Shown in pieces: positions 1-64,000 of a DNA stretch of 64,000 nt. The first letter of the stretch is position 1; each line of letters begins with the position of its first letter. The DNA is from Chryseolinea sp. H1M3-3 (lineage in GTDB: Bacteria; Bacteroidota; Bacteroidia; Cytophagales; Cyclobacteriaceae), in the NCBI RefSeq assembly GCF_029360725.1, contig NZ_JARKMY010000002.1:434001-498000 (forward strand). The letters run 5' to 3'. The position numbers and the translations under genes were made by a program. A model generated the notes under the pieces. That model was not told the origin of the DNA. It ran no database searches and worked only from the letters and a program-made list of their open reading frames with translations.

Positions 1-596
1 CGGGTGTTGGTATACCAGGCTCTTGCATAATACACTCTGCCAATGACACCATCGTGCAACGATTGGATTGCCTCTTTTACGCGTGGCCATGATCGTCGCT
101 GATTGCCCATCTGAACGATTTTTGTATCATATTTCTTCATGGCATCGACCAACAGTTCTGCTTCTCCGGGATTATGACTACCGGGTTTCTCAACATAAAT
201 ATGTTTGCCTGCTTTTAATCCGAGGATGGCAGCAGGAGCATGCCAATGATCAGGCGCTGCAATGGAAAGTGCATCTACAGTTTTATCATCAAGTGCACGT
301 CTGAAATCAGAAACCGACTTTGGTTTTGCTTTCCCTTTTGATGCGAGTTCCATTGCCTTTGATAGCGGAATTGTATCAACATCACAGATGTATGCAATTT
401 CTGCATTGGGCTGATTCAAGAAAGCACGCACGTGATCCAACCCTCGGGCATTCACACCCATAATCGCTACTTTATATTTATCTTTTACAGGATAGGTAGG
501 CAAAATATTAAAGGCATGAAGATTTTCAGTCAGGCCTGCACCGATACTTCCCGCTATCGCAGATTGAATAAATTTACGCCGGTTCCATTGTTTCAT
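1..596 (-). CDS. Gfo/Idh/MocA family oxidoreductase, 5' part (gene runs off the window)
   Basis: The reading frame opens at an ATG (complement of 594-596) and stays open to base 1, giving the first 198 residues; the 3' end lies outside. The N-terminus NRRKFIQ followed by an Ala/Gly-rich stretch looks like a Tat signal, as is usual for exported oxidoreductases of this family in Bacteroidota. A Rossmann nucleotide-binding start (KVAIMGVNARG) is followed by APDHWHAPAAI and the EKP motif (HIYVEKPG) that carries the family's catalytic lysine. NAD(P)-dependent oxidation of a sugar-like substrate in the periplasm is the family expectation; the substrate cannot be read. No FNR-type dyad lies upstream, so it is probably unrelated to the rest of the window. 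Confidence 0.85.
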   Translation of the reverse strand, partial: MKQWNRRKFIQSAIAGSIGAGLTENLHAFNILPTYPVKDKYKVAIMGVNARGLDHVRAFLNQPNAEIAYICDVDTIPLSKAMELASKGKAKPKSVSDFRRALDDKTVDALSIAAPDHWHAPAAILGLKAGKHIYVEKPGSHNPGEAELLVDAMKKYDTKIVQMGNQRRSWPRVKEAIQSLHDGVIGRVYYARAWYTNT

Positions 597-1594
597 GGTA
601 AAAGTGTTTGGGTATTTACTTAAATGTTAATGTTTTGCATCCAGACGTCGAGTGAATTAAATTTTGTACGAGGGTGTAATGACACTTAGATAAGTTAGGT
701 TGCTGATTTGGCAAAGGAAGCTACAAAAAACGTTGAGAAGTTATTAGCTAAAACACAAAAAAGTTAATTGCTAGTATGCTAAAATCCGATGTTGAATTCG
801 ATCGTGGGCTTTCGAAAGAACACATGCACATCTGAACAGTGAAATGAGAAAGCGTGTGGGAACAGGTACAAGCCGATGGTTCCACGGAAAGATGCTGGGG
901 TTCTCCCAAAATCAAATCTTCGGCACCTTAAGACAAATATTTATTTCGAAAGCATGCATTCTTTCTGAGGTTATAACGTAGAGGCTGGTGGTATAGTGAA
1001 AGAAGGTTTAGGTGGTTAATAAATTGAGGTGCTATCAATGAATTGGAGAGAGGAAAACTACAGCTAGAGTTTAATGATTTGCCTCCACGTTTGAAATATT
1101 AAAGCTGTGGATGTTTGGCTAATAGGAAATGATAATTCCGTGAAGTGATGGATCATAGGACGTCTGCACAGTATTAAGACTGAGGATATCTAGCATGAAA
1201 ATATTTTTTAAAAAGTTAACTGAGGATAACTGCAAGTGAAATCTATTTCTCCTTTCACCACAGTCTATCCAAAAATTTCCACGCTGATTTTCTTCGTATC
1301 GGCCTGTAGCTTTTTGAAATGGACTTTCCTAACATGGCATAATATTTACTAGTGTTAAAATGTTAAATCTCTGAGGAGTGATACGATATAAATCAGGACT
1401 ACGATGATAAATCTGGTTTCTGATATTAATTCGGATCTGAGATCATATCCTAAAAACTTGATCTGGACAATACCAGCGAAAGGACGAGATTAACTAAGAG
1501 GCTGTCTTAATTTATCACTAAGTTCGACAGCCTCTTATCTTTTTTATGGTATAATGATGATTCAAATTCAATTATACACTTAACCGGATAAATT
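597..1594. other. Gene-free stretch of about 1 kb
   Basis: No frame on either strand gives a protein-like translation of useful length between the divergent oxidoreductase and hsp20. I see a diverged short direct repeat (ctgaggata near 1180 and near 1220) and a strong inverted repeat at 1496-1536, described separately. The stretch may be decayed sequence, but I found no recognisable fragment of a transposase or other gene. Confidence 0.5.
1496..1536 (+). repeat. Perfect 11-bp inverted repeat (AAGAGGCTGTC / GACAGCCTCTT) followed by T-rich sequence
   Basis: The arms are 1496-1506 and 1526-1536, separated by 19 bases, and are followed by ATCTTTTTTAT. Its form is that of a rho-independent terminator reading rightwards, yet no plus-strand gene lies upstream. 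The arm sequence GAGGCTGTC resembles the ends of several bacterial insertion sequences, so it could be the remains of a small non-autonomous element. I cannot decide between these from sequence alone. Confidence 0.45.
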
Positions 1595-2029
1595 ATGGCG
1601 TTATTAAGACAATCTAATTGGCCCGCGTCGAGAGGATCATTGTTATCGGATTTTCTCGATGATGAAAAGTTTTTCAACTTTCCAACTGTTGCCACCAGAA
1701 CAATACCCGCGGTAAATGTTAAGGAATCTCACAAAGCGTATGATGTGGAAGTGTTAGCGCCTGGGTTCAATAAAGATGACTTTAATATTTCACTTGAGAA
1801 CAATATGCTAACCATAGCTGCAGAAAACAAAAAGGAAGAGGCAAAGACCGACATCAACTATACCCGTCGGGAATTTGAGTACAGGTCGTTCTCCCGGTCC
1901 TTCAGTTTACCAAACAACATAAACGAGGACGGCATTGACGCAAAATATGAGAACGGCATCTTGCGCTTGACATTGCAAAAAAAGAATCTTAAAACGGACA
2001 CATCCAAGAAGCCTATCGACATTAAATAG
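1595..2029 (+). CDS. Small heat shock protein Hsp20
   Basis: This 144-residue protein is a typical Hsp20/alpha-crystallin chaperone, which holds unfolding proteins without ATP. The alpha-crystallin domain spans about residues 35-130 and ends with the family signature NGILRLTLQKK (G-x-L-x-L). The C-terminal PIDIK is the I-x-I tail that docks onto neighbouring subunits in the oligomer. Length is normal for bacterial members. Upstream, TATAAT at 1550-1555 resembles a sigma-70 -10 box rather than the Bacteroidota TAnnTTTG element, and no FNR-like dyad is present, so control is probably separate from the oxygen regulon. Confidence 0.93.
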   Translation: MALLRQSNWPASRGSLLSDFLDDEKFFNFPTVATRTIPAVNVKESHKAYDVEVLAPGFNKDDFNISLENNMLTIAAENKKEEAKTDINYTRREFEYRSFSRSFSLPNNINEDGIDAKYENGILRLTLQKKNLKTDTSKKPIDIK

Positions 2030-2118
2030 AAAGATGAGGGTGTTGTCATTTTTTGGCAATGCCTTGAGGGTACACTATGCTTTTGATAGTCATTGAATTA
2101 GTAACTAAAGCAAACGCA

Positions 2119-3066
2119 GTGAAAGCTATAAAAGTACACGAAATGGGAGGTCCGGAAGTTTTAAAACTGGAAGACATCCCCATTCCTTTTCCAGGTAAGG
2201 GTGAGGTTTTGGTGGAAGTACATGCCGCCAGCCTTAATCCCATAGATTCTAAATTGTTACGAGCAGATCCAGCTTATCAAAACGCAGCAGATCATCCATT
2301 GACGCCTGGATTTGACCTTGCGGGTTCGGTTGTTGAGATCGGTGAAAACGTCAAACACATTCATGTTGGAGATAGAGTCTATGGGCAGGCTGCATTTATA
2401 CGAAAAGGCAGTGGCGCGTTTGCTGAGTATGCAGTGACGCCCGAAGATTCCATTGCCCGTATGCCCGACAATATAAGTTTTACGGAAGCGGCGGCTACGC
2501 CGTTAGCGGCATGCAGTGCGTACCAGGCGCTAGTAGAACACATGAAATTAACCAAGAACCAACGCATTTTAGTGCAGGGGGGATCAGGCGGAATCGGCAC
2601 CTTTGCGATCCAGCTGGCAAAGCATTTAGGCGCATACGTTGCCTCGACAGCTACTGGCAAGGGAATTCAATATGTTAAAGACCAGGGAGCCGACCGCGTC
2701 ATTGATTATGAGTCGACAGCATTCGAAGAATTGCTACATGACTACGACGCTGTTCTCGACACGGTTGGTGGTGAGATTTATCGAAAGTCATTTGAGGTTT
2801 TAAGACACGGCGGTATTCTTGTATCTATGTTGTCACGACCTGACGAAGCCTTAATGAAAAAATTTGGGGTTCGAGCGGTTCTTGAAACAACTAAGGTGGA
2901 TTCAAAGAAGCTAGGCAAAATTACGGATTTGATAAAGACGGGCGTATTGAAAATCAATATTGCAGAAGTTTACCCGCTACAGCAAACCAAGGAAGCGTTT
3001 GAAGCGAAAGAAAAAGAAAAAATACTTGGGAAAATTGCCATTGAAGTAAAGAAATCTTTCGCGTAA
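2119..3066 (+). CDS. Zinc-independent quinone oxidoreductase/alcohol dehydrogenase-like enzyme (MDR superfamily)
   Basis: The protein is an NADP-dependent medium-chain reductase. From a GTG start at 2119 it begins MKAIKVHEMGGPEVLKLED, the usual family N-terminus; an ATG at 2077 would add 14 residues without family likeness. The GroES-like fold covers roughly residues 1-125 and the Rossmann fold follows with VQGGSGGIGTFAIQLAK, the NADP-binding loop. The catalytic-zinc ligands and the structural-zinc Cys lobe are missing, which places it with the quinone reductases (QOR/zeta-crystallin-like) rather than true alcohol dehydrogenases. Cytoplasmic; the substrate is unknown. It ends 10 bases before the convergent uspA gene. 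Confidence 0.85.
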   Translation: MKAIKVHEMGGPEVLKLEDIPIPFPGKGEVLVEVHAASLNPIDSKLLRADPAYQNAADHPLTPGFDLAGSVVEIGENVKHIHVGDRVYGQAAFIRKGSGAFAEYAVTPEDSIARMPDNISFTEAAATPLAACSAYQALVEHMKLTKNQRILVQGGSGGIGTFAIQLAKHLGAYVASTATGKGIQYVKDQGADRVIDYESTAFEELLHDYDAVLDTVGGEIYRKSFEVLRHGGILVSMLSRPDEALMKKFGVRAVLETTKVDSKKLGKITDLIKTGVLKINIAEVYPLQQTKEAFEAKEKEKILGKIAIEVKKSFA

Positions 3067-3076
3067 TCTCGAGAGA

Positions 3077-3481
3077 CTATGGAATTATTACGAGGGGAAT
3101 CTCGGTGTCCTCAACCAATTCATCGAACGATTCTCTATTGCCTTTTCTAATACTTTTATTAATGACCATAAAGATCACGGGATGACGCTTTGTGTGTTCT
3201 TCTACGCGGTCTGCGATAAAACCAACTTCTGTCTTGAAATCGTACGAAATTTTCTGGTTCGCCAATAAATCTTGTTCCAAGAGCTGGAAACTCTTATGGG
3301 CTTCCTCTTCAATTTTCTTGCGCAACGCTATCGCGCTTTCTCCATATTGAGCTCTTGTTAACCGATAGGGGTATAATACAGTCAAATGCGATTTATGGGT
3401 CGCAGCATGTGCTATAGCCCATTGCAAGGCCTTTCGGGAAGATTCAGAGAAATCAATTATACATAAAACAGACGCCGCCAT
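3077..3481 (-). CDS. Universal stress protein (single UspA domain)
   Basis: Starting at the ATG whose complement is 3479-3481, the product is 134 residues, beginning MAASVLCIIDFSESSRKAL, a standard UspA N-terminus; a longer frame adds 19 residues with no likeness to the family. The C-terminal half lacks the ATP-binding G-x2-G-x9-G-S/T motif, so nucleotide binding is doubtful. UspA proteins are small cytoplasmic stress factors. The gene has an FNR-type dyad (3558-3571) placed exactly 55 bp from a perfect TAAGTTTG -7 box (3506-3513), the same layout as two other usp genes in this window, so induction at low oxygen is likely. Confidence 0.82.
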   Translation of the reverse strand: MAASVLCIIDFSESSRKALQWAIAHAATHKSHLTVLYPYRLTRAQYGESAIALRKKIEEEAHKSFQLLEQDLLANQKISYDFKTEVGFIADRVEEHTKRHPVIFMVINKSIRKGNRESFDELVEDTEIPLVIIP

Positions 3482-3505
3482 ACTTAGATACACCTCATTA
3501 CGATA

Positions 3506-3571
3506 CAAACTTAATTTGTATGCGTAATTTAAAATCAAACTTTAATCAAGTTGAAAAATGATTTTTATCAT
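3506..3571 (-). promoter_or_regulatory. FNR-type dyad ATGATTTTTATCAT (3558-3571) with -7 box TAAGTTTG (3506-3513)
   Basis: The dyad is a perfect ATGAT-N4-ATCAT palindrome centred at 3564.5. On the minus strand TAAGTTTG matches the Bacteroidota -7 consensus TAnnTTTG at all fixed positions, centre 3509.5, exactly 55 bp away; the dyad would sit near -62. This reads towards the uspA gene ending at 3077. No -7 box at either of the two spacings is found towards the kinase gene at 3601, although the dyad lies only about 30 bp from its start. Confidence 0.75.
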
Positions 3572-3600
3572 GTATTGCAGTATGCTATCTTACGGGCCCT

Positions 3601-4860
3601 ATGTTTCCCAACGGTACCATCCCCATACTTGATAGCGACGCTTTCAGAGAAATCTTCCAAAGCATGTCGGAAGGAATAATTATTGTCGACGATGCTGGAA
3701 AAATCGTTGCTGCTAATCCTGTATCCGAACAAATTTTTGGTTATGGTAAAGATGAGTTGAACGGTGCTCATTTGGAAAGCCTTTTGCCACACCGCTATCG
3801 CGGGCGGCATACAACTTTTCGGGAAAGCTTTAATCAACACCCTGAACCTCGACGGATGGGTTTTGGTCGTGATCTTCAGGCGTTGCGAAAGGACGGATCA
3901 GAATTCCCTGTAGAGATTAGTTTAAGCTTTACCAAAGTGAAAGGCCAATTGTTAGTGATGGCTTTTATCAGCGATATTTCAGAAAGAAAGAAAGCAGAAG
4001 AGGCGCTAAAACGCAGTGAGGAACAACTGTTGGTGTATGCGGCCGAGTTGGAGAAGAAAGTGGAGGCTCGTACGCAGGCATTGAACAATACCATCATCAA
4101 GCTGGAAGAAGAAGTGCGGGAAAGAAAACGAGCGGAGGAAGATGTTCGAAAGGCTTTTGAAAAAGAGCGTGAATTAAACGAACTTAAATCAAAGTTCGTT
4201 TCCATCGCTTCACATGAATTTCGTACACCCTTAAGCGCTGTGCTGAGTTCAGCTTCCCTTATCAGTCAATATAAAGATAAGGGAGAAATAGAAAAGGTTA
4301 CCAAACATGTGGCGCGGATTAAATCTTCGGTCACTCACCTGACGTCGATACTGAACGACTTTTTGTCGTTAGGAAAATTAGAAGAAGGGCGAATCGAAAT
4401 TAACATGGAGTCAGTATCCTTGACGGATTTTTTGACCGAGGTAAGAGAAGAACTCGTGGAAACATTAAAGCCAGGCCAGGATATTGAAATTAAATGTAAT
4501 ACAAAAGTAGAATTCCAAACCGACGCCCGTATTTTACGCAACATCTTGTTTAACCTTATCTCCAATGCAAGCAAATATTCAGATGCGGGAAAAAAAATAT
4601 TTGTGAATTGCAGCTTGCAAAACGATAGAATCACGTTTCATGTTAAAGACGAAGGCATTGGTATTCCGGAAGATGATTTTAAACACATGTTCGACCGGTT
4701 CTTTCGGGCCAGCAATGCAGGCAATACGCAGGGAACCGGACTGGGTTTGAACATTGTTAAACGCTATGCAGATTTGTTGGGAGGTAGCGTCACGTTCAAT
4801 AGCCGCTATGGTGAGGGTAGTACATTTTCAATCGCTTTGCCCCTTAATAAATCCTTATGA
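3601..4860 (+). CDS. PAS-domain sensor histidine kinase with FixL-like haem-pocket residues
   Basis: This is a 419-residue soluble kinase with no membrane segment. The PAS domain covers about residues 12-128, a coiled coil about 130-195, the HisKA domain has its phospho-acceptor in SIASHEFRTP (His205), and the ATPase domain ends the protein with N-, G1- (DEGIGIP) and G2- (GTGLGL) boxes. In the PAS domain His70 and Arg90 are spaced exactly like the haem ligand His200 and distal Arg220 of Bradyrhizobium FixL (GRH...GFGR), and the following RKDGSEFPVEISLS also aligns. Haem-based oxygen or NO sensing is therefore plausible but unproven, because non-haem PAS domains can share this block. The stop overlaps the start of the next gene (ATGA), so it is co-translated with its response regulator. 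Confidence 0.88.
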   Translation: MFPNGTIPILDSDAFREIFQSMSEGIIIVDDAGKIVAANPVSEQIFGYGKDELNGAHLESLLPHRYRGRHTTFRESFNQHPEPRRMGFGRDLQALRKDGSEFPVEISLSFTKVKGQLLVMAFISDISERKKAEEALKRSEEQLLVYAAELEKKVEARTQALNNTIIKLEEEVRERKRAEEDVRKAFEKERELNELKSKFVSIASHEFRTPLSAVLSSASLISQYKDKGEIEKVTKHVARIKSSVTHLTSILNDFLSLGKLEEGRIEINMESVSLTDFLTEVREELVETLKPGQDIEIKCNTKVEFQTDARILRNILFNLISNASKYSDAGKKIFVNCSLQNDRITFHVKDEGIGIPEDDFKHMFDRFFRASNAGNTQGTGLGLNIVKRYADLLGGSVTFNSRYGEGSTFSIALPLNKSL

Positions 4861-5918
4861 AAAAGATTCTTTTAATCGAAGACAACCTCGAGGTTCGGGA
4901 AAACACGGAAGAAATTCTTTCGCTAGCCAACTATAAAGTATTAACCGCACCTAATGGAAAAGTCGGCGTTGAACTTGCTCAGCAAGAGAAACCGGACTTG
5001 ATTATCTGTGACATCATGATGCCGGAATTGGATGGATATGGTGTATTGCATATTCTCAGCAAGAAAGACGAGACCGCCCGAATTCCATTTATTTTTCTCA
5101 CCGCCAAAACGGAGAAATCAGATATTCGAAAAGGTATGGCTCTGGGTGCCGATGATTATCTTACGAAACCTTTTGACGACACAGATCTGCTTAACGCGAT
5201 AGAAGTCCGGTTGCGAAAAAATGCTATGCAACAAAGACAATATGAAGCCAGTGCAGAGGGTTTGGATAATTTTATTAAAGATGCACAGCAGGTATTAAAC
5301 TTCAAAGACCTCGGTAAAGACAAGAAAGTTAAGTCCCTGAAAAAGAAGACCGAGGTTTTCGCAGAGGGAGATCTTCCGTTAAATGTCTTTTTTATCAAAT
5401 CGGGGAATGTCAAGACGTTTAAATCTAATCCCGATGGAAAAGAATTAATCATGAACCTGTATGTGGCAAACGATTTTTTTGGTTTCGAAGCAATTCTAGA
5501 AAATACCAATTATAAAGAATCCGCGGTGACGATGCAGGATACGGAGCTCGTCACCATTCCGCGACACGACTTTATGTTGATGATTCAAAATCACCCAGAC
5601 GTTTCAAAAAGTTTTATCAGCCTCTTGTGTAAAAAAGTTGCTGAACGTGAAGTACAGCTGCTTAACCTCGCTTACAACTCCGTACGTCAGCGAACGGCGG
5701 AAGCGTTACTCAAAGCGGAGACCCTGAAGGATTCGAAATCTGTCATTGCAATATCGCGCGATGACCTGGCAAAAATGGTAGGTACCGCAGCCGAATCGGT
5801 TATTCGTGTTCTATCAGACTTCAAAGATGAAGGGCTTATCGAAACCGAAGGAGGCAAGATAAAAATCCTTCAGCCAGCTAAACTTGAAAAAGTCGTACGC
5901 TGGAACGTTGCGAGGTAA
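4857..5918 (+). CDS. Response regulator: receiver domain fused to a CRP/FNR-family DNA-binding protein
   Basis: The 353-residue protein joins a receiver domain (about 1-122; acidic pocket ED at 8-9, phospho-acceptor Asp52 in CDIMMPELDG, Lys104 in LTKPF) to a cyclic-nucleotide-binding-type barrel (about 155-270) and a CRP-type winged helix (about 275-345). The recognition helix GTAAESVIRVL keeps the Glu and Arg that contact TGA half-sites in CRP/FNR proteins. No N-terminal Cys cluster of an Fe-S FNR is present. It is the partner of the upstream kinase (4-base overlap). The pair is equivalent to FixL with FixJ and FixK merged in one chain. A role as activator at the TGAY-N4-RTCA dyads of this window is an inference. 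Confidence 0.88.
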   Translation: MKKILLIEDNLEVRENTEEILSLANYKVLTAPNGKVGVELAQQEKPDLIICDIMMPELDGYGVLHILSKKDETARIPFIFLTAKTEKSDIRKGMALGADDYLTKPFDDTDLLNAIEVRLRKNAMQQRQYEASAEGLDNFIKDAQQVLNFKDLGKDKKVKSLKKKTEVFAEGDLPLNVFFIKSGNVKTFKSNPDGKELIMNLYVANDFFGFEAILENTNYKESAVTMQDTELVTIPRHDFMLMIQNHPDVSKSFISLLCKKVAEREVQLLNLAYNSVRQRTAEALLKAETLKDSKSVIAISRDDLAKMVGTAAESVIRVLSDFKDEGLIETEGGKIKILQPAKLEKVVRWNVAR

Positions 5919-5948
5919 TCGTTGAGCAACGCTGAATTTAGGCTGCGT

Positions 5949-6632
5949 CTAACGGCAGAGCACAATATCAATTATCCCTTCCTGAACGGAAGCGTGATGA
6001 GGAAGATGTATAAAAAATACACGGGCAATTAATAGGACACCAGAGACCACTAGCATTCCAGCGGTGATGTAGTGCAAGTTGAAGTGGAATCGTTTTATGA
6101 GTGAAGGGATGATGCTGGTTAGACCTAACATAACGGGGAGGGTACCCACACCAAACATCACCATGAAATAAAAACCTTGTAGCGGTGATTGAAGGGTTAG
6201 ACAATAAGAGAGCGCAATGAGGACCAGGCCACATGGAAGTAGGCCATTTAAAGTACCTAGTAAGAAAACTGCTCCATGATTTTTTTGGCGCAAAAACTTC
6301 GAGAAGAGATTTTTAATCACGGTAGCAAATTTTCCCACAGCCCTCGACAATATTGGGATATTCGGCTTCAGTAATCCAACCCCCACTAGCAACAAAGCAA
6401 TTCCCAGCAGTATTGAAACCAGGTTCTGGTATTTTGACATAGGCAAAAGGTATCCGGCGCTGGCTACCAGGGATCCTAAAACACCATAAGTAAGAAGGCG
6501 TCCGGCGTTATATACGCTTCTATTAAGAACTGCCTGCGGATTCATGTTACTGACAGCCATTGCCAATGGGCTACACATGCCAACGCAATGCAGGCTTCCG
6601 GCGAAACCCATGACTAACGCAGTGACTATCAT
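5949..6632 (-). CDS. Sulfite exporter TauE/SafE-like membrane protein of the cbb3 assembly operon
   Basis: The 227-residue protein has about six hydrophobic segments and starts with AGSLHCVGMCSP, the His-Cys-x3-Cys motif seen in the SafE/UreH-like proteins that accompany ccoGH in many Bacteroidota and proteobacteria. Members of this group are thought to take part in metal (copper) handling for the oxidase, although the family name comes from sulfite transport. It is the last gene of the ccoNO-Q-P-G-H run, one base after ccoH, and converges on the response regulator gene with a 30-base gap. A small dyad CGTTG/CAACG lies at 5920-5931 in that gap. Confidence 0.8.
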   Translation of the reverse strand: MIVTALVMGFAGSLHCVGMCSPLAMAVSNMNPQAVLNRSVYNAGRLLTYGVLGSLVASAGYLLPMSKYQNLVSILLGIALLLVGVGLLKPNIPILSRAVGKFATVIKNLFSKFLRQKNHGAVFLLGTLNGLLPCGLVLIALSYCLTLQSPLQGFYFMVMFGVGTLPVMLGLTSIIPSLIKRFHFNLHYITAGMLVVSGVLLIARVFFIHLPHHASVQEGIIDIVLCR

Positions 6633-6633
6633 A

Positions 6634-7068
6634 TTAAATGTAAATTATTTTTTCTAGAAAAAATTCTTCACCGTTCATAGTCCATGTCATCTTTGCCCGG
6701 TACATCCCTGGCTGCAGCATGTCCGTTGAAAAGGTTTGTACTAACCCAGCGTTTTTACTTATCGCAAATTTTTTATCTTTTGCTGAGTCAGAAGGTCTGA
6801 ATAAATTCAGCTCGCCATTTTCAACTTCACTAAAGCGGTCGAACGCAATTTCAAGTGTCCCCTGTTTTACAGAGATCTCCGGTCTTGTCTGTAATTGAGA
6901 AGCATTTTTCATTCGCACCATTTGACGCTCATATTCCAATTCTTCTTTGTAATAATCTTTAGAAACCAAGCTTATGTCTTGCTTTACGCACACTGCTACC
7001 AAAGATCCTATAAATGCTGCAAATGCGATAAACGCTACGATAATCCATTTTCCCCAATTCATAATCAT
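6634..7068 (-). CDS. ccoH: FixH/CcoH family cbb3 oxidase assembly protein
   Basis: This 144-residue protein has a single N-terminal membrane segment (about residues 6-28) followed by a periplasmic domain with the FixH feature KDYYKEELEYERQM just after the anchor. FixH/CcoH is needed for stable assembly of cbb3 oxidase and possibly for copper delivery. It starts at 7068; Met3 is an equally possible start. It lies seven bases after ccoG and one base before the SafE-like gene, in the usual order of such operons. Confidence 0.85.
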   Translation of the reverse strand: MIMNWGKWIIVAFIAFAAFIGSLVAVCVKQDISLVSKDYYKEELEYERQMVRMKNASQLQTRPEISVKQGTLEIAFDRFSEVENGELNLFRPSDSAKDKKFAISKNAGLVQTFSTDMLQPGMYRAKMTWTMNGEEFFLEKIIYI

Positions 7069-7074
7069 GTTATT

Positions 7075-8562
7075 TTAGTCTCTCTTTGCATCGGATGCCT
7101 TTGTCACTGGCCCGATAAACTTGGCTTTTACTGTTTCAACTAATTTCCCTTTTTCATATACGCCTAGTGTTACAACCGTGCGCGCCTTATTGACATTTTC
7201 CTCTGGAATTTTAATAAAGTATACACTCTTCACCATCCCTTCCGCTGGAACAACGATCCCTTTGCCGTCTACTTTATTAATAGTCGCATAGGCAGGTGAT
7301 TCGACCTTGATTTCGAGATGTAAATCCTCAAAAGTTTTATTAACAAATTCAACATTGTAAAGATTGGTAATCATGCCCGGCTCACGTTGATACAATGTTC
7401 CGGAAACTTTTAATATGGTCGTTTCAACATCAGACCGTGTTATAAGAGCAAATCCAAGCAGGCCTACCAAAGCGAGCAAAACGAAAGAATAACCCATCAC
7501 TCTTGGAGTGATGACTTTTTGAATCCCTTTAGTAATGGAATTGACAGAAGCATAACGAATTAATCCTTCGGGCTTTCCGATTTTAATCATCACCTCGTCA
7601 CACGCATCCATACATGCCGTGCAATTGACGCATTCCAATTGCGTACCATTGCGTATATCTATCCCGGTAGGGCAAACGTGGACACATAAACGGCAATCGA
7701 TGCAATCGCCCAGGTTAGGATCCACAGGTTGATTCTTCTTAAGGTGTCCGCGTGGCTCACCACGCAGCCAGTCGTATGCTACCACTATCGATTCCTTTCC
7801 CAGCAAAACACCTTGTAACCGTCCGTAAGGACAAACGGCGATACATGCTTGTTCTCTGAATTTTGCAAAGAGCCCATAGAAAATTCCGGTGAAGGAAACA
7901 AGTCCAACGAACCCTGCAATATTTTCAGCAGGGGAGTGGCTGGCAATTTCCATCGTCTTTTCAATTCCAATAAGATAAGCCATTAACGTATGGGCTATCA
8001 ACACTGAGATTAAAATGAATATGGTGTGTTTAAGCGTTTTCTTATACAATTTGGTAAAATCCCACGGTGCTTTGTCGAGTCTTTTTTGGGCAGCGGCGTC
8101 ACCTTCAATCCAATACTCAATTTTTCTAAACACCATTTCCATGAACAGCGTTTGAGGGCAAAGCCATCCACACCAGATACGACCAAATACAACCGTAAAC
8201 AGAATTATAAAAACGAAAAAAGTAATAAGTGTTACCGCCAGTAATACAAAATCCTGTGGCCAGAATGCTTGGCCAAAAATGACGAACTTTCGTTCAAAGA
8301 CATTCAGCAACAGCAGCGGCTGTCCGTTGATCTTAATAAATGGTCCACTGAAAAGCAGCGAAAGCAAAATCACAGTAACAAGAATGCGCCAATTGTGGAA
8401 TTTGCCTGAGGGCTTCTTTGGATAAAGCCAAAGACGTTTACCCGTTGCGTCTACGGTGGCAATGCTATCGCGGAATTCTTCATCTACAAATTCCTCCATT
8501 GGAACGCCGGCACTTTTCGCTAAGCGCTCCTTCCTTATGTTCATTCTTACAGCTCCATCCAT
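7075..8562 (-). CDS. ccoG: Cytochrome c oxidase accessory protein CcoG (FixG-like Cu/Fe-S membrane protein)
   Basis: The 495-residue membrane protein carries the NapH/CcoG-type motif GRIWCGWLCPQTLFMEM, then two 4Fe-4S cluster motifs (CIDCRLCVHVCP and CVNCTACMDAC), several membrane segments and a C-terminal immunoglobulin-like periplasmic domain. The N-terminus has the family hallmark FRDSIATVDATGKR. CcoG is known as a cupric reductase that supplies Cu(I) for the cbb3 active site. Start at 8562 is the first in-frame Met; Met7 is an alternative. It follows ccoP by 41 bases and belongs to the cco operon. Confidence 0.93.
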   Translation of the reverse strand: MDGAVRMNIRKERLAKSAGVPMEEFVDEEFRDSIATVDATGKRLWLYPKKPSGKFHNWRILVTVILLSLLFSGPFIKINGQPLLLLNVFERKFVIFGQAFWPQDFVLLAVTLITFFVFIILFTVVFGRIWCGWLCPQTLFMEMVFRKIEYWIEGDAAAQKRLDKAPWDFTKLYKKTLKHTIFILISVLIAHTLMAYLIGIEKTMEIASHSPAENIAGFVGLVSFTGIFYGLFAKFREQACIAVCPYGRLQGVLLGKESIVVAYDWLRGEPRGHLKKNQPVDPNLGDCIDCRLCVHVCPTGIDIRNGTQLECVNCTACMDACDEVMIKIGKPEGLIRYASVNSITKGIQKVITPRVMGYSFVLLALVGLLGFALITRSDVETTILKVSGTLYQREPGMITNLYNVEFVNKTFEDLHLEIKVESPAYATINKVDGKGIVVPAEGMVKSVYFIKIPEENVNKARTVVTLGVYEKGKLVETVKAKFIGPVTKASDAKRD

Positions 8563-8603
8563 TTCCGTAGATTCATTGATTGATTAACGACACCGCTTTT
8601 CGT

Positions 8604-9527
8604 TTAAAGTGATGCCTGAGATTTTGTTGTATCCGCTTTTTCCGTAGGCGGTGTAAATATTTCACCTTGTGGGCCTTTTGCGTTTTCGGGATTAGTACCT
8701 TTTAAACTCATTACAAAAAAGGTTACATCTCGTACGTCCTCTGGTTTCATTGATTTTCCCCATGCAGGCATTCCTTTTTCGACTACGCCGTTTTTAATTG
8801 TCGCGAAAACATTCTTAATATCGCCGCCGTGCAGCCAATAGGCATCCGTTAAATTCGGCCCAATGTTATTACCACCGCCATCATTGCGGTGACATGAGCC
8901 GCAGCTGTTGTTCATGAACACGGATTTTCCTTTTTCTATCAACGCTGCATCTTGCGTGAATACAAGCGTGTTTTCGTCGATGACGGTTTCCGGGCGTGCA
9001 GCTTTAATGCGTCGGGCTTGTTCTTCAGCTTGCGCTAATTCATTTTGATATTCCTCCTGCGAAAGAGGAAGACTGTGCATAAAATGAAATACAATGATGT
9101 ACACGACAGACCAACCAATCGTTCCATAAAAAAGCCATGTCCACCACGGCGGTAGGTGATTGTCCAGCTCCCTTATACCATCATAGTTATGATCGAGCTC
9201 GATATTTTTTTCTTCCGTTACAGGAACCGATGCATTCAGACGTTGTACCAACTTTGACCACCAGGATGGTTTTGGAACATAAGCCTTTCCGAGCTTTTGA
9301 GCTTTTTCTTTTTCCGCCTGCCCTGCGAGCGTGTTCAACACTTTAACGAGGTATATACCTACCGTTGCAGTTATAATTGCTGTAATTGTGAGAAAGGTTA
9401 CTACCAAATAAAAGGGCAATAACGGATCATTGATGGGATCATCCCAAAAAGATTTTTCAGCAACTTCTTGAGCAAACGCAGGAGCAGCAGCGCTAAAAAT
9501 TATTATCGAAAACAATACTTTTTTCAT
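8604..9527 (-). CDS. ccoP: cbb3-type cytochrome c oxidase subunit CcoP with one haem c
   Basis: The 307-residue protein has an N-terminal signal-like segment, two membrane helices separated by a cytoplasmic stretch, the CcoP signature DNHLPPWWTWLFYGTI, and a C-terminal cytochrome c domain with CGSCH and a Met ligand in KGMPAWG. Only one CxxCH is present, whereas classical proteobacterial CcoP has two; single-haem CcoP occurs in Bacteroidota. It passes electrons from periplasmic carriers to the oxidase core. The gene lies between ccoQ (eight bases) and ccoG. Confidence 0.92.
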   Translation of the reverse strand: MKKVLFSIIIFSAAAPAFAQEVAEKSFWDDPINDPLLPFYLVVTFLTITAIITATVGIYLVKVLNTLAGQAEKEKAQKLGKAYVPKPSWWSKLVQRLNASVPVTEEKNIELDHNYDGIRELDNHLPPWWTWLFYGTIGWSVVYIIVFHFMHSLPLSQEEYQNELAQAEEQARRIKAARPETVIDENTLVFTQDAALIEKGKSVFMNNSCGSCHRNDGGGNNIGPNLTDAYWLHGGDIKNVFATIKNGVVEKGMPAWGKSMKPEDVRDVTFFVMSLKGTNPENAKGPQGEIFTPPTEKADTTKSQASL

Positions 9528-9535
9528 AACATCAA

Positions 9536-9733
9536 TTATTTAATCGTCCTGTTTCTTTCATTCTCGTCCTTGCTATCGTCCGTGAGCGGCATTGATTTCA
9601 TTTTATCGATAAGCTTCTTGTCTGTTGTGAATACCCACCACAGAAGTCCAATGAAAAAGGCAAAAAAGATTATAAAGGAAATGACCGGCCATATGGCTAT
9701 GTTGTCAATACCCTGGAGAACATTTTTATACAT
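9536..9733 (-). CDS. ccoQ: Small membrane subunit CcoQ of cbb3 oxidase
   Basis: The 65-residue protein has one hydrophobic helix (about residues 14-37, ending GLLWWVF) followed by a charged cytoplasmic tail, as in CcoQ, a small stabilising subunit of cbb3 oxidase. Sequence conservation in this family is low, so the call rests on size, topology and position between ccoNO (21 bases upstream) and ccoP (eight bases downstream). Confidence 0.8.
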   Translation of the reverse strand: MYKNVLQGIDNIAIWPVISFIIFFAFFIGLLWWVFTTDKKLIDKMKSMPLTDDSKDENERNRTIK

Positions 9734-9754
9734 GATGAATAATTTTAATAGTTT

Positions 9755-11884
9755 CTATTGACCGGCGAGCTTTTCACCTTTGATGTCTTGTCCTAATCGT
9801 TGCAGGTAAGCAATCAATGCAATGATTTCCGCATCGTCGGGTACTTCAATACCATCGGCCTTTAAGGTACCAGCGATTTCTCCTGCTTGTTTTTCCAGAT
9901 CATTGTTTGCCTGGCTTTCATAATTGGCAGCGTAGGGTACGCCAATTGTTCTCAGTGCACTTATCTTTCCTGGCGTTTGATCTTTGTTAATAATTTGTTC
10001 AAATAACCAGGGGTAAGCGGGCATAATCGATCCGGTTGATACTGCATCAGGTGCTAGCATATGATTGTAGTGCCAGCTATTGGAATATTTTCCACCGATG
10101 CGGTGCAGATCTGGCCCTGTACGTTTTGATCCCCAAAGAAACGGATGATCATAAACAAACTCGCCAGCTTTTGAATATTCTCCATAGCGCTCCGTTTCAG
10201 AACGGAAAGGTCTAACCATTTGTGTGTGACAGTTTACGCAACCTTCACGTATGTAAATGTCGCGGCCGTGAAGCTCAAGTGGCGTATATGGCTTTACACT
10301 TGATATGGTCGGCACATTTGATTTTATCAGGAAAGTTGGAATCATCTCGATGATACCGCCGATAAGTATTGCTACTAACGTTAAAACTGTAAATAGTACA
10401 GGTTTATGTTCCAATACGCGGTGATGCCATCCGGCATTTCTTGCAGCCACATATTCTTTCATCAAAGGTGCTGCTTCCGCTTCTTCATTGGCAACAAAGT
10501 TTCCTGCATAGGCAGTCTTGATAAGATTATAAGTCATTATAATAGCACCGGTCAGATAGAACGCGCCACCGATCGCACGTAAACCATGAAGAGGGAGAAT
10601 CTGAACAGTTGTTTCTAAGAAATTTTTGTATACAAGAAAACCTTCCGCATTAAATTCTTTCCACATTAAACTCTGAACAACACCAGATACGTACATGGGC
10701 AGCGCATAGAAAATGATACCTAGTGTACCTAACCAAAAGTGTGTGTTGGCCAGCTTAGTGGAATAAAGTGTTGTCTTCCACATCCGTGGTACAGCCCAAT
10801 ACAACATTGCGAAAATCAGGAATCCATTCCAGCCTAATCCCCCAACGTGAACGTGAGCTACGATCCAGTCAGTGAAGTGAGCTATAGCATTAACATTTTT
10901 TAGAGATAACAGCGGTCCTTCCAGCGTAGCCATACCGTATGCGGTAATGGCGACTACCATAAATTTCAAAACAGGATCTTCACGTACACGGTCCCAGGCA
11001 CCACGAAGGGTCATTAATCCATTAAGCATACCACCCCATGATGGTGCAATCAGCATAATAGAAAAAACCACACCAAGTGACTGCGCCCAGTCAGGAAGTG
11101 AAGTATAAAGCAAATGGTGAGGACCGGCCCAGATATAAATGAATATTAGTGACCAAAAGTGAATGATGGAAAGACGATAAGAATACACCGGCCTGTTAGC
11201 AGCCTTGGGCAGGAAGTAATACATGAGTCCGAGGAACGGCGTGGTGAGGAAGAATGCAACGGCATTGTGACCATACCACCATTGTACCAATGCATCTTGC
11301 ACCCCGGCATACCATGAGTAACTTTTAAATGCCGTTACCGGCATTTCGAATGAATTGACAACGTGCAATACCGCTACCGTTACGAAGGTTGCGATATAAA
11401 ACCAGATGGCTACATACATGTGGCGCTCTCGGCGTTTTATAATTGTGCCGATCATGTTCCATCCAAAAACTACCCAGATAATGGTAATGGCGATGTCGAT
11501 CGGCCACTCCAGTTCAGCATACTCTTTAGAGGTTGTCATCCCCAGCGGAAGTGTAATGGCCGCAGCAACAATAATTAATTGCCATCCCCAGAAATGGATC
11601 CAGCTTAATGTATCGCTAAACATCCTGGTTTTAAGCAAACGCTGCATGGAGTAATACACACCAGCAAACATCGCATTGCCCACAAAAGCAAAAATGATGG
11701 CGTTCGTGTGAAGCGGTCGAATTCGCCCAAATGTTGTGTACTGTGTGTCAAAGTTAAAGATCGGATAGACCAGTTGGATCGCCGCAGTCAATCCTACCAG
11801 CATCCCTACCAATCCAAAAATGACTGTAGCAATCATAAACGCCTTGACAATCTTGTTGTCGTAGCTGAATTTTTCTAATTCCAT
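9755..11884 (-). CDS. ccoNO: cbb3-type cytochrome c oxidase, fused CcoN-CcoO catalytic and mono-haem subunits
   Basis: The 709-residue protein fuses the 12-helix CcoN oxidase core (about residues 1-475) to CcoO (about 505-709). CcoN shows the haem-copper histidines in RPLHTNAIIFAF, WYGHNAVAFF, AGPHHLLYT and DWIVAHVHVGG; CcoO shows the haem c site CVNCHTQMVRPFRSE. The complex reduces oxygen with high affinity and pumps protons in the inner membrane. Fusion of the two subunits is usual in this phylum. It heads the operon ccoNO-ccoQ-ccoP-ccoG-ccoH-safE; an FNR-type dyad at 11970-11983 lies 55 bp from a TACTTTTA -7 box, so it should respond to oxygen limitation. Confidence 0.96.
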   Translation of the reverse strand: MELEKFSYDNKIVKAFMIATVIFGLVGMLVGLTAAIQLVYPIFNFDTQYTTFGRIRPLHTNAIIFAFVGNAMFAGVYYSMQRLLKTRMFSDTLSWIHFWGWQLIIVAAAITLPLGMTTSKEYAELEWPIDIAITIIWVVFGWNMIGTIIKRRERHMYVAIWFYIATFVTVAVLHVVNSFEMPVTAFKSYSWYAGVQDALVQWWYGHNAVAFFLTTPFLGLMYYFLPKAANRPVYSYRLSIIHFWSLIFIYIWAGPHHLLYTSLPDWAQSLGVVFSIMLIAPSWGGMLNGLMTLRGAWDRVREDPVLKFMVVAITAYGMATLEGPLLSLKNVNAIAHFTDWIVAHVHVGGLGWNGFLIFAMLYWAVPRMWKTTLYSTKLANTHFWLGTLGIIFYALPMYVSGVVQSLMWKEFNAEGFLVYKNFLETTVQILPLHGLRAIGGAFYLTGAIIMTYNLIKTAYAGNFVANEEAEAAPLMKEYVAARNAGWHHRVLEHKPVLFTVLTLVAILIGGIIEMIPTFLIKSNVPTISSVKPYTPLELHGRDIYIREGCVNCHTQMVRPFRSETERYGEYSKAGEFVYDHPFLWGSKRTGPDLHRIGGKYSNSWHYNHMLAPDAVSTGSIMPAYPWLFEQIINKDQTPGKISALRTIGVPYAANYESQANNDLEKQAGEIAGTLKADGIEVPDDAEIIALIAYLQRLGQDIKGEKLAGQ

Positions 11885-11917
11885 AGTTAATGGGTTATCA
11901 CCAAAAATTTTACGGGA

Positions 11918-11983
11918 TAAAAGTAGATCGGAAGTGAAAATTGAAACATGACATGCCTTAGAACGGGAACTGATTTTTGTCAG
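11918..11983 (-). promoter_or_regulatory. FNR-type dyad CTGATTTTTGTCAG (11970-11983) with -7 box TACTTTTA (11918-11925), cco operon
   Basis: The dyad (centre 11976.5; the palindrome extends to 16 bases, ACTGA...TCAGT) lies exactly 55 bp from the centre of TACTTTTA, which matches the -7 consensus TAnnTTTG in all but the last position. Transcription would start about 30 bases before ccoNO, with the dyad near -62. Confidence 0.7.
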
Positions 11984-12005
11984 TGATACAGAAAAAGCGG
12001 ATGTT

Positions 12006-13076
12006 CTAGCTCAGAAAAATTTTGAAAGTAGTTCCTTTTCCTACATCACTCTGTACATCAATTTTTCCACCGAGGGATTCAACTTGATTTTTGGTAATGA
12101 AAAGACCAATGCCGCGGGCATCTTTATTTCCATGGAAGGTTTTATGCAGACCGAACAGTTGTTTACCGTATTTTTTTAAATCGATTCCCAGCCCATTATC
12201 AGATATTTCCAATACAAGTCGGTCTTCATGGTAAGCAGCATTCAGCGTGATGACAGGCTTGCGCCTGGGATCACTGTATTTTAAGCTGTTGGACATGAAG
12301 TTCAACAGGATGCTCTCCAAATATGCGGGATTGTAGTACAAATTAATTTCTTCGGATACATTGTTATTGATCGTGGCACTTTTCGCATTAATATCACCCA
12401 CCAAAATTTCTGATGTCTTTATGATGTATTTCTTAAGATTGAGTGTTTCTTTATTGATAGTGGAATTCGCTTGCATCGAAGCTACTTCGTTCAGATTTTT
12501 TATCGTCTCCGTAAGTCCTAAGGAAATAGCTTTTAAATGCGTCATAATGTCCTTCTTCTCTTTTAAGGTTGATGCGTTTTCAAGAAACTCTAACATCACT
12601 TTTAAATTGCTTGCATGGGATCGTAAGTTGTGAGAAACAATATGAGCAAAATTTAAAAGTCGATCGTTTTGTGCGCTGCATAAAATCTGTTGGTTTTTTA
12701 ATTGATCCATGATTTCTTTTTTTTCCGATACATCACGAATCGCGGCTGAAATAAATAATTGATCATCGATTGACACCGGACTCAAGCTGATCTCAGCGAT
12801 GAATTCACTGCCATCTTTCCGTTTGGCAACGAGTTCCATTCCCTTTCCCATTTCCCGGGGATGTGCATTGTTCACAAACGCGGCCCGATGACCTCGATGC
12901 TTTTCTGAAAGCGAATTTGGAATCAAGGATTCAATTTCCATTCCGGTAAATTCCTCATCACCATAACCAAACATTTTTTTTGCGAGAATATTAAAATGTG
13001 TAATTAAGCCTTTCTGATTTACAACAACGATGGCGTCAGGAGCAGATTCAAAAATTGTCTTAAACAATGCCTTCAT
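12006..13076 (-). CDS. PAS-domain sensor histidine kinase
   Basis: The 356-residue soluble kinase has one PAS domain (about residues 5-120), a His-box helix with NFAHIVSHNLRSH (probable phospho-acceptor His149) and a C-terminal ATPase domain with SDNGLGID and GIGLFITK. The PAS domain resembles that of the kinase at 3601 and keeps a His (His60) at the FixL haem-ligand position, but the residue 20 further on is Met80 instead of Arg. No response regulator is adjacent, so it is an orphan or works with the regulator at 4857. An FNR-type dyad lies upstream at 13173-13186, so its own synthesis may be oxygen-controlled. The gene sits between the cco operon and ric. Confidence 0.87.
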   Translation of the reverse strand: MKALFKTIFESAPDAIVVVNQKGLITHFNILAKKMFGYGDEEFTGMEIESLIPNSLSEKHRGHRAAFVNNAHPREMGKGMELVAKRKDGSEFIAEISLSPVSIDDQLFISAAIRDVSEKKEIMDQLKNQQILCSAQNDRLLNFAHIVSHNLRSHASNLKVMLEFLENASTLKEKKDIMTHLKAISLGLTETIKNLNEVASMQANSTINKETLNLKKYIIKTSEILVGDINAKSATINNNVSEEINLYYNPAYLESILLNFMSNSLKYSDPRRKPVITLNAAYHEDRLVLEISDNGLGIDLKKYGKQLFGLHKTFHGNKDARGIGLFITKNQVESLGGKIDVQSDVGKGTTFKIFLS

Positions 13077-13172
13077 AAAAAAAAATATCCTGTTGCGCTT
13101 AGGTATAGAGTTATGTCAAAATAAGTTAGACTCAAAAATGAATGTTCAACTTGAGTTTTGTTAGCCTGGAAA

Positions 13173-13186
13173 CTGATTTTTATCAG
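13173..13186 (-). promoter_or_regulatory. FNR-type dyad CTGATTTTTATCAG upstream of the second PAS kinase
   Basis: A perfect inverted repeat (16 bases if the flanking A and T are counted), centred 103 bases before the kinase start. At the 55-bp distance only a poor -7 match (TAACTTAT) is found; TTATTTTG at 59 bp is a better box but off-register. The dyad is clear, the exact promoter is not. Confidence 0.55.
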
Positions 13187-13390
13187 TCTTTATTTTTTAG
13201 TTCACAGATATAACGGTGCCCTTTTAGTTATCGTTCGGCTTATGTGATAAAAGTATTTATCGTGGAAAAACAGGCGTTGGATTCTTGCTTCGCTTTGATA
13301 TAATTTTTTAAGAGATGCAATCTGTTTGTATTTCCTAATGGATGTTTGAACCACGTCTCTCAGTGTTTGGAAAGCTGTTTTTGGGAGGTT

Positions 13391-13434
13391 ATGATTTGAA
13401 TCATAAGAGAAAAAATACACGGAACATAAATTTG
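13391..13434 (+). promoter_or_regulatory. FNR-type dyad ATGATTTGAATCAT (13391-13404) with perfect -7 box TAAATTTG (13427-13434), ric operon
   Basis: The dyad extends to TTATGATTTGAATCATAA. The -7 box TAAATTTG matches TAnnTTTG exactly and its centre lies 33 bp from the dyad centre, placing the dyad near -40 (class II position). The predicted transcript starts about 16 bases before the ric start codon. Confidence 0.8.
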
Positions 13435-13454
13435 ATGAAACAAAACATATTTCT

Positions 13455-14177
13455 ATGAGCGCACCAACAAATAATTCCCTAGAAGGTCCTACCGTTGCCG
13501 AACTTGCTGTTGCATATCCTTCGGCATTATCCGTATTTGAAAAATACAATATTGATTATTGTTGTGGCGGACACCGTAGTCTTGAAGAGGCTTGTTTGAG
13601 AATCGGATTGAATCCTTTGAAAGTCAAACAAGAGATTGAGCAAACGAAAGGAGCGGATATTTCGCAAGCATTTCGTCCGGAGCGATGGAGTTCATCGCTG
13701 TTGATAGATTTTATTGTTCAAAATCATCATAGTTTTGTAGAGGATGCAATCCCTGAGATCCAGGCATTACTTGATAAGGTATGTGCTGCGCACGGAAGTG
13801 ATACCCTCGAGTTGCTTTCTATCCGCGAAGACTTTTCGGATCTCGCTGAAGAACTAACCAGTCACATGAAAAAAGAAGAGTTTGTGTTATTTCCTGCTAT
13901 TAAAAGATTGGAATCACAAATGCATGCGGATCATCCACTTGCTGGTGCTATTCAATCTCCGATATCAGCCATGGAACACGAACATGACCATGCCGGTGAT
14001 TTGATAAAACGAATAAGAACACTTTCACAAAACTATACACCTCCAGATTTTGCCTGCCCAACATTTCAGATAACATACAAAAAGCTTCGTGAATTTGACA
14101 ACGATCTGACGCGTCACATTCATTTAGAAAATAACATTCTATTTAAAAGAATGAAGAACAGAGAAATTTTAGGGTAG
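13455..14177 (+). CDS. ric: Iron-sulfur cluster repair di-iron protein (RIC/ScdA/YtfE family)
   Basis: The 240-residue protein has the DUF542/ScdA N-terminal domain (about 8-65) with the Cys pair in IDYCCGGHRS, followed by a hemerythrin-like domain (about 85-235) with the expected di-iron histidines and glutamates (QNHHSFVEDAIPE, SHMKKEEFVLFP, MEHEHDHAGD, RHIHLENNILF). RIC proteins restore Fe-S clusters damaged by NO or oxidants and can reduce NO. An FNR-type dyad with a perfect -7 box lies directly upstream at class II spacing. The B12-dependent ribonucleotide reductase gene follows after 21 bases, so the two are probably co-transcribed. Confidence 0.93.
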   Translation: MSAPTNNSLEGPTVAELAVAYPSALSVFEKYNIDYCCGGHRSLEEACLRIGLNPLKVKQEIEQTKGADISQAFRPERWSSSLLIDFIVQNHHSFVEDAIPEIQALLDKVCAAHGSDTLELLSIREDFSDLAEELTSHMKKEEFVLFPAIKRLESQMHADHPLAGAIQSPISAMEHEHDHAGDLIKRIRTLSQNYTPPDFACPTFQITYKKLREFDNDLTRHIHLENNILFKRMKNREILG

Positions 14178-14198
14178 CAGCATTTAATATTTTTTCGA

Positions 14199-16049
14199 AT
14201 GGAACTTAATCAGCAAATCCTCAGCGATTTGATTATCCACATGAAATATTCTAGGTACATTCCGGAACTGGAACGGAGAGAATTGTGGCCGGAAATCTGT
14301 GAACGGTATGCCTCAATGTTAATCAATCGTTATCCCGCACTTGAGACAGACATTCGAAGACAGCTTCAATTTGTTCTCGATAAGCATGTGTTACCATCTA
14401 TGCGTGCCATGCAGTTTGCTGGTGTGGCCATCGAAAGAAATAATAGCCGCATTTATAATTGTGCCTATATGCCTGTTGATGATATTCGTGCATTCTCGGA
14501 GGCGATGTTTTTACTATTGGGCGGCACGGGTGTTGGTTTTTCGGTACAGACAGATCATGTAGAACAACTTCCCTCCATTAACAAAGCCACGAAGCGTAGA
14601 AGGTTTTTGGTTGGCGATAGCTTGGAGGGATGGGCAGACTGCATAAAAGTGTTGATGAAAGGGTACTTTGGAGTTAGTGATTACATTCCTGATTTTGATT
14701 ATTCAGACATACGTCCTAAGGGTGCACGTCTCGTTACGGCAGGCGGAAAAGCACCGGGGCCTGAGCCTTTGAAGATTTGTGTTGCTCATGTGTCGGCGAT
14801 ACTTGATAGAAAAAAAGACGGAGAAAAATTGACGTCTCTGGAGTGCCACGACATCATGTGTCACATTGCGAATGCGGTTCTGGCGGGCGGCATCCGGAGA
14901 TCGGCTATGATCTCACTTTTCTCTTTCGGCGATGAAGAGATGCTAACGTGTAAGTTCGGTAATTGGTGGGAGCTGAATGAGCAACGCGGCCGGGCGAACA
15001 ACTCTGTAGTATTACACAGAGAATCACAATCCAAAGAGGCTTTTTTTGAGCTTTGGAAAAAAATTGAACTTTCGGGATCAGGAGAACCGGGCTTCTATTT
15101 TACAAATCATCCAGACTGGGGAACGAATCCTTGCTGCGAGATAGCGTTAAGACCGTTCCAATTCTGTAATCTCTGTGAGATTAATGTTTCAGATATTGAA
15201 TCTCAGGAAGACCTCAACGCCCGGGCTGGAGCAGCTGCATTTTTTGGCACACTCCAGGCAGGCTTTACCAACTTTCATTACCTGCGGGAAATATGGAAGA
15301 CAACCACTGAGAGCGAAGCGTTGATTGGCGTAGGTATGACGGGCATAGCAAGTGGCAAGATCCTGGATAAGGATTTAAAGGAAGTAGCCGAAGTTGTTAA
15401 AAAAGTCAATCTTGAAATTTCAAAGCAGATTAACATTCAGTTTGCTGCGCGGTGTACAACAATTAAACCGTCTGGCACTTCGTCGATCGTATTGGGAACT
15501 TCTTCCGGGATTCACGCTTGGCACAATGACTATTACTTGCGACGTGTCAGGATCGGGAAAAATGAAGCTCTATATGAATACCTGAAAAACAACCACCCTG
15601 AATTAATTGAAGATGATCTATTAAATCCGCGCCAAGGGGCTATTCGCATTCCTCAGAGGGCTCCCGGAAACTCCATAGTCCGAAGTGAAAGTGTAATGCA
15701 GTTGTTGGAACGCATTAAGAAATTTAATACCGAGTGGGTGCGTAATGGGTATCGAAACGGAAGCAATGCAAACAATGTATCTGCAACTGTAAGCATTAAG
15801 AATGAAGATTGGCAAAAAGTGGGAACATGGATGTGGGAAAACAAAGCTTCATATAATGGACTGAGTGTTTTACCATTTGACAGCGGTAATTACATGCAGG
15901 CACCATTTGAGGATATTACACAGCAAGAATTTGAGATACTCGAAAAAAGCCTGCGCGCGTTAGATCTCGCCAACGTCATTGAAGCTGATGACTTGACAGA
16001 TTTACAAGCGGAGGCAGCTTGTGCGGGGGGTGCGTGTGCGATCGTATAA
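14199..16049 (+). CDS. nrdJ: Adenosylcobalamin-dependent (class II) ribonucleotide reductase
   Basis: The 616-residue protein has the ten-stranded reductase barrel with MRAMQFAG near the start, the Cys/Glu active-site segment NPCCEIALRPFQFCNL, the loop KPSGTSSIVLGTSSGIHAW typical of monomeric class II triphosphate reductases, and a C-terminal redox pair in CAGGACAIV (Cys608, Cys613). Class II enzymes make deoxynucleotides with or without oxygen, which fits the setting between ric and a CRP/FNR regulator under an FNR-type promoter. It is shorter than the Lactobacillus enzyme (about 740 residues). No cobalamin riboswitch is evident in the 21-base gap upstream. Confidence 0.9.
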   Translation: MELNQQILSDLIIHMKYSRYIPELERRELWPEICERYASMLINRYPALETDIRRQLQFVLDKHVLPSMRAMQFAGVAIERNNSRIYNCAYMPVDDIRAFSEAMFLLLGGTGVGFSVQTDHVEQLPSINKATKRRRFLVGDSLEGWADCIKVLMKGYFGVSDYIPDFDYSDIRPKGARLVTAGGKAPGPEPLKICVAHVSAILDRKKDGEKLTSLECHDIMCHIANAVLAGGIRRSAMISLFSFGDEEMLTCKFGNWWELNEQRGRANNSVVLHRESQSKEAFFELWKKIELSGSGEPGFYFTNHPDWGTNPCCEIALRPFQFCNLCEINVSDIESQEDLNARAGAAAFFGTLQAGFTNFHYLREIWKTTTESEALIGVGMTGIASGKILDKDLKEVAEVVKKVNLEISKQINIQFAARCTTIKPSGTSSIVLGTSSGIHAWHNDYYLRRVRIGKNEALYEYLKNNHPELIEDDLLNPRQGAIRIPQRAPGNSIVRSESVMQLLERIKKFNTEWVRNGYRNGSNANNVSATVSIKNEDWQKVGTWMWENKASYNGLSVLPFDSGNYMQAPFEDITQQEFEILEKSLRALDLANVIEADDLTDLQAEAACAGGACAIV

Positions 16050-16101
16050 CACCCACAGAAAGTCATATATTATTACTAATTTTCTCCGAAAAAGGAGGAA
16101 A

Positions 16102-16689
16102 GTGTTTCCATCTAAAACTCTAGAAAAGTATCACGCAAAGCTTGTGAGCCTTCGTAAAGATCAGCTTCTATGTCACGAAGGGGATGTGGCATCTGATTAT
16201 TTCCAGGTTGAATCCGGTTCTGTTAAAATGTACAGTGCAAATCAGGACGGACAGGAATTCATTCAAGGCATTTTTGGCCCTGGTGAAAGTTTTGGAGAGC
16301 CCGCACTTATCGGCAAATTTCCATATCCGGGAAGTGTAGGTGCCCTTGAACCCGCTAAAGTCTGGCGATTGCCTGGTGATTATTTTTTTCAGATGCTTAA
16401 AGAAAATTTTGAGCTGCACCTTAAGATGGATCAGGTTCTTTGTCAGCGATTACGCTACAAGTCCATGGTGCTTTCAGAGATTTCCAGTTACGAACCCGAA
16501 CACAGAATCCTTTCGTTGCTTAAATATTATAAATCTAAAAACAGTACAGGTTCGCCGGTGTTGATTCCCTATACTCGTCAGCAACTTGCTGACATGAGTG
16601 GATTAAGAGTAGAGACCGTTATAAGGACTGTGAAGAAAATGGAAAAGGAAAAGAAACTAAGCTTGGATGGTCGTAAAATCAGATTTTAG
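16102..16689 (+). CDS. CRP/FNR family transcriptional regulator
   Basis: With a GTG start at 16102 the product is 195 residues: a cNMP-binding-type barrel (about 10-115), a dimerisation helix and a winged helix. The recognition helix GLRVETVIRTV closely matches the Val-Glu-Thr-x-x-Arg pattern of FNR/DNR, which reads TGA half-sites. The N-terminal cysteines of an O2-sensing 4Fe-4S FNR are missing, so it is more like the NO-responsive DNR/NnrR type or is signal-free. AGGAGG lies at 16093-16098, only three bases before the GTG. A longer frame from 16021 would overlap nrdJ by 29 bases and adds a non-family N-terminus. It is probably the third gene of the ric operon and hence autoregulated. Confidence 0.85.
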   Translation: MFPSKTLEKYHAKLVSLRKDQLLCHEGDVASDYFQVESGSVKMYSANQDGQEFIQGIFGPGESFGEPALIGKFPYPGSVGALEPAKVWRLPGDYFFQMLKENFELHLKMDQVLCQRLRYKSMVLSEISSYEPEHRILSLLKYYKSKNSTGSPVLIPYTRQQLADMSGLRVETVIRTVKKMEKEKKLSLDGRKIRF

Positions 16690-16733
16690 TTCGAGCTGTT
16701 AATAGACTGTTTCTACGCATTTGGAAGCTAAAT

Positions 16734-17078
16734 TCAGCATTCTACCCAATTGATCTTTGATATGATTTCCTTTTCTGAAAATTGGTAAATATCAAAATCT
16801 GCATCACGCATGTAAGCGGCAACATCAACGTAAAGATAGTCTGTGTTATCAAAGCCTTGTGTTAATAACTTGACGCAAGATGAATTGCAATCATTAATAA
16901 AAATCATTTTCCTGCGGTGACCGCTTTCGTTACCATGCTGTAAAGAAAGTGCAGCAAGCGTGCCGATCTCACCAACCCCTATGTCGACGAGGTGAAGTGC
17001 GATTTTGTGTGAAAGTTTTTTATCGGTAAGTTTCGTTGTCCCCGAGCATAAAAAAATCAATGCCGTATTATGTTTCAT
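16734..17078 (-). CDS. Putative metal-binding protein of the DGC family
   Basis: The 114-residue protein has the layout of DGC-domain proteins: an N-terminal strand ending in a Cys motif (LIFLCSGTTK), a mid segment GVGEIGTLAALS, and a C-terminal pair of cysteines in INDCNSSCVKLLTQGF, where Asn-Asp-Cys replaces the eponymous Asp-Gly-Cys. Such proteins are predicted to bind zinc or another metal through these cysteines; their function is unknown. An FNR-type dyad at 17149-17162 lies 33 bp from TAACATTG (-7 box), so it is controlled like norB and ric. It lies downstream of, and on the same strand as, the 606-residue Cys-rich protein but appears to have its own promoter. Confidence 0.65.
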   Translation of the reverse strand: MKHNTALIFLCSGTTKLTDKKLSHKIALHLVDIGVGEIGTLAALSLQHGNESGHRRKMIFINDCNSSCVKLLTQGFDNTDYLYVDVAAYMRDADFDIYQFSEKEIISKINWVEC

Positions 17079-17118
17079 CCTGTAGAACTTTAAACATTCA
17101 AAAAATTCGTTTCAGGAG

Positions 17119-17162
17119 CAATGTTATGGAACTACACTTTCAATTCACATGACAAAAATCAG
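17119..17162 (-). promoter_or_regulatory. FNR-type dyad ATGACAAAAATCAG (17149-17162) with -7 box TAACATTG (17119-17126)
   Basis: Dyad centre and -7 centre are exactly 33 bp apart. TAACATTG differs from TAnnTTTG at one position. The dyad overlaps the stop codon (17159-17161) of the upstream gene. Confidence 0.65.
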
Positions 17163-18979
17163 GCATTGCAGTTTTGCTTTTGGGATTGTATTTGAATTCC
17201 CTGCAACAATGCTTGTATTTCCGTTTCGTAACCTTGTAGCTGCTGCAAGAAGATATCTTTCGCCTGTTTTACTATTCGATCAGAGAGATTTCGGTAGTAC
17301 CAAACACCCGCTAATAGGTTGCGACAAAATCCTTGAAGGTCTTTCAGTATTTTGTCATTTGCTTCCTGGAGGTCATTAATTTGCTCTTTTAGATAATCAA
17401 TGTTCAGGACTAATTCCTTGATAAACATGTGTGGACGTTCAGACGTACTTATAATGGATGTGCGGCCGTAAATATGATCGATGATTTCTTTAAGGGAGAC
17501 TACCTTGTCGAAATAAGCAATATTAGGGCCGGGACAGACGGTGACTGCCTCTAATTTTTTAATCGGGGGTAATTTATAATTGATAATAGCGGCATTCGTT
17601 AATCCAATACAAAGGCATTCTTTGGCAACGACTTCATTATACTTCTTTTCATATTCCTCAACAGGTAAGTTTAATTGTTGCAGTTGTTTAATTTTCTTTT
17701 TCTGATAAGTATGTGAAGCAGTGCAAATCGGTTCTTTTGTAAATTCGGTATTAGAGACGAGGTGCTTTTCGGTACACGGGCTTCCAGGTTTGCCTTTTGC
17801 TATTCTCGCCAGTTTTTCTTTTTCAGCGCTCGTACCCTTTAAATAATTAAATCTTATTCCCAAGGGAGAGTTTTTACTTAGCACAACATCTTTTTCCCGC
17901 GCATCGCGCAATAGTGATAGGGTTGGATCATCTACAGTGGTGGCCTCAGGACAAAGTAGAAATGGAGTTCCCCATCCGGTGCTTTCAATGTCATAATGTG
18001 AGGATAAAAAACTAGCTTCTTCGTAAGTACCGATTCCACCCTGCACGGATATCTTAATAGGATGGGGTTTTTCAAAAAGCGGAAAACCTTTTTCTTTTGC
18101 AGCAGGGTTGAAAAGCGTGAACAATGACGCAGAAAGTTCGTCGCGTTTTTCTTTAAACTCTTCGAGAATAGGACCCAATAAACTTCCATCTGTGGCAAAG
18201 GCATGCCCTCCACAATTCAAGCCTGACTCGATTCGGAATTCGCTGACCCAGATACCTTTCTTTGCGAGATACTTTCCTTGAATCATGGCTGATCGAAAAT
18301 CACTTACTTTAATAATTATTTTTTTATCAAAGTCACCGAAGCCTTTCGGCTGAAATGCATGAAATTTGTCAAGGTAGTTAAACAACCGCGGATTCAAGCC
18401 GGCAGAAAATACGATGGAGGAGTTTGTTAAGTCACTGAGGGCATACCCGCGGAGTGCAGCCAAGGCATCGGAGGAATCCGTCAACACATTACCATCTTTG
18501 TCATAATTATTTTTATCAACCTTCGTCATGATGTTGACATCGATTCGTCCGGGTCGCATTTGATCGCGGAGGCGGTTAGCAAGAACTGCCTTTTCAACTT
18601 TATCTTCCAGCGTTTGCATTTGTGTGTACGCGACCTTCAGTTTACTGTTGTCTGGTAGCAGCTCGAAATATTTGACAATATCCGATCCTGGCAAGAAGTC
18701 TGATGTTTTTAGCGCTTGAAATTGATCTGTGATAATGCGATGCACCAGGTTGAGGTAATCTGTAATTCTTTTAGCGCGATAATCATTTTCCGTTGAAGGG
18801 ATCGGATGGAACGGTATACCTGATTTCTCATAGTAGTGTTTTCGCATCAGCTCAATGAGTTTGTCTTCTATTATTGAAATCACTGAGTTAATTCCATACC
18901 GAGCAACTTTAAGAGGTGTATCTACTGTATATGCCAATCCCATGACGGGAATGTGAAAAGTATGCGGAGATGTATTCAT
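17159..18979 (-). CDS. Uncharacterised 606-residue Cys-rich protein, possibly a nitronate monooxygenase-like FMN barrel
   Basis: I do not recognise a characterised family. Residues about 1-30 (HIPVMGLAYTVDTPLKVARYG) and 240-350 (GLNCGGHAF at 253-261, VQGGIGTYEEA at 313-322, GWGTPFLLCPEATTVD at 335-350) recall the glycine-rich FMN-binding loops of nitronate monooxygenase-type TIM barrels, separated by a 200-residue insertion. A Cys-rich part follows (Cys402, Cys419, Cys455, Cys457, Cys482), which could hold an Fe-S cluster or metal, then a helical C-terminus (about 510-606). No signal peptide or membrane segment is seen, so it is cytoplasmic. The gene lies directly downstream of norB and has its own FNR-type dyad at class II spacing, so its expression should track NO reduction. 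Function is open. Confidence 0.75.
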   Translation of the reverse strand: MNTSPHTFHIPVMGLAYTVDTPLKVARYGINSVISIIEDKLIELMRKHYYEKSGIPFHPIPSTENDYRAKRITDYLNLVHRIITDQFQALKTSDFLPGSDIVKYFELLPDNSKLKVAYTQMQTLEDKVEKAVLANRLRDQMRPGRIDVNIMTKVDKNNYDKDGNVLTDSSDALAALRGYALSDLTNSSIVFSAGLNPRLFNYLDKFHAFQPKGFGDFDKKIIIKVSDFRSAMIQGKYLAKKGIWVSEFRIESGLNCGGHAFATDGSLLGPILEEFKEKRDELSASLFTLFNPAAKEKGFPLFEKPHPIKISVQGGIGTYEEASFLSSHYDIESTGWGTPFLLCPEATTVDDPTLSLLRDAREKDVVLSKNSPLGIRFNYLKGTSAEKEKLARIAKGKPGSPCTEKHLVSNTEFTKEPICTASHTYQKKKIKQLQQLNLPVEEYEKKYNEVVAKECLCIGLTNAAIINYKLPPIKKLEAVTVCPGPNIAYFDKVVSLKEIIDHIYGRTSIISTSERPHMFIKELVLNIDYLKEQINDLQEANDKILKDLQGFCRNLLAGVWYYRNLSDRIVKQAKDIFLQQLQGYETEIQALLQGIQIQSQKQNCNA

Positions 18980-19000
18980 GAAACGTTTTCGTTAAATGTT

Positions 19001-19044
19001 CAAAGTTGCAGAATTGCCAGGTCGCCTTATATGATTTAAATCAT
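19001..19044 (-). promoter_or_regulatory. FNR-type dyad ATGATTTAAATCAT (19031-19044) with -7 box CAACTTTG (19001-19008)
   Basis: This is a perfect 14-base palindrome, centred exactly 33 bp from the -7 box CAACTTTG (one mismatch to TAnnTTTG). It drives the 606-residue protein gene starting at 18979 and lies between that gene and norB. Confidence 0.75.
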
Positions 19045-19085
19045 AGGCCAGGGGAACATTGATCAACGAGATTTCAAGTTAGATT

Positions 19086-21410
19086 TTAAATCGTTACCTC
19101 CGCTTTGGCTGGTTGACTTGTGAAAGTCGTTTGATTGATAGATTTTAAATTCAAGGATGCTTTTATGACGATAAATACCAAGGGAAGAACGCCGCCTAAG
19201 GTAAATATGGAGCCTCCGATAATTCTTAACCAGGTAAGTGTTTGAAAACTATCCTGATCAATAAACTCATTCGAACGGGCAAACCATAAACCATGATCCA
19301 AAACTGCTTGAAATTGCAGGATCCCTGCAGGGAAAAGATCTAATAGTACCATCAGCATCAGGCCAATGTTTATGGACCAGAACGACAACCTAACCAGCAT
19401 TGTACTCCATTTTTTTACGTCCGATAGCAATTTCAAACAAAACAGAATTGCGGCAAGCGAAAGATTTCCATAAAGTCCCATTAAAGCGGCGTGACCATGG
19501 TTAACCGTCAGGTATGTACCGTGCTCATAATAGTTGGCAAGTGGAAGATTGATGATGAAGCCCATTACACCGGCGCCAAAGAAATTCCAAAAATTTACGC
19601 CCACCAGGAATAAAAAAACGTCGGATAACCCGAAGGTTGTGATGCTGTGTTTTCCGTTTTTACTCGCGATTGAATCGATGGCAAGCTTTGGCAATTTCTG
19701 AAAACGCCATGCTTCCAATGTGAGCAGAATTAACGGAACCACTTGAAGCGTTGAGAAGACTGAACCTAATGCCATTGTAGCTACGGGTTTGGCATTCCAG
19801 TAGAAGTTATGAGATATTCCAAGTAATCCTGAACCGAGGAATAATAGCGTTGCAAGATATATTACCCTAACCGCCGACTCTTTGCTCACCAATCCCATTA
19901 ATACCATAAAGTAGCCTACCAACACCGTTGTAAACACTTCAAAGAATGCTTCAGCCCACATGTGTATTACGCACCATCGCCAGAAGTCAGCAATTACAAA
20001 ATTAGTTCGGGGTGTAGCAATAAATCCTGATATCAGCAAAACCAGGATACTGACGGTGGTATATACAAGCCAGTTGGGAAGCGCCCAGGGTTGCTTTAAA
20101 GAAATGACTGGCTTTAAAGCTCTGTACAAAGTTATAGCCCACAACAAAAAGGAAAGAAATAACAAACCTTGCCAAACTTTGCCTGGCTCTACATATTCCC
20201 ATCCTTGGTTACCTAACCAGTACCAATACTTCGTAATGCCCATTGGACCTATATAAATTCCTACCACTGAGCCGACCACCAATACGGCCACCATCCAGAA
20301 AATAGTATTCACGTACCTTGTATGATGTTTCGGTTCTTTGACAATGAATGGCGTTATAAAAAGAGAAGCACCTATCCAGCATGCTGATATCCACAACAGT
20401 GATAATTGTACATGCCACCCACGGCTAATAGTAATTGGGAAAAGGTCACGCAAATCATAACCAAAAAAAACAGTGTAGTTTACAAAGTCATGGACGGTCA
20501 TGATACCTGCAATAACCTGGAATAAGAATACAATAATTGCGGCATAAAAAAACTTATAGGTAGCCCGTTGTGAAACAGTAGGTGCAAAATTTTCAACACC
20601 TTTCTGTGTCAATAGAGGACCTGAATTATCCAGAAAGGTACGGTCATTAAGTTTTTCCAGTCTTCCATGATAAAAGAGCACAATACCTAAGCCTATCATC
20701 AACCCTAGCGAGCCTACAATGGTCCAAATAACGACTGGAGTACCCGGAAGATTTCCAGCGTCGCGATCGAAAGGCCAATTGTGCGTGTAGCTATAGCTTT
20801 GGCCTGGGCGTTCTGCGCTGCATACCCATGCACCCCAGAAGAAAAAGGCAGCTAATTTTCTTGTTACCTCCTCACCGCCAACGTAGGACGCGTTTAATGA
20901 CTGTTGGTCACTGTCCGTTGTGAAGTATACCTTATAAAAATCTACCAGGCGTTGCGTCGCATATTCCTGAGCGGGTGTCAATTTTACTTGGTTGGTATAG
21001 GACTCGTACCGGTTTTGCCGTAAATCCCGTTTTACCTGCTCCTTCACTCCGAGAAATGCCAGTTTGCTTAAATCCGGTTCGTTACCATAGTACTCAGTCA
21101 AATAGATTGTAAGCTGATGGAGAGCCTGTGCAGTGAAATCAGGTCCGCGGTTTGCACCATCTCCGAACATGCTTCCGTAGTCCATAAGGGCAAGCCGTTG
21201 AAAAGCAGCCTGGCCTTCCAGTATCTCATCTTGTGAGAATACCGATTCATTCTCTTCATTCGTAAAGTTGGGAATGGGTGGAGCTTCATAGTACGTTTCA
21301 TATCCGATGATTCCGACACCGGTTATGCTTACAATGAAGATGATAGTAAGTGGTATCCACCACTTCTTGGGATTCATTAAGAAATGAATAAATCCTTTTT
21401 TTGGTTCCAT
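19086..21410 (-). CDS. norB: Quinol-dependent nitric oxide reductase (qNor), NorB with fused NorC-like extension
   Basis: The 774-residue membrane protein has the N-terminal extension typical of qNor (one membrane helix, then a periplasmic domain with QDEILEGQAAFQRLALMDYGS and WVCSAERPGQSYSYTHNWP) followed by a 12-helix haem-copper core. Histidines for the haems and FeB are seen in GWHVQLSLLWIS, IHMWAEAFFEVFTT and VNHGHAALMGLYG. It reduces 2 NO to N2O with electrons from quinol. It is monocistronic or leads into the 606-residue gene 106 bases downstream. An FNR-type dyad embedded in a larger inverted repeat lies upstream at 21459-21472. Confidence 0.95.
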   Translation of the reverse strand: MEPKKGFIHFLMNPKKWWIPLTIIFIVSITGVGIIGYETYYEAPPIPNFTNEENESVFSQDEILEGQAAFQRLALMDYGSMFGDGANRGPDFTAQALHQLTIYLTEYYGNEPDLSKLAFLGVKEQVKRDLRQNRYESYTNQVKLTPAQEYATQRLVDFYKVYFTTDSDQQSLNASYVGGEEVTRKLAAFFFWGAWVCSAERPGQSYSYTHNWPFDRDAGNLPGTPVVIWTIVGSLGLMIGLGIVLFYHGRLEKLNDRTFLDNSGPLLTQKGVENFAPTVSQRATYKFFYAAIIVFLFQVIAGIMTVHDFVNYTVFFGYDLRDLFPITISRGWHVQLSLLWISACWIGASLFITPFIVKEPKHHTRYVNTIFWMVAVLVVGSVVGIYIGPMGITKYWYWLGNQGWEYVEPGKVWQGLLFLSFLLWAITLYRALKPVISLKQPWALPNWLVYTTVSILVLLISGFIATPRTNFVIADFWRWCVIHMWAEAFFEVFTTVLVGYFMVLMGLVSKESAVRVIYLATLLFLGSGLLGISHNFYWNAKPVATMALGSVFSTLQVVPLILLTLEAWRFQKLPKLAIDSIASKNGKHSITTFGLSDVFLFLVGVNFWNFFGAGVMGFIINLPLANYYEHGTYLTVNHGHAALMGLYGNLSLAAILFCLKLLSDVKKWSTMLVRLSFWSINIGLMLMVLLDLFPAGILQFQAVLDHGLWFARSNEFIDQDSFQTLTWLRIIGGSIFTLGGVLPLVFIVIKASLNLKSINQTTFTSQPAKAEVTI

Positions 21411-21429
21411 AGGGTTAGATTATGGAATT

Positions 21430-21480
21430 CAAAATAGCCGTGTATTAAAAGTGCTCCTATGATTCAGGTCATAAGAGCAC
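21430..21480 (-). promoter_or_regulatory. norB promoter: dyad ATGATTCAGGTCAT (21459-21472) inside a 30-base inverted repeat; -7 box CTATTTTG (21430-21437)
   Basis: GTGCTC (21451-21456) and GAGCAC (21475-21480) flank the dyad so that each 12-base arm of the 30-base element matches with one mismatch. The -7 box keeps the TTTG core but lacks the leading TA; its centre lies 32 bp from the dyad centre. The longer arms make this the most extended dyad of the window. Confidence 0.7.
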
Positions 21481-21564
21481 TAAAAGCAATGAGAACGTAA
21501 AAGTTGAACTTAACTTTGAAGGTAATTGCCGATGGGGTGATTAGGGTGATGGATGTTAAAAACC

Positions 21565-21951
21565 TTAAGCATTCAAACCCATTCTATATTGAAAAACATT
21601 GGCAATCGTATCAGCACGCATTTTTACCTCATCGGCTTTTTCGCCGATAAAATTTTCGTCAACAGTTTCTTTAAAGAGTTCAAGCCAACGGCCGAAATGT
21701 TTTTTTTCAATAGGAAGGGGCAAATGTTTTTGCAATGGATTACCCCTATAGGTCTGATCGCCTAAAAGCATCGAGCTCCAGAAGTTATACATGGTGGGCA
21801 AATGATGGGGCCAATCGACATGACTAAATACAGGTCCCAATAATTCATCTGACTTTACTTTGTCATAGAACTTATCAACCATTGTTTTAATATCCTTCCG
21901 CTGCAGAATATCCTTTTTTTCAATTTTCATCTCTTTCGCAAAATTAGCCAT
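21565..21951 (-). CDS. Group III truncated hemoglobin
   Basis: The 128-residue protein matches group III truncated globins: a short N-terminus, FYDKVKSDELLGPVF in the early helices, NFWSSMLLGDQTYRGNP, and the proximal haem His in LQKHLPLP (His76), followed by HFGRWLELF. Globins of this group bind oxygen and NO, and Campylobacter Ctb is linked to nitrosative stress. The setting between norB and a fasciclin gene within an NO-response cluster suggests NO handling. I found no dyad of its own within the 110 bases upstream; it may be read through from the fasciclin gene. Confidence 0.9.
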   Translation of the reverse strand: MANFAKEMKIEKKDILQRKDIKTMVDKFYDKVKSDELLGPVFSHVDWPHHLPTMYNFWSSMLLGDQTYRGNPLQKHLPLPIEKKHFGRWLELFKETVDENFIGEKADEVKMRADTIANVFQYRMGLNA

Positions 21952-22061
21952 AACCCCTCTAATTGTTCCTGATGCTTGTTTGTTGTTTACTTAACTTGAA
22001 AGTCGGCAAGAAAGTGCGAGGGTGTATAATCTTTGTCAATAATAAATGAAAAATCTGTATG

Positions 22062-22616
22062 CTATTTGGGAAGAAGAACTGCGTCGATGATATGCACTAC
22101 TCCATTGGAAGCAGGTACAGTACCAATAACAGTTGCTCCGTTGATGGTAACTTTTCCACCGGAAACGCCGAACGTTACATTTTTACCATTCACCATGCCG
22201 AGTGACTGATTGTCCTGCAGGTTTTCAAGTTTATATACTCCGACAGCAACATGGTATTGCAAGACGTCTTGCAATTGTTCCTTTTGGTCGGGTTTCAATA
22301 GATTTTCAACAGTTCCTTCCGGAAGTTTATCGAATGCAGCATTAACGGGCGCAAAAACGGTAAACGGGCCCGCATTTGAAAGTGCATCAACAAGCTCGCC
22401 TGCTTTTACGGCGGCAACCAAGGTGGTGTGATCATTTGATGCGACAGCTACTTGCACCACATTTTTTTGGGATTCTGAATCTTCAACCGTTGATTGACCT
22501 CCGTCAAGGCTGGCTTCGGTTGGAGCCACTTTCTTGTCGCTTGTCGTCGTGGAACAATTTGATACAACTAGTCCTATGGCTACTAATATCAATAATGAAT
22601 AGAAGTTGGTTTTCAT
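22062..22616 (-). CDS. Fasciclin-domain (FAS1) lipoprotein
   Basis: Starting at 22616 the 184-residue product begins MKTNFYSLLILVAIGLVVSNC, a lipoprotein signal with Cys21; a longer frame to 22667 would add 17 residues in front of the signal and is unlikely. One FAS1 domain covers about residues 50-184, with the conserved blocks GPFTVFAPVNAAFDKLP and NGVVHIIDAVLLP. FAS1 proteins are surface or periplasmic adhesion or ligand-binding modules. Its promoter has an FNR-type dyad at class II spacing, so it belongs to the same regulon as norB; what a FAS1 lipoprotein does there is unknown. Confidence 0.88.
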   Translation of the reverse strand: MKTNFYSLLILVAIGLVVSNCSTTTSDKKVAPTEASLDGGQSTVEDSESQKNVVQVAVASNDHTTLVAAVKAGELVDALSNAGPFTVFAPVNAAFDKLPEGTVENLLKPDQKEQLQDVLQYHVAVGVYKLENLQDNQSLGMVNGKNVTFGVSGGKVTINGATVIGTVPASNGVVHIIDAVLLPK

Positions 22617-22639
22617 AACAGTATAATTTTGATACTGAT

Positions 22640-22683
22640 CAAATGTCATATGTAAAGCGGGAATCATATATGATTAAAATCAT
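22640..22683 (-). promoter_or_regulatory. FNR-type dyad ATGATTAAAATCAT (22670-22683) with -7 box GACATTTG (22640-22647)
   Basis: The dyad extends to an 18-base palindrome ATATGATTTTAATCATAT (22668-22685). Its centre is 33 bp from GACATTTG, which has one mismatch to TAnnTTTG. It drives the fasciclin lipoprotein gene. Confidence 0.72.
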
Positions 22684-22695
22684 ATCAGCCCTAGA

Positions 22696-23463
22696 TTATA
22701 AATCTTTTTTGATGAATATTCTTGTCCCAAGGAATAATGGAAATATGATCCACAAGGACAATACTCCGGTGGAAAAAAGCATGCCCCAATAGCTTCCAAA
22801 AAAATTCTGATAAAATGCGCCGGTATAGCCCATCAATGCTGAAATGTCGAGTTTGAGCAGCATCATGATGCGGGCCAGATCAATGGGATTCAAAGCCACC
22901 AGCGCAACCGTTAATTTTTCCAATGGGTAATCGCTGAAACTGTAAATAACCCAAAGCAACAAGCCATCGTAGATTAATGAAAAGTAAAACCAAAACAGTA
23001 ATGTTACACCAATCGCTTTTGCTTTATCCCGCGTGAGCACTGAGGCAAGAAATGCGAGCGAAACAAAAACCAGTGTTAGCATCAAACCCGTGTAAATCAA
23101 TGTTAAGCTGCTTGGGGTTACGCCATAGAGGATGATAGGGAGTCCGACACCGATCAGATAAGCAATGCATAGCGATAGGGCAGTTGAAATATATTCGCTC
23201 AGAAAAATGACTTTCCTGTTCACGGGTTGGGCCAACATCAATTCTATGAATTCGTATGAATTGTAAAAATGAATGGTGGTAAAAACGATGCTGACCAACG
23301 GTATGACCATGAGCACGATATTCATCAGACTCATAATAACTTTTCCAACGTCGCTATCCAACTGAAACAACGCTATGGTAGCAATCAGTAAAAAGAGTGT
23401 ATATAAGAGGATGAATCTTGTCCTTAGTATATCGTAAAAAATATATTTAATGATACGTGCCAT
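22696..23463 (-). CDS. nosY: NosY, ABC transporter permease of the nos operon
   Basis: The 255-residue protein has about six membrane helices and the layout of NosY, the permease that with NosF and NosD supports maturation of the CuZ site of N2O reductase. The start codon overlaps the end of nosF. It is the last gene of the nos run and ends about 80 bases after the fasciclin start region, on the same strand. Confidence 0.88.
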   Translation of the reverse strand: MARIIKYIFYDILRTRFILLYTLFLLIATIALFQLDSDVGKVIMSLMNIVLMVIPLVSIVFTTIHFYNSYEFIELMLAQPVNRKVIFLSEYISTALSLCIAYLIGVGLPIILYGVTPSSLTLIYTGLMLTLVFVSLAFLASVLTRDKAKAIGVTLLFWFYFSLIYDGLLLWVIYSFSDYPLEKLTVALVALNPIDLARIMMLLKLDISALMGYTGAFYQNFFGSYWGMLFSTGVLSLWIIFPLFLGTRIFIKKDL

Positions 23464-24191
23464 CAGTCCTGAAGTGTATGTTGCAAAGCATTTTGATTAA
23501 TATAAGCAGCCATTGCTTTTCCGAGACGTTCTTCTTGTGTCTCTTCTTTTAGATTAGCGATGGTATTGTTGTACTGAATTTTACCCTCAAATAGATAAAC
23601 AATATCGGTTGATAATTCGTCGAGATCACTGAGAATGTGAGATGAGATCATAATCAGTTTTCCCTTGTCTTTCTCTTTTAGAATTTTCTCCTTAAGAATT
23701 TCGACTGATACGGGATCGAGCCCTGCTGTAGGCTCATCCAAAATTAAAATCGGAGCATGAAACAGAAACGCCAGTGCTGCACTTACTTTCTGTCTCGTTC
23801 CGCCGGACAAAGCATGCATTCTTTTGTCCAGTATTTTTGAAAGATTAAATGCTTGTATCAATTCTTCGTCGGTGTCTTTGATATTTCTGCGAATGTTTTT
23901 CATCATGTCGATGATTTGGCCGATACGCATGTTTTCAGGATAACGTCCGATCTGCGGCATGTATCCGATCTTGTCACGATACTTCCAATGATTCTTGATG
24001 TTTTCGTTATCGACAATGATTTCTCCCGATGACGGTATCACCATTCCGAGAATCGATTTTATTAAAGTAGTTTTACCTGAGCCATTGGGTCCAATCAATG
24101 CATAGGATTTTCCTGCATCCATTGTGATATCGACCTGATCGAGCGCAAGTAGCTTACCGAAGTGTTTGTTAACTTTTTTTAGAACGATCAT
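23463..24191 (-). CDS. nosF: NosF, ABC transporter ATP-binding protein
   Basis: The 242-residue ATPase shows Walker A (GPNGSGKTTL), Q-loop, ABC signature (LSGGTRQKVSAALAF), Walker B (ILILDEPTAGLDP) and the switch His (ISSHILSDL). It powers the NosDFY complex, which supplies copper and sulfur for the N2O reductase centre. It overlaps nosD by 23 bases and abuts nosY, indicating tight translational coupling. Confidence 0.92.
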   Translation of the reverse strand: MIVLKKVNKHFGKLLALDQVDITMDAGKSYALIGPNGSGKTTLIKSILGMVIPSSGEIIVDNENIKNHWKYRDKIGYMPQIGRYPENMRIGQIIDMMKNIRRNIKDTDEELIQAFNLSKILDKRMHALSGGTRQKVSAALAFLFHAPILILDEPTAGLDPVSVEILKEKILKEKDKGKLIMISSHILSDLDELSTDIVYLFEGKIQYNNTIANLKEETQEERLGKAMAAYINQNALQHTLQD

Positions 24192-25416
24192 ACGGTTTCA
24201 TAGAAGGTGCATTGTCTTTCAAATTTTCCGGCGTTGCTACCGGTATAACTTTTTCTGCGCGGTCCATTAAAAGCACCAGAAAGCTTCTCCAAAGTAAAAC
24301 TGCTGAAGGAATCCGTTCCACAATCATGGCGTATAAGTTTACAGGACGAAAGGGAATATCTCCGATGCCATCCTTATTCATGTCATATCCCTGGTATTTA
24401 TCCCAATAGTTACCGTCGATTGTGTTGAGCACCATTGTACCATTGGTAGCGAGATCGAAAGTATTAGATGAAAAATTGTTTCTTTTGAATGTGTTGTCAT
24501 CGCAGCTAGCCTGTAACCGAATAGCATATCCGTTCTCGTAAAAATTATTGTTCTCAAACACAGTCCGGCTGACGCCTTCCTGATAAATTCCAATGGTGTT
24601 TTTTATGAAATGATTGCCAATTACTTCGCTGTCACGAATATCTTTTAACAACAGTCCATAGGCTGCCGCGCCCCAGTTTTGTTGAAATGTATTTCCATAC
24701 ATCTTTACATTCTTAGTGTACATTACTGCTACTCCGGCGCCGTTATTGATAAAGGAATTGTTTGTATACTCATCGTTGTGGGAGAACATAAAATGTAACC
24801 CGTAACGTAAATTTCTTTCACTGTGATTATTCTTGATAAAGGAATTGGTCACAAACTCAAAATAGATCCCATCGCGATGGCCTTCGATGCGATTGTTGTC
24901 GATAGTAATTTGTTCACACTTCCATAAGTGGATACCATTTCCAATTTCATATTCCGCAAGCGCACTCGCTTTAAGTTGATTGTTTTCTATTCTGCAATTG
25001 GAAGAGTTTGCGAAATAAATGCCGAAAAATGAATTGCTGAATTTATTGCCAATGATAGTGACCCGTTTGGAGTCCAGCACTTTGATAGCGGCCAGATCAT
25101 TCATGCTGGAAGTTCCTGTATCCCGAAATTCCAGTCCTGAAATATTAATGTCATTTGCATGAATGGTAAAAATTTCATGCTTGTGTTCGCCATCGAGAAT
25201 GGGGAAGTTTTCTCCGATGATGGTAATACTTTTTTCAATGATCAGATTTCCTTCTTTGTAGGTTCCAGATTTCACCAACACGGTATCGCCTGCTGATGCT
25301 AATTCGATAGCTCTTTTTAGAGAGCGTATTTGTCCATTGCTGTCAACAACAATCGTTTTTGATAGCAACAATAGCGGACAATAAATTAGCAGCAAACAAA
25401 GCAGTATGGTTTTCAT
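24169..25416 (-). CDS. nosD: NosD, periplasmic copper-binding beta-helix protein
   Basis: The 415-residue protein starts with a Sec signal (MKTILLCLLLIYCPLLLLS) and consists of repeated parallel beta-helix turns of the NosD/CASH type (many N-N-x-I and G-I-Y-F steps, such as NSFFGIYFANSSNCRIENN), with a short C-terminal membrane-proximal hydrophobic segment. NosD works with NosFY in the periplasm in assembly of the N2O reductase copper-sulfur centre. It starts at the stop codon of nosL. Confidence 0.92.
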   Translation of the reverse strand: MKTILLCLLLIYCPLLLLSKTIVVDSNGQIRSLKRAIELASAGDTVLVKSGTYKEGNLIIEKSITIIGENFPILDGEHKHEIFTIHANDINISGLEFRDTGTSSMNDLAAIKVLDSKRVTIIGNKFSNSFFGIYFANSSNCRIENNQLKASALAEYEIGNGIHLWKCEQITIDNNRIEGHRDGIYFEFVTNSFIKNNHSERNLRYGLHFMFSHNDEYTNNSFINNGAGVAVMYTKNVKMYGNTFQQNWGAAAYGLLLKDIRDSEVIGNHFIKNTIGIYQEGVSRTVFENNNFYENGYAIRLQASCDDNTFKRNNFSSNTFDLATNGTMVLNTIDGNYWDKYQGYDMNKDGIGDIPFRPVNLYAMIVERIPSAVLLWRSFLVLLMDRAEKVIPVATPENLKDNAPSMKPYDRSKKS

Positions 25417-25844
25417 TATTTATATTGTGTAACAAGCTCACCCCACACTAAATAGATTCCCTTCAGCTGCTTTTTTAATTCCTCCATGTTTTCTTTTTTT
25501 CCAAAAGCAGCAACCTGGCTTGCCATGGGACTTTTAATTTCTGACGATTTGAGGTAAAACGCATCGTTGGCCTCAATCAATTTTCCTGGTTCGGCAAAAT
25601 CAACAACCAGCCGATATTTATATTGCTCAGACGCTTCGTTGGAATTATAAAAACTCAACATACAATTCACGTCATCAAATTTGTAAACCTTACCTTTTTC
25701 GGTGACCAATTCCGCTCCGAATTTTTTATCCATCAGTGTCATTTTGCAGGTATGACATGCGTCTGTCCCATATTGAATAGGCTCAGGCTCTACGTTGCAA
25801 GACAACAAGGTAATGGTGAGGACAAGCGCAATTAAGACCTTCAT
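25416..25844 (-). CDS. nosL: NosL, copper chaperone lipoprotein
   Basis: The 142-residue protein has a lipobox (TLLSC, Cys16) and the NosL Cu(I) site CHTCKM (Cys30, Cys33, Met35), followed by FDDVNCMLSF. NosL delivers Cu(I) to N2O reductase. It overlaps both neighbours by a few bases, so it is translationally coupled within the nos operon. Confidence 0.93.
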   Translation of the reverse strand: MKVLIALVLTITLLSCNVEPEPIQYGTDACHTCKMTLMDKKFGAELVTEKGKVYKFDDVNCMLSFYNSNEASEQYKYRLVVDFAEPGKLIEANDAFYLKSSEIKSPMASQVAAFGKKENMEELKKQLKGIYLVWGELVTQYK

Positions 25845-26422
25845 ATTTTTTTTCTAGATAAATAAATTTCAACAATTAGGACTCCGATGGCAAGGGCGGC
25901 TGAGACCATAAATATCCATCCACCAATGTCCGGACCGGAGAATGCTGTAAAGTTAAGCAATTGCTTAGTGCCAATAACAGGAGGCTGGTATGCCATACCT
26001 GGTACGATGATGGCTGCTGTGGGATCAAGATTGTGGCCATAATCATAACCCCAAAGATAAAAATCTACTAATGCGCCGATTCCACATGCCATGAGGAGCA
26101 ACGCGTATGCGATAAGCATAAATCGGCGGTTCAGTATGCTTACTAATAAACCAAAGCCGATTACAAATCCAACAATGTAAATCATGTAGCCGAATTCCGG
26201 AAACATACTGACTTCGATGTGGCGCATACCGATATAGTGATTCAGCGCGCTGATAATGTTAACATCTCCGGTGATATTATCAATCCAAATTTTCATGGTA
26301 AGTCCTTCAGGATACTGAGGAGCCCACATAACGATTTGCCACAGGGGCACAAAATAAGCGGAGATCAATATTAGCGCAGAGAGGGCAATGAGCAATCGTG
26401 ACAGTGGTTTCAGTTTTTTCAT
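25841..26422 (-). CDS. Integral membrane protein of the Bacteroidota nos operon
   Basis: The 193-residue protein starts MKKLKPLSRLLIALSALIL at 26422 (a longer frame adds nine residues). It has about four to five membrane helices and a periplasmic loop with aromatic residues (LWQIVMWAPQYPEG). Proteins of this kind sit between nosZ and nosL in clade II nos clusters, where nosR is missing, and are thought to help electron transfer to NosZ or its assembly; the function is not established. A short hairpin (CCTTAA/TTAAGG, 26458-26476) lies between nosZ and this gene. Confidence 0.72.
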   Translation of the reverse strand: MKKLKPLSRLLIALSALILISAYFVPLWQIVMWAPQYPEGLTMKIWIDNITGDVNIISALNHYIGMRHIEVSMFPEFGYMIYIVGFVIGFGLLVSILNRRFMLIAYALLLMACGIGALVDFYLWGYDYGHNLDPTAAIIVPGMAYQPPVIGTKQLLNFTAFSGPDIGGWIFMVSAALAIGVLIVEIYLSRKKI

Positions 26423-26516
26423 GGAATCGAATTTTAAAGATAACCCCACCCCAATGACCTTAATTTTTGATTAAGGTATCGAGATGAGGTATCAACCTGT
26501 TAACTATGATTTTTCA

Positions 26517-28496
26517 TTATTTCCCGGCGCCACTTTCCTGGTTTTCAACTTTGCCTGTAGAAAATTTCAGTGGCGTTTTAGAACCTGCTGGAGATACGCG
26601 GATGTAGCCAGACATTTCCTGGTGTAACGCTGAACAAAAGTCCGTGCAATAGAATGGAAATACACCTGAACTTAATGGTTTCCATTTAAAAGTCTGTGTT
26701 TCACCTGGCATGATTAATATTTCAGCATTATTAGCACCTTTCACAGCAAAACCGTGCGGAACATCCCAATCCTGTTCAATATTTGTTACGTGGAAAAAGA
26801 CATCATCTCCGACATTAACCCCCTCGATATTATCAGGAGTAAGGTGTGAACGGATTGCCGTCATGGAAATGTGCACTTCATTCCCTTTTCTTTCAACTTT
26901 GGTTTGACCTTCACCTTTAGCGGCATAAGGGTGTTCGTTTTCCTCAATCTTGTAGATCTTGAGGGATTTAGCTTGAATCAGACTTGCTGGTATTGCTTCT
27001 GCATAGTGTGGCTCACCCGTTGTAGGGAAGTCGAGCAGCAATTGCATTTTATCGCCAGAAATATCATATAGCTGCGCGGATTGTGTTAACTCAGGGCCTG
27101 TTGGTAGATAACGGTCCTTGGTGATCTTGTTATAGGCAATCACATATTTACCATGAGGTTTTTTGGTAGGTCCTCCTGGAACACTCAAGTGACCAATGGA
27201 ATAGTAAGTAGGAACGCGATCAAGAATTTCCAATGTTTTGACATTCCATTTAACGATCTCGGATGACACAAACATAGAGGTATACGCATTTCCTTTTTCG
27301 TCGAACTCAGTATGCAACGGGCCAAGACCTGGTTTTTTAACTTCGCCATGAAGCGCAGCCTCATATTTAATCACTGGTATTCCGCTAAAATCGCCTTCAA
27401 ACTCTTTATTGGCAATTGCATTTTGAATTTTTGTGAATGAGAACACAGGCATTGTAGCAGCAAGCTTTCCGCTTCCCACAATGTATTCTCCTGTAGGATC
27501 TACGTCAGTACCGTGAGGGGATTTAGGACATGGAATAAAATATACGATGTCAGGGAACTGGGTTATATCCAGAACCTTAACTTCATTTAAGATGGTAGAT
27601 GTAGCCGAATGTTTCTTGTCATCATACACATTGTGGGCATAATTAGCTTTCTCTATCGTACCTTTTCCTTGCGCAATGTACTCCTCTGCTTTTTTCCAGT
27701 TTACAGCCATGATAAAGTCTTTATCTTTCTGAGAAGCATTTACTTCCAATAAGGTGTAGGCTTGCTCCGTGTTGTAGCATGAGAAGAAGAACCATCCGTG
27801 TGACGGGCCTTTGCCTGCACGGCTTAAGTCGAAATTAAAACCGGGAGTTCTTAACTGAAAGGCTATATTCATACGACCCGAACTTGAATCGACTTTAATG
27901 AAACTAATAGAACCTTTGAAGTTTTCTTTGTATGAACTAATAGGCACATCTTTATTGCCCATCGGAATACTGAACCTGGTACCCGCAATTACATACTCGG
28001 TGTTTTCTGTAATAAAAGGGGAGGAGTGATTACCACCGCTGTTAGGAATTTCCAGGATCTCTTCTGTTCTGAATGAGCTTAGACTGATGCGAGCCACGCG
28101 CGGGGTATTGTTACCGTTAGCAAAAACCCAGCGTCCATCATGCTCACCTTTGGTTGTTGAAATTGCTACGTGATGCAAATCATCCCAAGGCACAAAACCA
28201 TGTGATGTATTTAACATCGGTTTTGTTTCTTCGCTATATCCATATCCATTTTCAGGAAACACGGAGAACACAGGAAGAATCTTAATCAACCTTCCTGAAG
28301 GTATGCCATAAACACTGAGCTGGCCATTGAAACCACCGGATACCAGATTATAGAATTCATCATACTTTCCCGGTGCAACATACACGCGTGAAGCTGCATC
28401 ACCGGTAGTGGCATCTTCCGGCGCTTTCGGTTTACAGCTATAAATTGAGAACGCTGCTAGAATTCCAGCCGTTCCTATTAAAATTTTATTTTTCAT
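26517..28496 (-). CDS. nosZ: Nitrous oxide reductase NosZ, clade II (Sec/lipoprotein type)
   Basis: The 659-residue enzyme reduces N2O to N2 in the periplasm. Its N-terminus has a lipobox (SIYSC, Cys21) instead of a twin-arginine signal, the mark of clade II NosZ. The beta-propeller carries CuZ histidines (DDLHHVAIS, NSGGNHSSPF, SPHGTDV, GPLHTEF, EPHYAEA) and the C-terminal cupredoxin carries the CuA site Cys617-x3-Cys621-x3-His625-x2-Met628. Length is normal. It follows a cytochrome c lipoprotein gene and precedes the nos accessory genes in one operon under tandem FNR-type dyads. Confidence 0.97.
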   Translation of the reverse strand: MKNKILIGTAGILAAFSIYSCKPKAPEDATTGDAASRVYVAPGKYDEFYNLVSGGFNGQLSVYGIPSGRLIKILPVFSVFPENGYGYSEETKPMLNTSHGFVPWDDLHHVAISTTKGEHDGRWVFANGNNTPRVARISLSSFRTEEILEIPNSGGNHSSPFITENTEYVIAGTRFSIPMGNKDVPISSYKENFKGSISFIKVDSSSGRMNIAFQLRTPGFNFDLSRAGKGPSHGWFFFSCYNTEQAYTLLEVNASQKDKDFIMAVNWKKAEEYIAQGKGTIEKANYAHNVYDDKKHSATSTILNEVKVLDITQFPDIVYFIPCPKSPHGTDVDPTGEYIVGSGKLAATMPVFSFTKIQNAIANKEFEGDFSGIPVIKYEAALHGEVKKPGLGPLHTEFDEKGNAYTSMFVSSEIVKWNVKTLEILDRVPTYYSIGHLSVPGGPTKKPHGKYVIAYNKITKDRYLPTGPELTQSAQLYDISGDKMQLLLDFPTTGEPHYAEAIPASLIQAKSLKIYKIEENEHPYAAKGEGQTKVERKGNEVHISMTAIRSHLTPDNIEGVNVGDDVFFHVTNIEQDWDVPHGFAVKGANNAEILIMPGETQTFKWKPLSSGVFPFYCTDFCSALHQEMSGYIRVSPAGSKTPLKFSTGKVENQESGAGK

Positions 28497-28549
28497 TATA
28501 TGTGTTAGTTAGTGAGATCTTCTTAGAAATTTCTTCTTGGAGATGATAG

Positions 28550-29020
28550 CTATTTTTCGCCATCGTTTTGCCGCATGAATTCAAGTACATCACGTGCATC
28601 ACCCAATGATACATTTTGATTCGGCATTCGTGTCAAACACAATTCAAGTAGTTTTTGCGCTTCTGCGTCCTTGTCGAGCATAACGTCCACGTTGGTAATC
28701 ATATTCATGATCCACTCAGGCTTTCTCTTTTTAGTAACATCTTTCCAACCTGGTCCTACTACCCGTTGATCATCAAGACGATGGCAAGCCTGGCATTTCA
28801 TTTCATAAATGGCTTTTCCTCTTGGAATACGTTCTTGTTCGAGAGGTGTGTTTAAAGTCACCTCTTTAACTTGGCCAACACCTTTGCCTTCGTCGACATT
28901 TTCGATAACAGCGTCCTTGCCGCTTGGATGTTCCTGAGACTCGCCTTCTGTTTTGGGTTTTTCCGGACCGCATGAAACGAGTATCAGGCCCAGAATAACA
29001 AGAGAAATCAAATTTTTCAT
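28550..29020 (-). CDS. Cytochrome c lipoprotein of the nos operon
   Basis: The 156-residue protein has a lipobox (ILVSC), a charged linker of about 50 residues, and one class I cytochrome c domain with CQACH, the GPGWKDV loop and a Met ligand in TRMPNQNVS. As first gene of the nos operon, 53 bases before nosZ, it is the likely electron donor to NosZ in place of the missing NosR. The promoter with two FNR-type dyads lies about 75-140 bases upstream. Confidence 0.88.
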   Translation of the reverse strand: MKNLISLVILGLILVSCGPEKPKTEGESQEHPSGKDAVIENVDEGKGVGQVKEVTLNTPLEQERIPRGKAIYEMKCQACHRLDDQRVVGPGWKDVTKKRKPEWIMNMITNVDVMLDKDAEAQKLLELCLTRMPNQNVSLGDARDVLEFMRQNDGEK

Positions 29021-29338
29021 AGTTTGTGCTGTTAGGTTGAATTTGTTAGTTAGATATAATAGATAAAATAACGAGGTCGAATGTTTTTATCGATGCAAAG
29101 TATATGGTGCAGCTTTTAACCCTTATGATTCAAGTCATATTCGTGGTATGATTTGTATCAGCTTTAATACACTTAACGTAAGGTCTACGTGTAATGTCAA
29201 CGAAAGCAACGCAAGATTAGCCTTAATAACTCTGTTAAGTTAGTTCGGATACATCAATTGATCAAAACTATTACGTATTTTTTGGGATCAAAGTGTAAAA
29301 TAGACTCTCATAAACAATTCCCTGAGTAACTGTTTCGT
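29021..29338. other. Intergenic region between hemN and the nos operon
   Basis: This 318-base gap, with nos downstream and hemN upstream on the same strand, holds the nos promoter with tandem dyads (29096-29161). The remaining part (29162-29338) shows no gene and no clear terminator hairpin. Confidence 0.6.
29096..29161 (-). promoter_or_regulatory. nos promoter: tandem FNR-type dyads ATGATTCAAGTCAT (29125-29138) and ATGATTTGTATCAG (29148-29161), -7 box ATACTTTG (29096-29103)
   Basis: The dyad centres are 23 bp apart and lie 32 and 55 bp from the centre of the -7 box, so both the class II and the class I positions are filled. The box keeps the TTTG core. The predicted transcript starts about 72 bases before the cytochrome c gene. 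Confidence 0.75.
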
Positions 29339-30715
29339 CTACATCGCTTTACTGTAAATATTGTTCGCGGGAGTGTGTTGATCGACTTGTCTACGAAGAT
29401 CAAAGGTGCTACAGATATTTCTGATAAATGCTCGTCCAAATTCAGTTACCTGAAATCCTTCATCATTTGGCGTTAAAATCCCTTCAAAACAGAACGTGTT
29501 CAATGTATGAAGAATAGATTTCTTGTTGATCATAGATAAATTGTCGCGGCTGATTTTACCTTGACACGCTACCTCAAGGATACATTTTTTGAGATGGAGG
29601 TCTTCATCTGTCTGAATATGTCCTTTGGCAACGGCCAGGCCATTACTTTTTAATGCCTGAGCATAGGTTTCAACTTTTTTCTCATTTTGAGCATAAGCAT
29701 ATTTTGCATCACTGATCGCCGAGCAACCTAGACCTATAAGCAAATCGGTCTCTAGCGTAGTATAGCCCATAAAATTGCGATGAAGTTTTCCTTGTTGCTG
29801 CGCGTGAAATATGGTATCGTGCGGCAGTGCAAAATGATCCATGCCAATGTCTTCATACCCATCAGCCTTCAGCATCGATCTTCCCGTTTCGTACAGCAAT
29901 CTTTTCATCACATCTGATGGCAAATCTGCGTCCTCATAGCCCCGTTGTCCTGGTTTTATCCAAGGCACATGCGCATAGCTGTAAAATGAAATTCTGTCTG
30001 GCTTCAGTGTAAGAATTTTTTCGAAGGTGTTAATTACCGTTGATGGTGTTTGGAAGGGCAACCCATAAATCAAGTCGAAACTTATTGATTCGTATCCAAT
30101 TGCCCGACTAACGTCAGTTACTTTTTGCAGATTTTCAAAAGGCTGAATGCGATGAATGGTCTTCTGTACTCTTTCATCGAGGTCCTGAACGCCAAAACTC
30201 ACCCTGGTAAATCCAAGATCGAAAAGTGTCTGCAAATGTTCTGGTGTGGTATTGTTAGGATGGCCTTCAAAACTAAATTCACGCTCGTCATGAATTTTCG
30301 AATCCTTAAGCAGTGACGAAATAAGCCATTTCAAGTTTTCTGAGCTAAAAAATGTCGGCGTTCCACCTCCCAGGTGAAGTGCGCGTATGACAGGCTTCTG
30401 ACCAAAAATAAGTTTATATTGTTCCCACTCACTCAACAGCGCACGGATGTATTTTTCCTCGACATTATGGTTCTTTGTAATGCGTGTGTTACATGCACAG
30501 TAAGTGCACAAGCTTTCACAAAAAGGAAGATGGATATATAGACTAATACCTTTAGTATCGTTTGTTTCACCAAAAATCCTTCTTACCGACGCAACCCATT
30601 TTTCATTCGAGAAATTCTCAGTGTCCCAGGATGGCATGGTGGGATAGCTCGTATAGCGAGGCACAGGCACATCATACTTTTTTATCAACTGGCTTTCTGA
30701 AAGCGTTTTAATCAT
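29339..30715 (-). CDS. hemN: Oxygen-independent coproporphyrinogen III oxidase
   Basis: The 458-residue radical SAM enzyme starts MIKTLSESQLIKKYDVPVPRY at 30715; a longer frame adds 16 residues and is unlikely. The SAM/4Fe-4S motif is Cys66-x3-Cys70-x2-Cys73, and YTSYPTMPSW, LHLGGGTPTF and the C-terminal HemN helical domain are present. It makes protoporphyrinogen IX without oxygen, as needed for haem synthesis of the cbb3, Nor and cytochrome c proteins here. An FNR-type dyad (30772-30785) lies upstream, within the coding end of the preceding membrane protein gene. Confidence 0.95.
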   Translation of the reverse strand: MIKTLSESQLIKKYDVPVPRYTSYPTMPSWDTENFSNEKWVASVRRIFGETNDTKGISLYIHLPFCESLCTYCACNTRITKNHNVEEKYIRALLSEWEQYKLIFGQKPVIRALHLGGGTPTFFSSENLKWLISSLLKDSKIHDEREFSFEGHPNNTTPEHLQTLFDLGFTRVSFGVQDLDERVQKTIHRIQPFENLQKVTDVSRAIGYESISFDLIYGLPFQTPSTVINTFEKILTLKPDRISFYSYAHVPWIKPGQRGYEDADLPSDVMKRLLYETGRSMLKADGYEDIGMDHFALPHDTIFHAQQQGKLHRNFMGYTTLETDLLIGLGCSAISDAKYAYAQNEKKVETYAQALKSNGLAVAKGHIQTDEDLHLKKCILEVACQGKISRDNLSMINKKSILHTLNTFCFEGILTPNDEGFQVTEFGRAFIRNICSTFDLRRQVDQHTPANNIYSKAM

Positions 30716-30759
30716 GATGTAAAATTCACCATTTATTAATGGTCCATTCCTGAGGTGAA

Positions 30760-31971
30760 TCAAATTGGTTTCTGATTTTTATCAGGTATTTCTGTTTTGC
30801 AGGTGTACAAAAACAGAAAGCAACAAACGGAAAGGATTGCTGAAAAAAGGAAGATAATTTGAGATGGCGTCACTCGAATGTCGGGCAAGAAAGAGCTCCA
30901 CCAGGGTTGAAGAACTAACGTAATTTCGCTTCCAATAAAACCGATCAGAAATGTTGCAATGACACCCGGCAAGGCTTTGTGATATAGGAATTCTTTTTCG
31001 ATATACCATACCAGCAGCAGGGCGGTGATAACGCCAATCAGTATTAAATGCAAATACGCAATTACGATGGGTTTGAGTTCATAAGCCAAAGCAGCAACAC
31101 TTGGAAAAGCCGATAAAAATTGAAGAATCGTTTTGATCGAGAAAGCGAGTAGGGCTGTAACTAATAAAGGATAGGACGGTCTGCTAAAATGCTGTGTCAT
31201 TTGCAGTTTCATTATGAAAGCAATGAGAGATGCCAGCACGTACAATTGGATCAAGCCGGCAAGACCAGCAATCAGGTTATACCCTAGCCCGGGCCTTGCC
31301 CATAGTACACTAAGGAAGTAAGCAGGCACGCAGGCAATAGCCATCCATCTGCCGATAGATTTTGCCTTTTGAATATCGTAATGAATTTGTTTTGTATCCA
31401 GTAGGTGAAAAAAAATACTGAATACACCAAACATAAAAAAGCCATTATATTGAAAATGTAAGTAATAGTAAATGGAGAAATAATACCACTGACTTTGACC
31501 TAATCCATTAGCCATGATGTAGCCCAATGAAAACGGACCGGCGGTTGAGATGAAAAAAAATATTAACGATACTCGTGCAAACCACACCGAAGTGCTCGAT
31601 AAGGATGCAGTCTTCTTTAAAAAAAGAATAACAAAAGAGAGTGCGACGAACGTATGAAGCGTTGAGAAGATGATTGAGTATGTTCCATACCCCTGAATAG
31701 GGAACGAAATCATCATGGCTACTACTAAGAGTTGAGCCAGTACAAAAAGTATCTTAAAGATTTTCTGGTCAACGGGTTGTATATACGTAATCGTATAAGC
31801 GATGTACAAAACGTTAAAGACCCATCCTAAAAACATGGTGTGTGAATGCCCATGGAGGAAATAAGCGTATGTAATTCCTGGTGTGGGCCAAACAAATTGC
31901 CAACGTAAGAAAATTCCAAAAAGCGATGCCAGGAAGAAAAATAGCAGGGGAAGTCTAATGTAACTTAGCAT
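30760..31971 (-). CDS. Polytopic membrane protein with conserved histidines (unknown; resembles haem-copper oxidase-like proteins)
   Basis: The 403-residue protein has about eleven or twelve membrane helices. A His-rich segment FLHGHSHTMFLGWVFN in an early helix and histidines in later helices (YYLHFQYNGFFMFG, IAYLHLILIGV) recall haem ligands of subunit I-like or NnrS-like proteins, but I cannot assign a family. It overlaps the next upstream membrane protein gene by 17 bases and is in the run from uspA-ccoI to hemN, which suggests a role in haem/copper or NO handling in the membrane. Confidence 0.6.
   Translation of the reverse strand: MLSYIRLPLLFFFLASLFGIFLRWQFVWPTPGITYAYFLHGHSHTMFLGWVFNVLYIAYTITYIQPVDQKIFKILFVLAQLLVVAMMISFPIQGYGTYSIIFSTLHTFVALSFVILFLKKTASLSSTSVWFARVSLIFFFISTAGPFSLGYIMANGLGQSQWYYFSIYYYLHFQYNGFFMFGVFSIFFHLLDTKQIHYDIQKAKSIGRWMAIACVPAYFLSVLWARPGLGYNLIAGLAGLIQLYVLASLIAFIMKLQMTQHFSRPSYPLLVTALLAFSIKTILQFLSAFPSVAALAYELKPIVIAYLHLILIGVITALLLVWYIEKEFLYHKALPGVIATFLIGFIGSEITLVLQPWWSSFLPDIRVTPSQIIFLFSAILSVCCFLFLYTCKTEIPDKNQKPI
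30772..30785 (-). promoter_or_regulatory. FNR-type dyad CTGATTTTTATCAG upstream of hemN, inside the preceding gene
   Basis: A perfect palindrome that also encodes the residues PDKNQ near the C-terminus of the upstream membrane protein. A GAATTTTA box lies at the 55-bp distance (30720-30727), but this would put the start of transcription at the hemN start codon, so the promoter itself is uncertain. Confidence 0.55.
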
Positions 31972-33013
31972 GCTGCCTTCTGTACGTTAAGGTGGCTATG
32001 GTAACAAAGTAAGCAACAATTGCTAATGCACTTATTATACCCGTCATTTTGCGCCAGTGAGTTGCCATAAATGCATCCGCGAAAATTCGTATCAGCCATG
32101 AACTCTGCAACACGAAAAGCCACAGATATAGAATTTTATGAAAAGGTTGTACACTGCTTCCCAACACACCTGGTAAAATAATCGGACCGTGCGCAAAGAT
32201 CATCGAAAATACGAAGCCCAGAAAGAAAGTATGCACAATTGCATCATAGGCCAGCATTTGCTCGGAGCGCGTCACAAAAAGTATTCCTGTCAGAAGCAAT
32301 GCCAGGTATCCACACAAAAGCGAGATGGCAACAAATTTTGGTAAACCGTTTTTTTTAATGGTTATGCCAATAAGATCATTTCTCATTAGCCAAATAGAAG
32401 TAGCGACTAACGAAAGACCGGATACCATATTACCAATGCCATGAAAAGAAATGCCTACGCCAATTACGAATGAAACGAGAAATCCAACAAAGAATTTTTT
32501 CTTGAGCGCGCTCACCGGAAGAAATCGAATCAGCTCCAGTCGTTCAGCGGTGATCACGAACAAAATAAATCCTAACCACCACGGAAACGCAAGTGGATAA
32601 AAGTTTTTAGTTAGTAATAATATATTTCCAATGAGCCAGTTAATCGCGCCTGCCAACATTAAAGTATAAATCAATGAGCGTTCGCGAATCAAGTAAATAG
32701 TGAATACAAGTATGAGTCCCGAACTGGCAAGTATCAACAGCATGATGGACCATAATGGCTGATTAATAATAAAAAACAGAACACTCAACGCACTGGATAC
32801 AGGTATCAGAAACAATACCTTTTTTTTGAGTGGAATTATTTTTTCGATCGATATAAGCGTGCCTAAAAAACCACCTACCATAATCGCACCGTGATGTGCT
32901 GTGGCTGGAAGCACGAATAAATCCCAGCCTATTCTGCTTAAGCCTGTCCAAAGTCCGGTAATGAGACAAAGGAGCGCAAGTGCTATGAATGGAATTCGTG
33001 AGACTTTGATCAT
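31955..33013 (-). CDS. Polytopic membrane protein, NnrS-like
   Basis: The 352-residue protein has about ten to twelve membrane helices. Two segments, PATAHHGAIMVGGFLGTLIS near the N-terminus and AIVHTFFLGFVFSMIFAHGP further on, resemble the His-containing blocks of NnrS, a haem- and copper-containing membrane protein linked to NO metabolism. The likeness is partial, so the name is tentative. It lies 77 bases after ccoS and overlaps the next membrane protein gene. Confidence 0.55.
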   Translation of the reverse strand: MIKVSRIPFIALALLCLITGLWTGLSRIGWDLFVLPATAHHGAIMVGGFLGTLISIEKIIPLKKKVLFLIPVSSALSVLFFIINQPLWSIMLLILASSGLILVFTIYLIRERSLIYTLMLAGAINWLIGNILLLTKNFYPLAFPWWLGFILFVITAERLELIRFLPVSALKKKFFVGFLVSFVIGVGISFHGIGNMVSGLSLVATSIWLMRNDLIGITIKKNGLPKFVAISLLCGYLALLLTGILFVTRSEQMLAYDAIVHTFFLGFVFSMIFAHGPIILPGVLGSSVQPFHKILYLWLFVLQSSWLIRIFADAFMATHWRKMTGIISALAIVAYFVTIATLTYRRQHAKLH

Positions 33014-33090
33014 TCAGCCTTATTGTGGATAATTAATGAAGGTAAAGATCGGATTCTTTTTTGTAAGTAGGCCGATCCTAGCGGAACAAC

Positions 33091-33252
33091 CTACTTATCC
33101 TTAGCTTCCTTCTTCTTATCCTCAAACAACATTCTTACGGACGGGGTATACGTATCGTCATATTGGCCGCTTTTCATGCTCCAATAAAATATCGCCAAGA
33201 ATAGTATTGCAATAGATAAACTAATGAGGATTAAAATGACAATGATACCCAT
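33091..33252 (-). CDS. ccoS: cbb3 oxidase assembly protein CcoS
   Basis: Starting at 33252 (MGIIVILILISLSIAILFL) the product has 53 residues: one membrane helix followed by YWSMKSGQYDDTYTPSVRMLF, the CcoS hallmark. CcoS is needed to insert haem and copper cofactors into cbb3 oxidase. A longer frame from 33324 overlaps the upstream gene and is not family-like. The start lies five bases after the stop of the CoA hydrolase gene. Confidence 0.9.
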   Translation of the reverse strand: MGIIVILILISLSIAILFLAIFYWSMKSGQYDDTYTPSVRMLFEDKKKEAKDK

Positions 33253-33256
33253 AACT

Positions 33257-34549
33257 TTAATAGACTGTTCGTTCAAATTCGTAAGAATGAAAGCGTTCGA
33301 ATGCTGCACGTTCCAAGGCTTCACGATGATTGGGATGTGCGATAGAAATCAATGCTTTTGCCCGCTGACGCATATTTTTTCCATACACGTAAGCAACGCC
33401 ATATTCTGTTACAATGTAATGTGCATGTGCCCTTGTTGTTACAACGCCGGCACCTTCTTTCAGTGATGCAACAATTCTGGAAACGCCATTTGCTGTGATG
33501 GAAGGTAATGCAATGATTGGTTTTCCGCCTTCTGATAAGGAAGCTCCCCGGACAAAATCCATCTGTCCTCCAACACCGGAATAGTGATAAGTTCCAATCG
33601 AATCCGAGCAGATTTGTCCGGTGATATCAACTTCAATGGCACTGTTGATGGCTGTCACTTTTGGATTAGTCCGGATGACCGCCGTGTCGTTCACATAGTC
33701 TATTCCCAGTGCAATGACGGAGGGATTGTCATCAACAAAATCATACAGTTTACGACTTCCCAATAAAAAGGAAGTGACCGTTTTTCCGCGATGTTTTTTC
33801 TTATGCTGGTTGGTAATAATTCCTTTTTCTATTAATGGAATTATTCCATCAGAGAACATCTCTGTATGTACTCCAAGTTCTTTATGATGCGTTAGACTTG
33901 CCAACACAGCATCTGGGATTGAACCTATACCCATCTGAAGGGTGGCGCCGTTTTCCACCAACTCCGAACAATGTAGCGCTATGCGTTGTGAAATTTCGTT
34001 CGGCGCACCGCACTGCACTTCTGGGAGCTCTTCCTCAGCGTAAACCATGGCATCAAATTCAGTAGTCTTCACAATACCGTCGCCTAACGTGCGGGGCATT
34101 CGCGGATTTACCTGTGCGATAACATGTTTAGCTGTTTTCACAGCACTTGCAGCGATATCCACCGATGTTCCTAACGAGCAGTATCCATGCTTATCGGGCG
34201 GCGACACCTGCACCAGCGCAACATCCAGCGGCAAGATATTTCTGCGGAAAAGAATAGGAATTTCACTGAGAAAAATGGGTACATAGTCTCCTCGGCCCGC
34301 ATTCACAGCTTCTCTGATATTTTGGGAAACGAACAATGAATTGATTCTAAAACTGTCCTTATATTTTTTGTCGGCAATAACAGCGTCGCCTTGTAAGCTG
34401 ATGCTGACAATTTCGACATTCCATAACTCGGAAGAACGCTCAGCAAGTTTTTTTAACAGAAAATGTGGAGTGGCTGCGCCACCATGGACAAAGACCCGTT
34501 GGCCTGGTTTAATGGCTTGTAGTGCTTCTTCAGCTGATATATAGTTCAT
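33257..34549 (-). CDS. Acetyl-CoA hydrolase/4-hydroxybutyrate CoA-transferase family protein
   Basis: The 430-residue enzyme has the two-domain CoA-transferase fold with GDAVIADKKYKDSF, LQMGIGSIPDAVLASL, GVHTEMFSDGI and SGVGGQMDFVRGA, all typical of the acetyl-CoA hydrolase/transferase family. It would move CoA between acetyl-CoA and another acid or hydrolyse acetyl-CoA, so acetate formation at low oxygen is conceivable. The gene is inserted between ccoI (4-base overlap) and ccoS (4-base gap), which is unusual for an oxidase assembly operon. Cytoplasmic. Confidence 0.85.
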   Translation of the reverse strand: MNYISAEEALQAIKPGQRVFVHGGAATPHFLLKKLAERSSELWNVEIVSISLQGDAVIADKKYKDSFRINSLFVSQNIREAVNAGRGDYVPIFLSEIPILFRRNILPLDVALVQVSPPDKHGYCSLGTSVDIAASAVKTAKHVIAQVNPRMPRTLGDGIVKTTEFDAMVYAEEELPEVQCGAPNEISQRIALHCSELVENGATLQMGIGSIPDAVLASLTHHKELGVHTEMFSDGIIPLIEKGIITNQHKKKHRGKTVTSFLLGSRKLYDFVDDNPSVIALGIDYVNDTAVIRTNPKVTAINSAIEVDITGQICSDSIGTYHYSGVGGQMDFVRGASLSEGGKPIIALPSITANGVSRIVASLKEGAGVVTTRAHAHYIVTEYGVAYVYGKNMRQRAKALISIAHPNHREALERAAFERFHSYEFERTVY

Positions 34550-36948
34550 GATAAATTTTTTATGTTTTTTAATTTTCTTTTCGCGATAAAATTGACTGCA
34601 ACTGACGAGAATCCTACCACGCTAATGCTGCTTATTGGCATTAGGATCGCTGCAACAAGCGGTGTAAGATACCCCGTAACTGCGAAACTTAATGCTATTG
34701 CATTGTAGAAAAACGAAATAGCAAAACCTGTTTTCAGGATAACAGATGAAGCGCGCGCGAGTTCAAGATATTGATCAAGCATGTGCAGTTTTTCGCCTAA
34801 AAGAATGCCATCACATGCCGGCGTGAATACGCCGGTGTCATCCGTTATCGCTATGCCTACATCGCTTTGTTTAAGTGCACCTGCGTCGTTTAAGCCATCT
34901 CCGATCATCAATACCTTTTTTCCTTCCCGCTGGAGTTGTTCGATATATCGCAACTTATCGTGAGGACTTTGATTAAACAGAAGACTTGAAGCAGTATTAA
35001 ACAACTTCTGCATCGATCCGCGGTCTGAATCGTTGTCTCCTGAAAGTAAGCTCGTATTTTTATCGCTCAGCCTCTCAAGCATGGTTTTGAAATTTGGCCG
35101 TACAGAACTTTTAATATTAAAGTAACCGTAGACCTCATTATCAATGGATACGAAAACATGTGTCCCCAACGGATTGGCTTGGGTTATTGATCCTGTGAAA
35201 GATGCAGATCCGATTTTATAACGCTGGCCATGAATGATGCCCTGAATTCCCTTGCCTGAAAACTCTTTGAAATCTTCTGCAGTTTCGGTAGAAGTTACTT
35301 TGATTGACTTGGCAATCAGCACACTCAAGGGGTGGGTGGAATAACTCGTTAACAATTTTATGTGCCCAAGTTGTAAAGGAGTTAAATGTCCTTCAAATTT
35401 AATTTCAGGCGTGCGCCCGTGCGTAACCGTTCCTGTTTTATCAAAAACAACGGTATCAACACTGGCTAGCTTTTCAATGATATCAGCATTTTTTAAATAC
35501 AGGTTATTCCTGCCGAAAACGCGAAGCATGCTTCCAAAGGTAAAGGGAGCGGCCAACGCCAACGCACATGGGCATGCTACCATTAGGACTGCAGTCAGGA
35601 CGAGCCACATTTGCGACGGATCATATACCTTCCAGTAAATAAACGTCACTACTGCGATGGCTAACACCACCCACGTAAATCTGCGTGCAGCCGAATCGAT
35701 AATTTTCTGATATTTGCTTTCACTAATCTTTTTAAATGCGTCATTGTTCCACAAGCTTGTCAGGTGGCTTTGTGAAGTCTTCTTTTCAACGACGAGGTTA
35801 ACTGGAGTACCAATTAATCTTCCGCCAGCATACACCAGTTCACCTTGCAGGACTTTAACTGGCTTCGCTTCACCCGTAACAAAGCTATAATCGATGTAAG
35901 CAAACGCATCCAACAGTGTGCTGTCGGCTGGGATAATTTCCATATTTCTGACACGAATTTGATCACCCCTGTTCAAATCATAAATCACAACAGGCTTCCA
36001 TTCATTTTTCACAAAACGGTTTATGGCCAGTGGAAAATAAGAGGTGAAATCCCGATCGAAGGCAAGGCTTTCATAAGTCTTTCCCTGAAACCAGCGCCCA
36101 ATTAGCAAGAAGAACACTAATCCGGTAAAGGAATCTAGATAGCCAGGACCCGTGGCTGTAATAATATCATAACTGCTCCTGAGGAACAAAGCTATTAACC
36201 CCGCGGCTATGGGTACATCAATATTGATTTGTTTGTCTTTAAAACTTCGCCATGCCGACCGGACGTAGCCGAATCCGCTATAGAAAAATACTGGTATTGA
36301 CAACGAAAAATTAAGCCACGAAAAGATTCGCATTAAGTTGTGATCGGAGTGATCCAAGCCCAGGTATTCCGGAAAACTGAACAACATGACATTACCGAAA
36401 CAAAAACCGGCGATGGCTAGTTTTAAGATCAGTTGCTTGTTGACTTGAGGCTTAGCGCCTTGATCGGCATCAAGGTTAATCTGTGGAGTATATCCAACTT
36501 CGCTTAACGTCGCAGCTACCGTACTTAATTGAACCTGGCCAGGGTCAAATTCAACATCCACCAATTTACGTGCAAAATTTACCTGCGATTTGAGAATCGC
36601 AGGATTAAGTTTGTGCAGGTTTTCTAATAGCCAGATACAAGAGATACAATGTATTGCTGGTACATAGAATTTTACACTGGCGAAAGTCGGTGAATCGAAG
36701 TCAATTACTTTCTTGCGGATATTTTTTTCATCCAGGTATGCGAAGGCTTCTTTGTTTGTGGCACCGACGGTGTTACCTGGATTTCTATCAAGGGTGTAGT
36801 ATTCGCAAAGATCATTTGAGTCAAGAATTTCGAACACCGTCTTGCAGCCATAGCAACAAAAAGGCTTATCATTTAACCAAAGTGGTTCTTCACACGTCTG
36901 CCCGCAATGATAACATTTGAGCTCGCTGCCAACTTCGACTTCTACCAT
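34546..36948 (-). CDS. ccoI: CcoI/FixI-type copper-transporting P1B ATPase
   Basis: The 800-residue ATPase starts with a Cys-rich motif (Cys12, 15, 19, 31, 32 and 35) characteristic of the FixI/CcoI subgroup, then a degenerate heavy-metal domain with HCISCIW, eight membrane helices with the CPC motif in VACPCALALA, the phosphorylation site DKTGTVTHG, and GDGLNDAGALKQSDVGIA. CcoI exports Cu(I) to the periplasm for cbb3 oxidase assembly. It follows a uspA gene by six bases and overlaps the CoA hydrolase gene. Confidence 0.93.
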   Translation of the reverse strand: MVEVEVGSELKCYHCGQTCEEPLWLNDKPFCCYGCKTVFEILDSNDLCEYYTLDRNPGNTVGATNKEAFAYLDEKNIRKKVIDFDSPTFASVKFYVPAIHCISCIWLLENLHKLNPAILKSQVNFARKLVDVEFDPGQVQLSTVAATLSEVGYTPQINLDADQGAKPQVNKQLILKLAIAGFCFGNVMLFSFPEYLGLDHSDHNLMRIFSWLNFSLSIPVFFYSGFGYVRSAWRSFKDKQINIDVPIAAGLIALFLRSSYDIITATGPGYLDSFTGLVFFLLIGRWFQGKTYESLAFDRDFTSYFPLAINRFVKNEWKPVVIYDLNRGDQIRVRNMEIIPADSTLLDAFAYIDYSFVTGEAKPVKVLQGELVYAGGRLIGTPVNLVVEKKTSQSHLTSLWNNDAFKKISESKYQKIIDSAARRFTWVVLAIAVVTFIYWKVYDPSQMWLVLTAVLMVACPCALALAAPFTFGSMLRVFGRNNLYLKNADIIEKLASVDTVVFDKTGTVTHGRTPEIKFEGHLTPLQLGHIKLLTSYSTHPLSVLIAKSIKVTSTETAEDFKEFSGKGIQGIIHGQRYKIGSASFTGSITQANPLGTHVFVSIDNEVYGYFNIKSSVRPNFKTMLERLSDKNTSLLSGDNDSDRGSMQKLFNTASSLLFNQSPHDKLRYIEQLQREGKKVLMIGDGLNDAGALKQSDVGIAITDDTGVFTPACDGILLGEKLHMLDQYLELARASSVILKTGFAISFFYNAIALSFAVTGYLTPLVAAILMPISSISVVGFSSVAVNFIAKRKLKNIKNLS

Positions 36949-36954
36949 AATATG

Positions 36955-37806
36955 TTAAGATTCTACCGGTTCGTTTTTTAACGTGTAGGTCCAGAGAAGG
37001 CTTTCTGTATGATTGGCAACATCTTCGGCTACACTTCCATTAATAAGATGTGTAAGCCCTTTTCTGCCATGCGTTCCCATGGCAATAATGTCGCCTTTCA
37101 CAAATTGAGTAAAGTGAATAATGCCTTCTTCTTCGTTGGGGTGATTAAAGATATTTACACTATAATCTTTAAATGCAAAACGTTTTGCGAAGTCATGTAA
37201 CCGCTGCTGTGTTACCACATCAGAAGTAAAATTTAATGGTGTGTTGATCCACACTAAGTGTAAATGTGCGCCAAAGAAATTTTGCAGGGCTTTTACCTTA
37301 GCGATCAATTCGCTTTGATTTTCTGTGTCAAGTGTATTAGGAAAAACAATATTTTTAATTGGCCCTTTGTAATAGTCTTTTGTAATTAAGACGGGAACTG
37401 GCGCTTTGCGAATCATTTTCTCTGCGTTCGAACCTATAAAATACTCGCGCAAGCCGCTGGCTCCGTGTGAACCCATAATGACGAGATCGATTGCTTCGGC
37501 TGTTATTACATCCAGAATCGTTTTGGAAGGAACACCAAAATCCACTTCCCATTTTACCTTAACTCCCTCCCTTGAATACTTGTCAGACAACTTTTGAAAT
37601 TGCTCATTGGCTTTTTGACGTAACTCCTTTAATAATTGCTCTTCAAAATTGAGAACCGGCATAAGCACAGTATCATGCATCACAGGAAGCTCAATAACAT
37701 GCACCAGTTGGATGGTGCCTTTCGAACGTTCAGCTACGTCTAAAGCGAATCTGAAGGCATTTACGGCCGGTTTCGAGAAGTCGCAAGGAACAAGTATTTT
37801 TTTCAT
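36955..37806 (-). CDS. Universal stress protein, tandem UspA domains
   Basis: The 283-residue protein has two UspA domains; the first carries the ATP-binding motif GSHGASGLREYFIGS (G-x2-G-x9-G-S), the second GTHGRKGLTHLINGS. Two-domain Usp proteins are usual in Bacteroidota. It leads the run uspA-ccoI-CoA hydrolase-ccoS-membrane proteins and is driven by a dyad at 37879-37892 set 55 bp from a perfect TATTTTTG box. This couples it to oxidase assembly. Confidence 0.92.
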   Translation of the reverse strand: MKKILVPCDFSKPAVNAFRFALDVAERSKGTIQLVHVIELPVMHDTVLMPVLNFEEQLLKELRQKANEQFQKLSDKYSREGVKVKWEVDFGVPSKTILDVITAEAIDLVIMGSHGASGLREYFIGSNAEKMIRKAPVPVLITKDYYKGPIKNIVFPNTLDTENQSELIAKVKALQNFFGAHLHLVWINTPLNFTSDVVTQQRLHDFAKRFAFKDYSVNIFNHPNEEEGIIHFTQFVKGDIIAMGTHGRKGLTHLINGSVAEDVANHTESLLWTYTLKNEPVES

Positions 37807-37826
37807 ATTGAGAGAAGTTTATATGA

Positions 37827-37944
37827 CAAAAATATATTGCGGGCATTTCTGCCTGCTTGATGGGGGTCAGGGCGAAATATGATTTATGTCAGGTCTGGAA
37901 TTCAATAAAAGTTGATAATATTGACCTTGGACCTTTTACTTTTG
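37827..37944. promoter_or_regulatory. Divergent promoter: one FNR-type dyad ATGATTTATGTCAG (37879-37892) between two -7 boxes at equal distance
   Basis: On the minus strand TATTTTTG (37827-37834) leads to uspA-ccoI; on the plus strand TACTTTTG (37937-37944) leads to the metallo-hydrolase gene. Both match TAnnTTTG perfectly and both box centres lie exactly 55 bp from the dyad centre at 37885.5. One bound regulator could thus serve both directions. Confidence 0.8.
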
Positions 37945-38023
37945 GAGATTTCTAACCGTATGAGCAAGTTGTTAATACATCTAAATAAAGGGCCATTAAA
38001 TGAACTTGTAACTACTAAAACGA

Positions 38024-39421
38024 ATGGATGTAAGAGTGAAATTTCTCGGCGGAACCGGAACAGTAACAGGATCACGGTTTTTGCTTGATATTGGTGATTT
38101 CAGACTTTTGTTTGACTGCGGACTTTTTCAGGGCCTAAAGGAATTGAGACTAAGAAACTGGGAAGTATTTCCTGTTGATGCGTCATCCATTCATGCGGTG
38201 ATCATCAGCCATGCCCATATTGATCACACCGGATATTTGCCAAAACTTATTAAGGAAGGTTTTAAGGGTCCTATTTATTGCACGCGACCCACAGCCGATT
38301 TAATGGAGTTGATGCTCTTGGATTCGGCCAAGCTTCAGGAAGAAGAAGCATCTTATGCATATGCCCATAAATATTCAAAACATGCCGTGCCGTTGCCGTT
38401 GTACACTTCTGAAGATGCGCAAAATGTCTTGCCTCTGATAAAAGATTTTCACTTCGATGAGGTCATCAAGATTAGTGAGCGGATAGAAATTATTTTTAAG
38501 GATGCGGGACACTTGTTGGGAGCTGCAATTACAGAATTGTTTATTAAGGGCGACAATCAAAAAAAGAAAATTGTCTTCTCCGGGGATCTTGGAAGAAGTA
38601 ATGATTTCATGTTAAGACCGCCGGCAGTTATCGATGAAGCTGATATACTGTTTGTAGAGTCCACTTATGGTCACAAAGACAACCCTGGGGGAGATCCGGC
38701 GACAGAGCTTACGAGAATCGTAAACGATACATTTAAAAACAATGGCGTGTTGCTGATTCCTGCATTCGCCGTTGGACGGACGCAATTATTATTGTACCAT
38801 TTGCACATGCTGATGGAAGAGGATAGAATTCCAGACGTGCCAGTATACATTGACAGTCCCATGGCAACTTCTGCGACATATTTATATTACAAGTTTCCGA
38901 AATACCACAAAGTAAAATTCAATCAGTCCCAATTCGCCAGGCAGTTGGAAACAAACATGCTGGTGTTTGTAAAAAATTCAAAGCACTCTAAGGCGCTGAA
39001 TGAAATCAAAAGCCGCGCTATTATTATTTCTTCCAGCGGCATGATGACCGGTGGGAGAATACTGCACCATATGTATCATCGGTTGCCAAATAAGCAAGAT
39101 ACGCTGTTGATTTCAGGATACCAGGCTGCAGGAACACGGGGTCGTCGCCTTGTTGACAAAGAACCTACCATTCGTATTTTTGGCGAAGAAGTGGCGGTCA
39201 ACTGTAAGGTTGAAAACATGAGTTCCTTTTCCGGACATGCCGACCGCGAAGAATTATTTGGATGGCTTAAAAATTTTAAGAATCCGCCGAAAGTTACGTT
39301 TACCGTGCATGGCGAAAATCCGGGTCTTTCGATTTACGCCCAGGCTATACGCGATCGGATGAAATGGAATGTCGTTGTGCCTGAATATTTAGAATCAATG
39401 CAATTGTTTCAAGGAATATAA
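38024..39421 (+). CDS. Beta-CASP metallo-beta-lactamase fold hydrolase (RNA-processing type)
   Basis: The 465-residue protein has the metal site HAHIDHTG (about residues 62-69), further ligands in DAGHLLGAA and FSGDLGRSND, the beta-CASP insertion with LIPAFAVGRTQLLLYHL, and the C-terminal RMMBL segment with SSFSGHADREEL. Such proteins act as exo- or endoribonucleases or have unknown targets; they often neighbour usp genes and denitrification or cbb3 genes in facultative bacteria. Its promoter shares an FNR-type dyad with the divergent uspA-ccoI operon, so it is likely induced at low oxygen. The transcript leader is about 75 bases. Confidence 0.88.
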   Translation: MDVRVKFLGGTGTVTGSRFLLDIGDFRLLFDCGLFQGLKELRLRNWEVFPVDASSIHAVIISHAHIDHTGYLPKLIKEGFKGPIYCTRPTADLMELMLLDSAKLQEEEASYAYAHKYSKHAVPLPLYTSEDAQNVLPLIKDFHFDEVIKISERIEIIFKDAGHLLGAAITELFIKGDNQKKKIVFSGDLGRSNDFMLRPPAVIDEADILFVESTYGHKDNPGGDPATELTRIVNDTFKNNGVLLIPAFAVGRTQLLLYHLHMLMEEDRIPDVPVYIDSPMATSATYLYYKFPKYHKVKFNQSQFARQLETNMLVFVKNSKHSKALNEIKSRAIIISSSGMMTGGRILHHMYHRLPNKQDTLLISGYQAAGTRGRRLVDKEPTIRIFGEEVAVNCKVENMSSFSGHADREELFGWLKNFKNPPKVTFTVHGENPGLSIYAQAIRDRMKWNVVVPEYLESMQLFQGI

Positions 39422-39434
39422 CTCGCATGTTTAT

Positions 39435-39485
39435 CCAAGTCAAGAACTGCCACGAATCGTACGTTTGTGTTAGTTCTTGACTTGG
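39435..39485. terminator. Perfect 14-bp stem hairpin between convergent genes
   Basis: CCAAGTCAAGAACT (39435-39448) and AGTTCTTGACTTGG (39472-39485) form a perfect 14-bp stem with a 23-base loop, between the metallo-hydrolase gene and the convergent DUF3570 gene. No T-run follows on either strand, so it is either a bidirectional terminator of non-canonical form or an mRNA-stabilising hairpin. Confidence 0.6.
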
Positions 39486-39526
39486 GCATTAGCGTTAATG
39501 GCTTTTATTAAAAGTGTCCTCTTGCG

Positions 39527-40714
39527 TTACTTAAAGCGAGCATGCAGGGATACTATATTTGAAACCAATCCTGTTTTTCTTTCATAATGACCGTACCGGA
39601 TTTCAATCATTTTCCAACGGTCCAGGCCCAGTATCCCATCCGTTGAGAGCATGCGAAATCCTAATCCTGCAAAATGGCTGTCGAACTTGGAAAGGTCATA
39701 GTCACTGGAATAGAATGGCGTGGTCTTTTCATGTGTCCTATATGGAGCGAAATAACTTGCGCCTGATTGGGTGTAATACCTGTAGAATGGTGTTACAGAA
39801 ATAAAAGGTGTAATCTTGACGGCGGTTTCCAGTTCTGCGGTATGCGCTGTTAACTCCCAGTCATCCCAATAATAACGGTAAAAGGCGCGGAGAACAACAC
39901 GGTCGCCGATGAAGTAATTTCCTCTTAATCCAATAGGGATTTTGAAGCGGGACCCGGGCAATAACTCAATTGATTCTGTATTGTCCGTGAAATAGACCCG
40001 GTTAAAGGGTAGGCTCAGATACCCTTCCTGATACGCAAGGTCTAATAACAGCATGACTTGCAAGCGCGTATTAATCACCTGGGACAAACCGATAGAAGCA
40101 TTGTAGGTATTTCGGGATGTTAGTCCGGTAGGTTTTGATCCACGAAGTTCTATCGGATAGATAAGCGTGAGCTGGTCTTGAAACGTTTGCAACCGAAGGC
40201 TTACCTGCCGGTTATTATCTTTTGAATTTTTTGTGGCATTGATTCCGGCACCAATGGAATAATAATCATATTCAAAAGATCCGGCCAGTGTAGCACCAAT
40301 AGAAGTTTTTTTCTCATCGTTTGTGCGCGCCCAGCTAAAAGAAGGGTAGTAGCGTTGATCCTGCGAAGATGCTGAAGAAATTGTAGAGGGATCAATTTTA
40401 TCTGACGAGGCCGAGGTATAAGAATCCATTCCCAATTCTGCGACAAATGTATTAAGTCTGTTTTTCCGGTCTTTGCGACTCAAATGAATGTCAATTACAC
40501 TCACAAAGTCAGTTAATCTCTCGGAACCAACGCCGCCCGTAACCGCTGCGTTGTTACCTTCCTGTTTATAGTAACTTGTGACAAAGTTAACCTCGTCGAC
40601 GTTTAATTTCCTTGTCGCATAATGAGAGGTGTCTGAAGGAGCTTGATTAAACTGAGAAAATGCACTTACAATGGAAAGGTAAAATGCAATAATGATGATA
40701 GGTATCCGGATCAT
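39527..40714 (-). CDS. DUF3570 family outer-membrane-like protein
   Basis: The 395-residue protein has a Sec signal (MIRIPIIIIAFYLSIVSAFSQ) and a body of alternating amphipathic strands rich in Tyr, Ser and Arg, ending in a strand with a C-terminal aromatic (Phe-Lys), as in outer-membrane beta-barrels. I recognise it as DUF3570, a family of unknown function. It is the last gene of the thioredoxin-ApbE-DUF4266-DUF3570 run, 12 bases after the DUF4266 gene. No FNR-type dyad controls this run. Confidence 0.8.
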   Translation of the reverse strand: MIRIPIIIIAFYLSIVSAFSQFNQAPSDTSHYATRKLNVDEVNFVTSYYKQEGNNAAVTGGVGSERLTDFVSVIDIHLSRKDRKNRLNTFVAELGMDSYTSASSDKIDPSTISSASSQDQRYYPSFSWARTNDEKKTSIGATLAGSFEYDYYSIGAGINATKNSKDNNRQVSLRLQTFQDQLTLIYPIELRGSKPTGLTSRNTYNASIGLSQVINTRLQVMLLLDLAYQEGYLSLPFNRVYFTDNTESIELLPGSRFKIPIGLRGNYFIGDRVVLRAFYRYYWDDWELTAHTAELETAVKITPFISVTPFYRYYTQSGASYFAPYRTHEKTTPFYSSDYDLSKFDSHFAGLGFRMLSTDGILGLDRWKMIEIRYGHYERKTGLVSNIVSLHARFK

Positions 40715-40726
40715 AACGCTTTTGTG

Positions 40727-40945
40727 TTAATTACAGCCACAACCTCCGCCTGACTTCCCCCCGTTGCCTCCCGAGGCGCCCTCCCTGTACAGCTGAAAGC
40801 TATTCTCAGTCTTCTGTACTTTTCGCATGGATAGTTCCATCTCAGCGTCGTTCAGATACATTTTTTGATATTCCTTTACCGGCTTACAGCTGCTCAGCAG
40901 CAACAGAGCAAATCCGGTAAATACAATTAACTTTCTAGTTCTCAT
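40727..40945 (-). CDS. DUF4266 small lipoprotein with Gly/Cys-rich tail
   Basis: This 72-residue lipoprotein (lipobox LLLSSC, Cys20) has the conserved block VKEYQKMYLNDAEMELS and ends GGKSGGGCGCN. The tail with REGASGG contains a Gly-Ala-Ser that partly resembles the Ser/Thr-Gly-Ala-Ser/Thr core of ApbE flavinylation sites, without the upstream Asp. It overlaps the stop of the ApbE gene (ATGA). Function unknown; the setting suggests it is modified by, or works with, ApbE and the thioredoxin-like protein. Confidence 0.8.
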   Translation of the reverse strand: MRTRKLIVFTGFALLLLSSCKPVKEYQKMYLNDAEMELSMRKVQKTENSFQLYREGASGGNGGKSGGGCGCN

Positions 40946-41889
40946 TTAAGTTGAATATTTTGGGAATGATGTATTTTATTAGCGTCGTCTACAATGATGC
41001 AGGCAATTGAATTTATTTGGTTGATAAGATCCAGGCCCACGCGCGTTCCCATAACCATAACTGGAGTCGCCATAGCATCGGATAATTCTGCATAAGGACT
41101 GATGATGGTAACACTTTTGATTCCGGTAACAGGGAAGCCAGTGCGTGGATCAATCGTGTGGGAGTACCGTTGTCCGCCAATCGTTACATACTTTTCGTAG
41201 TTGCCAGAAGTTGCTACGGCCATATTTGTAATGTTCACATAGCTAAATGGATTTTTTGTATCTGGATCTGCAATTCCGATTGTCCATGGTTTCCCATTTT
41301 GTTGATGACCCCAAGCTGACAAATCACCCGAGGCATTTACTATGCCGCTGGTTATTCCTTTGTCTTTTAAAATTTTTTTTGCCTGATCTGCAGCATATCC
41401 TTTTCCAATTCCTCCGAAGCCAATGCGCATACCCTTCTCCTTAAGAAAAACTGTTCCAGCCTCGTTGTCTAGAATAATGTTTTTGTAGTTGATAAGTCTG
41501 ACGCTTTTTTTGGCAGTTTCTTTGTCTGGAAGAGAAGACATCTTTGTATCAAAATTCCATAACCGCTTGTCAATAGAACCGTAGGTAATATCGAAAGCAC
41601 CGGAGGTAAGTTCCGAAATTCGAATGGAACGTTGGATTAATTCGAAAACTTCGCGATCGACTCTTACCGGTTGTATTCCGGCTTGAGCATTGATTTGATT
41701 GGTTTGACTTGCCGGATCGAACGTGGTAAATAATCGTTCTATTCTTTGCATTTCCGCTACGGCTGCATCAATGCTTTCACTCGCCTGTAATTCTGCTTCG
41801 GCAAGCACACTGATCTCAAACATATTACCCATTAACCGCAGCGCGCGTTTATAAAGGTTAGGCGAAATAGCCAACAAATTATTTTCCAT
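40942..41889 (-). CDS. ApbE-family FAD:protein FMN transferase
   Basis: The 315-residue protein shows ApbE signatures: RLFTTFDPASQTNQIN, SGAFDITYGSI, GGIGKGYAADQAK, NASGDLSAWG, SHTIDPRTGFPV and DAMATPVMVMG. ApbE enzymes attach FMN covalently to a Thr/Ser of target proteins, using FAD and Mg2+. Most are exported lipoproteins, but here no signal peptide precedes the domain (start MENNLLAISPNLY), unless the true start lies within the thioredoxin gene, which it overlaps by 11 bases. It may therefore act in the cytoplasm. The likely target is one of the two neighbours downstream. Confidence 0.9.
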   Translation of the reverse strand: MENNLLAISPNLYKRALRLMGNMFEISVLAEAELQASESIDAAVAEMQRIERLFTTFDPASQTNQINAQAGIQPVRVDREVFELIQRSIRISELTSGAFDITYGSIDKRLWNFDTKMSSLPDKETAKKSVRLINYKNIILDNEAGTVFLKEKGMRIGFGGIGKGYAADQAKKILKDKGITSGIVNASGDLSAWGHQQNGKPWTIGIADPDTKNPFSYVNITNMAVATSGNYEKYVTIGGQRYSHTIDPRTGFPVTGIKSVTIISPYAELSDAMATPVMVMGTRVGLDLINQINSIACIIVDDANKIHHSQNIQLK

Positions 41890-42316
41890 TTCTGGACTGA
41901 TCGATTTGTTTTATGAATTCCTGTGGAGATTCGTTGGAATATCCATCCCATGTTTTCACTACTTTACCATCTTCATTTAACAAGAGTGTTAAAGGAAATT
42001 TTCCACTCGAGTTATATTGCTCTGCAAGCTTTTCATTGTGAGCTTTTTGGTTAGCATCCAATTGATTTTTTTTCAATCTTGGAAAATCTGCCCTAACTAA
42101 CACCAGGTTATCATTGGCATATTGAATGAATGTTTCCTGTTCAAATACTTCACGTTTCATTTTTATGCACGGCGCGCACCAGTCGGAGCCGGAAAAGTTC
42201 AGTAGAATAAATTTGTGGGATTGCTTCGCTTCTTGCTGAGCTCGATTAAAGTCGGTTTGCCAGGATGGTTGTGAAGTAAAGAAGATAGCGAGAAAGGCGA
42301 AGGCTAAGGTTTTCAT
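41879..42316 (-). CDS. Exported thioredoxin-like protein
   Basis: The 145-residue protein has a Sec signal (MKTLAFAFLAIFFTSQPS) and a thioredoxin fold of the DUF255/thioredoxin_7 type with the active site SDWCAPCIKMKREVF and a cis-Pro loop GKFPLTLLL. It probably reduces or isomerises thiols in the periplasm, for example the cysteines of the DUF4266 lipoprotein. It is the first gene of the run with ApbE, DUF4266 and DUF3570. A near-match dyad upstream (tgat-N5-atca at 42384-42396) has the wrong spacing. Confidence 0.85.
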   Translation of the reverse strand: MKTLAFAFLAIFFTSQPSWQTDFNRAQQEAKQSHKFILLNFSGSDWCAPCIKMKREVFEQETFIQYANDNLVLVRADFPRLKKNQLDANQKAHNEKLAEQYNSSGKFPLTLLLNEDGKVVKTWDGYSNESPQEFIKQIDQSRNGK

Positions 42317-42568
42317 AGTTTAGAATTTGTCTAAGGAAGCATCGAGCGCTTTTGGTAGAAACGAAACACTGTTTGAATTTATTTGATTCCAAATCATAAA
42401 CATTTTGAGTAATTATTTTTTATGATAATCAATTGACAATTGTTAAGGCAATTCGTAAGTCATACAATGCCTCATTTTATTCTCTTATTCAAGGAGGCTC
42501 CGTTGTATCGTTTGTCGATGTACTTCCAACTTCTCAATTTGAACCTTTATTAATGTTTGGCGTAACGT

Positions 42569-43387
42569 CTATGCTTCTTCATGAAAAACGAAAACGGGAT
42601 AATTCGCGATTTCACTAATGACCTTGATCACGCTTTTATGAAACATTTGAGAAATAAAATTCCTGTTTACTGTACATAGCGCCAGCACATCGTTTTCATT
42701 TCGGTGAATATAACTATGAATGCTGGGGGCGATGTCAGCCGAACGAATAGAATCAAAATTGATATCGATTCCTTCACTTTTAGCTTGTTCGGAGATGATG
42801 AACTGCAGGTCTTTCATCTCCTCAAGGACATCCTCACTTACGGCTTCTTCATTAACCTGCAAAACTGTTAACTCGCATTGTAAGGCTTTAATCCAAGGCA
42901 ATAATTGTTTTAACGGAAGTTTTTGCTCACCTAAGTAATCATAAGCGTATACGATGCTCGTGATTTGACTAAAAGTACGGTCAGGTGGAATTAACAATAC
43001 GGGGATATTGCATTTGCGAATAGCATGGTAGGTATTACTTCCTGTAAAGAATTCCACAAGGTTTTCCACACCGTGTGTACCCATCACGATTAAGTCATAA
43101 TGAGAAGCGCGTTCAGCGATAGCGTCACTTAACAGGCTACCCGATTGAATGACATCCGTTTCACACGATATCTTAAAAAACTGCTGCACTTCCCGGCTGA
43201 GTTCTTCCAGTCTTTCGGAAACAACATTCATTACCAATTCCTTTTCAGCAGCCAGCGCAGGCGACTTAGCCGATTGAACATTTAGGAGTGTCAGCATTGA
43301 ATCGCTTGCTTTTGTAAATTTCGCAGCATAAGCAATGGCGTTCTGAGCGGTGTCTGAAAAATCGGTGGGGCAGAGGATTTTTTTCAT
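42569..43387 (-). CDS. Universal stress protein, tandem UspA domains
   Basis: The 272-residue protein has two UspA domains; the first has the ATP-binding motif GTHGVENLVEFFTGS, whereas the second is degenerate. It starts MKKILCPTDFSDTAQNAI. Unlike the other three usp genes it has no FNR-type dyad upstream, so it may be controlled differently. It stands alone between the thioredoxin-ApbE run and the mla genes. Confidence 0.9.
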   Translation of the reverse strand: MKKILCPTDFSDTAQNAIAYAAKFTKASDSMLTLLNVQSAKSPALAAEKELVMNVVSERLEELSREVQQFFKISCETDVIQSGSLLSDAIAERASHYDLIVMGTHGVENLVEFFTGSNTYHAIRKCNIPVLLIPPDRTFSQITSIVYAYDYLGEQKLPLKQLLPWIKALQCELTVLQVNEEAVSEDVLEEMKDLQFIISEQAKSEGIDINFDSIRSADIAPSIHSYIHRNENDVLALCTVNRNFISQMFHKSVIKVISEIANYPVFVFHEEA

Positions 43388-43477
43388 GTCTGTGGAATGT
43401 TTGAAGTGTTGATGTTCCGAGTGTTAAAGTTCCCTATTCAAAAAAGTTAAATATTAACTTAACCGATATCGATATAC

Positions 43478-44458
43478 TTAATTTCTTTTTTCAGCTTGCT
43501 TTTTCTGCTTCTCTTGTTTCTTAAAATATCTTCGGAAAAGAAAATTTGATTTTAACGCTTCCATATTTTCATTAAACCTGTCTGTGCCCTGTTCTACGCT
43601 TTTGATACTTTTTTCCAGAGAATTTCTCATCGTCGTATCGGTTAATAGCATTCCTGCAGTTCCTTCTCCCTGTTTCATATTTTCAACAACTTTCTTTAAA
43701 TCTTGCATCATTACAGAAGTTTGTTCGCTGGCTTTTTGTATCGTCGATAAGGATTGATTGAGTTGACTTACCATCACCGTATCTGTAAACAATGCAGATA
43801 CTATTCCGTTTCCTTCTTCGAGACGCGTTACAATGTGTTCGGCATTACTTGTTAATCGCTCCGTATTGGATCCTGCTCTCCTGAAATTAGAAACGGTCAT
43901 TTTCAAGTCTTGACTAATGGCAGTATCTGACAAAAGACTCCAGAGGCTATTGCTGTTGTTTAGCTTGAACGTGATTTGCCGCAGGTTATCTGTAATGCGT
44001 TCGATGTTGTTGTTTGTTGTATTTAAGGTTCGCAGCATTTCATCCGTTTCTACCGGTTTAACTGAAAGTATAACATCACCTTCTTGAACAGGTTTTGATT
44101 CGCCCGGTTTCGAATTGATATTTATTAATTTATTGCCCATCAAACCATCTGTTCCGATTGATGCCACAGCATTTTGTTTAATAAAAGATCGCATTTTTGA
44201 ATCTATCGTCATGTTGACATAAATCGCGGTATCATTGATGATATCGATGGACTTTACAGTACCAACATCTATTCCTTTAAACCGAACGTTGTTACCAGGA
44301 ACCAGACCATTTACATTTGAAACGATTGCCTTAACGGTAAATGTTGAGCCTAAAAGATTTCGGTTCTTGCTCAGCATGTAAAGCATAAAAACTAGAAAGA
44401 CTATTCCTGCGAGGACGAATAAGCCAAGTTGAACGTTATGTAGTTTTTTTGTTTTCAT
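43478..44458 (-). CDS. mlaD: MlaD-like MCE-domain protein of a lipid ABC transporter
   Basis: The 326-residue protein has an N-terminal membrane anchor (about 10-30), one MCE domain (about 37-115; VNGLVPGNNVRFKGIDVGTVKSI) and a long helical tail (about 130-300) that would form a coiled-coil tube. It carries the lipid-binding part of an Mla-type transporter between inner and outer membrane. It follows mlaF by 53 bases. Confidence 0.9.
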   Translation of the reverse strand: MKTKKLHNVQLGLFVLAGIVFLVFMLYMLSKNRNLLGSTFTVKAIVSNVNGLVPGNNVRFKGIDVGTVKSIDIINDTAIYVNMTIDSKMRSFIKQNAVASIGTDGLMGNKLININSKPGESKPVQEGDVILSVKPVETDEMLRTLNTTNNNIERITDNLRQITFKLNNSNSLWSLLSDTAISQDLKMTVSNFRRAGSNTERLTSNAEHIVTRLEEGNGIVSALFTDTVMVSQLNQSLSTIQKASEQTSVMMQDLKKVVENMKQGEGTAGMLLTDTTMRNSLEKSIKSVEQGTDRFNENMEALKSNFLFRRYFKKQEKQKKQAEKRN

Positions 44459-44511
44459 AATGTATGGCAGTTCACCTTATTTTAAAATATCCGCCGGGGT
44501 AATTGCGTCGT

Positions 44512-45252
44512 TTATACTGTTAAAAAGAACTCATGAATTTTAGGATCATCATAATGCTGTAAGTTGGCGTATGTATCTTCCGCATATCGTTTTCCCTCAA
44601 TAAGCATAATCACGCTGTTAGAAGTTATGTTAATGCAATTCATATCGTGAGAAATGATAATGGATGTGGCATTATATTTCTTCTGTACCTGCAATATCAA
44701 ATGGCTTATTTCCCGCGCGGTAATTGGATCTAACCCTGTGGTGGGTTCATCGTACAAAATAATCTGTGGCTGAAGAATAAGGGTGCGTGCCAATGCAATA
44801 CGCTTTCTCATCCCGCCCGAAAGCTCGGAGGGCATCATGTCAACGGTGTGGCTGAGCCCGACGTCTTCAAGAACTTCCATTACTGCCTGCTCAGCACCTT
44901 TTACGCGCTGTTCTTTATTCCAGTGCCTGCGCAACGGAAACTCTAGGTTTTCCCTGACAGTCATCGAATCATACAACGCATTGCTCTGAAAAAGAAAGCC
45001 AATCCGGGCACGCAGTTTATCCAGCTCATCGGAATCGTATTTGGAAATATCTTCTCCGAAAATCTTTATCGTACCTTCATCTGGCGTTATCAGACTGATG
45101 ACGCATTTAATAAGTACCGATTTTCCCGAACCGGACTTACCAAGAATCACCAAATTTTTTCCCGCTGGTACTTTCATTGAAAAGTTTCTTAAAACATGAT
45201 TGTCACCGAAGGATTTGGAAAGATTTTCTATTTCAATAACAGGAGCGTCCAT
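44512..45252 (-). CDS. mlaF: MlaF-like ABC transporter ATP-binding protein
   Basis: The 246-residue ATPase has Walker A (GKSGSGKSVL), ABC signature (ELSGGMRKRIALAR), Walker B (IILYDEPTTGLDP) and the switch His (IISHDMN). With the MlaE permease and the MCE protein it moves phospholipids across the cell envelope. The gene order E-F-D and short gaps (8 and 53 bases) indicate one operon. Confidence 0.92.
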   Translation of the reverse strand: MDAPVIEIENLSKSFGDNHVLRNFSMKVPAGKNLVILGKSGSGKSVLIKCVISLITPDEGTIKIFGEDISKYDSDELDKLRARIGFLFQSNALYDSMTVRENLEFPLRRHWNKEQRVKGAEQAVMEVLEDVGLSHTVDMMPSELSGGMRKRIALARTLILQPQIILYDEPTTGLDPITAREISHLILQVQKKYNATSIIISHDMNCINITSNSVIMLIEGKRYAEDTYANLQHYDDPKIHEFFLTV

Positions 45253-45260
45253 CCTTCGTA

Positions 45261-46034
45261 TTAAGTTAGGTTTAATAAATCTGATATCTGTACCGCTATC
45301 AAATCAATGATAAACACAAGTAGCGATGAAAGCACGACAGCTGCATTGGCAGCTCTGCCCACGCCTTCCGTTCCATATTTCGTGTTGTATCCTTTATAAC
45401 ATCCAATAATTCCGATAGCAAATCCGAAGAAGAAAGTCTTAATTAAGGAGGGTACCGCATCGCCAAAGCTGAGGGCATTGAATACTTGTGTCCAGTATAA
45501 ATACCAGCTTACATGCCCGCGGATATTCACACCGATGTATCCCCCATACAATGCGATTGCATTTGACAGATTTGATAAAACAGGTAGCATTAAGGTTGCA
45601 GCTGCAACGCGTGTTACCACCAGATATTTAAAAGGATTGGTTCCAGACACGTCCATCGCGTCTATCTGCTCGGTTACCCGCATGGATCCTAATTCGGCTC
45701 CCATTCCGGAACCTATTTTTCCGGCGCAAATCAGTGCAGTAATAACGGGCGAAATTTCTCGGATCAACGACACAGACACCATCGATGGTAAAAGAGATTC
45801 AGCCCCAAACTCTACTAAGGTTGGCCTGGATTGAATTGTAAGTACCAGGCCCATGATCAGGGCGGTGATACCTACCAGCGGTAATGATTTGTATCCAATC
45901 CAATAACACTGACGGAAAAATTCCTCGTATTCCTGCCGTGGTTTAGTGATCTCCCTAAAAAAACGTCCGGTAAAGCGGGCGATATCACCCATTTCATCTA
46001 GAAATTTAAAACGTTTTAATAGTGACCCTTTCAT
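45261..46034 (-). CDS. mlaE: MlaE-like ABC transporter permease
   Basis: The 257-residue protein has five to six membrane helices and the MlaE signatures GLVLTIQSRPTLVEFGAE, GKIGSGMGAELGSMRVTEQ and DAMDVSGTNPFKYLV. It is the permease of the Mla-type lipid transporter and first gene of the operon. Two FNR-type dyads, 22 bp apart, lie between it and the divergent VIT gene; a weak -7 match (GAATTTCG, 46060-46067) is at the 33- and 55-bp distances, so control by oxygen is possible but not well supported. Confidence 0.92.
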   Translation of the reverse strand: MKGSLLKRFKFLDEMGDIARFTGRFFREITKPRQEYEEFFRQCYWIGYKSLPLVGITALIMGLVLTIQSRPTLVEFGAESLLPSMVSVSLIREISPVITALICAGKIGSGMGAELGSMRVTEQIDAMDVSGTNPFKYLVVTRVAAATLMLPVLSNLSNAIALYGGYIGVNIRGHVSWYLYWTQVFNALSFGDAVPSLIKTFFFGFAIGIIGCYKGYNTKYGTEGVGRAANAAVVLSSLLVFIIDLIAVQISDLLNLT

Positions 46035-46089
46035 GTAATCAGTTTATCCTTCAGTTACCCGAAATTCAGATAGATAAGAAACTTTTCCC

Positions 46090-46172
46090 TTGATGATAGT
46101 CAATGAAGTTCCTGATAATTGTCATACTTGCAGCACAGGATGCACCCGCAAACTCCTAAACATGTACCTTTG
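46090..46172. promoter_or_regulatory. Tandem FNR-type dyads TTGATGATAGTCAA (46090-46103) and CTGATAATTGTCAT (46112-46125) between mlaE and the VIT gene
   Basis: Centres are 22 bp apart, as at the flavodoxin promoter. Towards the VIT gene a perfect -7 box TACCTTTG lies at 46165-46172, but 50 and 72 bp from the dyad centres, off the usual 33/55 register. Towards mlaE only a poor box fits the register. The dyads are clear; which gene they serve is open. Confidence 0.55.
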
Positions 46173-46189
46173 GTAACTAATGCTATAAC

Positions 46190-46927
46190 ATGGAAAATGA
46201 GATTCAGGAAGGTTATCATTCATCCAGTAGCTGGATGCTGCGATTTGAGAAATATTTGCCTGAGATAGTCTATGGATCTATGGATGGGATCGTTACCACG
46301 TTTGCAGTAGTGGCGGGTTCGGCGGGGGCTGATCTTTCCATTAAGGTGATTTTAATATTGGGTGTTTCAAACTTATTGGCCGATGGACTTTCCATGTCTA
46401 TAGGAAGTTACCTGTCCAAAAAATCCGAGCAGGACAATTATAACAAACACCTGCGCATTGAGGAATGGGAAATTGAAAACATGCCGGACATAGAACGACA
46501 GGAAGTAATTGATATCTATAAAGCTAAAGGTTTTGAAGGCCTGGAATTAGAAATGGTTGTTAACCGAATCACATCCAATAAGCAAGTATGGATTGACACC
46601 ATGATGAAGGATGAGCTTGGGCTCACAGTAGAAAAAAAATCTCCTTTTCGTGCGGGCCTTTCGACATTACTGTCCTTTATTGTTGCCGGCGGATTACCAT
46701 TGGTAGTATACATTCTGGCTTACGCGGGAAAGTTAGCACTTGAACCGTTCCTTCTTTCCTCCATCGTAACCCTCATGGCCTTTATTGTCATCGGTTATAT
46801 CAAGACATATGTTACCCAAATTGGGTTAATGAGAAGCATATTGGAGACGTTGGTCCTAGGCGCATCAGCAGCAACGGCAGCTTATTTATTGGGCGATTAC
46901 CTTGAAAAAATATTGACTTCACCTTAA
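46190..46927 (+). CDS. VIT1/CCC1 family iron/manganese transporter-like membrane protein
   Basis: The 245-residue protein begins with a short cytoplasmic segment, then IVYGSMDGIVTTFAVVAGSAGA, the signature of the VIT1/CCC1 family, a central charged domain with Glu-rich metal-binding helices (about 85-145) and three further membrane helices. Family members export or sequester Fe2+ or Mn2+. It converges with the DUF6544-like gene, overlapping it by four bases. Confidence 0.88.
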   Translation: MENEIQEGYHSSSSWMLRFEKYLPEIVYGSMDGIVTTFAVVAGSAGADLSIKVILILGVSNLLADGLSMSIGSYLSKKSEQDNYNKHLRIEEWEIENMPDIERQEVIDIYKAKGFEGLELEMVVNRITSNKQVWIDTMMKDELGLTVEKKSPFRAGLSTLLSFIVAGGLPLVVYILAYAGKLALEPFLLSSIVTLMAFIVIGYIKTYVTQIGLMRSILETLVLGASAATAAYLLGDYLEKILTSP

Positions 46928-48135
46928 GAATGTTCAAGTTGAAAATGTTTCTTATTTTCTTCTGTTACAGTTTTATTCGCTTCTTTAATAAGAGGCGCGG
47001 AGGAAATGGCTTGTGACGAGTTGTTACTGGTATATTCAATAGCGGTCACTTCCATTTTTAGCCATGTAAAATCGCCCTGTTTTAATTTCCAGGTAACCTC
47101 ACTTTTGTTCGCGATACGTATGCCATTAAATTCCCGGTAACCAGTTACCCGTATGGACCATGTCTCCAAAATGAATAAGTCATTAAAGTCTCCATATCTT
47201 TTTCCTTCGAATCCGACTACATCACCATTTTTGTCAAAGGAAAATAAACCCGATGCAACGTCTTTACCGTTTTGCAGGATGGCACGTGCGCTTGCATCAC
47301 TCACGTATTCCCACCGGATGAATTCACTCAATGCCACGCTTGGGCACCACATGATTTCCGCCAGGTAACGCATCCAGGTTCCCTGATCAATTTCTTTGCC
47401 CTGGCTATTGGCAATTGGGATCACATTCATGGCTTTAATGAACATGTTTCCATGCCCATTCGTTAATTTATCACACCCGCTAATTGTAAAAAAATTATCA
47501 GAATTAATGGTTGTTTTCCAAACAAAGCCTGGTGTGTCCGTTGTAATAAATTGTTCAGCGTCCATCTTCATCCACGAAGCCTGTGGTTTTGAACGCATCA
47601 TTCCCTTTTGATATAAATGGACAAGCGGAGGTTTTACTTTACCGATTATGTTTGAACGGATTAGCCATTTTTGAACGACAGGAGGTAGGTATTGAATATG
47701 GTTCAGCGTAACTGTAGGACTACTGGTATTCGGCTGAGCAGATAACAAACTTTTGATCTCATGGTCAACGCGACGGTCGAATTGCTGCTGAAAGTATGAC
47801 AACAGTACTGGGATCAGCAAGACAATATTTATAGCTGTTCCATATTTTGCATCATTCCAATAAAGGATGATAAGGGATTGTGAAATAACCAGGCAGCATG
47901 CACTAAGTGTCCACCACCATTGTTTCTTTTGATAATACAAATACAGCGAGAACATTAGTCCAATACTTGTAAGCAACCAGCCCAGGCCCACTGCTTTTGA
48001 CCCAAAAGTGCTCAGGGAAATCATGGCACGGCCATCGAACGATTTGGCTATAGGCAATTTCCATTCTCCGGCAAATGCTAGGAAGTGTACTAATCCATGA
48101 ATAAAAAACAAAAAATTAAAAATAAAGCGCATCAT
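46924..48135 (-). CDS. Membrane protein with C-terminal DUF6544-like domain
   Basis: The 403-residue product starts at 48135 (MMRFIFNFLFFIHGLVHFLAF), right after the stop of the usp gene upstream. Four membrane helices (about 1-120) precede a soluble domain (about 160-385) with PPVVQKWLIRSN, ASWMKMDAEQFI, GTWMRYLAEIMWCPSVAL and WEYVSDASARAIL, which I recognise as the DUF6544/DUF6920 type of unknown function. A longer frame would overlap the usp gene by 53 bases. Its coupling to a dyad-controlled usp gene suggests a stress-linked role. Confidence 0.72.
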   Translation of the reverse strand: MMRFIFNFLFFIHGLVHFLAFAGEWKLPIAKSFDGRAMISLSTFGSKAVGLGWLLTSIGLMFSLYLYYQKKQWWWTLSACCLVISQSLIILYWNDAKYGTAINIVLLIPVLLSYFQQQFDRRVDHEIKSLLSAQPNTSSPTVTLNHIQYLPPVVQKWLIRSNIIGKVKPPLVHLYQKGMMRSKPQASWMKMDAEQFITTDTPGFVWKTTINSDNFFTISGCDKLTNGHGNMFIKAMNVIPIANSQGKEIDQGTWMRYLAEIMWCPSVALSEFIRWEYVSDASARAILQNGKDVASGLFSFDKNGDVVGFEGKRYGDFNDLFILETWSIRVTGYREFNGIRIANKSEVTWKLKQGDFTWLKMEVTAIEYTSNNSSQAISSAPLIKEANKTVTEENKKHFQLEHS

Positions 48136-48136
48136 T

Positions 48137-48979
48137 TTAATCTTTAATTGAATAAGTCCAGACCGGGCATTGAACGTGATTGACAACATTTTCTGTTATG
48201 CTGCCTGTTAGCCAATGAACTAGTCCCTTTCGACTGTGGGTTGGCATAAATATAAGGCCGGCCTGTATTTCACGGGCGAACCGTAGAATTCCTTCTTGTT
48301 CAGAGTGATCGTTTCGAACATTTAAAGAATAATCATGGAAATGGTGATGCTCTGCAAATTCCTGTAGATCTTCCATTGCTTCATCATCCGACTTAAAAAT
48401 ATGCGGGGTGTTAATCCAGAGAATTTGAAGTTTTGCGTGAAAGAAATTTTGAATTGCTTTTACCTCATGGATAAAATTATTAGCCCGTTGCGTTGGTACA
48501 ACTGGAAAAACTATGTTATCGATGGAGTCGAATTGAGAGCCGAGTGGTACAGCCACTACGGGAACAGTTGAGTAACGAACAATCTTTTCTGTATTAGAAC
48601 CCACGAAAAACTCTTTAAGACCGCTGGCGCCGTGCGTGCCCATGACAATTAAGTCAATTTTTTTTTCTGCCACATAGGTCTCTATACTCTGCGTGAGTGT
48701 TCCAATATCTATTTTAAAAGTAATGGTAGCGTCTGGTGAGGCATATTCGTTTTTTAGCAGTACGAATTTTTCATTCAGTTGTTCTTCCAATTTCTGCATG
48801 AATACACCGCTAAAGGCCGCCGTATGAGATAACTCTGACGTTGCGTTATTCATGTACGTGTTATCGACGACATACAGCACATAGATTTCTCCTTTGTTCT
48901 TTGCTACCATATTCGCTGCAAACTTAAAGGCTTCCCGCGCGGTGGAAGAGAAATCACATGGAACAAGAATTTTCTTCAT
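48137..48979 (-). CDS. Universal stress protein, tandem UspA domains
   Basis: The 280-residue protein has two UspA domains with ATP-binding motifs GTHGASGLKEFFVGS and PTHSRKGLVHWLTGS. It resembles the protein at 36955-37806 along its whole length (same start MKKILVPCDFS), so the two are probable paralogues. An FNR-type dyad (49049-49062) lies exactly 55 bp from the -7 box AATCTTTG. The DUF6544-like gene follows directly. Confidence 0.92.
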   Translation of the reverse strand: MKKILVPCDFSSTAREAFKFAANMVAKNKGEIYVLYVVDNTYMNNATSELSHTAAFSGVFMQKLEEQLNEKFVLLKNEYASPDATITFKIDIGTLTQSIETYVAEKKIDLIVMGTHGASGLKEFFVGSNTEKIVRYSTVPVVAVPLGSQFDSIDNIVFPVVPTQRANNFIHEVKAIQNFFHAKLQILWINTPHIFKSDDEAMEDLQEFAEHHHFHDYSLNVRNDHSEQEGILRFAREIQAGLIFMPTHSRKGLVHWLTGSITENVVNHVQCPVWTYSIKD

Positions 48980-48996
48980 GGCTTTTCTTTTTTTCT

Positions 48997-49062
48997 CAAA
49001 GATTGGGGGAACGGAAGATGTTTTTAATGAGTATAGTCAAATCACCAACTGACTTTTATCAA
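48997..49062 (-). promoter_or_regulatory. FNR-type dyad CTGACTTTTATCAA (49049-49062) with -7 box AATCTTTG (48997-49004)
   Basis: The centres are exactly 55 bp apart. The box has one mismatch to TAnnTTTG. The dyad lies only seven bases before the ATG of the divergent gene at 49070, so that gene must use another promoter or start further downstream. Confidence 0.68.
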
Positions 49063-49069
49063 CTTCCAC

Positions 49070-49798
49070 ATGCGCAAAATGTATGTGAAGTTGATAACGA
49101 TCAGTGCATTGCCGTTTGCACTGCTTTACATTTGTAACATGAACAAAAGAACACGCTATACGAGGTTGGGAAAATTCTTTGGCGTTTTTTTCCTCTTGCT
49201 TATTGTCCATCATTTTGTAATTCGACCCTGGATGTTGGATTGGGGCGCACCGAAAAAAATCGAGAAGTTAACATTGAGCGGAGACCGATTTATTAATGGA
49301 CGATCGCATACCCGTGCCGTGCTAATCCACACCACGCCTGATAAAATCTGGCCATGGCTGGTACAAATGGGTCAGGAACGCGGAGGAATGTACAGTTACA
49401 CGTGGTTAGAAAACATTGTTCTGGCAGACATGAAAAATACGTATGTCATCAGACCGGAATTTCAAAAACCGAGAATGCAGGGTGATACCATATGGCTAGC
49501 TAACAAGCGTCGTTACAAGGGAAAGGGCCACCAAATATTCGCTGAGGTAATTCCGGAAAAATCAGTCATTATGGTCGGTGATCAGGATTATATGAGGATT
49601 CAAAATGGGCAAACAGCAACAGGAGCCTGGAGTTTTTATCTCGTTCCTCAAGACGAGGAGTCAACCTGGCTAATTGCACGCTCGACAGAAGACGAGACAA
49701 TTGGTAAAAGAGTGTTGCGCTATTTTACCTATGAAATTCCGCATTTCATTATGGAACAAAAAATGCTGAGGACGGTCAAACGACTTTCCGAAGCGTAA
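49070..49798 (+). CDS. Membrane-anchored SRPBCC (START-like) domain protein
   Basis: The 242-residue protein has a hydrophobic N-terminus with one or two membrane segments (about 5-25 and 34-55), then a SRPBCC-type domain: VLIHTTPDKIWPWLVQMGQ, GMYSYTWLENI, ATGAWSFYLVPQDEESTWLIARS, FEIPHFIMEQKML-like end. Such domains bind hydrophobic ligands; the function is unknown. The start is uncertain because the dyad of the divergent usp gene lies seven bases upstream; Met at residue 24 (MNKRTRY) is an alternative. Confidence 0.75.
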   Translation: MRKMYVKLITISALPFALLYICNMNKRTRYTRLGKFFGVFFLLLIVHHFVIRPWMLDWGAPKKIEKLTLSGDRFINGRSHTRAVLIHTTPDKIWPWLVQMGQERGGMYSYTWLENIVLADMKNTYVIRPEFQKPRMQGDTIWLANKRRYKGKGHQIFAEVIPEKSVIMVGDQDYMRIQNGQTATGAWSFYLVPQDEESTWLIARSTEDETIGKRVLRYFTYEIPHFIMEQKMLRTVKRLSEA

Positions 49799-49846
49799 AT
49801 ATGTCAGCAACGAACCCGCGCCATTGGAGGAACATTGATTAAACTA

Positions 49847-49912
49847 CTGATGTAAATCATATCCAGTATTGAATTCGGTCATTCCATTGCAGAGCCTGCA
49901 GAGATATTTTTA
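49847..49912 (+). promoter_or_regulatory. FNR-type dyad CTGATGTAAATCAT (49847-49860) with -7 box TATTTTTA (49905-49912)
   Basis: The centres are exactly 55 bp apart; the box has one mismatch to TAnnTTTG. It drives the phosphoribosyltransferase gene and probably the frameshifted gene downstream. Confidence 0.7.
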
Positions 49913-49929
49913 TATCTCAATTCCCTACT

Positions 49930-50583
49930 ATGATATTTGAACATGATGTTGATATCAGCAGCCGGAAACATGCTGCGCTTTTGCTGAGCGATAAGCTGAT
50001 GCGCCATAAAAACACTGACGCGCAGGTTATCGCGATTCCTTTTGGTGGTGTTCCCATTGGATTTTGTCTCGCCGATCATTTAAATCTTGATTTTTATGTC
50101 ATGCCTTGTCGCATGATCTCTCGGCCCGGTAAGGTATTAAAGTCTATTGGGTCAATCAGTGTTGATGATGTATACATCCACGACGATATATTGGATGTCC
50201 CTCAGAACTATCTATATCATCAAATCCAAACACTGAAAAGCAATATTGCCGACGAATTCAATGTTTATAACGCCATTCAACCGAAGGGTGATTTCGCCGA
50301 TAAAACTGTTATTATCGTTGATGATGTTATTTTGAATAGCGATGCTGTAATGGCCTTATTGAAGGGTATTCAAAAACAAAATCCTGCTAAGATCATTTTT
50401 TCCGTTGCATTTATCACAGACGAAGCGCTTTGTGATATTACCAGGGAAGTAGATGAGGTTGTCTTTTTGTACAAGGATCGAAACGTTCAGCGAATTTGTA
50501 ACATGGCTGCTGCTTTCCCTAAAGTAAAAAAGGAGGATGTGAAAAGCATGCTGCTGGAATCAGTTTCTGAAATCGCTGTTTAA
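49930..50583 (+). CDS. Phosphoribosyltransferase-domain protein
   Basis: The 217-residue protein has the type I PRTase layout: an N-terminal hood (SRKHAALLLSDKLM), AIPFGGVPIGFCLADHL, a flexible middle part, and the PRPP loop region VIIVDDVILNSDAVMALL, where Asp-Asp is kept but the usual Thr-Gly is replaced. Proteins of this kind neighbour usp genes and regulators in low-oxygen regulons of several bacteria; their substrate is unknown. Dyad-controlled at the 55-bp spacing. The CDP-alcohol phosphatidyltransferase remnant follows. Confidence 0.82.
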   Translation: MIFEHDVDISSRKHAALLLSDKLMRHKNTDAQVIAIPFGGVPIGFCLADHLNLDFYVMPCRMISRPGKVLKSIGSISVDDVYIHDDILDVPQNYLYHQIQTLKSNIADEFNVYNAIQPKGDFADKTVIIVDDVILNSDAVMALLKGIQKQNPAKIIFSVAFITDEALCDITREVDEVVFLYKDRNVQRICNMAAAFPKVKKEDVKSMLLESVSEIAV

Positions 50584-50636
50584 TGGAGCCGACAGCATCC
50601 TCTGGAAATAACAACAATGTACATGTTAGTTATTAC

Positions 50637-51187
50637 GTGGTAAACGGAATAACCATGTATAGGCTGGTATCTGCTCCCTTTTACTTTTGCTGGCTTGGAA
50701 TGGATCGTTAGATTGGTTTCGGTGGCTTGTGGGTTTAAGTTTTTTTACAGATGCTATAGACGGACCGTTGTCCAGAAAATTCAAGGTAACCAGTGTTTTT
50801 GGTGCGCGTCTGGATTCTGTTGCCGATGATGCTACGGTGTTTATTTCCATTATTGCGCTCTGGATAATTTATCCCGAATTTATGATTCGTGAATGGATCG
50901 CCATTGCCTGTGTTTTTCTTTTATTCGGTATCCAGACCGTTGCGGCTTTAGTTGCCTACAAAAGAATTACGAGTTTTCACACCTACATGGCCAAGACCGC
51001 AGCAGTAGCTCAGGCAGCTTTTTTTATTTTGATGTTTTTTCAATGGGGACCAATACACCTGGCTTTCTATGGTGCCATCGTCATCACAGGACTTCAATTA
51101 ATAGAAGAAATCATTTTGGTCGTTCTATTACCTACGTGGAAAGCAGATGTCAGGGGGCTTTATTGGGTGTTGAAGAATAAGAAATAA
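50637..51187 (+). pseudogene. CDP-alcohol phosphatidyltransferase, interrupted by a one-base frameshift
   Basis: The frame from GTG 50637 reads VVNGITMYRLVSAPF, the usual N-terminus of this family, and then stops at TAG 50709-50711. The frame shifted by -1 continues from about 50684 with LLLAWNGSLDWFRWLVGL and runs to 51187. It carries the catalytic motif DAIDGPLSRKFKVTSVFGARLD (shortened: DG-x2-S-R-x8-G-x3-D-x3-D) and four further membrane helices. Restoring one base near the T-run 50679-50688 gives one intact protein of about 183 residues making a phospholipid head-group bond. It is either a recent mutation, a sequencing error in a homopolymer or, less likely, programmed frameshifting. Confidence 0.8.
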
Positions 51188-51190
51188 ATG

Positions 51191-52285
51191 CTAGGCGACG
51201 GATACGCCAATCAATTTTCCAATGCCGAACGTTATCGCTGCTGCCGCCAATCCAAATAACACTTGTCTTAATCCCGAATACCAAACATTTTTCCCTGTAA
51301 ATAATGTAATGGCTGCACCAATCAAAAACAGACCAGCAGCGCTAAGTAATGTGCTAAGTGCAATAGCCTTCATTCCGTTGATAAACATGAAGGGTAAGAC
51401 CGGAATGACAGCGCCAATGGCAAAAAGTATAAAAGAGTAAATGGCTGCTTCAATTGCCGAGCCTTTTAAATCCTCAACATCAATTCCAAGTTCCTCTTTC
51501 ACCAATATGTCGTGGGCCTCATTCTTATTACTCATAACATCCTTTGCGATTTTATTGGCCTGATCTTCTGGTATACCTTTAGCCATGTAAATCAACGCAA
51601 TTTCTTTTTCCTCAGCCTCAGGGTTGGTTTCCAATTCCTCCATTTCTATTTGCATTTGATTTTCATACAACTCTTGCGAGCTCTTAACCGAAATCCATTC
51701 TCCCAATGCCATTGAAAGTGATCCCGCTAATAACCCTGCAATTCCGGCTAATAAAACTCCTTCCTGATTGCTCGCCGCTCCCGCTACACCCATAACCAAA
51801 CTAAAATTTGAAATCAAGCCATCATTGCCGCCAAGAACGGCTGCCCTGATCGCATTCCCGCCAACGGAACGATGCCTGCTTTCAAATTTGGAGATTTGAG
51901 CGCCAGTTACGTTCTTTTCTTTTTCAAGTATCGCGCGGAGAATTTTTACATGCGTCGATTCTGTTCCCGTGAGTTTTTGGTTTTTTGCCTGTTTCTGATT
52001 GATCATAGCATTCGAAATGCTCTTTTCGGTATCCATTAAAGTACCCAACACATAATTGTATCCGAATATCTTTCCAATAGAATTTATGGTTTTTGCGCGC
52101 CAGGAAGGCTGCATTGATTCTTTTAAGCTGATGTTCTCTTTTTTGGCAAAGGCTTCCGCATGACTTTTTTCAATGTTGCTCATTTGCCGGAAAACATTGG
52201 CCATCGTCTCATCGGTCTCATGTTCGGCGAGTTTTTGATAAAGAAACCCTGCGTCTATTTCAGTTTGTATGTTTCGATTTTTCAT
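51191..52285 (-). CDS. Ferritin-like/VIT fusion membrane protein (MbfA-like)
   Basis: The 364-residue protein joins an N-terminal rubrerythrin/ferritin-like helical domain (about 1-140; AEHETDETMANVFRQM and NIEKSHAEAFAKKE supply Glu and His ligands) to a VIT1/CCC1 domain (about 145-364; AAVLGGNDGLISNFSLVMGVAGA). MbfA-type proteins of this design export iron and give resistance to peroxide and iron stress. It converges with the frameshifted gene, three bases apart. No dyad lies upstream. Confidence 0.88.
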   Translation of the reverse strand: MKNRNIQTEIDAGFLYQKLAEHETDETMANVFRQMSNIEKSHAEAFAKKENISLKESMQPSWRAKTINSIGKIFGYNYVLGTLMDTEKSISNAMINQKQAKNQKLTGTESTHVKILRAILEKEKNVTGAQISKFESRHRSVGGNAIRAAVLGGNDGLISNFSLVMGVAGAASNQEGVLLAGIAGLLAGSLSMALGEWISVKSSQELYENQMQIEMEELETNPEAEEKEIALIYMAKGIPEDQANKIAKDVMSNKNEAHDILVKEELGIDVEDLKGSAIEAAIYSFILFAIGAVIPVLPFMFINGMKAIALSTLLSAAGLFLIGAAITLFTGKNVWYSGLRQVLFGLAAAAITFGIGKLIGVSVA

Positions 52286-52312
52286 AATTGTGTTGAGTTC
52301 GGCATGACGATA

Positions 52313-53476
52313 TTATGGTTTGGGAACTGTTAAAAAGTAAACGATTACACATAACGTAACAGTTGCTGTGACTAAAAGGGCAACCATTGAATTGAAGTGA
52401 AACCAAAGCAGGCCCGTCAGAGAACTTGCCAACAGGGTGCAAATACTTTGGAGTCCAGTGTACGTTCCGATGGCAGTCGCCGTGTCTTTTTTGTCGGTGA
52501 TGTTAGAAATCCATGCTTTTGAAATTCCTTCGGTTGCAGCAGCATAGACCCCATAAAGAAAGAACAGTCCAAAGAATATATACAAGTTGGTGTTGAAGGC
52601 CATACCCAAATATACCAGGGTAAATATGGCGAGCCCTATAATAAAAATCACTTTTAATCCACTGCGGTCAGCAACAATACCTATTGGGAAAGCGCATAAA
52701 GCAAAAATGAGATTGTAGAAAATATATACACCTATCACCTGGGTATCTGAAATGCCTGCTTCTCTTGCTTTCAGTAGAAGAAAAACATCCGAACTATTAA
52801 ACAACGTAAATATCAGGAGCCCGATAACTAACTTTCGGTACACCTTAGGACTATCATTCCAATAATGGAGAAATGAAAAAAAAGGAGTTGATACTTTCGA
52901 CTTTTGCTCAAAAGATTTTTTGTCCTTTATCAGCAACGATGCAAAAACAGCAAACACACCGGGGATAAACGCAATAAAAAAAAGTGCCTTGTATTCTTCA
53001 GGATAAAAGTACAAATAGGCCAGCGCTAACGAGGGTCCCAACACAGCGCCAACGGTATCCATAGAACGATGAAAGCCGAAGATCTTACCCTTTGTGTCGG
53101 TCGTGGCTTCGTCGGAAAGTAAGGCATCTCTGGCTCCTGTTCTTATTCCTTTTCCAAAACGGTCAAGGGTCCTCGCGAAAAATATCCAAATGGGATAAGT
53201 AAATATCGCCATCATCGGTTTAGAAATCGCACTGAATGCGTAACCGACTTGAACAAAGGGCACACGCTTTCGTGTAGTGTCAGACAATTTTCCAAAATAT
53301 CCTTTGCTTAAACCTGCGGTGGCTTCTGCGACACCTTCGAGTACCCCGATAAGTACAACGGAGAACCCGATGGATTTAAGATAGAGCGGCATGATAGGAT
53401 AAAGCATCTCACTGGCTGTATCGGTCAGCAGACTAATAATTGATAGAATCCAGATCGTTCGGGTAATATATTTCAC
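52313..53476 (-). CDS. Major facilitator superfamily transporter
   Basis: The 387-residue protein has 12 membrane helices and the MFS loop motif GKLSDTTRKR between helices 2 and 3, with LDRFGKGIRTGARDALLSD further on, a block seen in MFS proteins often found beside usp or efflux genes. The substrate is unknown. Two dyads (53575-53588, 53597-53610) lie upstream; towards this gene only a weak -7 match (TACATTCG, 53544-53551) is found, 34 and 56 bp from the dyad centres. Confidence 0.88.
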   Translation of the reverse strand: MKYITRTIWILSIISLLTDTASEMLYPIMPLYLKSIGFSVVLIGVLEGVAEATAGLSKGYFGKLSDTTRKRVPFVQVGYAFSAISKPMMAIFTYPIWIFFARTLDRFGKGIRTGARDALLSDEATTDTKGKIFGFHRSMDTVGAVLGPSLALAYLYFYPEEYKALFFIAFIPGVFAVFASLLIKDKKSFEQKSKVSTPFFSFLHYWNDSPKVYRKLVIGLLIFTLFNSSDVFLLLKAREAGISDTQVIGVYIFYNLIFALCAFPIGIVADRSGLKVIFIIGLAIFTLVYLGMAFNTNLYIFFGLFFLYGVYAAATEGISKAWISNITDKKDTATAIGTYTGLQSICTLLASSLTGLLWFHFNSMVALLVTATVTLCVIVYFLTVPKP

Positions 53477-53574
53477 AGTGGCTGTTGGATTTCTGATTGC
53501 CGGCTTTCATCGAGTGATTGAGAAACTCCTTTGCGCCATATCGCGAATGTAAATAATCATCGTTTCTCAAATAG

Positions 53575-53640
53575 CTGATTGAAGTCAGATTTATCCTTGA
53601 TTCAAATCATAGCAATGGTGCATGATCATCCTTTCCTTTG
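53575..53640 (+). promoter_or_regulatory. Tandem FNR-type dyads CTGATTGAAGTCAG (53575-53588) and TTGATTCAAATCAT (53597-53610), -7 box TTCCTTTG (53633-53640)
   Basis: Dyad centres are 22 bp apart and lie 55 and 33 bp from the -7 box centre, so both positions used elsewhere in the window are filled, as at nos. The box has one mismatch to TAnnTTTG and reads towards the flavodoxin-like gene. Confidence 0.72.
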
Positions 53641-53693
53641 GGATGTTTAAGTAAGGTCTTATCCAACTTCGGGTTGTCAGATTCAATACACAT

Positions 53694-54233
53694 ATGAAGC
53701 TACTCATCATTTACTTTTCTTTCTCGGGCAACAATGAAATGCTCGTTGATGATCTCAAAAAAAGATTAGGATGCGAAGCGGTAAAAATCATTGAATCCAA
53801 AAAAAGAAAGGATATGACAATTTTGTTTGATGTGATGTTCAATCGAACACCCCGCATCAATAATATCGGGAAGAATTTGGAGGAGTATGATCATATTATT
53901 TTAATAGCGCCAATATGGGCTGGAAAAATTGCTTCTCCCCTGAAATCGCTTCTTCTTTTGGAAAAAGAAAACATTCATGACTATTCATTCATTTGTGTTT
54001 GCTCCGGCGTTGAAAATCAGAAGGAGAAAATACAGACACAGCTGACCAACTTACTTCGAAAAAAACCAGTCATCGTTACAGAGCTTTGGATAAATGATTT
54101 GTTGCCCGCTGATCAAAAAAATAAAATCAAGTATGTGACGCCATACAGGTTACAACCAAAAGATTTTGTAGTTTTTGCTCCTGAAATAGAAAAATATATT
54201 ACGGTTGTATCCAAACAATTCAAATATATTTGA
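53694..54233 (+). CDS. Flavodoxin-family protein
   Basis: The 179-residue protein starts MKLLIIYFSFSGNNEMLVDDL, with the FMN phosphate-binding loop (SFSGNNEM) of flavodoxins, and continues with IILIAPIWAGKIASPLKSLLL, the second flavin-contact loop. It would be a cytoplasmic electron carrier or flavin-dependent reductase. The C-terminal third is divergent. Controlled by the tandem-dyad promoter upstream, the same design as the nos operon, so a role in low-oxygen or NO metabolism is likely. Confidence 0.82.
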   Translation: MKLLIIYFSFSGNNEMLVDDLKKRLGCEAVKIIESKKRKDMTILFDVMFNRTPRINNIGKNLEEYDHIILIAPIWAGKIASPLKSLLLLEKENIHDYSFICVCSGVENQKEKIQTQLTNLLRKKPVIVTELWINDLLPADQKNKIKYVTPYRLQPKDFVVFAPEIEKYITVVSKQFKYI

Positions 54234-54322
54234 CCTGCATCTCTTTCACCCGGTTTATCTGATGAAGGAAATGAATCGAATGCTGACTATTTCAGCGCAA
54301 TACAGTCAATTAACTCGCTGCT

Positions 54323-57300
54323 ATGCTTAACGCTATTATTAATTTCTCGATTCATAATAAGCTGTTGGTTGGGTTATTTATACTTATTCTGATTGCGTGG
54401 GGAAGTTATTCTGTTACACAGCTTCCCATTGACGCAGTACCCGATATAACAAACAATCAGGTCTTAGTTCTGACTTCTGCCCCGTCCCAGGCTGCATTGG
54501 ATATCGAACGTTTGGTAACATTTCCGGTTGAGCAGACCATGGCTACCATTCCGGGCATCGAGGAGATTCGTTCATTTTCACGGTTTGGATTGTCAGTTGT
54601 TACTATTGTATTTTCTGATGCAACGGATGTGTACTGGGCACGGCAGCAAGTAAGCGAGCGGCTAACAGAAGCCAAAAAACAAATACCACCTGGCGTCGGC
54701 ACACCGGAAATAGCTCCCGTCACGACTGGGCTGGGCGAAATCTATCAATACGTTATCGAAGTGAAGCCCGGCTATGAAAAGCAATATTCTATCATGGAAT
54801 TGAGAACGATCCAGGATTGGATTGTACGAAGGCAATTGTTAGGTACCAAGGGAGTGGCAGATGTAAGTAGCTTCGGCGGATACCTGAAGCAATATGAGGT
54901 TGCCCTTAACCCGGAAAAATTGCGTAGCCTCAATCTGTCGGTGAGTGAAGTTTTCCGGGCACTGGAGGCGAATAATCAGAACACAGGGGGCGCATACATC
55001 GAAAAAAGTACGAGTGCCTATTTTATTCGAAGTGAAGGACTCATTCAGTCGGAAGAAGATATTAGCAACATCGTCGTACGGAATTTGGAGTCGGGCGTAC
55101 CGCTGCTAATCCGCGACGTAGCAACGATAAAGCTAGGTCACGCGATACGCTACGGGGCAATGACCGAAAATGGAAAAGGTGAAACGGTTGGAGCGGTAGT
55201 GATGATGTTAAAAGGAGCGAACTCTTCGGAAGTTATTGCAAATGTGAAAGACAGGATTGAACAAATCAAAACCACGATGCCTGAAGGAGTAACCATTGAA
55301 CCTTTTCTGGATCGAACCAAGCTGGTTAACAACGCCATTGCAACCGTAACTAAAAACCTTGCAGAAGGTGCGCTGATCGTCATTCTTGTTCTCGTTTTGT
55401 TATTGGGAAATCTTCGTGCCGGTCTGGTGGTCGCGTCGGTGATACCACTGGCTATGTTATTTGCCATAAGTATGATGAACTTGTTTGGAGTTTCCGGCAA
55501 CCTGATGAGTTTAGGGGCAATTGATTTTGGACTAATCGTAGACGGCGCCGTTATTATTGTCGAAGCTACATTGTTTCATATTGCTTCTTCCAATTTTAAA
55601 GTAAGGCTTTCGCAGGCACAAATGGATGAAGAAGTTAAGATATCGGCGAAAAAAATGATGAGTGCTGCGGCATTCGGTCAGATCATTATTCTCATTGTGT
55701 ACCTACCGATTCTGTCCCTGGTAGGTATCGAAGGAAAAATGTTTAAACCCATGGCACAGACCGTAATTTTTGCCATCATGGGAGCGTTCATCTTATCACT
55801 TACGTATGTGCCGTTAGCATCCACGCTTTTTCTGAGTAGGAATCCTGTTCACAAAAAGAATATTTCAGACAGGATCATTGATAAGCTGCATAAGTACTAT
55901 GAACCGTTGTTGAAATGGTCATTGAACAAGCGGGTCGTCATCATCGGTGCTTCTGTTGTGTTGCTTACCGTCAGTCTTTATATTTTTTCGACCCTTGGCG
56001 GCGAATTTCTACCTGAGCTGGATGAGGGAGATTTTGCGGTGGATACCCGCATTCTTACCGGCAGCAGTTTGACATCTACCGTTGAGGCTACACTGCGTGG
56101 TGAGGAAGTATTGCTAAAACATTTCCCTGAAGTTGAAAAGGTAATTGGAAAAATCGGTTCCGGAGAAATTCCTACTGATCCCATGCCCATTGAAGCGGCT
56201 GACATGATGGTAGTGATGAAGGACAAGTCGGAATGGGTAAGCGCGAAAACCAAAGATGAATTAATTGGAAAAATGCAAAAGGTATTAAGCGAAAATGTTC
56301 CTGGCGTTTGGTTTGGGTTTCAGCATCCGATTCAAATGCGGTTTAATGAACTGATGACCGGCGCCCGTCAGGATGTCGTTGTAAAAGTATATGGTGAGGA
56401 TCTTGATGAACTAACGCATTATGCTGCTGCAATCGGGAAACTTGTTGCCAACATCGAGGGAACGGAGAGCCTTTTTATAGAAAATATTACAGGGCTTCCA
56501 CAGATCATCATCCGGATGAAACGGGAACAGCTTTCTAGGTATGGACTTACTATTCAGCAGGTGAATGAAACCATTAATACCGCGATGGCGGGTCAAAGTG
56601 CAGGATTGTTGTTTGAAGGTGAAAAACGGTTCGATATTACCGTAAGGCTTGACATTGCGAACCGGAAATCCATTGACGACGTGCGCAATCTTTATATCAC
56701 TACCAATGACGGCCGCCATCTGCCATTAACGCAAGTGGCAGAGGTAACAATGGAAGCTGGTCCGAATCAAATTCAACGCGACGATGCCAAGCGAAGAATT
56801 GTTGTAGGATTCAATACACGGGGCAGAGATGTAGAAAGCATTGTGAATGAATTGCAGCGCAAGGTGCAGAGCAGTCTGAGCTTTGCACCCGGTTATTATG
56901 TGACTTATGGCGGGGCGTTCCAAAATTTGCAAGAAGCCACCGCCAGATTAACTATAGCCGTTCCGGTAGCACTCATTCTTATTTTTATTCTTCTGTATTT
57001 TACATTTGGGTCAGTGAAGCAAGGCCTTCTGATTTTTACAGCCATTCCCCTTTCAGCTATCGGCGGTATCTTGGCTTTGTGGTTGAGGTCAATGCCTTTC
57101 AGCATCTCCGCAGGTATTGGTTTTATTGCGCTTTTTGGTGTCGCAGTATTGAACGGCATCGTACTCATCGCTGAATTTAATCGCTTAAGAAAAGAGGGAA
57201 TCAGCGACCTTCGTGAAATTATTATGAAAGGAACTTCAACTCGTTTACGTCCCGTGCTCATGACGGCTACTGTAGCGTCGTTGGGTTTCTTGCCAATGGC

Positions 57301-57460
57301 GCTTTCGCACGGCAGCGGTGCTGAAGTGCAGAAGCCGTTAGCGACCGTCGTGATCGGTGGTTTAATCAGTGCAACGTTATTGACACTGGTTGTTCTCCCG
57401 GTATTATATTTTGCAGTGGAAAAATTTATAATGAAATCGAAGCATCAGGAAATTAATTAA
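54323..57460 (+). CDS. CzcA/CusA-family heavy-metal RND efflux pump
   Basis: The 1045-residue inner-membrane pump has 12 membrane helices and two large periplasmic loops. The motif DFGLIVDGAVIIVE in helix 4 (about residue 400) is the signature of the divalent-cation (Co/Zn/Cd/Ni) branch, unlike CusA. It forms a tripartite efflux system with the outer-membrane protein and adaptor genes that follow. No FNR-type dyad lies in the 89-base gap upstream, so control is probably by metals. Confidence 0.93.
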   Translation: MLNAIINFSIHNKLLVGLFILILIAWGSYSVTQLPIDAVPDITNNQVLVLTSAPSQAALDIERLVTFPVEQTMATIPGIEEIRSFSRFGLSVVTIVFSDATDVYWARQQVSERLTEAKKQIPPGVGTPEIAPVTTGLGEIYQYVIEVKPGYEKQYSIMELRTIQDWIVRRQLLGTKGVADVSSFGGYLKQYEVALNPEKLRSLNLSVSEVFRALEANNQNTGGAYIEKSTSAYFIRSEGLIQSEEDISNIVVRNLESGVPLLIRDVATIKLGHAIRYGAMTENGKGETVGAVVMMLKGANSSEVIANVKDRIEQIKTTMPEGVTIEPFLDRTKLVNNAIATVTKNLAEGALIVILVLVLLLGNLRAGLVVASVIPLAMLFAISMMNLFGVSGNLMSLGAIDFGLIVDGAVIIVEATLFHIASSNFKVRLSQAQMDEEVKISAKKMMSAAAFGQIIILIVYLPILSLVGIEGKMFKPMAQTVIFAIMGAFILSLTYVPLASTLFLSRNPVHKKNISDRIIDKLHKYYEPLLKWSLNKRVVIIGASVVLLTVSLYIFSTLGGEFLPELDEGDFAVDTRILTGSSLTSTVEATLRGEEVLLKHFPEVEKVIGKIGSGEIPTDPMPIEAADMMVVMKDKSEWVSAKTKDELIGKMQKVLSENVPGVWFGFQHPIQMRFNELMTGARQDVVVKVYGEDLDELTHYAAAIGKLVANIEGTESLFIENITGLPQIIIRMKREQLSRYGLTIQQVNETINTAMAGQSAGLLFEGEKRFDITVRLDIANRKSIDDVRNLYITTNDGRHLPLTQVAEVTMEAGPNQIQRDDAKRRIVVGFNTRGRDVESIVNELQRKVQSSLSFAPGYYVTYGGAFQNLQEATARLTIAVPVALILIFILLYFTFGSVKQGLLIFTAIPLSAIGGILALWLRSMPFSISAGIGFIALFGVAVLNGIVLIAEFNRLRKEGISDLREIIMKGTSTRLRPVLMTATVASLGFLPMALSHGSGAEVQKPLATVVIGGLISATLLTLVVLPVLYFAVEKFIMKSKHQEIN

Positions 57461-57519
57461 GAAATCATGAATATTTCCCAAACAAACTTCTCTTCTGTGA
57501 CCGTTATAACTGCCAGGCA

Positions 57520-58758
57520 ATGAAAAAGTTTCTGATATTATTATTGCTATATAGCTGCTTCATATTTTCGGCGGTAGCTCAGCAGGCAGCGCCAACAGTA
57601 AATGAAGTGATAGCCCTGGCGTTAGAAAAAAATCCCGCGGTGCAAGCCGCTTCACTGGATGTGAAAACAAGATCCGCTTTAAAACGCACAGCGCTGGATA
57701 TCCCAAAGACCGAGGTGTCATTGCTTTACGGACAGTATAACAGTGTTCAAAAAAAAGATAACAACATTACCATCAGCCAAAGCATTCCATTTCCTACACT
57801 TTTAGGCCGGCAGCATACGCTAAATAGTATGGAGGTTAGGCACTCGGAATTGCAAGAGACTATTACACGGAATGAAACGATTTTTCAGGTAAAGCAAACG
57901 GTAAATCAATTGCTTTACTTCAAAGCCAGGGAGCAAGCCTTGTTAAAACAAGATTCATTGCTGGTACATTTAGTAAGAATTGCCGATGTACAATATAGAA
58001 CCGGTGAGGGTACCTTGCTTGGTAAAACTACAGCCGAAACCCAGTTGGTTGAAATGAAAAATCAGCTTCACCGAAATGCGGCGGATATTCAAACCACAAT
58101 CCGACACCTACAGCTGCTAACGCAGTCTCCTGAAATCAAAGATGTAACTGGTGTGTTGGAGACTTTCGTGACGGATTTTCAAATTGACTCTGTCGATGCA
58201 TTGGAAAACCCGAATATCATTTTAGCAAAACAGAATGTTTTGATTGCTGATCAACAAAGGAAGGTTGAAGCGGCGCGCATGCTACCAGATTTGCGCTTCG
58301 GATATTTTAATCAAACCTTAATTGGTTTTCAGAATATAGAAGGCCAGGAAATTTATTATGGATCGGATAAAAGATTTCAGGGTTTCCAGGTGGGTCTATC
58401 TTTTCCGTTATGGTTTGCGCCTCACACATCGAAAGTGAAGGCAGCGAATCTTGCAGCACAGTCTGCAGAGAAGCAAGCAGAGGCCTCTCAGTTACATATC
58501 ACACAACAGTACTCCCAGGCTATTCAGGAATTAAACAAAAACAAAAACAGCTTGACGTATCTGCGAAGCTCTGCGCTCATTACAGCTGACCTCATTTCCA
58601 AACAAAGCAGAAGATCTTTTGAAAGCGGCGAACTGGATTATAGCACGTTGCTGCAAAACTTGCGGCAGGTTTTATCCATCCGCGAGCAATATTTATTAGC
58701 ACTATATGAATATAACAATAGTATCGTCACCCTGCAGTACCTTAACGGCAATAAATAA
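57520..58758 (+). CDS. TolC/CzcC-family outer-membrane efflux protein
   Basis: The 412-residue protein has a Sec signal (about 1-20) and two repeats of long amphipathic helices of the outer-membrane efflux protein family, with VNEVIALALEKNPAVQAASLD near the start. It is the outer-membrane channel for the pump. It follows the pump gene by 59 bases and its stop is directly before the adaptor start. Confidence 0.9.
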   Translation: MKKFLILLLLYSCFIFSAVAQQAAPTVNEVIALALEKNPAVQAASLDVKTRSALKRTALDIPKTEVSLLYGQYNSVQKKDNNITISQSIPFPTLLGRQHTLNSMEVRHSELQETITRNETIFQVKQTVNQLLYFKAREQALLKQDSLLVHLVRIADVQYRTGEGTLLGKTTAETQLVEMKNQLHRNAADIQTTIRHLQLLTQSPEIKDVTGVLETFVTDFQIDSVDALENPNIILAKQNVLIADQQRKVEAARMLPDLRFGYFNQTLIGFQNIEGQEIYYGSDKRFQGFQVGLSFPLWFAPHTSKVKAANLAAQSAEKQAEASQLHITQQYSQAIQELNKNKNSLTYLRSSALITADLISKQSRRSFESGELDYSTLLQNLRQVLSIREQYLLALYEYNNSIVTLQYLNGNK

Positions 58759-59892
58759 ATGAGAAATGTTATTCTGATAACGATCGCAGCTTTCCTATTC
58801 GTATCGTGCGGACAAAATCAAAGTGAGCCACCCACAGAAAGTGTTGAGTCGGCCTCCACGGATATTATTACGTTAACGCCTGATCAATACAAAGCAGCAA
58901 ATATTGGGATCGGGAAGATTGAGCGTAAGGCAATTGGGACAATGCTGCACGTAAATGGTATGCTGGATGTTCCTCCTCAAAATCTTGTTACCATCTCGGC
59001 GCCGATGGGAGGTTTCGTGAAATCCACGAAATTACTTCAGGGAATGAAAGTAAAGAAAGGTGAGCTCTTAGTCTCTTTAGAAAACCAGGAGTACATACAG
59101 TTGCAGCAGGACTACCTTGATAATAAAAGCAAACTTGAATATCTGGAAAGCGAATACCAACGTCAACAGGAACTCGCAAAAGAAAATGTAAACTCACAAA
59201 AAACAGTACAACAAGCAAAGTCACAATTTCAAAGTGCCCAGGCAATCGTTAAAGGGCTGGAGGCAAAACTTGGCATGATCAATATCTCACCGGGGTCTTT
59301 AACGCAGGATAATATCAGATCTACCATTCATCTTTATGCACCGCTGAACGGGTATGTTACAGTTGTTAATGTAAACATCGGACAGTTTGTAAATGCAGCC
59401 GACGTTATCTTCAAGATTGTAAATCTGGAACATCTGCATGCAGAATTGCAGGTGTTTGAACGCGATATACACACGCTCAAGATCGGTCAAAAAGTAACTT
59501 TTAAACTGGCCAACGAAAACAATAACCGCACGGCTACTGTACATTTGATCGGGAAGGAAATAAGTCCTGAGCGAACAGTACGCGTTCATTGCCATCTCGA
59601 TAAGGAAGATGAGAATTTGTTACCTGGAATGTATATTACTGCCAGCATCGAAAGCGAAACAGCGGACGCAGAGGTATTACCGGCTGACGCGGTTGTAAGC
59701 TTCGAAGGAGACGACTTTGTATTTGTGCAGGAAACGAATAACAAATTCAAAATGACGAAAGTAAAAACAGGTAAAAGCGCCGGCGAGTATGTGGCTGTTG
59801 AATTTCCCGAAGGTTATGATAAAGCATCGCCCGTCGTCACCCGTGGGGCGTTCAATTTGCTGGGCATGCTAAAGAACACACAAGACGAGTAA
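58759..59892 (+). CDS. CzcB/CusB-family periplasmic adaptor (membrane fusion protein)
   Basis: The 377-residue lipoprotein (lipobox LFVSC) has a biotinyl-lipoyl-like domain (ISAPMGGFVKSTKLLQGMKVKKGELL), a helical hairpin (about 115-180), the second half of the lipoyl domain (IHLYAPLNGYVTVVNVNIGQFV), and beta-barrel and membrane-proximal domains. It links the RND pump to the outer-membrane channel. It starts at the base after the stop of the channel gene. Confidence 0.92.
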   Translation: MRNVILITIAAFLFVSCGQNQSEPPTESVESASTDIITLTPDQYKAANIGIGKIERKAIGTMLHVNGMLDVPPQNLVTISAPMGGFVKSTKLLQGMKVKKGELLVSLENQEYIQLQQDYLDNKSKLEYLESEYQRQQELAKENVNSQKTVQQAKSQFQSAQAIVKGLEAKLGMINISPGSLTQDNIRSTIHLYAPLNGYVTVVNVNIGQFVNAADVIFKIVNLEHLHAELQVFERDIHTLKIGQKVTFKLANENNNRTATVHLIGKEISPERTVRVHCHLDKEDENLLPGMYITASIESETADAEVLPADAVVSFEGDDFVFVQETNNKFKMTKVKTGKSAGEYVAVEFPEGYDKASPVVTRGAFNLLGMLKNTQDE

Positions 59893-59952
59893 GCCGAAAG
59901 GGCTCAGCAAATACTGCAGCCAAGACCGCGCTGAAAGTTAAAGTTTAACGCT

Positions 59953-60366
59953 TTACATCGCCCGCTCGATAAACCCAAACAGATTTTCCTTATATTCTGT
60001 AAAAGCATTGTTGAACGATTCAAGTTCTTGCATGATGGCATCATGCTCTTTAAAGTATTCTGTTTTCGTTTCGTCCTTTGTTTGAAGCATGTCTGCGAGC
60101 CTGGTTTCATGATCACGGAGTTTTTTTCGCAGATCGACGATTAACTCATTCTTATAGTAGATCAATAAGTTCTGGAAATGGTCAATTTGCTTTTTGTCCT
60201 CAACGGCTGTGAATTTGGACGCGTATTGATCCAGTAGCTTTTGGAAAAAGTTAAATTCCCGCTGCCATAGCAGTGTAGCGGAGAGCCAGTTAAGTGTCCT
60301 TCGATGTTTCTCCAATAAGGATGGTTGAAGAATGTAGTTGGTGGTAACTGATGCAGCAGAGATCAT
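59953..60366 (-). CDS. Uncharacterised helical protein of 137 residues
   Basis: I do not recognise this protein. It has no signal peptide or membrane segment and is almost wholly alpha-helical with heptad-like spacing (LNWLSATLLWQREFNFFQKLL, then LIVDLRKKLRDHETRLADML), suggesting a helical bundle or coiled coil. It is divergent from ppsA and controlled by a perfect dyad (60437-60450) exactly 55 bp from a TAGCTTTA -7 box, so it belongs to the same regulon as the usp and cco genes. That is the only clue to its role. Confidence 0.7.
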   Translation of the reverse strand: MISAASVTTNYILQPSLLEKHRRTLNWLSATLLWQREFNFFQKLLDQYASKFTAVEDKKQIDHFQNLLIYYKNELIVDLRKKLRDHETRLADMLQTKDETKTEYFKEHDAIMQELESFNNAFTEYKENLFGFIERAM

Positions 60367-60384
60367 ATAAGTATATTTTTAATG

Positions 60385-60536
60385 TAAAGCTACTGAATCT
60401 CAATTTCGTGAATCCTGACAATTATAAGAGCATGAAATGATTATTATCATATCATCATTTCTTTCAAAATCTGACTTTAATCAATTCTGTTGCTGACGCC
60501 AATCATGGGGAAACGAGGCTTATAAAAATAGTTTTG
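60385..60536. promoter_or_regulatory. Divergent promoters with two FNR-type dyads, ATGATTATTATCAT (60437-60450) and CTGACTTTAATCAA (60471-60484)
   Basis: Towards the minus-strand gene, TAGCTTTA (60385-60392) lies exactly 55 bp from the first dyad centre. Towards ppsA, TAGTTTTG (60529-60536), a perfect TAnnTTTG match, lies exactly 55 bp from the second dyad centre. Each gene thus has its own dyad; the dyad centres are 34 bp apart. Confidence 0.8.
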
Positions 60537-60565
60537 TGTACCACACTGATAACGTGGGAATATCT

Positions 60566-62968
60566 ATGAGCGACTACAGCATACCTTTTAGTAATTTGAC
60601 AATGGCCAACCTGGCCCAAGTCGGTGGGAAAAACGCTTCGTTAGGCGAAATGATCCAAAACTTAACGCAGCTGGGCGTGCAGGTTCCTGATGGATACGCT
60701 ATTACCGTGAAAGCTTACACGGAATTTTTAGAGTTCAACAAAATTGATGAGCCATTACAGAAGACTTTGGATGAACTGGATCGCAAAAATCTATCTAATC
60801 TGGCAGACATTGCGCAACGTTGTCGGGATTTGATCAAAAGGTCCGACTTCCCAGATCACGTTAAGGAAGCAATTGCCAAAGCACATGAAGCGTTGATACA
60901 AAAGACCGGTCAGCAAAACTTGTCTTTTGCAGTTCGAAGCAGTGCAACCGCAGAAGATTCGCCGACAGCAAGTTTTGCAGGTCAGCATGAATCATTTCTC
61001 AATATCCATGGTGTTGACCAGGTACTTGAATCTGTTCGTTCTTGTTATGCATCTGTGTTTAATGATCGTGCTATTAAATACCGAATGGACAATAATTTCG
61101 CTGACATGCAAGTTGGGTTATCCGTGGGTGTGCAAATTATGGTACGCTCGGATCGAGGTAGCGCAGGCGTTGCGTTTACAATTGAGCCGGAAAATGGCAA
61201 CGAAAATTTGATCTATATCACGGGTGCCTGGGGCCTCGGCGAAAGTGTTGTGCAAGGCGCCGTGAATACGGATGAATTTTATGTCTTTAAACCAGCGCTG
61301 GCCGCTGGCAAAGAGGGATTGATCTTCAGGCAGCTGGGAAGCAAGCAGCAGATGCTTATTTATGGGAACGCTAGCAACGGTAAAAGCACGGTTTGGGAAG
61401 AAACAACGCCTTCGCAACGGGATCAGTATGTGCTGACAGATGTTGAAGTGAATAAGGTCGGCTCTTGGTGTGCCGAAATCGAAAAGCATTATGGTTTGCC
61501 CATGGACATTGAGTGGGCGAAGGATGGAATTACGCACCAGCTTTATATTGTCCAGGCGCGTCCGGAGACTGTTCATGGAAGGCAGAAGAAATTGTCTGTA
61601 AAAGAATATTCTTTAGAAACGACAGCGCTCCCGATTCTTTCCGGAAAAGCTGTGGGCAGCAGCATAGTTTCCGGAAAAGTACGGATAGTAAAGTCACTCG
61701 CCGATGGCAATAAAGTAGAACATGGCGATATCATCGTTGCAGACATCACCAATCCCGATTGGAACGCACTTTTGAAGCGGGCAATCTGCATTGTTACAAA
61801 TAAGGGCGGACGAACAAGTCATGCTTCCATTATTGCAAGGGAATTAGGCATTTCTGCTGTCGTCGGAACGATGAATGCCACGGAAATTCTTAACGATGGC
61901 CAGGTCGTTACCGTATCGTGTGCCAGTGGTGATGTTGGCGTCGTCTACAACGGTAAGTTAGAATGGCAGGAAAAGGAAACGCCTGTTCGCATTTTGGCGG
62001 ATATTCATACCAAGCCCATGTTTATTCTTTCTGATCCGCAAAAAGCATTGTATTTGGCAACGTATCCTAATGATGGTGTTGGTCTTTTAAGAATGGAATT
62101 TACCATTAGCAATAGTTTGCAGATCCACCCTATGGCGTTGGTAAAATTTGATTCGTTGCCCAATACAACAGAGAAAAAACAAATTGAAGCGTTAACACGC
62201 CACTACAAGGACAAAAAACAATTTTTCATAGACAAACTTGCGGAGTCCATAGGCCTGGTGGCGGCGGCATTTTATCCGAAACAAGTGATTGTGCGCATGA
62301 GTGATTTCAAAACAAATGAGTATGCTAAATTGTTGGGTGGAAAAATGTTTGAACCCCACGAAGAAAATCCAATGTTAGGGTTTAGGGGCGCAAGCCGTTA
62401 TTATAACGAACGGTATCGCGAAGGTTTTGGATTAGAATGCGCTGCCATTCGAAAAGTGAGAGAGGACATGCTGTTGACAAATGTGAAAGTTATGATTCCA
62501 TTCTGTCGCACACTAGAGGAGGGGAGAAAGGTTATAGAAGTTATGAAATCCTTTGGCCTGCAACGCGACAAAGATGGACTTGAAATATATGTCATGGCTG
62601 AAATCCCAAGCAACATTTTACTTGCAAAGCAATTTGCGGAATTATTTGATGGTTTTTCAATAGGCTCAAACGACCTTACACAGCTAACGTTGGGGCTGGA
62701 TCGTGACTCAGAAATTGTAAGCGATATTTTCGATGAAAACAATGATGCAGTGAAATTTCAGATCAGGCACTTAATTGACCGTGCGCATGAACAAGGTGTC
62801 AAAGTTGGATTGTGTGGTCAGGCACCGAGTGACTACCCTGAATTTGCTGCCTTTCTTGTTCAGCATGGGATTGACTCCATCTCTTTCAACCCAGACGCAA
62901 TTATCAAAGGCATCGAGAACATCGCCGCAGCAGAAATAATGGTTCAACACACAGTTGACATACCATAA
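60566..62968 (+). CDS. ppsA: Phosphoenolpyruvate synthase
   Basis: The 800-residue enzyme starts MSDYSIPFSNLTMANLAQVGG; a frame from 60536 would begin inside the -7 box and is excluded. The ATP-grasp domain (about 1-340; VRSSATAEDSPTASFAGQ) is followed by the swivelling domain with the catalytic His in NKGGRTSHASIIARELG (about residue 417) and the PEP-binding barrel with GSNDLTQLTLGLDRD and the Cys in GLCGQAPSD. It converts pyruvate and ATP to PEP, AMP and phosphate. A dyad at the 55-bp spacing places gluconeogenic flow under the same control as the cbb3 oxidase. Confidence 0.94.
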   Translation: MSDYSIPFSNLTMANLAQVGGKNASLGEMIQNLTQLGVQVPDGYAITVKAYTEFLEFNKIDEPLQKTLDELDRKNLSNLADIAQRCRDLIKRSDFPDHVKEAIAKAHEALIQKTGQQNLSFAVRSSATAEDSPTASFAGQHESFLNIHGVDQVLESVRSCYASVFNDRAIKYRMDNNFADMQVGLSVGVQIMVRSDRGSAGVAFTIEPENGNENLIYITGAWGLGESVVQGAVNTDEFYVFKPALAAGKEGLIFRQLGSKQQMLIYGNASNGKSTVWEETTPSQRDQYVLTDVEVNKVGSWCAEIEKHYGLPMDIEWAKDGITHQLYIVQARPETVHGRQKKLSVKEYSLETTALPILSGKAVGSSIVSGKVRIVKSLADGNKVEHGDIIVADITNPDWNALLKRAICIVTNKGGRTSHASIIARELGISAVVGTMNATEILNDGQVVTVSCASGDVGVVYNGKLEWQEKETPVRILADIHTKPMFILSDPQKALYLATYPNDGVGLLRMEFTISNSLQIHPMALVKFDSLPNTTEKKQIEALTRHYKDKKQFFIDKLAESIGLVAAAFYPKQVIVRMSDFKTNEYAKLLGGKMFEPHEENPMLGFRGASRYYNERYREGFGLECAAIRKVREDMLLTNVKVMIPFCRTLEEGRKVIEVMKSFGLQRDKDGLEIYVMAEIPSNILLAKQFAELFDGFSIGSNDLTQLTLGLDRDSEIVSDIFDENNDAVKFQIRHLIDRAHEQGVKVGLCGQAPSDYPEFAAFLVQHGIDSISFNPDAIIKGIENIAAAEIMVQHTVDIP

Positions 62969-63026
62969 GTTAACTAACTGCAAATACCTTTAACATCTAA
63001 AACTTCAACACCTCAACACTTCACAT

Positions 63027-63440
63027 ATGAATACCGATAATCGCGAATTCTTCGAGCAACTTGGAAACTTATTTTATTCTCTGGCCTTAGACCGTTCAAT
63101 AGATCCAATTGAATATTCCGAATTAAAAATGCTGATAAGCAAAGACTGGATGTCTCAACCTCAGGACTCCGATATGCCCATCCCCGAAAATGTTCACCTC
63201 ATGTTTGTGGAAATGGATGCTTTACAGACAACAAATGTTTCGTCAGCCGATGCATACAATAGCTTCGCACGATATTATGCTACACATCCGGAAGCATTTA
63301 CACAAGAATTGGTGGAAAGAATTCAAGAAACAGCAACCTCAATCAATTCTTTTTTTCCTGCGCATAATCCTTATAGGAAAAATCACCTGGGTGATTTGCT
63401 TATATTGCTTCGGAACAAGACCAATATCCCCAATTATTAG
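63027..63440 (+). CDS. Uncharacterised acidic helical protein of 137 residues
   Basis: I do not recognise this protein. It is acidic, helical and has no signal peptide or membrane segment; the N-terminal part FFEQLGNLFYSLALDRSID followed by EYSELKMLI recalls TerB-like or EF-hand-like helical folds only faintly. It follows ppsA by 58 bases and precedes the AI-2E family gene by 30 bases on the same strand, so co-transcription is likely. Confidence 0.7.
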   Translation: MNTDNREFFEQLGNLFYSLALDRSIDPIEYSELKMLISKDWMSQPQDSDMPIPENVHLMFVEMDALQTTNVSSADAYNSFARYYATHPEAFTQELVERIQETATSINSFFPAHNPYRKNHLGDLLILLRNKTNIPNY

Positions 63441-63470
63441 GCGCCATAGCTCCATACTTATAATACACAG

Positions 63471-64000
63471 ATGAGGATTCAAACGATAGTGCCAGGTCCT
63501 GATACTTCTATTTTGCGTATACTTCAATATATCGTTTTCGGATCAATCATTTTGTATTTTGGAAAAGATGTCTTCATCCCTATTAGCTTTGCTTTACTGA
63601 TAAGTTTTGTTTTACATCCGGTTTGTGCGTGGATGGAGAAAAAAGGAATAGGAAGACTGACTGCTATTTTAATAGCGCTAAGTTTGTTGATAATCGCAGG
63701 TCTCCTTCTCGTTGCATTATTGATTTATCAGTTCGCTAGTTTCCTAAACGAACTACCTGCTCTTCAGGAAAAACTTTCAAAGTCTATAGAAGATCTGAGC
63801 GTAATGCTCGTAAATGTTTTTGGAATTTCCCTCGAACGCCAAAGAGAATGGGTCGCAAAATTAACTAATCAATCCGGCTCGGGCATTCTTTCTATAATTC
63901 GAAATGCGATTGCCACTTCCGCATTTTCAGCAGTACTGTTAGTAATCATTCCGGTCTATTCAGCGCTGATCCTATATTATAGACAGCACTGGATGAAGAT
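63471..64000 (+). CDS. AI-2E family transporter (PerM/YdiK-like), 5' part
   Basis: From ATG 63471 the frame stays open to the end of the window, giving the first 176 residues. Two or three membrane helices at the start (IVFGSIILYFGKDVFIPISF, LTAILIALSLLIIAGLLLVA) and an amphipathic periplasmic stretch match the N-terminal half of the AI-2E transporter family. Members are linked to export of small molecules or sodium/proton exchange; the substrate is unknown. The 3' end is outside the window. Confidence 0.82.
   Translation, partial: MRIQTIVPGPDTSILRILQYIVFGSIILYFGKDVFIPISFALLISFVLHPVCAWMEKKGIGRLTAILIALSLLIIAGLLLVALLIYQFASFLNELPALQEKLSKSIEDLSVMLVNVFGISLERQREWVAKLTNQSGSGILSIIRNAIATSAFSAVLLVIIPVYSALILYYRQHWMK

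Follow-up and report, generated by a model that had tools for sequence, protein, structure and literature searches.

Which promoter arrangement and which regulator control low-oxygen respiration in Bacteroidota, a phylum with many N2O reducers and micro-oxic respirers? A locus of Chryseolinea sp. H1M3-3 raises this question. The window analysed here is 64,000 nt of the forward strand (GCF_029360725.1, NZ_JARKMY010000002.1 positions 434,001-498,000), and it had been predicted to hold an island-wide FNR/CRP-type regulon marked by TGAY-N4-RTCA dyads (TGAYNNNNRTCA) set at two fixed distances from TAnnTTTG boxes.

Many dyads stand in strict register to candidate promoter boxes

All 20 dyads of the original prediction are real and match the pattern, with true coordinates one higher than those first given in 0-based numbering. 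The window holds 30 dyads altogether, compared with a mean of 5.34 and a largest count of 13 in 100 dinucleotide shuffles, none of which reached 30. The genome total is 666 in 6,877,905 bases (186 for a reversed-pattern control), or 6.2 per 64 kb, which makes the window density ~4.8-fold higher than the genome-wide rate. Twenty-one of the 30 window dyads fall outside listed ORFs, where the intergenic share of the window is ~10% (binomial p 6e-15).

Distances were measured from dyad centre to TAnnTTTG box for all 30 sites, in both directions and over 100 distances. Perfect boxes occur four times at 33 and four times at 55, with a mean of 0.06 over the other 98 distances. When up to one mismatch is allowed, the counts become 8 and 10, with a mean of 0.56 elsewhere and a next-highest count of 3. 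The expectation that the spacing is stricter than chance would give is thus borne out by two clear peaks well above the controls. Boxes had been proposed at 32-33 or 55 bp for 15 promoters; 18 dyad-box pairs (at most one mismatch) indeed use 15 distinct boxes, but the near distance is exactly 33, with none at 32. Of the 20 dyads first listed, seven (13174, 21460, 29126, 29149, 30773, 46091 and 46113) lack a box at both distances and in both orientations, even when one mismatch is allowed. Three dyads that had been overlooked, at 37858, 49092 and 60494, each lie exactly 33 from a perfect box. Three boxes each pair with two dyads that are 22 bp apart, one at 33 and one at 55; the two peaks are therefore not independent. 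At least one of the 15 boxes, that at 60419-60426 (TATAATTG), is probably a chance match.

The whole-genome scan for dyad plus exact box that the original prediction proposed as its check returned nine matches at 33 and six at 55. The regulon is supported as FNR/CRP-type, but its code extends beyond the island, with five of the nine matches at 33 and two of the six at 55 located outside the window. A left extension (C12:420001-434000) contains a single dyad that has no box in register, and a right extension to 517000 contains four, each with a box (at most one mismatch) at 33, 34, 55 or 56.

Dyads are scored below by the number of matching half-site positions out of eight; a full match is termed strict, and a score of at least 6/8 counts as a degraded partner.

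Table 1. Promoter sites, genes and candidate regulators in the window (distances in bp from dyad centre to box).
Feature	Position	Strand	Details
Strict dyad TGATTTTTATCA	3559..3570	-	distal (55) site of Usp gene 3077-3538
Degenerate dyad TGATTAAAGTTT at 33, Usp 3077-3538 promoter		-	6/8; box TAAGTTTG 3506-3513
PAS histidine kinase	3601..4860	+	PAS aligns to FixL, His and Arg at FixL's RSRH and GIGR positions
Receiver-CRP/FNR fusion	4857..5918	+	Response_reg + cNMP_binding + HTH_Crp_2; recognition helix AESVIR; candidate dyad reader
cbb3 oxidase block	5949..11884	-	DsbD_2 protein, FixH, FixG-type, FixP-type, fused CcoNO
Dyad at 55 upstream of ccoNO	11971..11982	-	box TACTTTTA 11918-11925; degenerate dyad TAAGGCATGTCA (6/8) at 33
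Dyad ahead of second PAS kinase 12006-13076	13174..13185	-	no box (at most one mismatch) at 33 or 55
Dyad at 33 ahead of gene run RIC/ScdA 13455, RNR-like, CRP2	13392..13403	+	perfect box TAAATTTG 13427-13434
CRP2, standalone CRP/FNR protein	16021..16689	+	recognition helix VETVIR; four-cysteine set absent; rival reader
Dyad at 33 upstream of 16734-17078	17150..17161	-	box TAACATTG 17119-17126, 1 mismatch
Dyad at 33 upstream of 606-aa protein 17159-18979, which matches no known family	19032..19043	-	box CAACTTTG, 1 mismatch; 6/8 dyad at 55
Dyad upstream of NorB-type protein 19086-21410	21460..21471	-	no box at 33 or 55
Dyad at 33 upstream of fasciclin-domain protein 22062-22667	22671..22682	-	box GACATTTG 22640-22647, 1 mismatch
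Two dyads 23 bp apart, upstream of cytochrome c 28550 and nosZ 26517	29126..29160	-	no box (at most one mismatch) at 33 or 55
Dyad upstream of hemN, within adjoining ORF 30760-31971	30773..30784	-	no box at 33 or 55
Two strict dyads 22 bp apart	37858..37891	.	share box TATTTTTG 37827-37834 of Usp 36955-37806, at distances 33 and 55
Dyad 37880, opposite-facing use	37880	+	55 from box TACTTTTG 37937-37944, for 38024
Dyad pair between mlaE and VIT1, spacing 22 bp	46091..46124	.	nearest perfect box at 50, off register
Two dyads 42 bp apart	49050..49103	.	49050 and 49092 serve separate boxes
Dyad at 55, Usp 48137-48979	49050		box AATCTTTG, 1 mismatch; 7/8 dyad at 33
Dyad at 33, ORF 49070	49092		box TACATTTG 49127-49134
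Dyad at 55 upstream of 49930	49848..49859	+	box TATTTTTA 49905-49912, 1 mismatch; 7/8 dyad at 33
Two strict dyads 22 bp apart, at 55 and 33	53576..53609	+	box TTCCTTTG, 1 mismatch; upstream of flavodoxin-like 53694
Dyad at 55 upstream of 59953-60366	60438..60449	-	box TAGCTTTA 60385-60392, 1 mismatch; 7/8 dyad at 33
Two strict dyads 22 bp apart, at 55 and 33	60472..60505	+	box TAGTTTTG 60529-60536; upstream of PEP synthase 60536-62968

Box GACATTTG lies within the fasciclin-protein ORF as listed, and box TACATTTG and its dyad lie within ORF 49070 as listed, so the true starts of both genes are probably further in. At E 1e-8, NCBIfam left 17159-18979, 16734-17078, 49930-50583 and the NorB-type protein unnamed. 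Pfam gave no match for ORFs 30760 and 31955, which may be NnrS-like. Rfam and tRNA scans of the window found nothing.

The code recurs in relatives that carry different regulators

Eighty comparison loci, comprising 69 loci and 11 closer ones, were picked solely by homologues of the receiver-CRP/FNR fusion. Perfect boxes in the 69 loci number 23 at 33 and 25 at 55, against a mean of 0.30 and a maximum of 3 at distances outside 32-34 and 54-56; one-base-off registers are also raised (five at 32, five at 34 and six at 56). The 11 closer loci hold one at 33 and five at 55, with a mean of 0.06 and a maximum of 3 elsewhere. Promoters of this kind in the loci (distances 33, 34, 55 and 56, one box mismatch allowed) precede 111 ORFs, which by best window match include ccoNO (15), hemN (11), the PAS kinase of the fusion operon (9) and Usp (16), with 39 having no match.

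Across 98 genomes of the family there are 348 matches at 33 and 262 at 55, compared with 50 at a control distance. The fusion is present in 44 of these genomes and absent from 54. Mean site numbers with and without it are 3.7 and 3.4 at 33 (p 0.89) and 2.8 and 2.6 at 55 (p 0.48), and the control distance differs slightly (0.70 versus 0.35, p 0.014). Site numbers being equal, the code does not depend on the fusion, and we rejected a family-wide role for it as the only reader.

A standalone four-cysteine FNR occurs in 42 of the 54 genomes without the fusion. These calls were made on the best match per genome (threshold 179 bits) in 55 genomes, 52 of which have all four cysteines; in G009 and G090 all four are missing, and the match in G014 is cut by a contig end. 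The fusion and the four-cysteine FNR are complementary in distribution: 10 genomes have both, 34 the fusion only, 42 the FNR only and 12 neither (Fisher p 6e-8, with shared ancestry ignored). Counting any standalone match gives 11, 33, 44 and 10, respectively (p 2e-8). By hand tally, 23 matches at 33 and 8 at 55 nonetheless occur in the ten genomes with neither the fusion nor a standalone match of at least 179 bits. Relatives keep the sites but mostly appear to use the four-cysteine standalone FNR, which argues, as the best reading, for a single cis code that would have been conserved in the family while its sensors were swapped.

Candidate readers of the dyads

The genes for the PAS kinase and the fusion are directly adjacent, with a 4-bp overlap, and no box in register was found upstream of this operon in the window. 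Receiver residues D9, D52, T82 and K104 are invariant in 12 of 12 aligned sequences. Among PAS domains upstream of the fusion, His occupies the FixL column in 67 of 68 and Arg is present as well in 41 of 68 (window included, FixL excluded). The best PDB match of the kinase PAS is 10jx rather than FixL, and 10jx has His at the same place. The second PAS kinase, 12006-13076, has His at the FixL position and Met at the Arg column.

Both the fusion and the standalone protein CRP2 contain PF00027 and PF13545 and so belong to the CRP/FNR family, and the Glu and Arg of the recognition helix are present in the candidate regulators. HTH_Crp_2 has eight hits in the genome, seven above cut-off, with CRP2 among them. 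Sequence comparison finds none of the four-cysteine set of FNR proper in the fusion. Nor does the fusion have the FixJ architecture of a receiver with a LuxR-type HTH, its receiver being joined to CRP/FNR domains. No solved structure spans both the receiver and CRP parts among the 60 listed of 321 matches.

The fusion is most likely the main reader in this genome. The strongest competitor is CRP2, which would read the dyads directly, perhaps in response to NO, and leave the kinase-fusion pair above it in a cascade or in control of other genes. Its gene run, which includes the iron-sulphur repair protein RIC, follows a dyad promoter whose box at 33 is perfect; NO and N2O genes are abundant in the island; and the ETVIR core of its helix, common to 41 of 57 standalone proteins examined, differs little from the ESVIR of the fusion. 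However, CRP2 lacks the four cysteines, and the code is strong in loci chosen solely through the fusion protein. We therefore consider direct reading by CRP2 unlikely, while still a serious competitor to the fusion.

Most promoters carry twin sites

The two distances had been interpreted as class II and class I positions at about -40 and -62. The part of that interpretation which places FNR/CRP-type sites in strict register to the Bacteroidota -7 box stands. The box was found in register with the dyads, and its placement at -12 to -5 is taken from Flavobacterium psychrophilum; if the same span applies here, the positions would shift to about -41.5 and -63.5. The two distances, on the other hand, are mostly not alternative classes. 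Of the 34 promoters whose strict dyad is at 55, 29 have a partner, full or degraded, at exactly 33; the other registers tested (besides 55 itself) yield 0 or 1 in the same promoters. In genomes with a standalone regulator and without the fusion, 36 of 66 strict-55 promoters hold a dyad of at least 6/8 at 33, and no other tested register gives more than 4 of 66. Promoters that combine a perfect box with one or more strict dyads number 55 and form 47 clusters at 55% identity, and both sites reach at least 6/8 in 34 of the 47, compared with 17 of 799 background positions. Dyad-dyad gaps in the 80 loci peak at 22 and 23 bp.

These patterns suggest mainly one composite tandem promoter, in which two FNR-type dimers would sit 22 bp apart near -41.5 and -63.5. 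Promoters with a single detectable site do exist, since 6/8 is not reached at 55 in 12 of 28 strict-33 promoters, nor at 33 in 5 of 34 strict-55 promoters, the window promoter served by 37880 (+) being one such case. They are what would be expected of two separate classes, class II at ~-41 and class I at ~-62, with no need for twin sites. Given the partner dyads at exactly 33 and the gap peaks, we set these classes aside in favor of twin sites and judge them improbable. Chance pairing by hand of dyads and boxes supplied by AT-rich intergenic DNA can be dismissed: both elements are short and one or two window boxes probably arose this way, but the same two sharp peaks appear in the window, the 80 loci and the 98 genomes, with other distances far lower.

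A model for low-oxygen control

Our preferred explanation joins dyads bound by CRP/FNR dimers, the twin design, the fusion as main local reader and a sensor swap within the family; we assign it, as a whole, a probability of roughly 0.6. The dyads would be binding sites for CRP/FNR-family dimers. At a typical promoter, two dimers would lie side by side, 22 bp or two helical turns apart, with the lower one near -41.5 (the class II position) adjoining RNA polymerase at the TAnnTTTG box and the upper one near -63.5; either site may be strict or degraded. Low oxygen or another heme ligand would lead the FixL-like kinase to phosphorylate the receiver of the fusion, whose FNR-like half could then bind the twin sites and switch on genes for the cbb3 oxidase, for reducing NO and N2O and for making heme, together with universal stress genes. 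In relatives, the same sites would mostly be read by a standalone four-cysteine FNR, presumably sensing through an iron-sulphur center.

Stated for the phylum, the proposal becomes a conserved twin-site low-oxygen code in Bacteroidota with two interchangeable transducers, either a direct-sensing four-cysteine FNR or a FixL-like kinase with a receiver-fused FNR, the sensor being swapped while promoters stay fixed to the base pair; we put this at about even odds. If true, it would be a natural case of sensor replacement beneath an unchanged cis code. The code would predict transcription starts to the base, group cbb3 and nitrogen-oxide genes into a regulon, and place an activator at the familiar -41.5 register ahead of the phylum's unusual sigma box. 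The portion of the open-licence literature available to us yielded no paper tying an FNR-type code to the Bacteroidota promoter box, which counts as weak evidence.

Comparison with known systems

The start-site map of F. psychrophilum places the TAnnTTTG box at -12 to -5 and reports induction of cbb3 oxidase and heme genes at low oxygen (PMC9723704). Box and low-oxygen genes are thus shared with our system; the available text of that report describes no dyad, and the words Fnr and Crp are absent from its main text. The CRP/FNR proteins HcpR, PgRsp and CrpPg of Porphyromonas gingivalis belong to the same phylum and family, and none is described in the available text as receiver-fused or twin-site-reading (PMC12040651). 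The HcpR, DNR and NnrR regulons likewise show CRP/FNR-family control of nitrogen-oxide genes through a 4-bp-spaced palindrome, according to the available text of Rodionov 2005 (PMC1274295), which gives the DNR box as TTGATnnnnATCAA, the HcpR box as TTGACnnnnGTCAA and, for HcpR2 of most Bacteroides, GTAACnnnnGTTAC with hcp as sole target. The words Bacteroidetes and Cytophaga are absent from its main text.

The rhizobial FixL-FixJ-FixK cascade, as generally understood, shares its targets with the island: cbb3 oxidase, its CcoI-type ATPase, hemN, nor and nos. A FixL-like PAS kinase and FNR-type boxes are also common to both (compare PMC7888657, PMC6710368). In contrast to that cascade, there is no separate FixJ here, the receiver being fused straight to the CRP/FNR activator in what would be one step, and the sigma promoter differs.

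Escherichia coli FNR activates class II and tandem-site (class III) promoters through an inverted repeat with a 4-bp spacer, the lower site lying near -41.5 and an optional second dimer binding upstream in phase. The inverted repeat with its spacer, the lower position and the in-phase upstream dimer all have counterparts in the arrangement proposed here. The sigma box differs, being TAnnTTTG, the second site is mostly at 22 bp, and the candidate reader in this genome carries a receiver and no cysteine set. The half-site is TGAY rather than TTGAT: FNR's outer T is not favored, being present at 19% of distal and 34% of proximal sites, and the mirror-side A at 13% and 11%.

Dyad number and dyad-to-box spacing

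The window holds 30 TGAY-N4-RTCA dyads, compared with 5.34 in shuffled sequences and 6.2 expected from the genome total of 666 (6.88 Mb in 19 contigs), and 21 of the 30 are intergenic, in the ∼10% of the sequence that lies between genes. All 20 dyads listed in the original prediction are present, at coordinates one higher than those written.

We measured distances from each dyad centre to TAnnTTTG boxes in both directions. Perfect boxes lie four times at 33 bp and four times at 55 bp, and no other distance has more than one. With one mismatch allowed, the counts rise to 8 and 10, whereas the mean is 0.56 and the runner-up distance has 3. The fixed spacing proposed originally is thus visible as two peaks, but 7 of the 20 listed dyads lack such a box. 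Window dyads before norB, nosZ/cytochrome c and hemN have no box in register, and for this reason these genes may depend on degraded boxes or on another promoter. In a genome-wide scan for dyad plus box, 9 of 28 perfect boxes at gaps of 8–38 fall at exactly 33, and 6 of 31 at gaps of 39–69 fall at exactly 55; the reversed-pattern control gives 4 in each gap range. Outside the window lie five of these nine matches and two of the six.

Twin dyads 22 bp apart (46091–46124) precede VIT1 with a perfect box at 50, five bases off register, and a single dyad pair (37858–37891) is in register with boxes of both strands, as though for divergent promoters.

Recurrence in relatives and a twin-site design

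The surroundings of 80 fusion homologues, picked by the receiver-CRP/FNR fusion protein alone as the best 80 of the matches listed, contain 304 dyads versus 51 for the reversed pattern, with peaks at the same two distances. The 69 more distant loci have 23 boxes at 33 and 25 at 55 (elsewhere mean 0.30, maximum 3), with one-base-off registers also raised (for example, 5 at 32, 5 at 34 and 6 at 56); the 11 closer loci have 1 and 5 (elsewhere mean 0.06, maximum 3). Exact patterns in 98 family genomes number 348 at 33 and 262 at 55, versus 50 at distance 44.

When window promoters were re-scored over the eight dyad letters with the box as anchor, those with a strict (full) dyad only at 55 mostly proved to carry a degraded one at exactly 33 (see table). 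Across the 80 loci and the window, at least 6/8 is reached at 33 in 29 of 34 strict 55-promoters and at any other tested register in at most one; the converse, at least 6/8 at 55, holds for 16 of 28 strict 33-promoters. After similar promoters were clustered, both sites are present in 34/47, against a background of 17/799 positions. The two separate promoter classes originally envisaged therefore give way mainly to one design, in which 55 is 33 plus 22. A study of Flavobacterium psychrophilum (PMC9723704) maps the box to −12 to −5; with the box in that place, the dyad centres would lie at −41.5 and −63.5.

Features of the window, with box-anchored dyad scores
Position	Feature	Dyad score at 33 (of 8)
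3559	Re-scored promoter	6
3601–5918	PAS kinase and receiver-CRP fusion	
5949–11884	cbb3 oxidase block	
11971	Re-scored promoter	6
12006–13076	Second PAS kinase	
13455–16689	Iron-sulphur repair protein, RNR-like protein, CRP2 (standalone CRP/FNR protein)	
19086	NorB-type protein	
24169–28496	NosD and Sec-dependent NosZ	
29339	HemN	
34546	P-type ATPase, CcoI type judged by place	
37880 (plus strand)	Re-scored promoter	3
49050	Re-scored promoter	7
49848	Re-scored promoter	7
60438	Re-scored promoter	7
60472 (minus strand)	Re-scored promoter	3
60536	PEP synthase	
within window	Universal stress proteins	

Genes behind the promoters

In the 80 loci, 111 ORFs follow such promoters, some by chance because one box mismatch and distances of 33, 34, 55 and 56 were allowed. 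They comprise universal stress proteins (16), ccoNO (15), hemN (11), the kinase beside the fusion (9), cytochromes c (4), CcoI-type ATPases, the fusion and iron-sulphur repair proteins (3 each) and the 17159 type (2). NosZ and PEP synthase are among those seen once, and 39 ORFs match nothing in the window. The set resembles the FixK-type micro-oxic set.

The 17159 type is named for a 606-aa window protein (17159–18979) with a dyad at 33 in front, for which neither Pfam nor NCBIfam gave a family under the cut-offs applied; matches to it lie behind such promoters in two of the 80 loci. Small proteins that look alike by eye adjoin dyad promoters in three genome places (59953–60366, L111:14645–15091 and L118:4754–5158), the first matching no Pfam family.

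Candidate readers

Judged from sequence, the candidate readers within the window are the fusion and CRP2. Among the matches listed, the fusion's closest cultured-organism relatives are in Ohtaekwangia koreensis (82%), Chryseolinea serpens (79%) and Dawidia soli (76%), which points to a Bacteroidota host of Cytophagales type. Its receiver residues D9, D52, T82 and K104, presumably those of the active site, are kept in 12/12 orthologues. The partner kinase's PAS domain aligns with FixL at E 4e-14, and its top hit in the PDB is 10jx (E 7e-15). In 70/80 loci an ORF ≥200 aa long ends just upstream of the fusion, with a PAS match in 67/70. Over these 67 domains and that of the window, His occupies the FixL RSRH column in 67/68 and Arg the GIGR column in 41/68, residues that we take to be the heme ligand and the oxygen contact, respectively. 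Relatives hint that the kinase-fusion operon regulates itself, but in the window it has no box in register.

The second PAS kinase aligns His at the FixL position and Met at the Arg column, and adjoins no response-regulator gene. Two further fusions in the same genome (L113 and L118; helices TESLNR and LESLNR) both have dyads nearby, and an ORF resembling GroEL by eye precedes the latter. Outside the island, L116:5144–8641 has three dyads at 33 from boxes beside a standalone CRP (helix REVISR), among neighbours with the look, by eye, of a metallo-hydrolase and of an efflux operon.

Regulator distribution

The fusion as sole reader across the family was rejected, as site counts do not differ between the 44 genomes with it and the 54 without. 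A standalone FNR-like protein, called at ≥179 bits to L138, occurs in 55 genomes; its best NCBIfam match, under the cut-off, is Fnr. The best such protein per genome has all four cysteines in 52/55; G009 and G090 lack all four, and that of G014 is interrupted by a contig end. Recognition helices in 57 standalone proteins read ETVIR (41), ETLIR (13), ETIIR (2) and ESVIR (1). The fusion and the four-cysteine FNR complement each other across genomes: 10 have both, 34 just the fusion, 42 just the FNR and 12 neither one (Fisher p 6e-8 in a test that ignores ancestry). Where the standalone regulator occurs without the fusion, 48/66 listed 55-matches score ≥5/8 and 36/66 score ≥6/8 at exactly 33, against at most 13/66 and 4/66 at other positions. 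Equal site counts, complementary regulators and this twin design together point to one shared code that would be served by different transducers.

The ten genomes with neither fusion nor standalone match have, by hand tally, 23 sites at 33 and 8 at 55, or 2.3 and 0.8 per genome, where the remaining 88 genomes average 3.7 and 2.9; G006 and G056 account for 15 of the 23.
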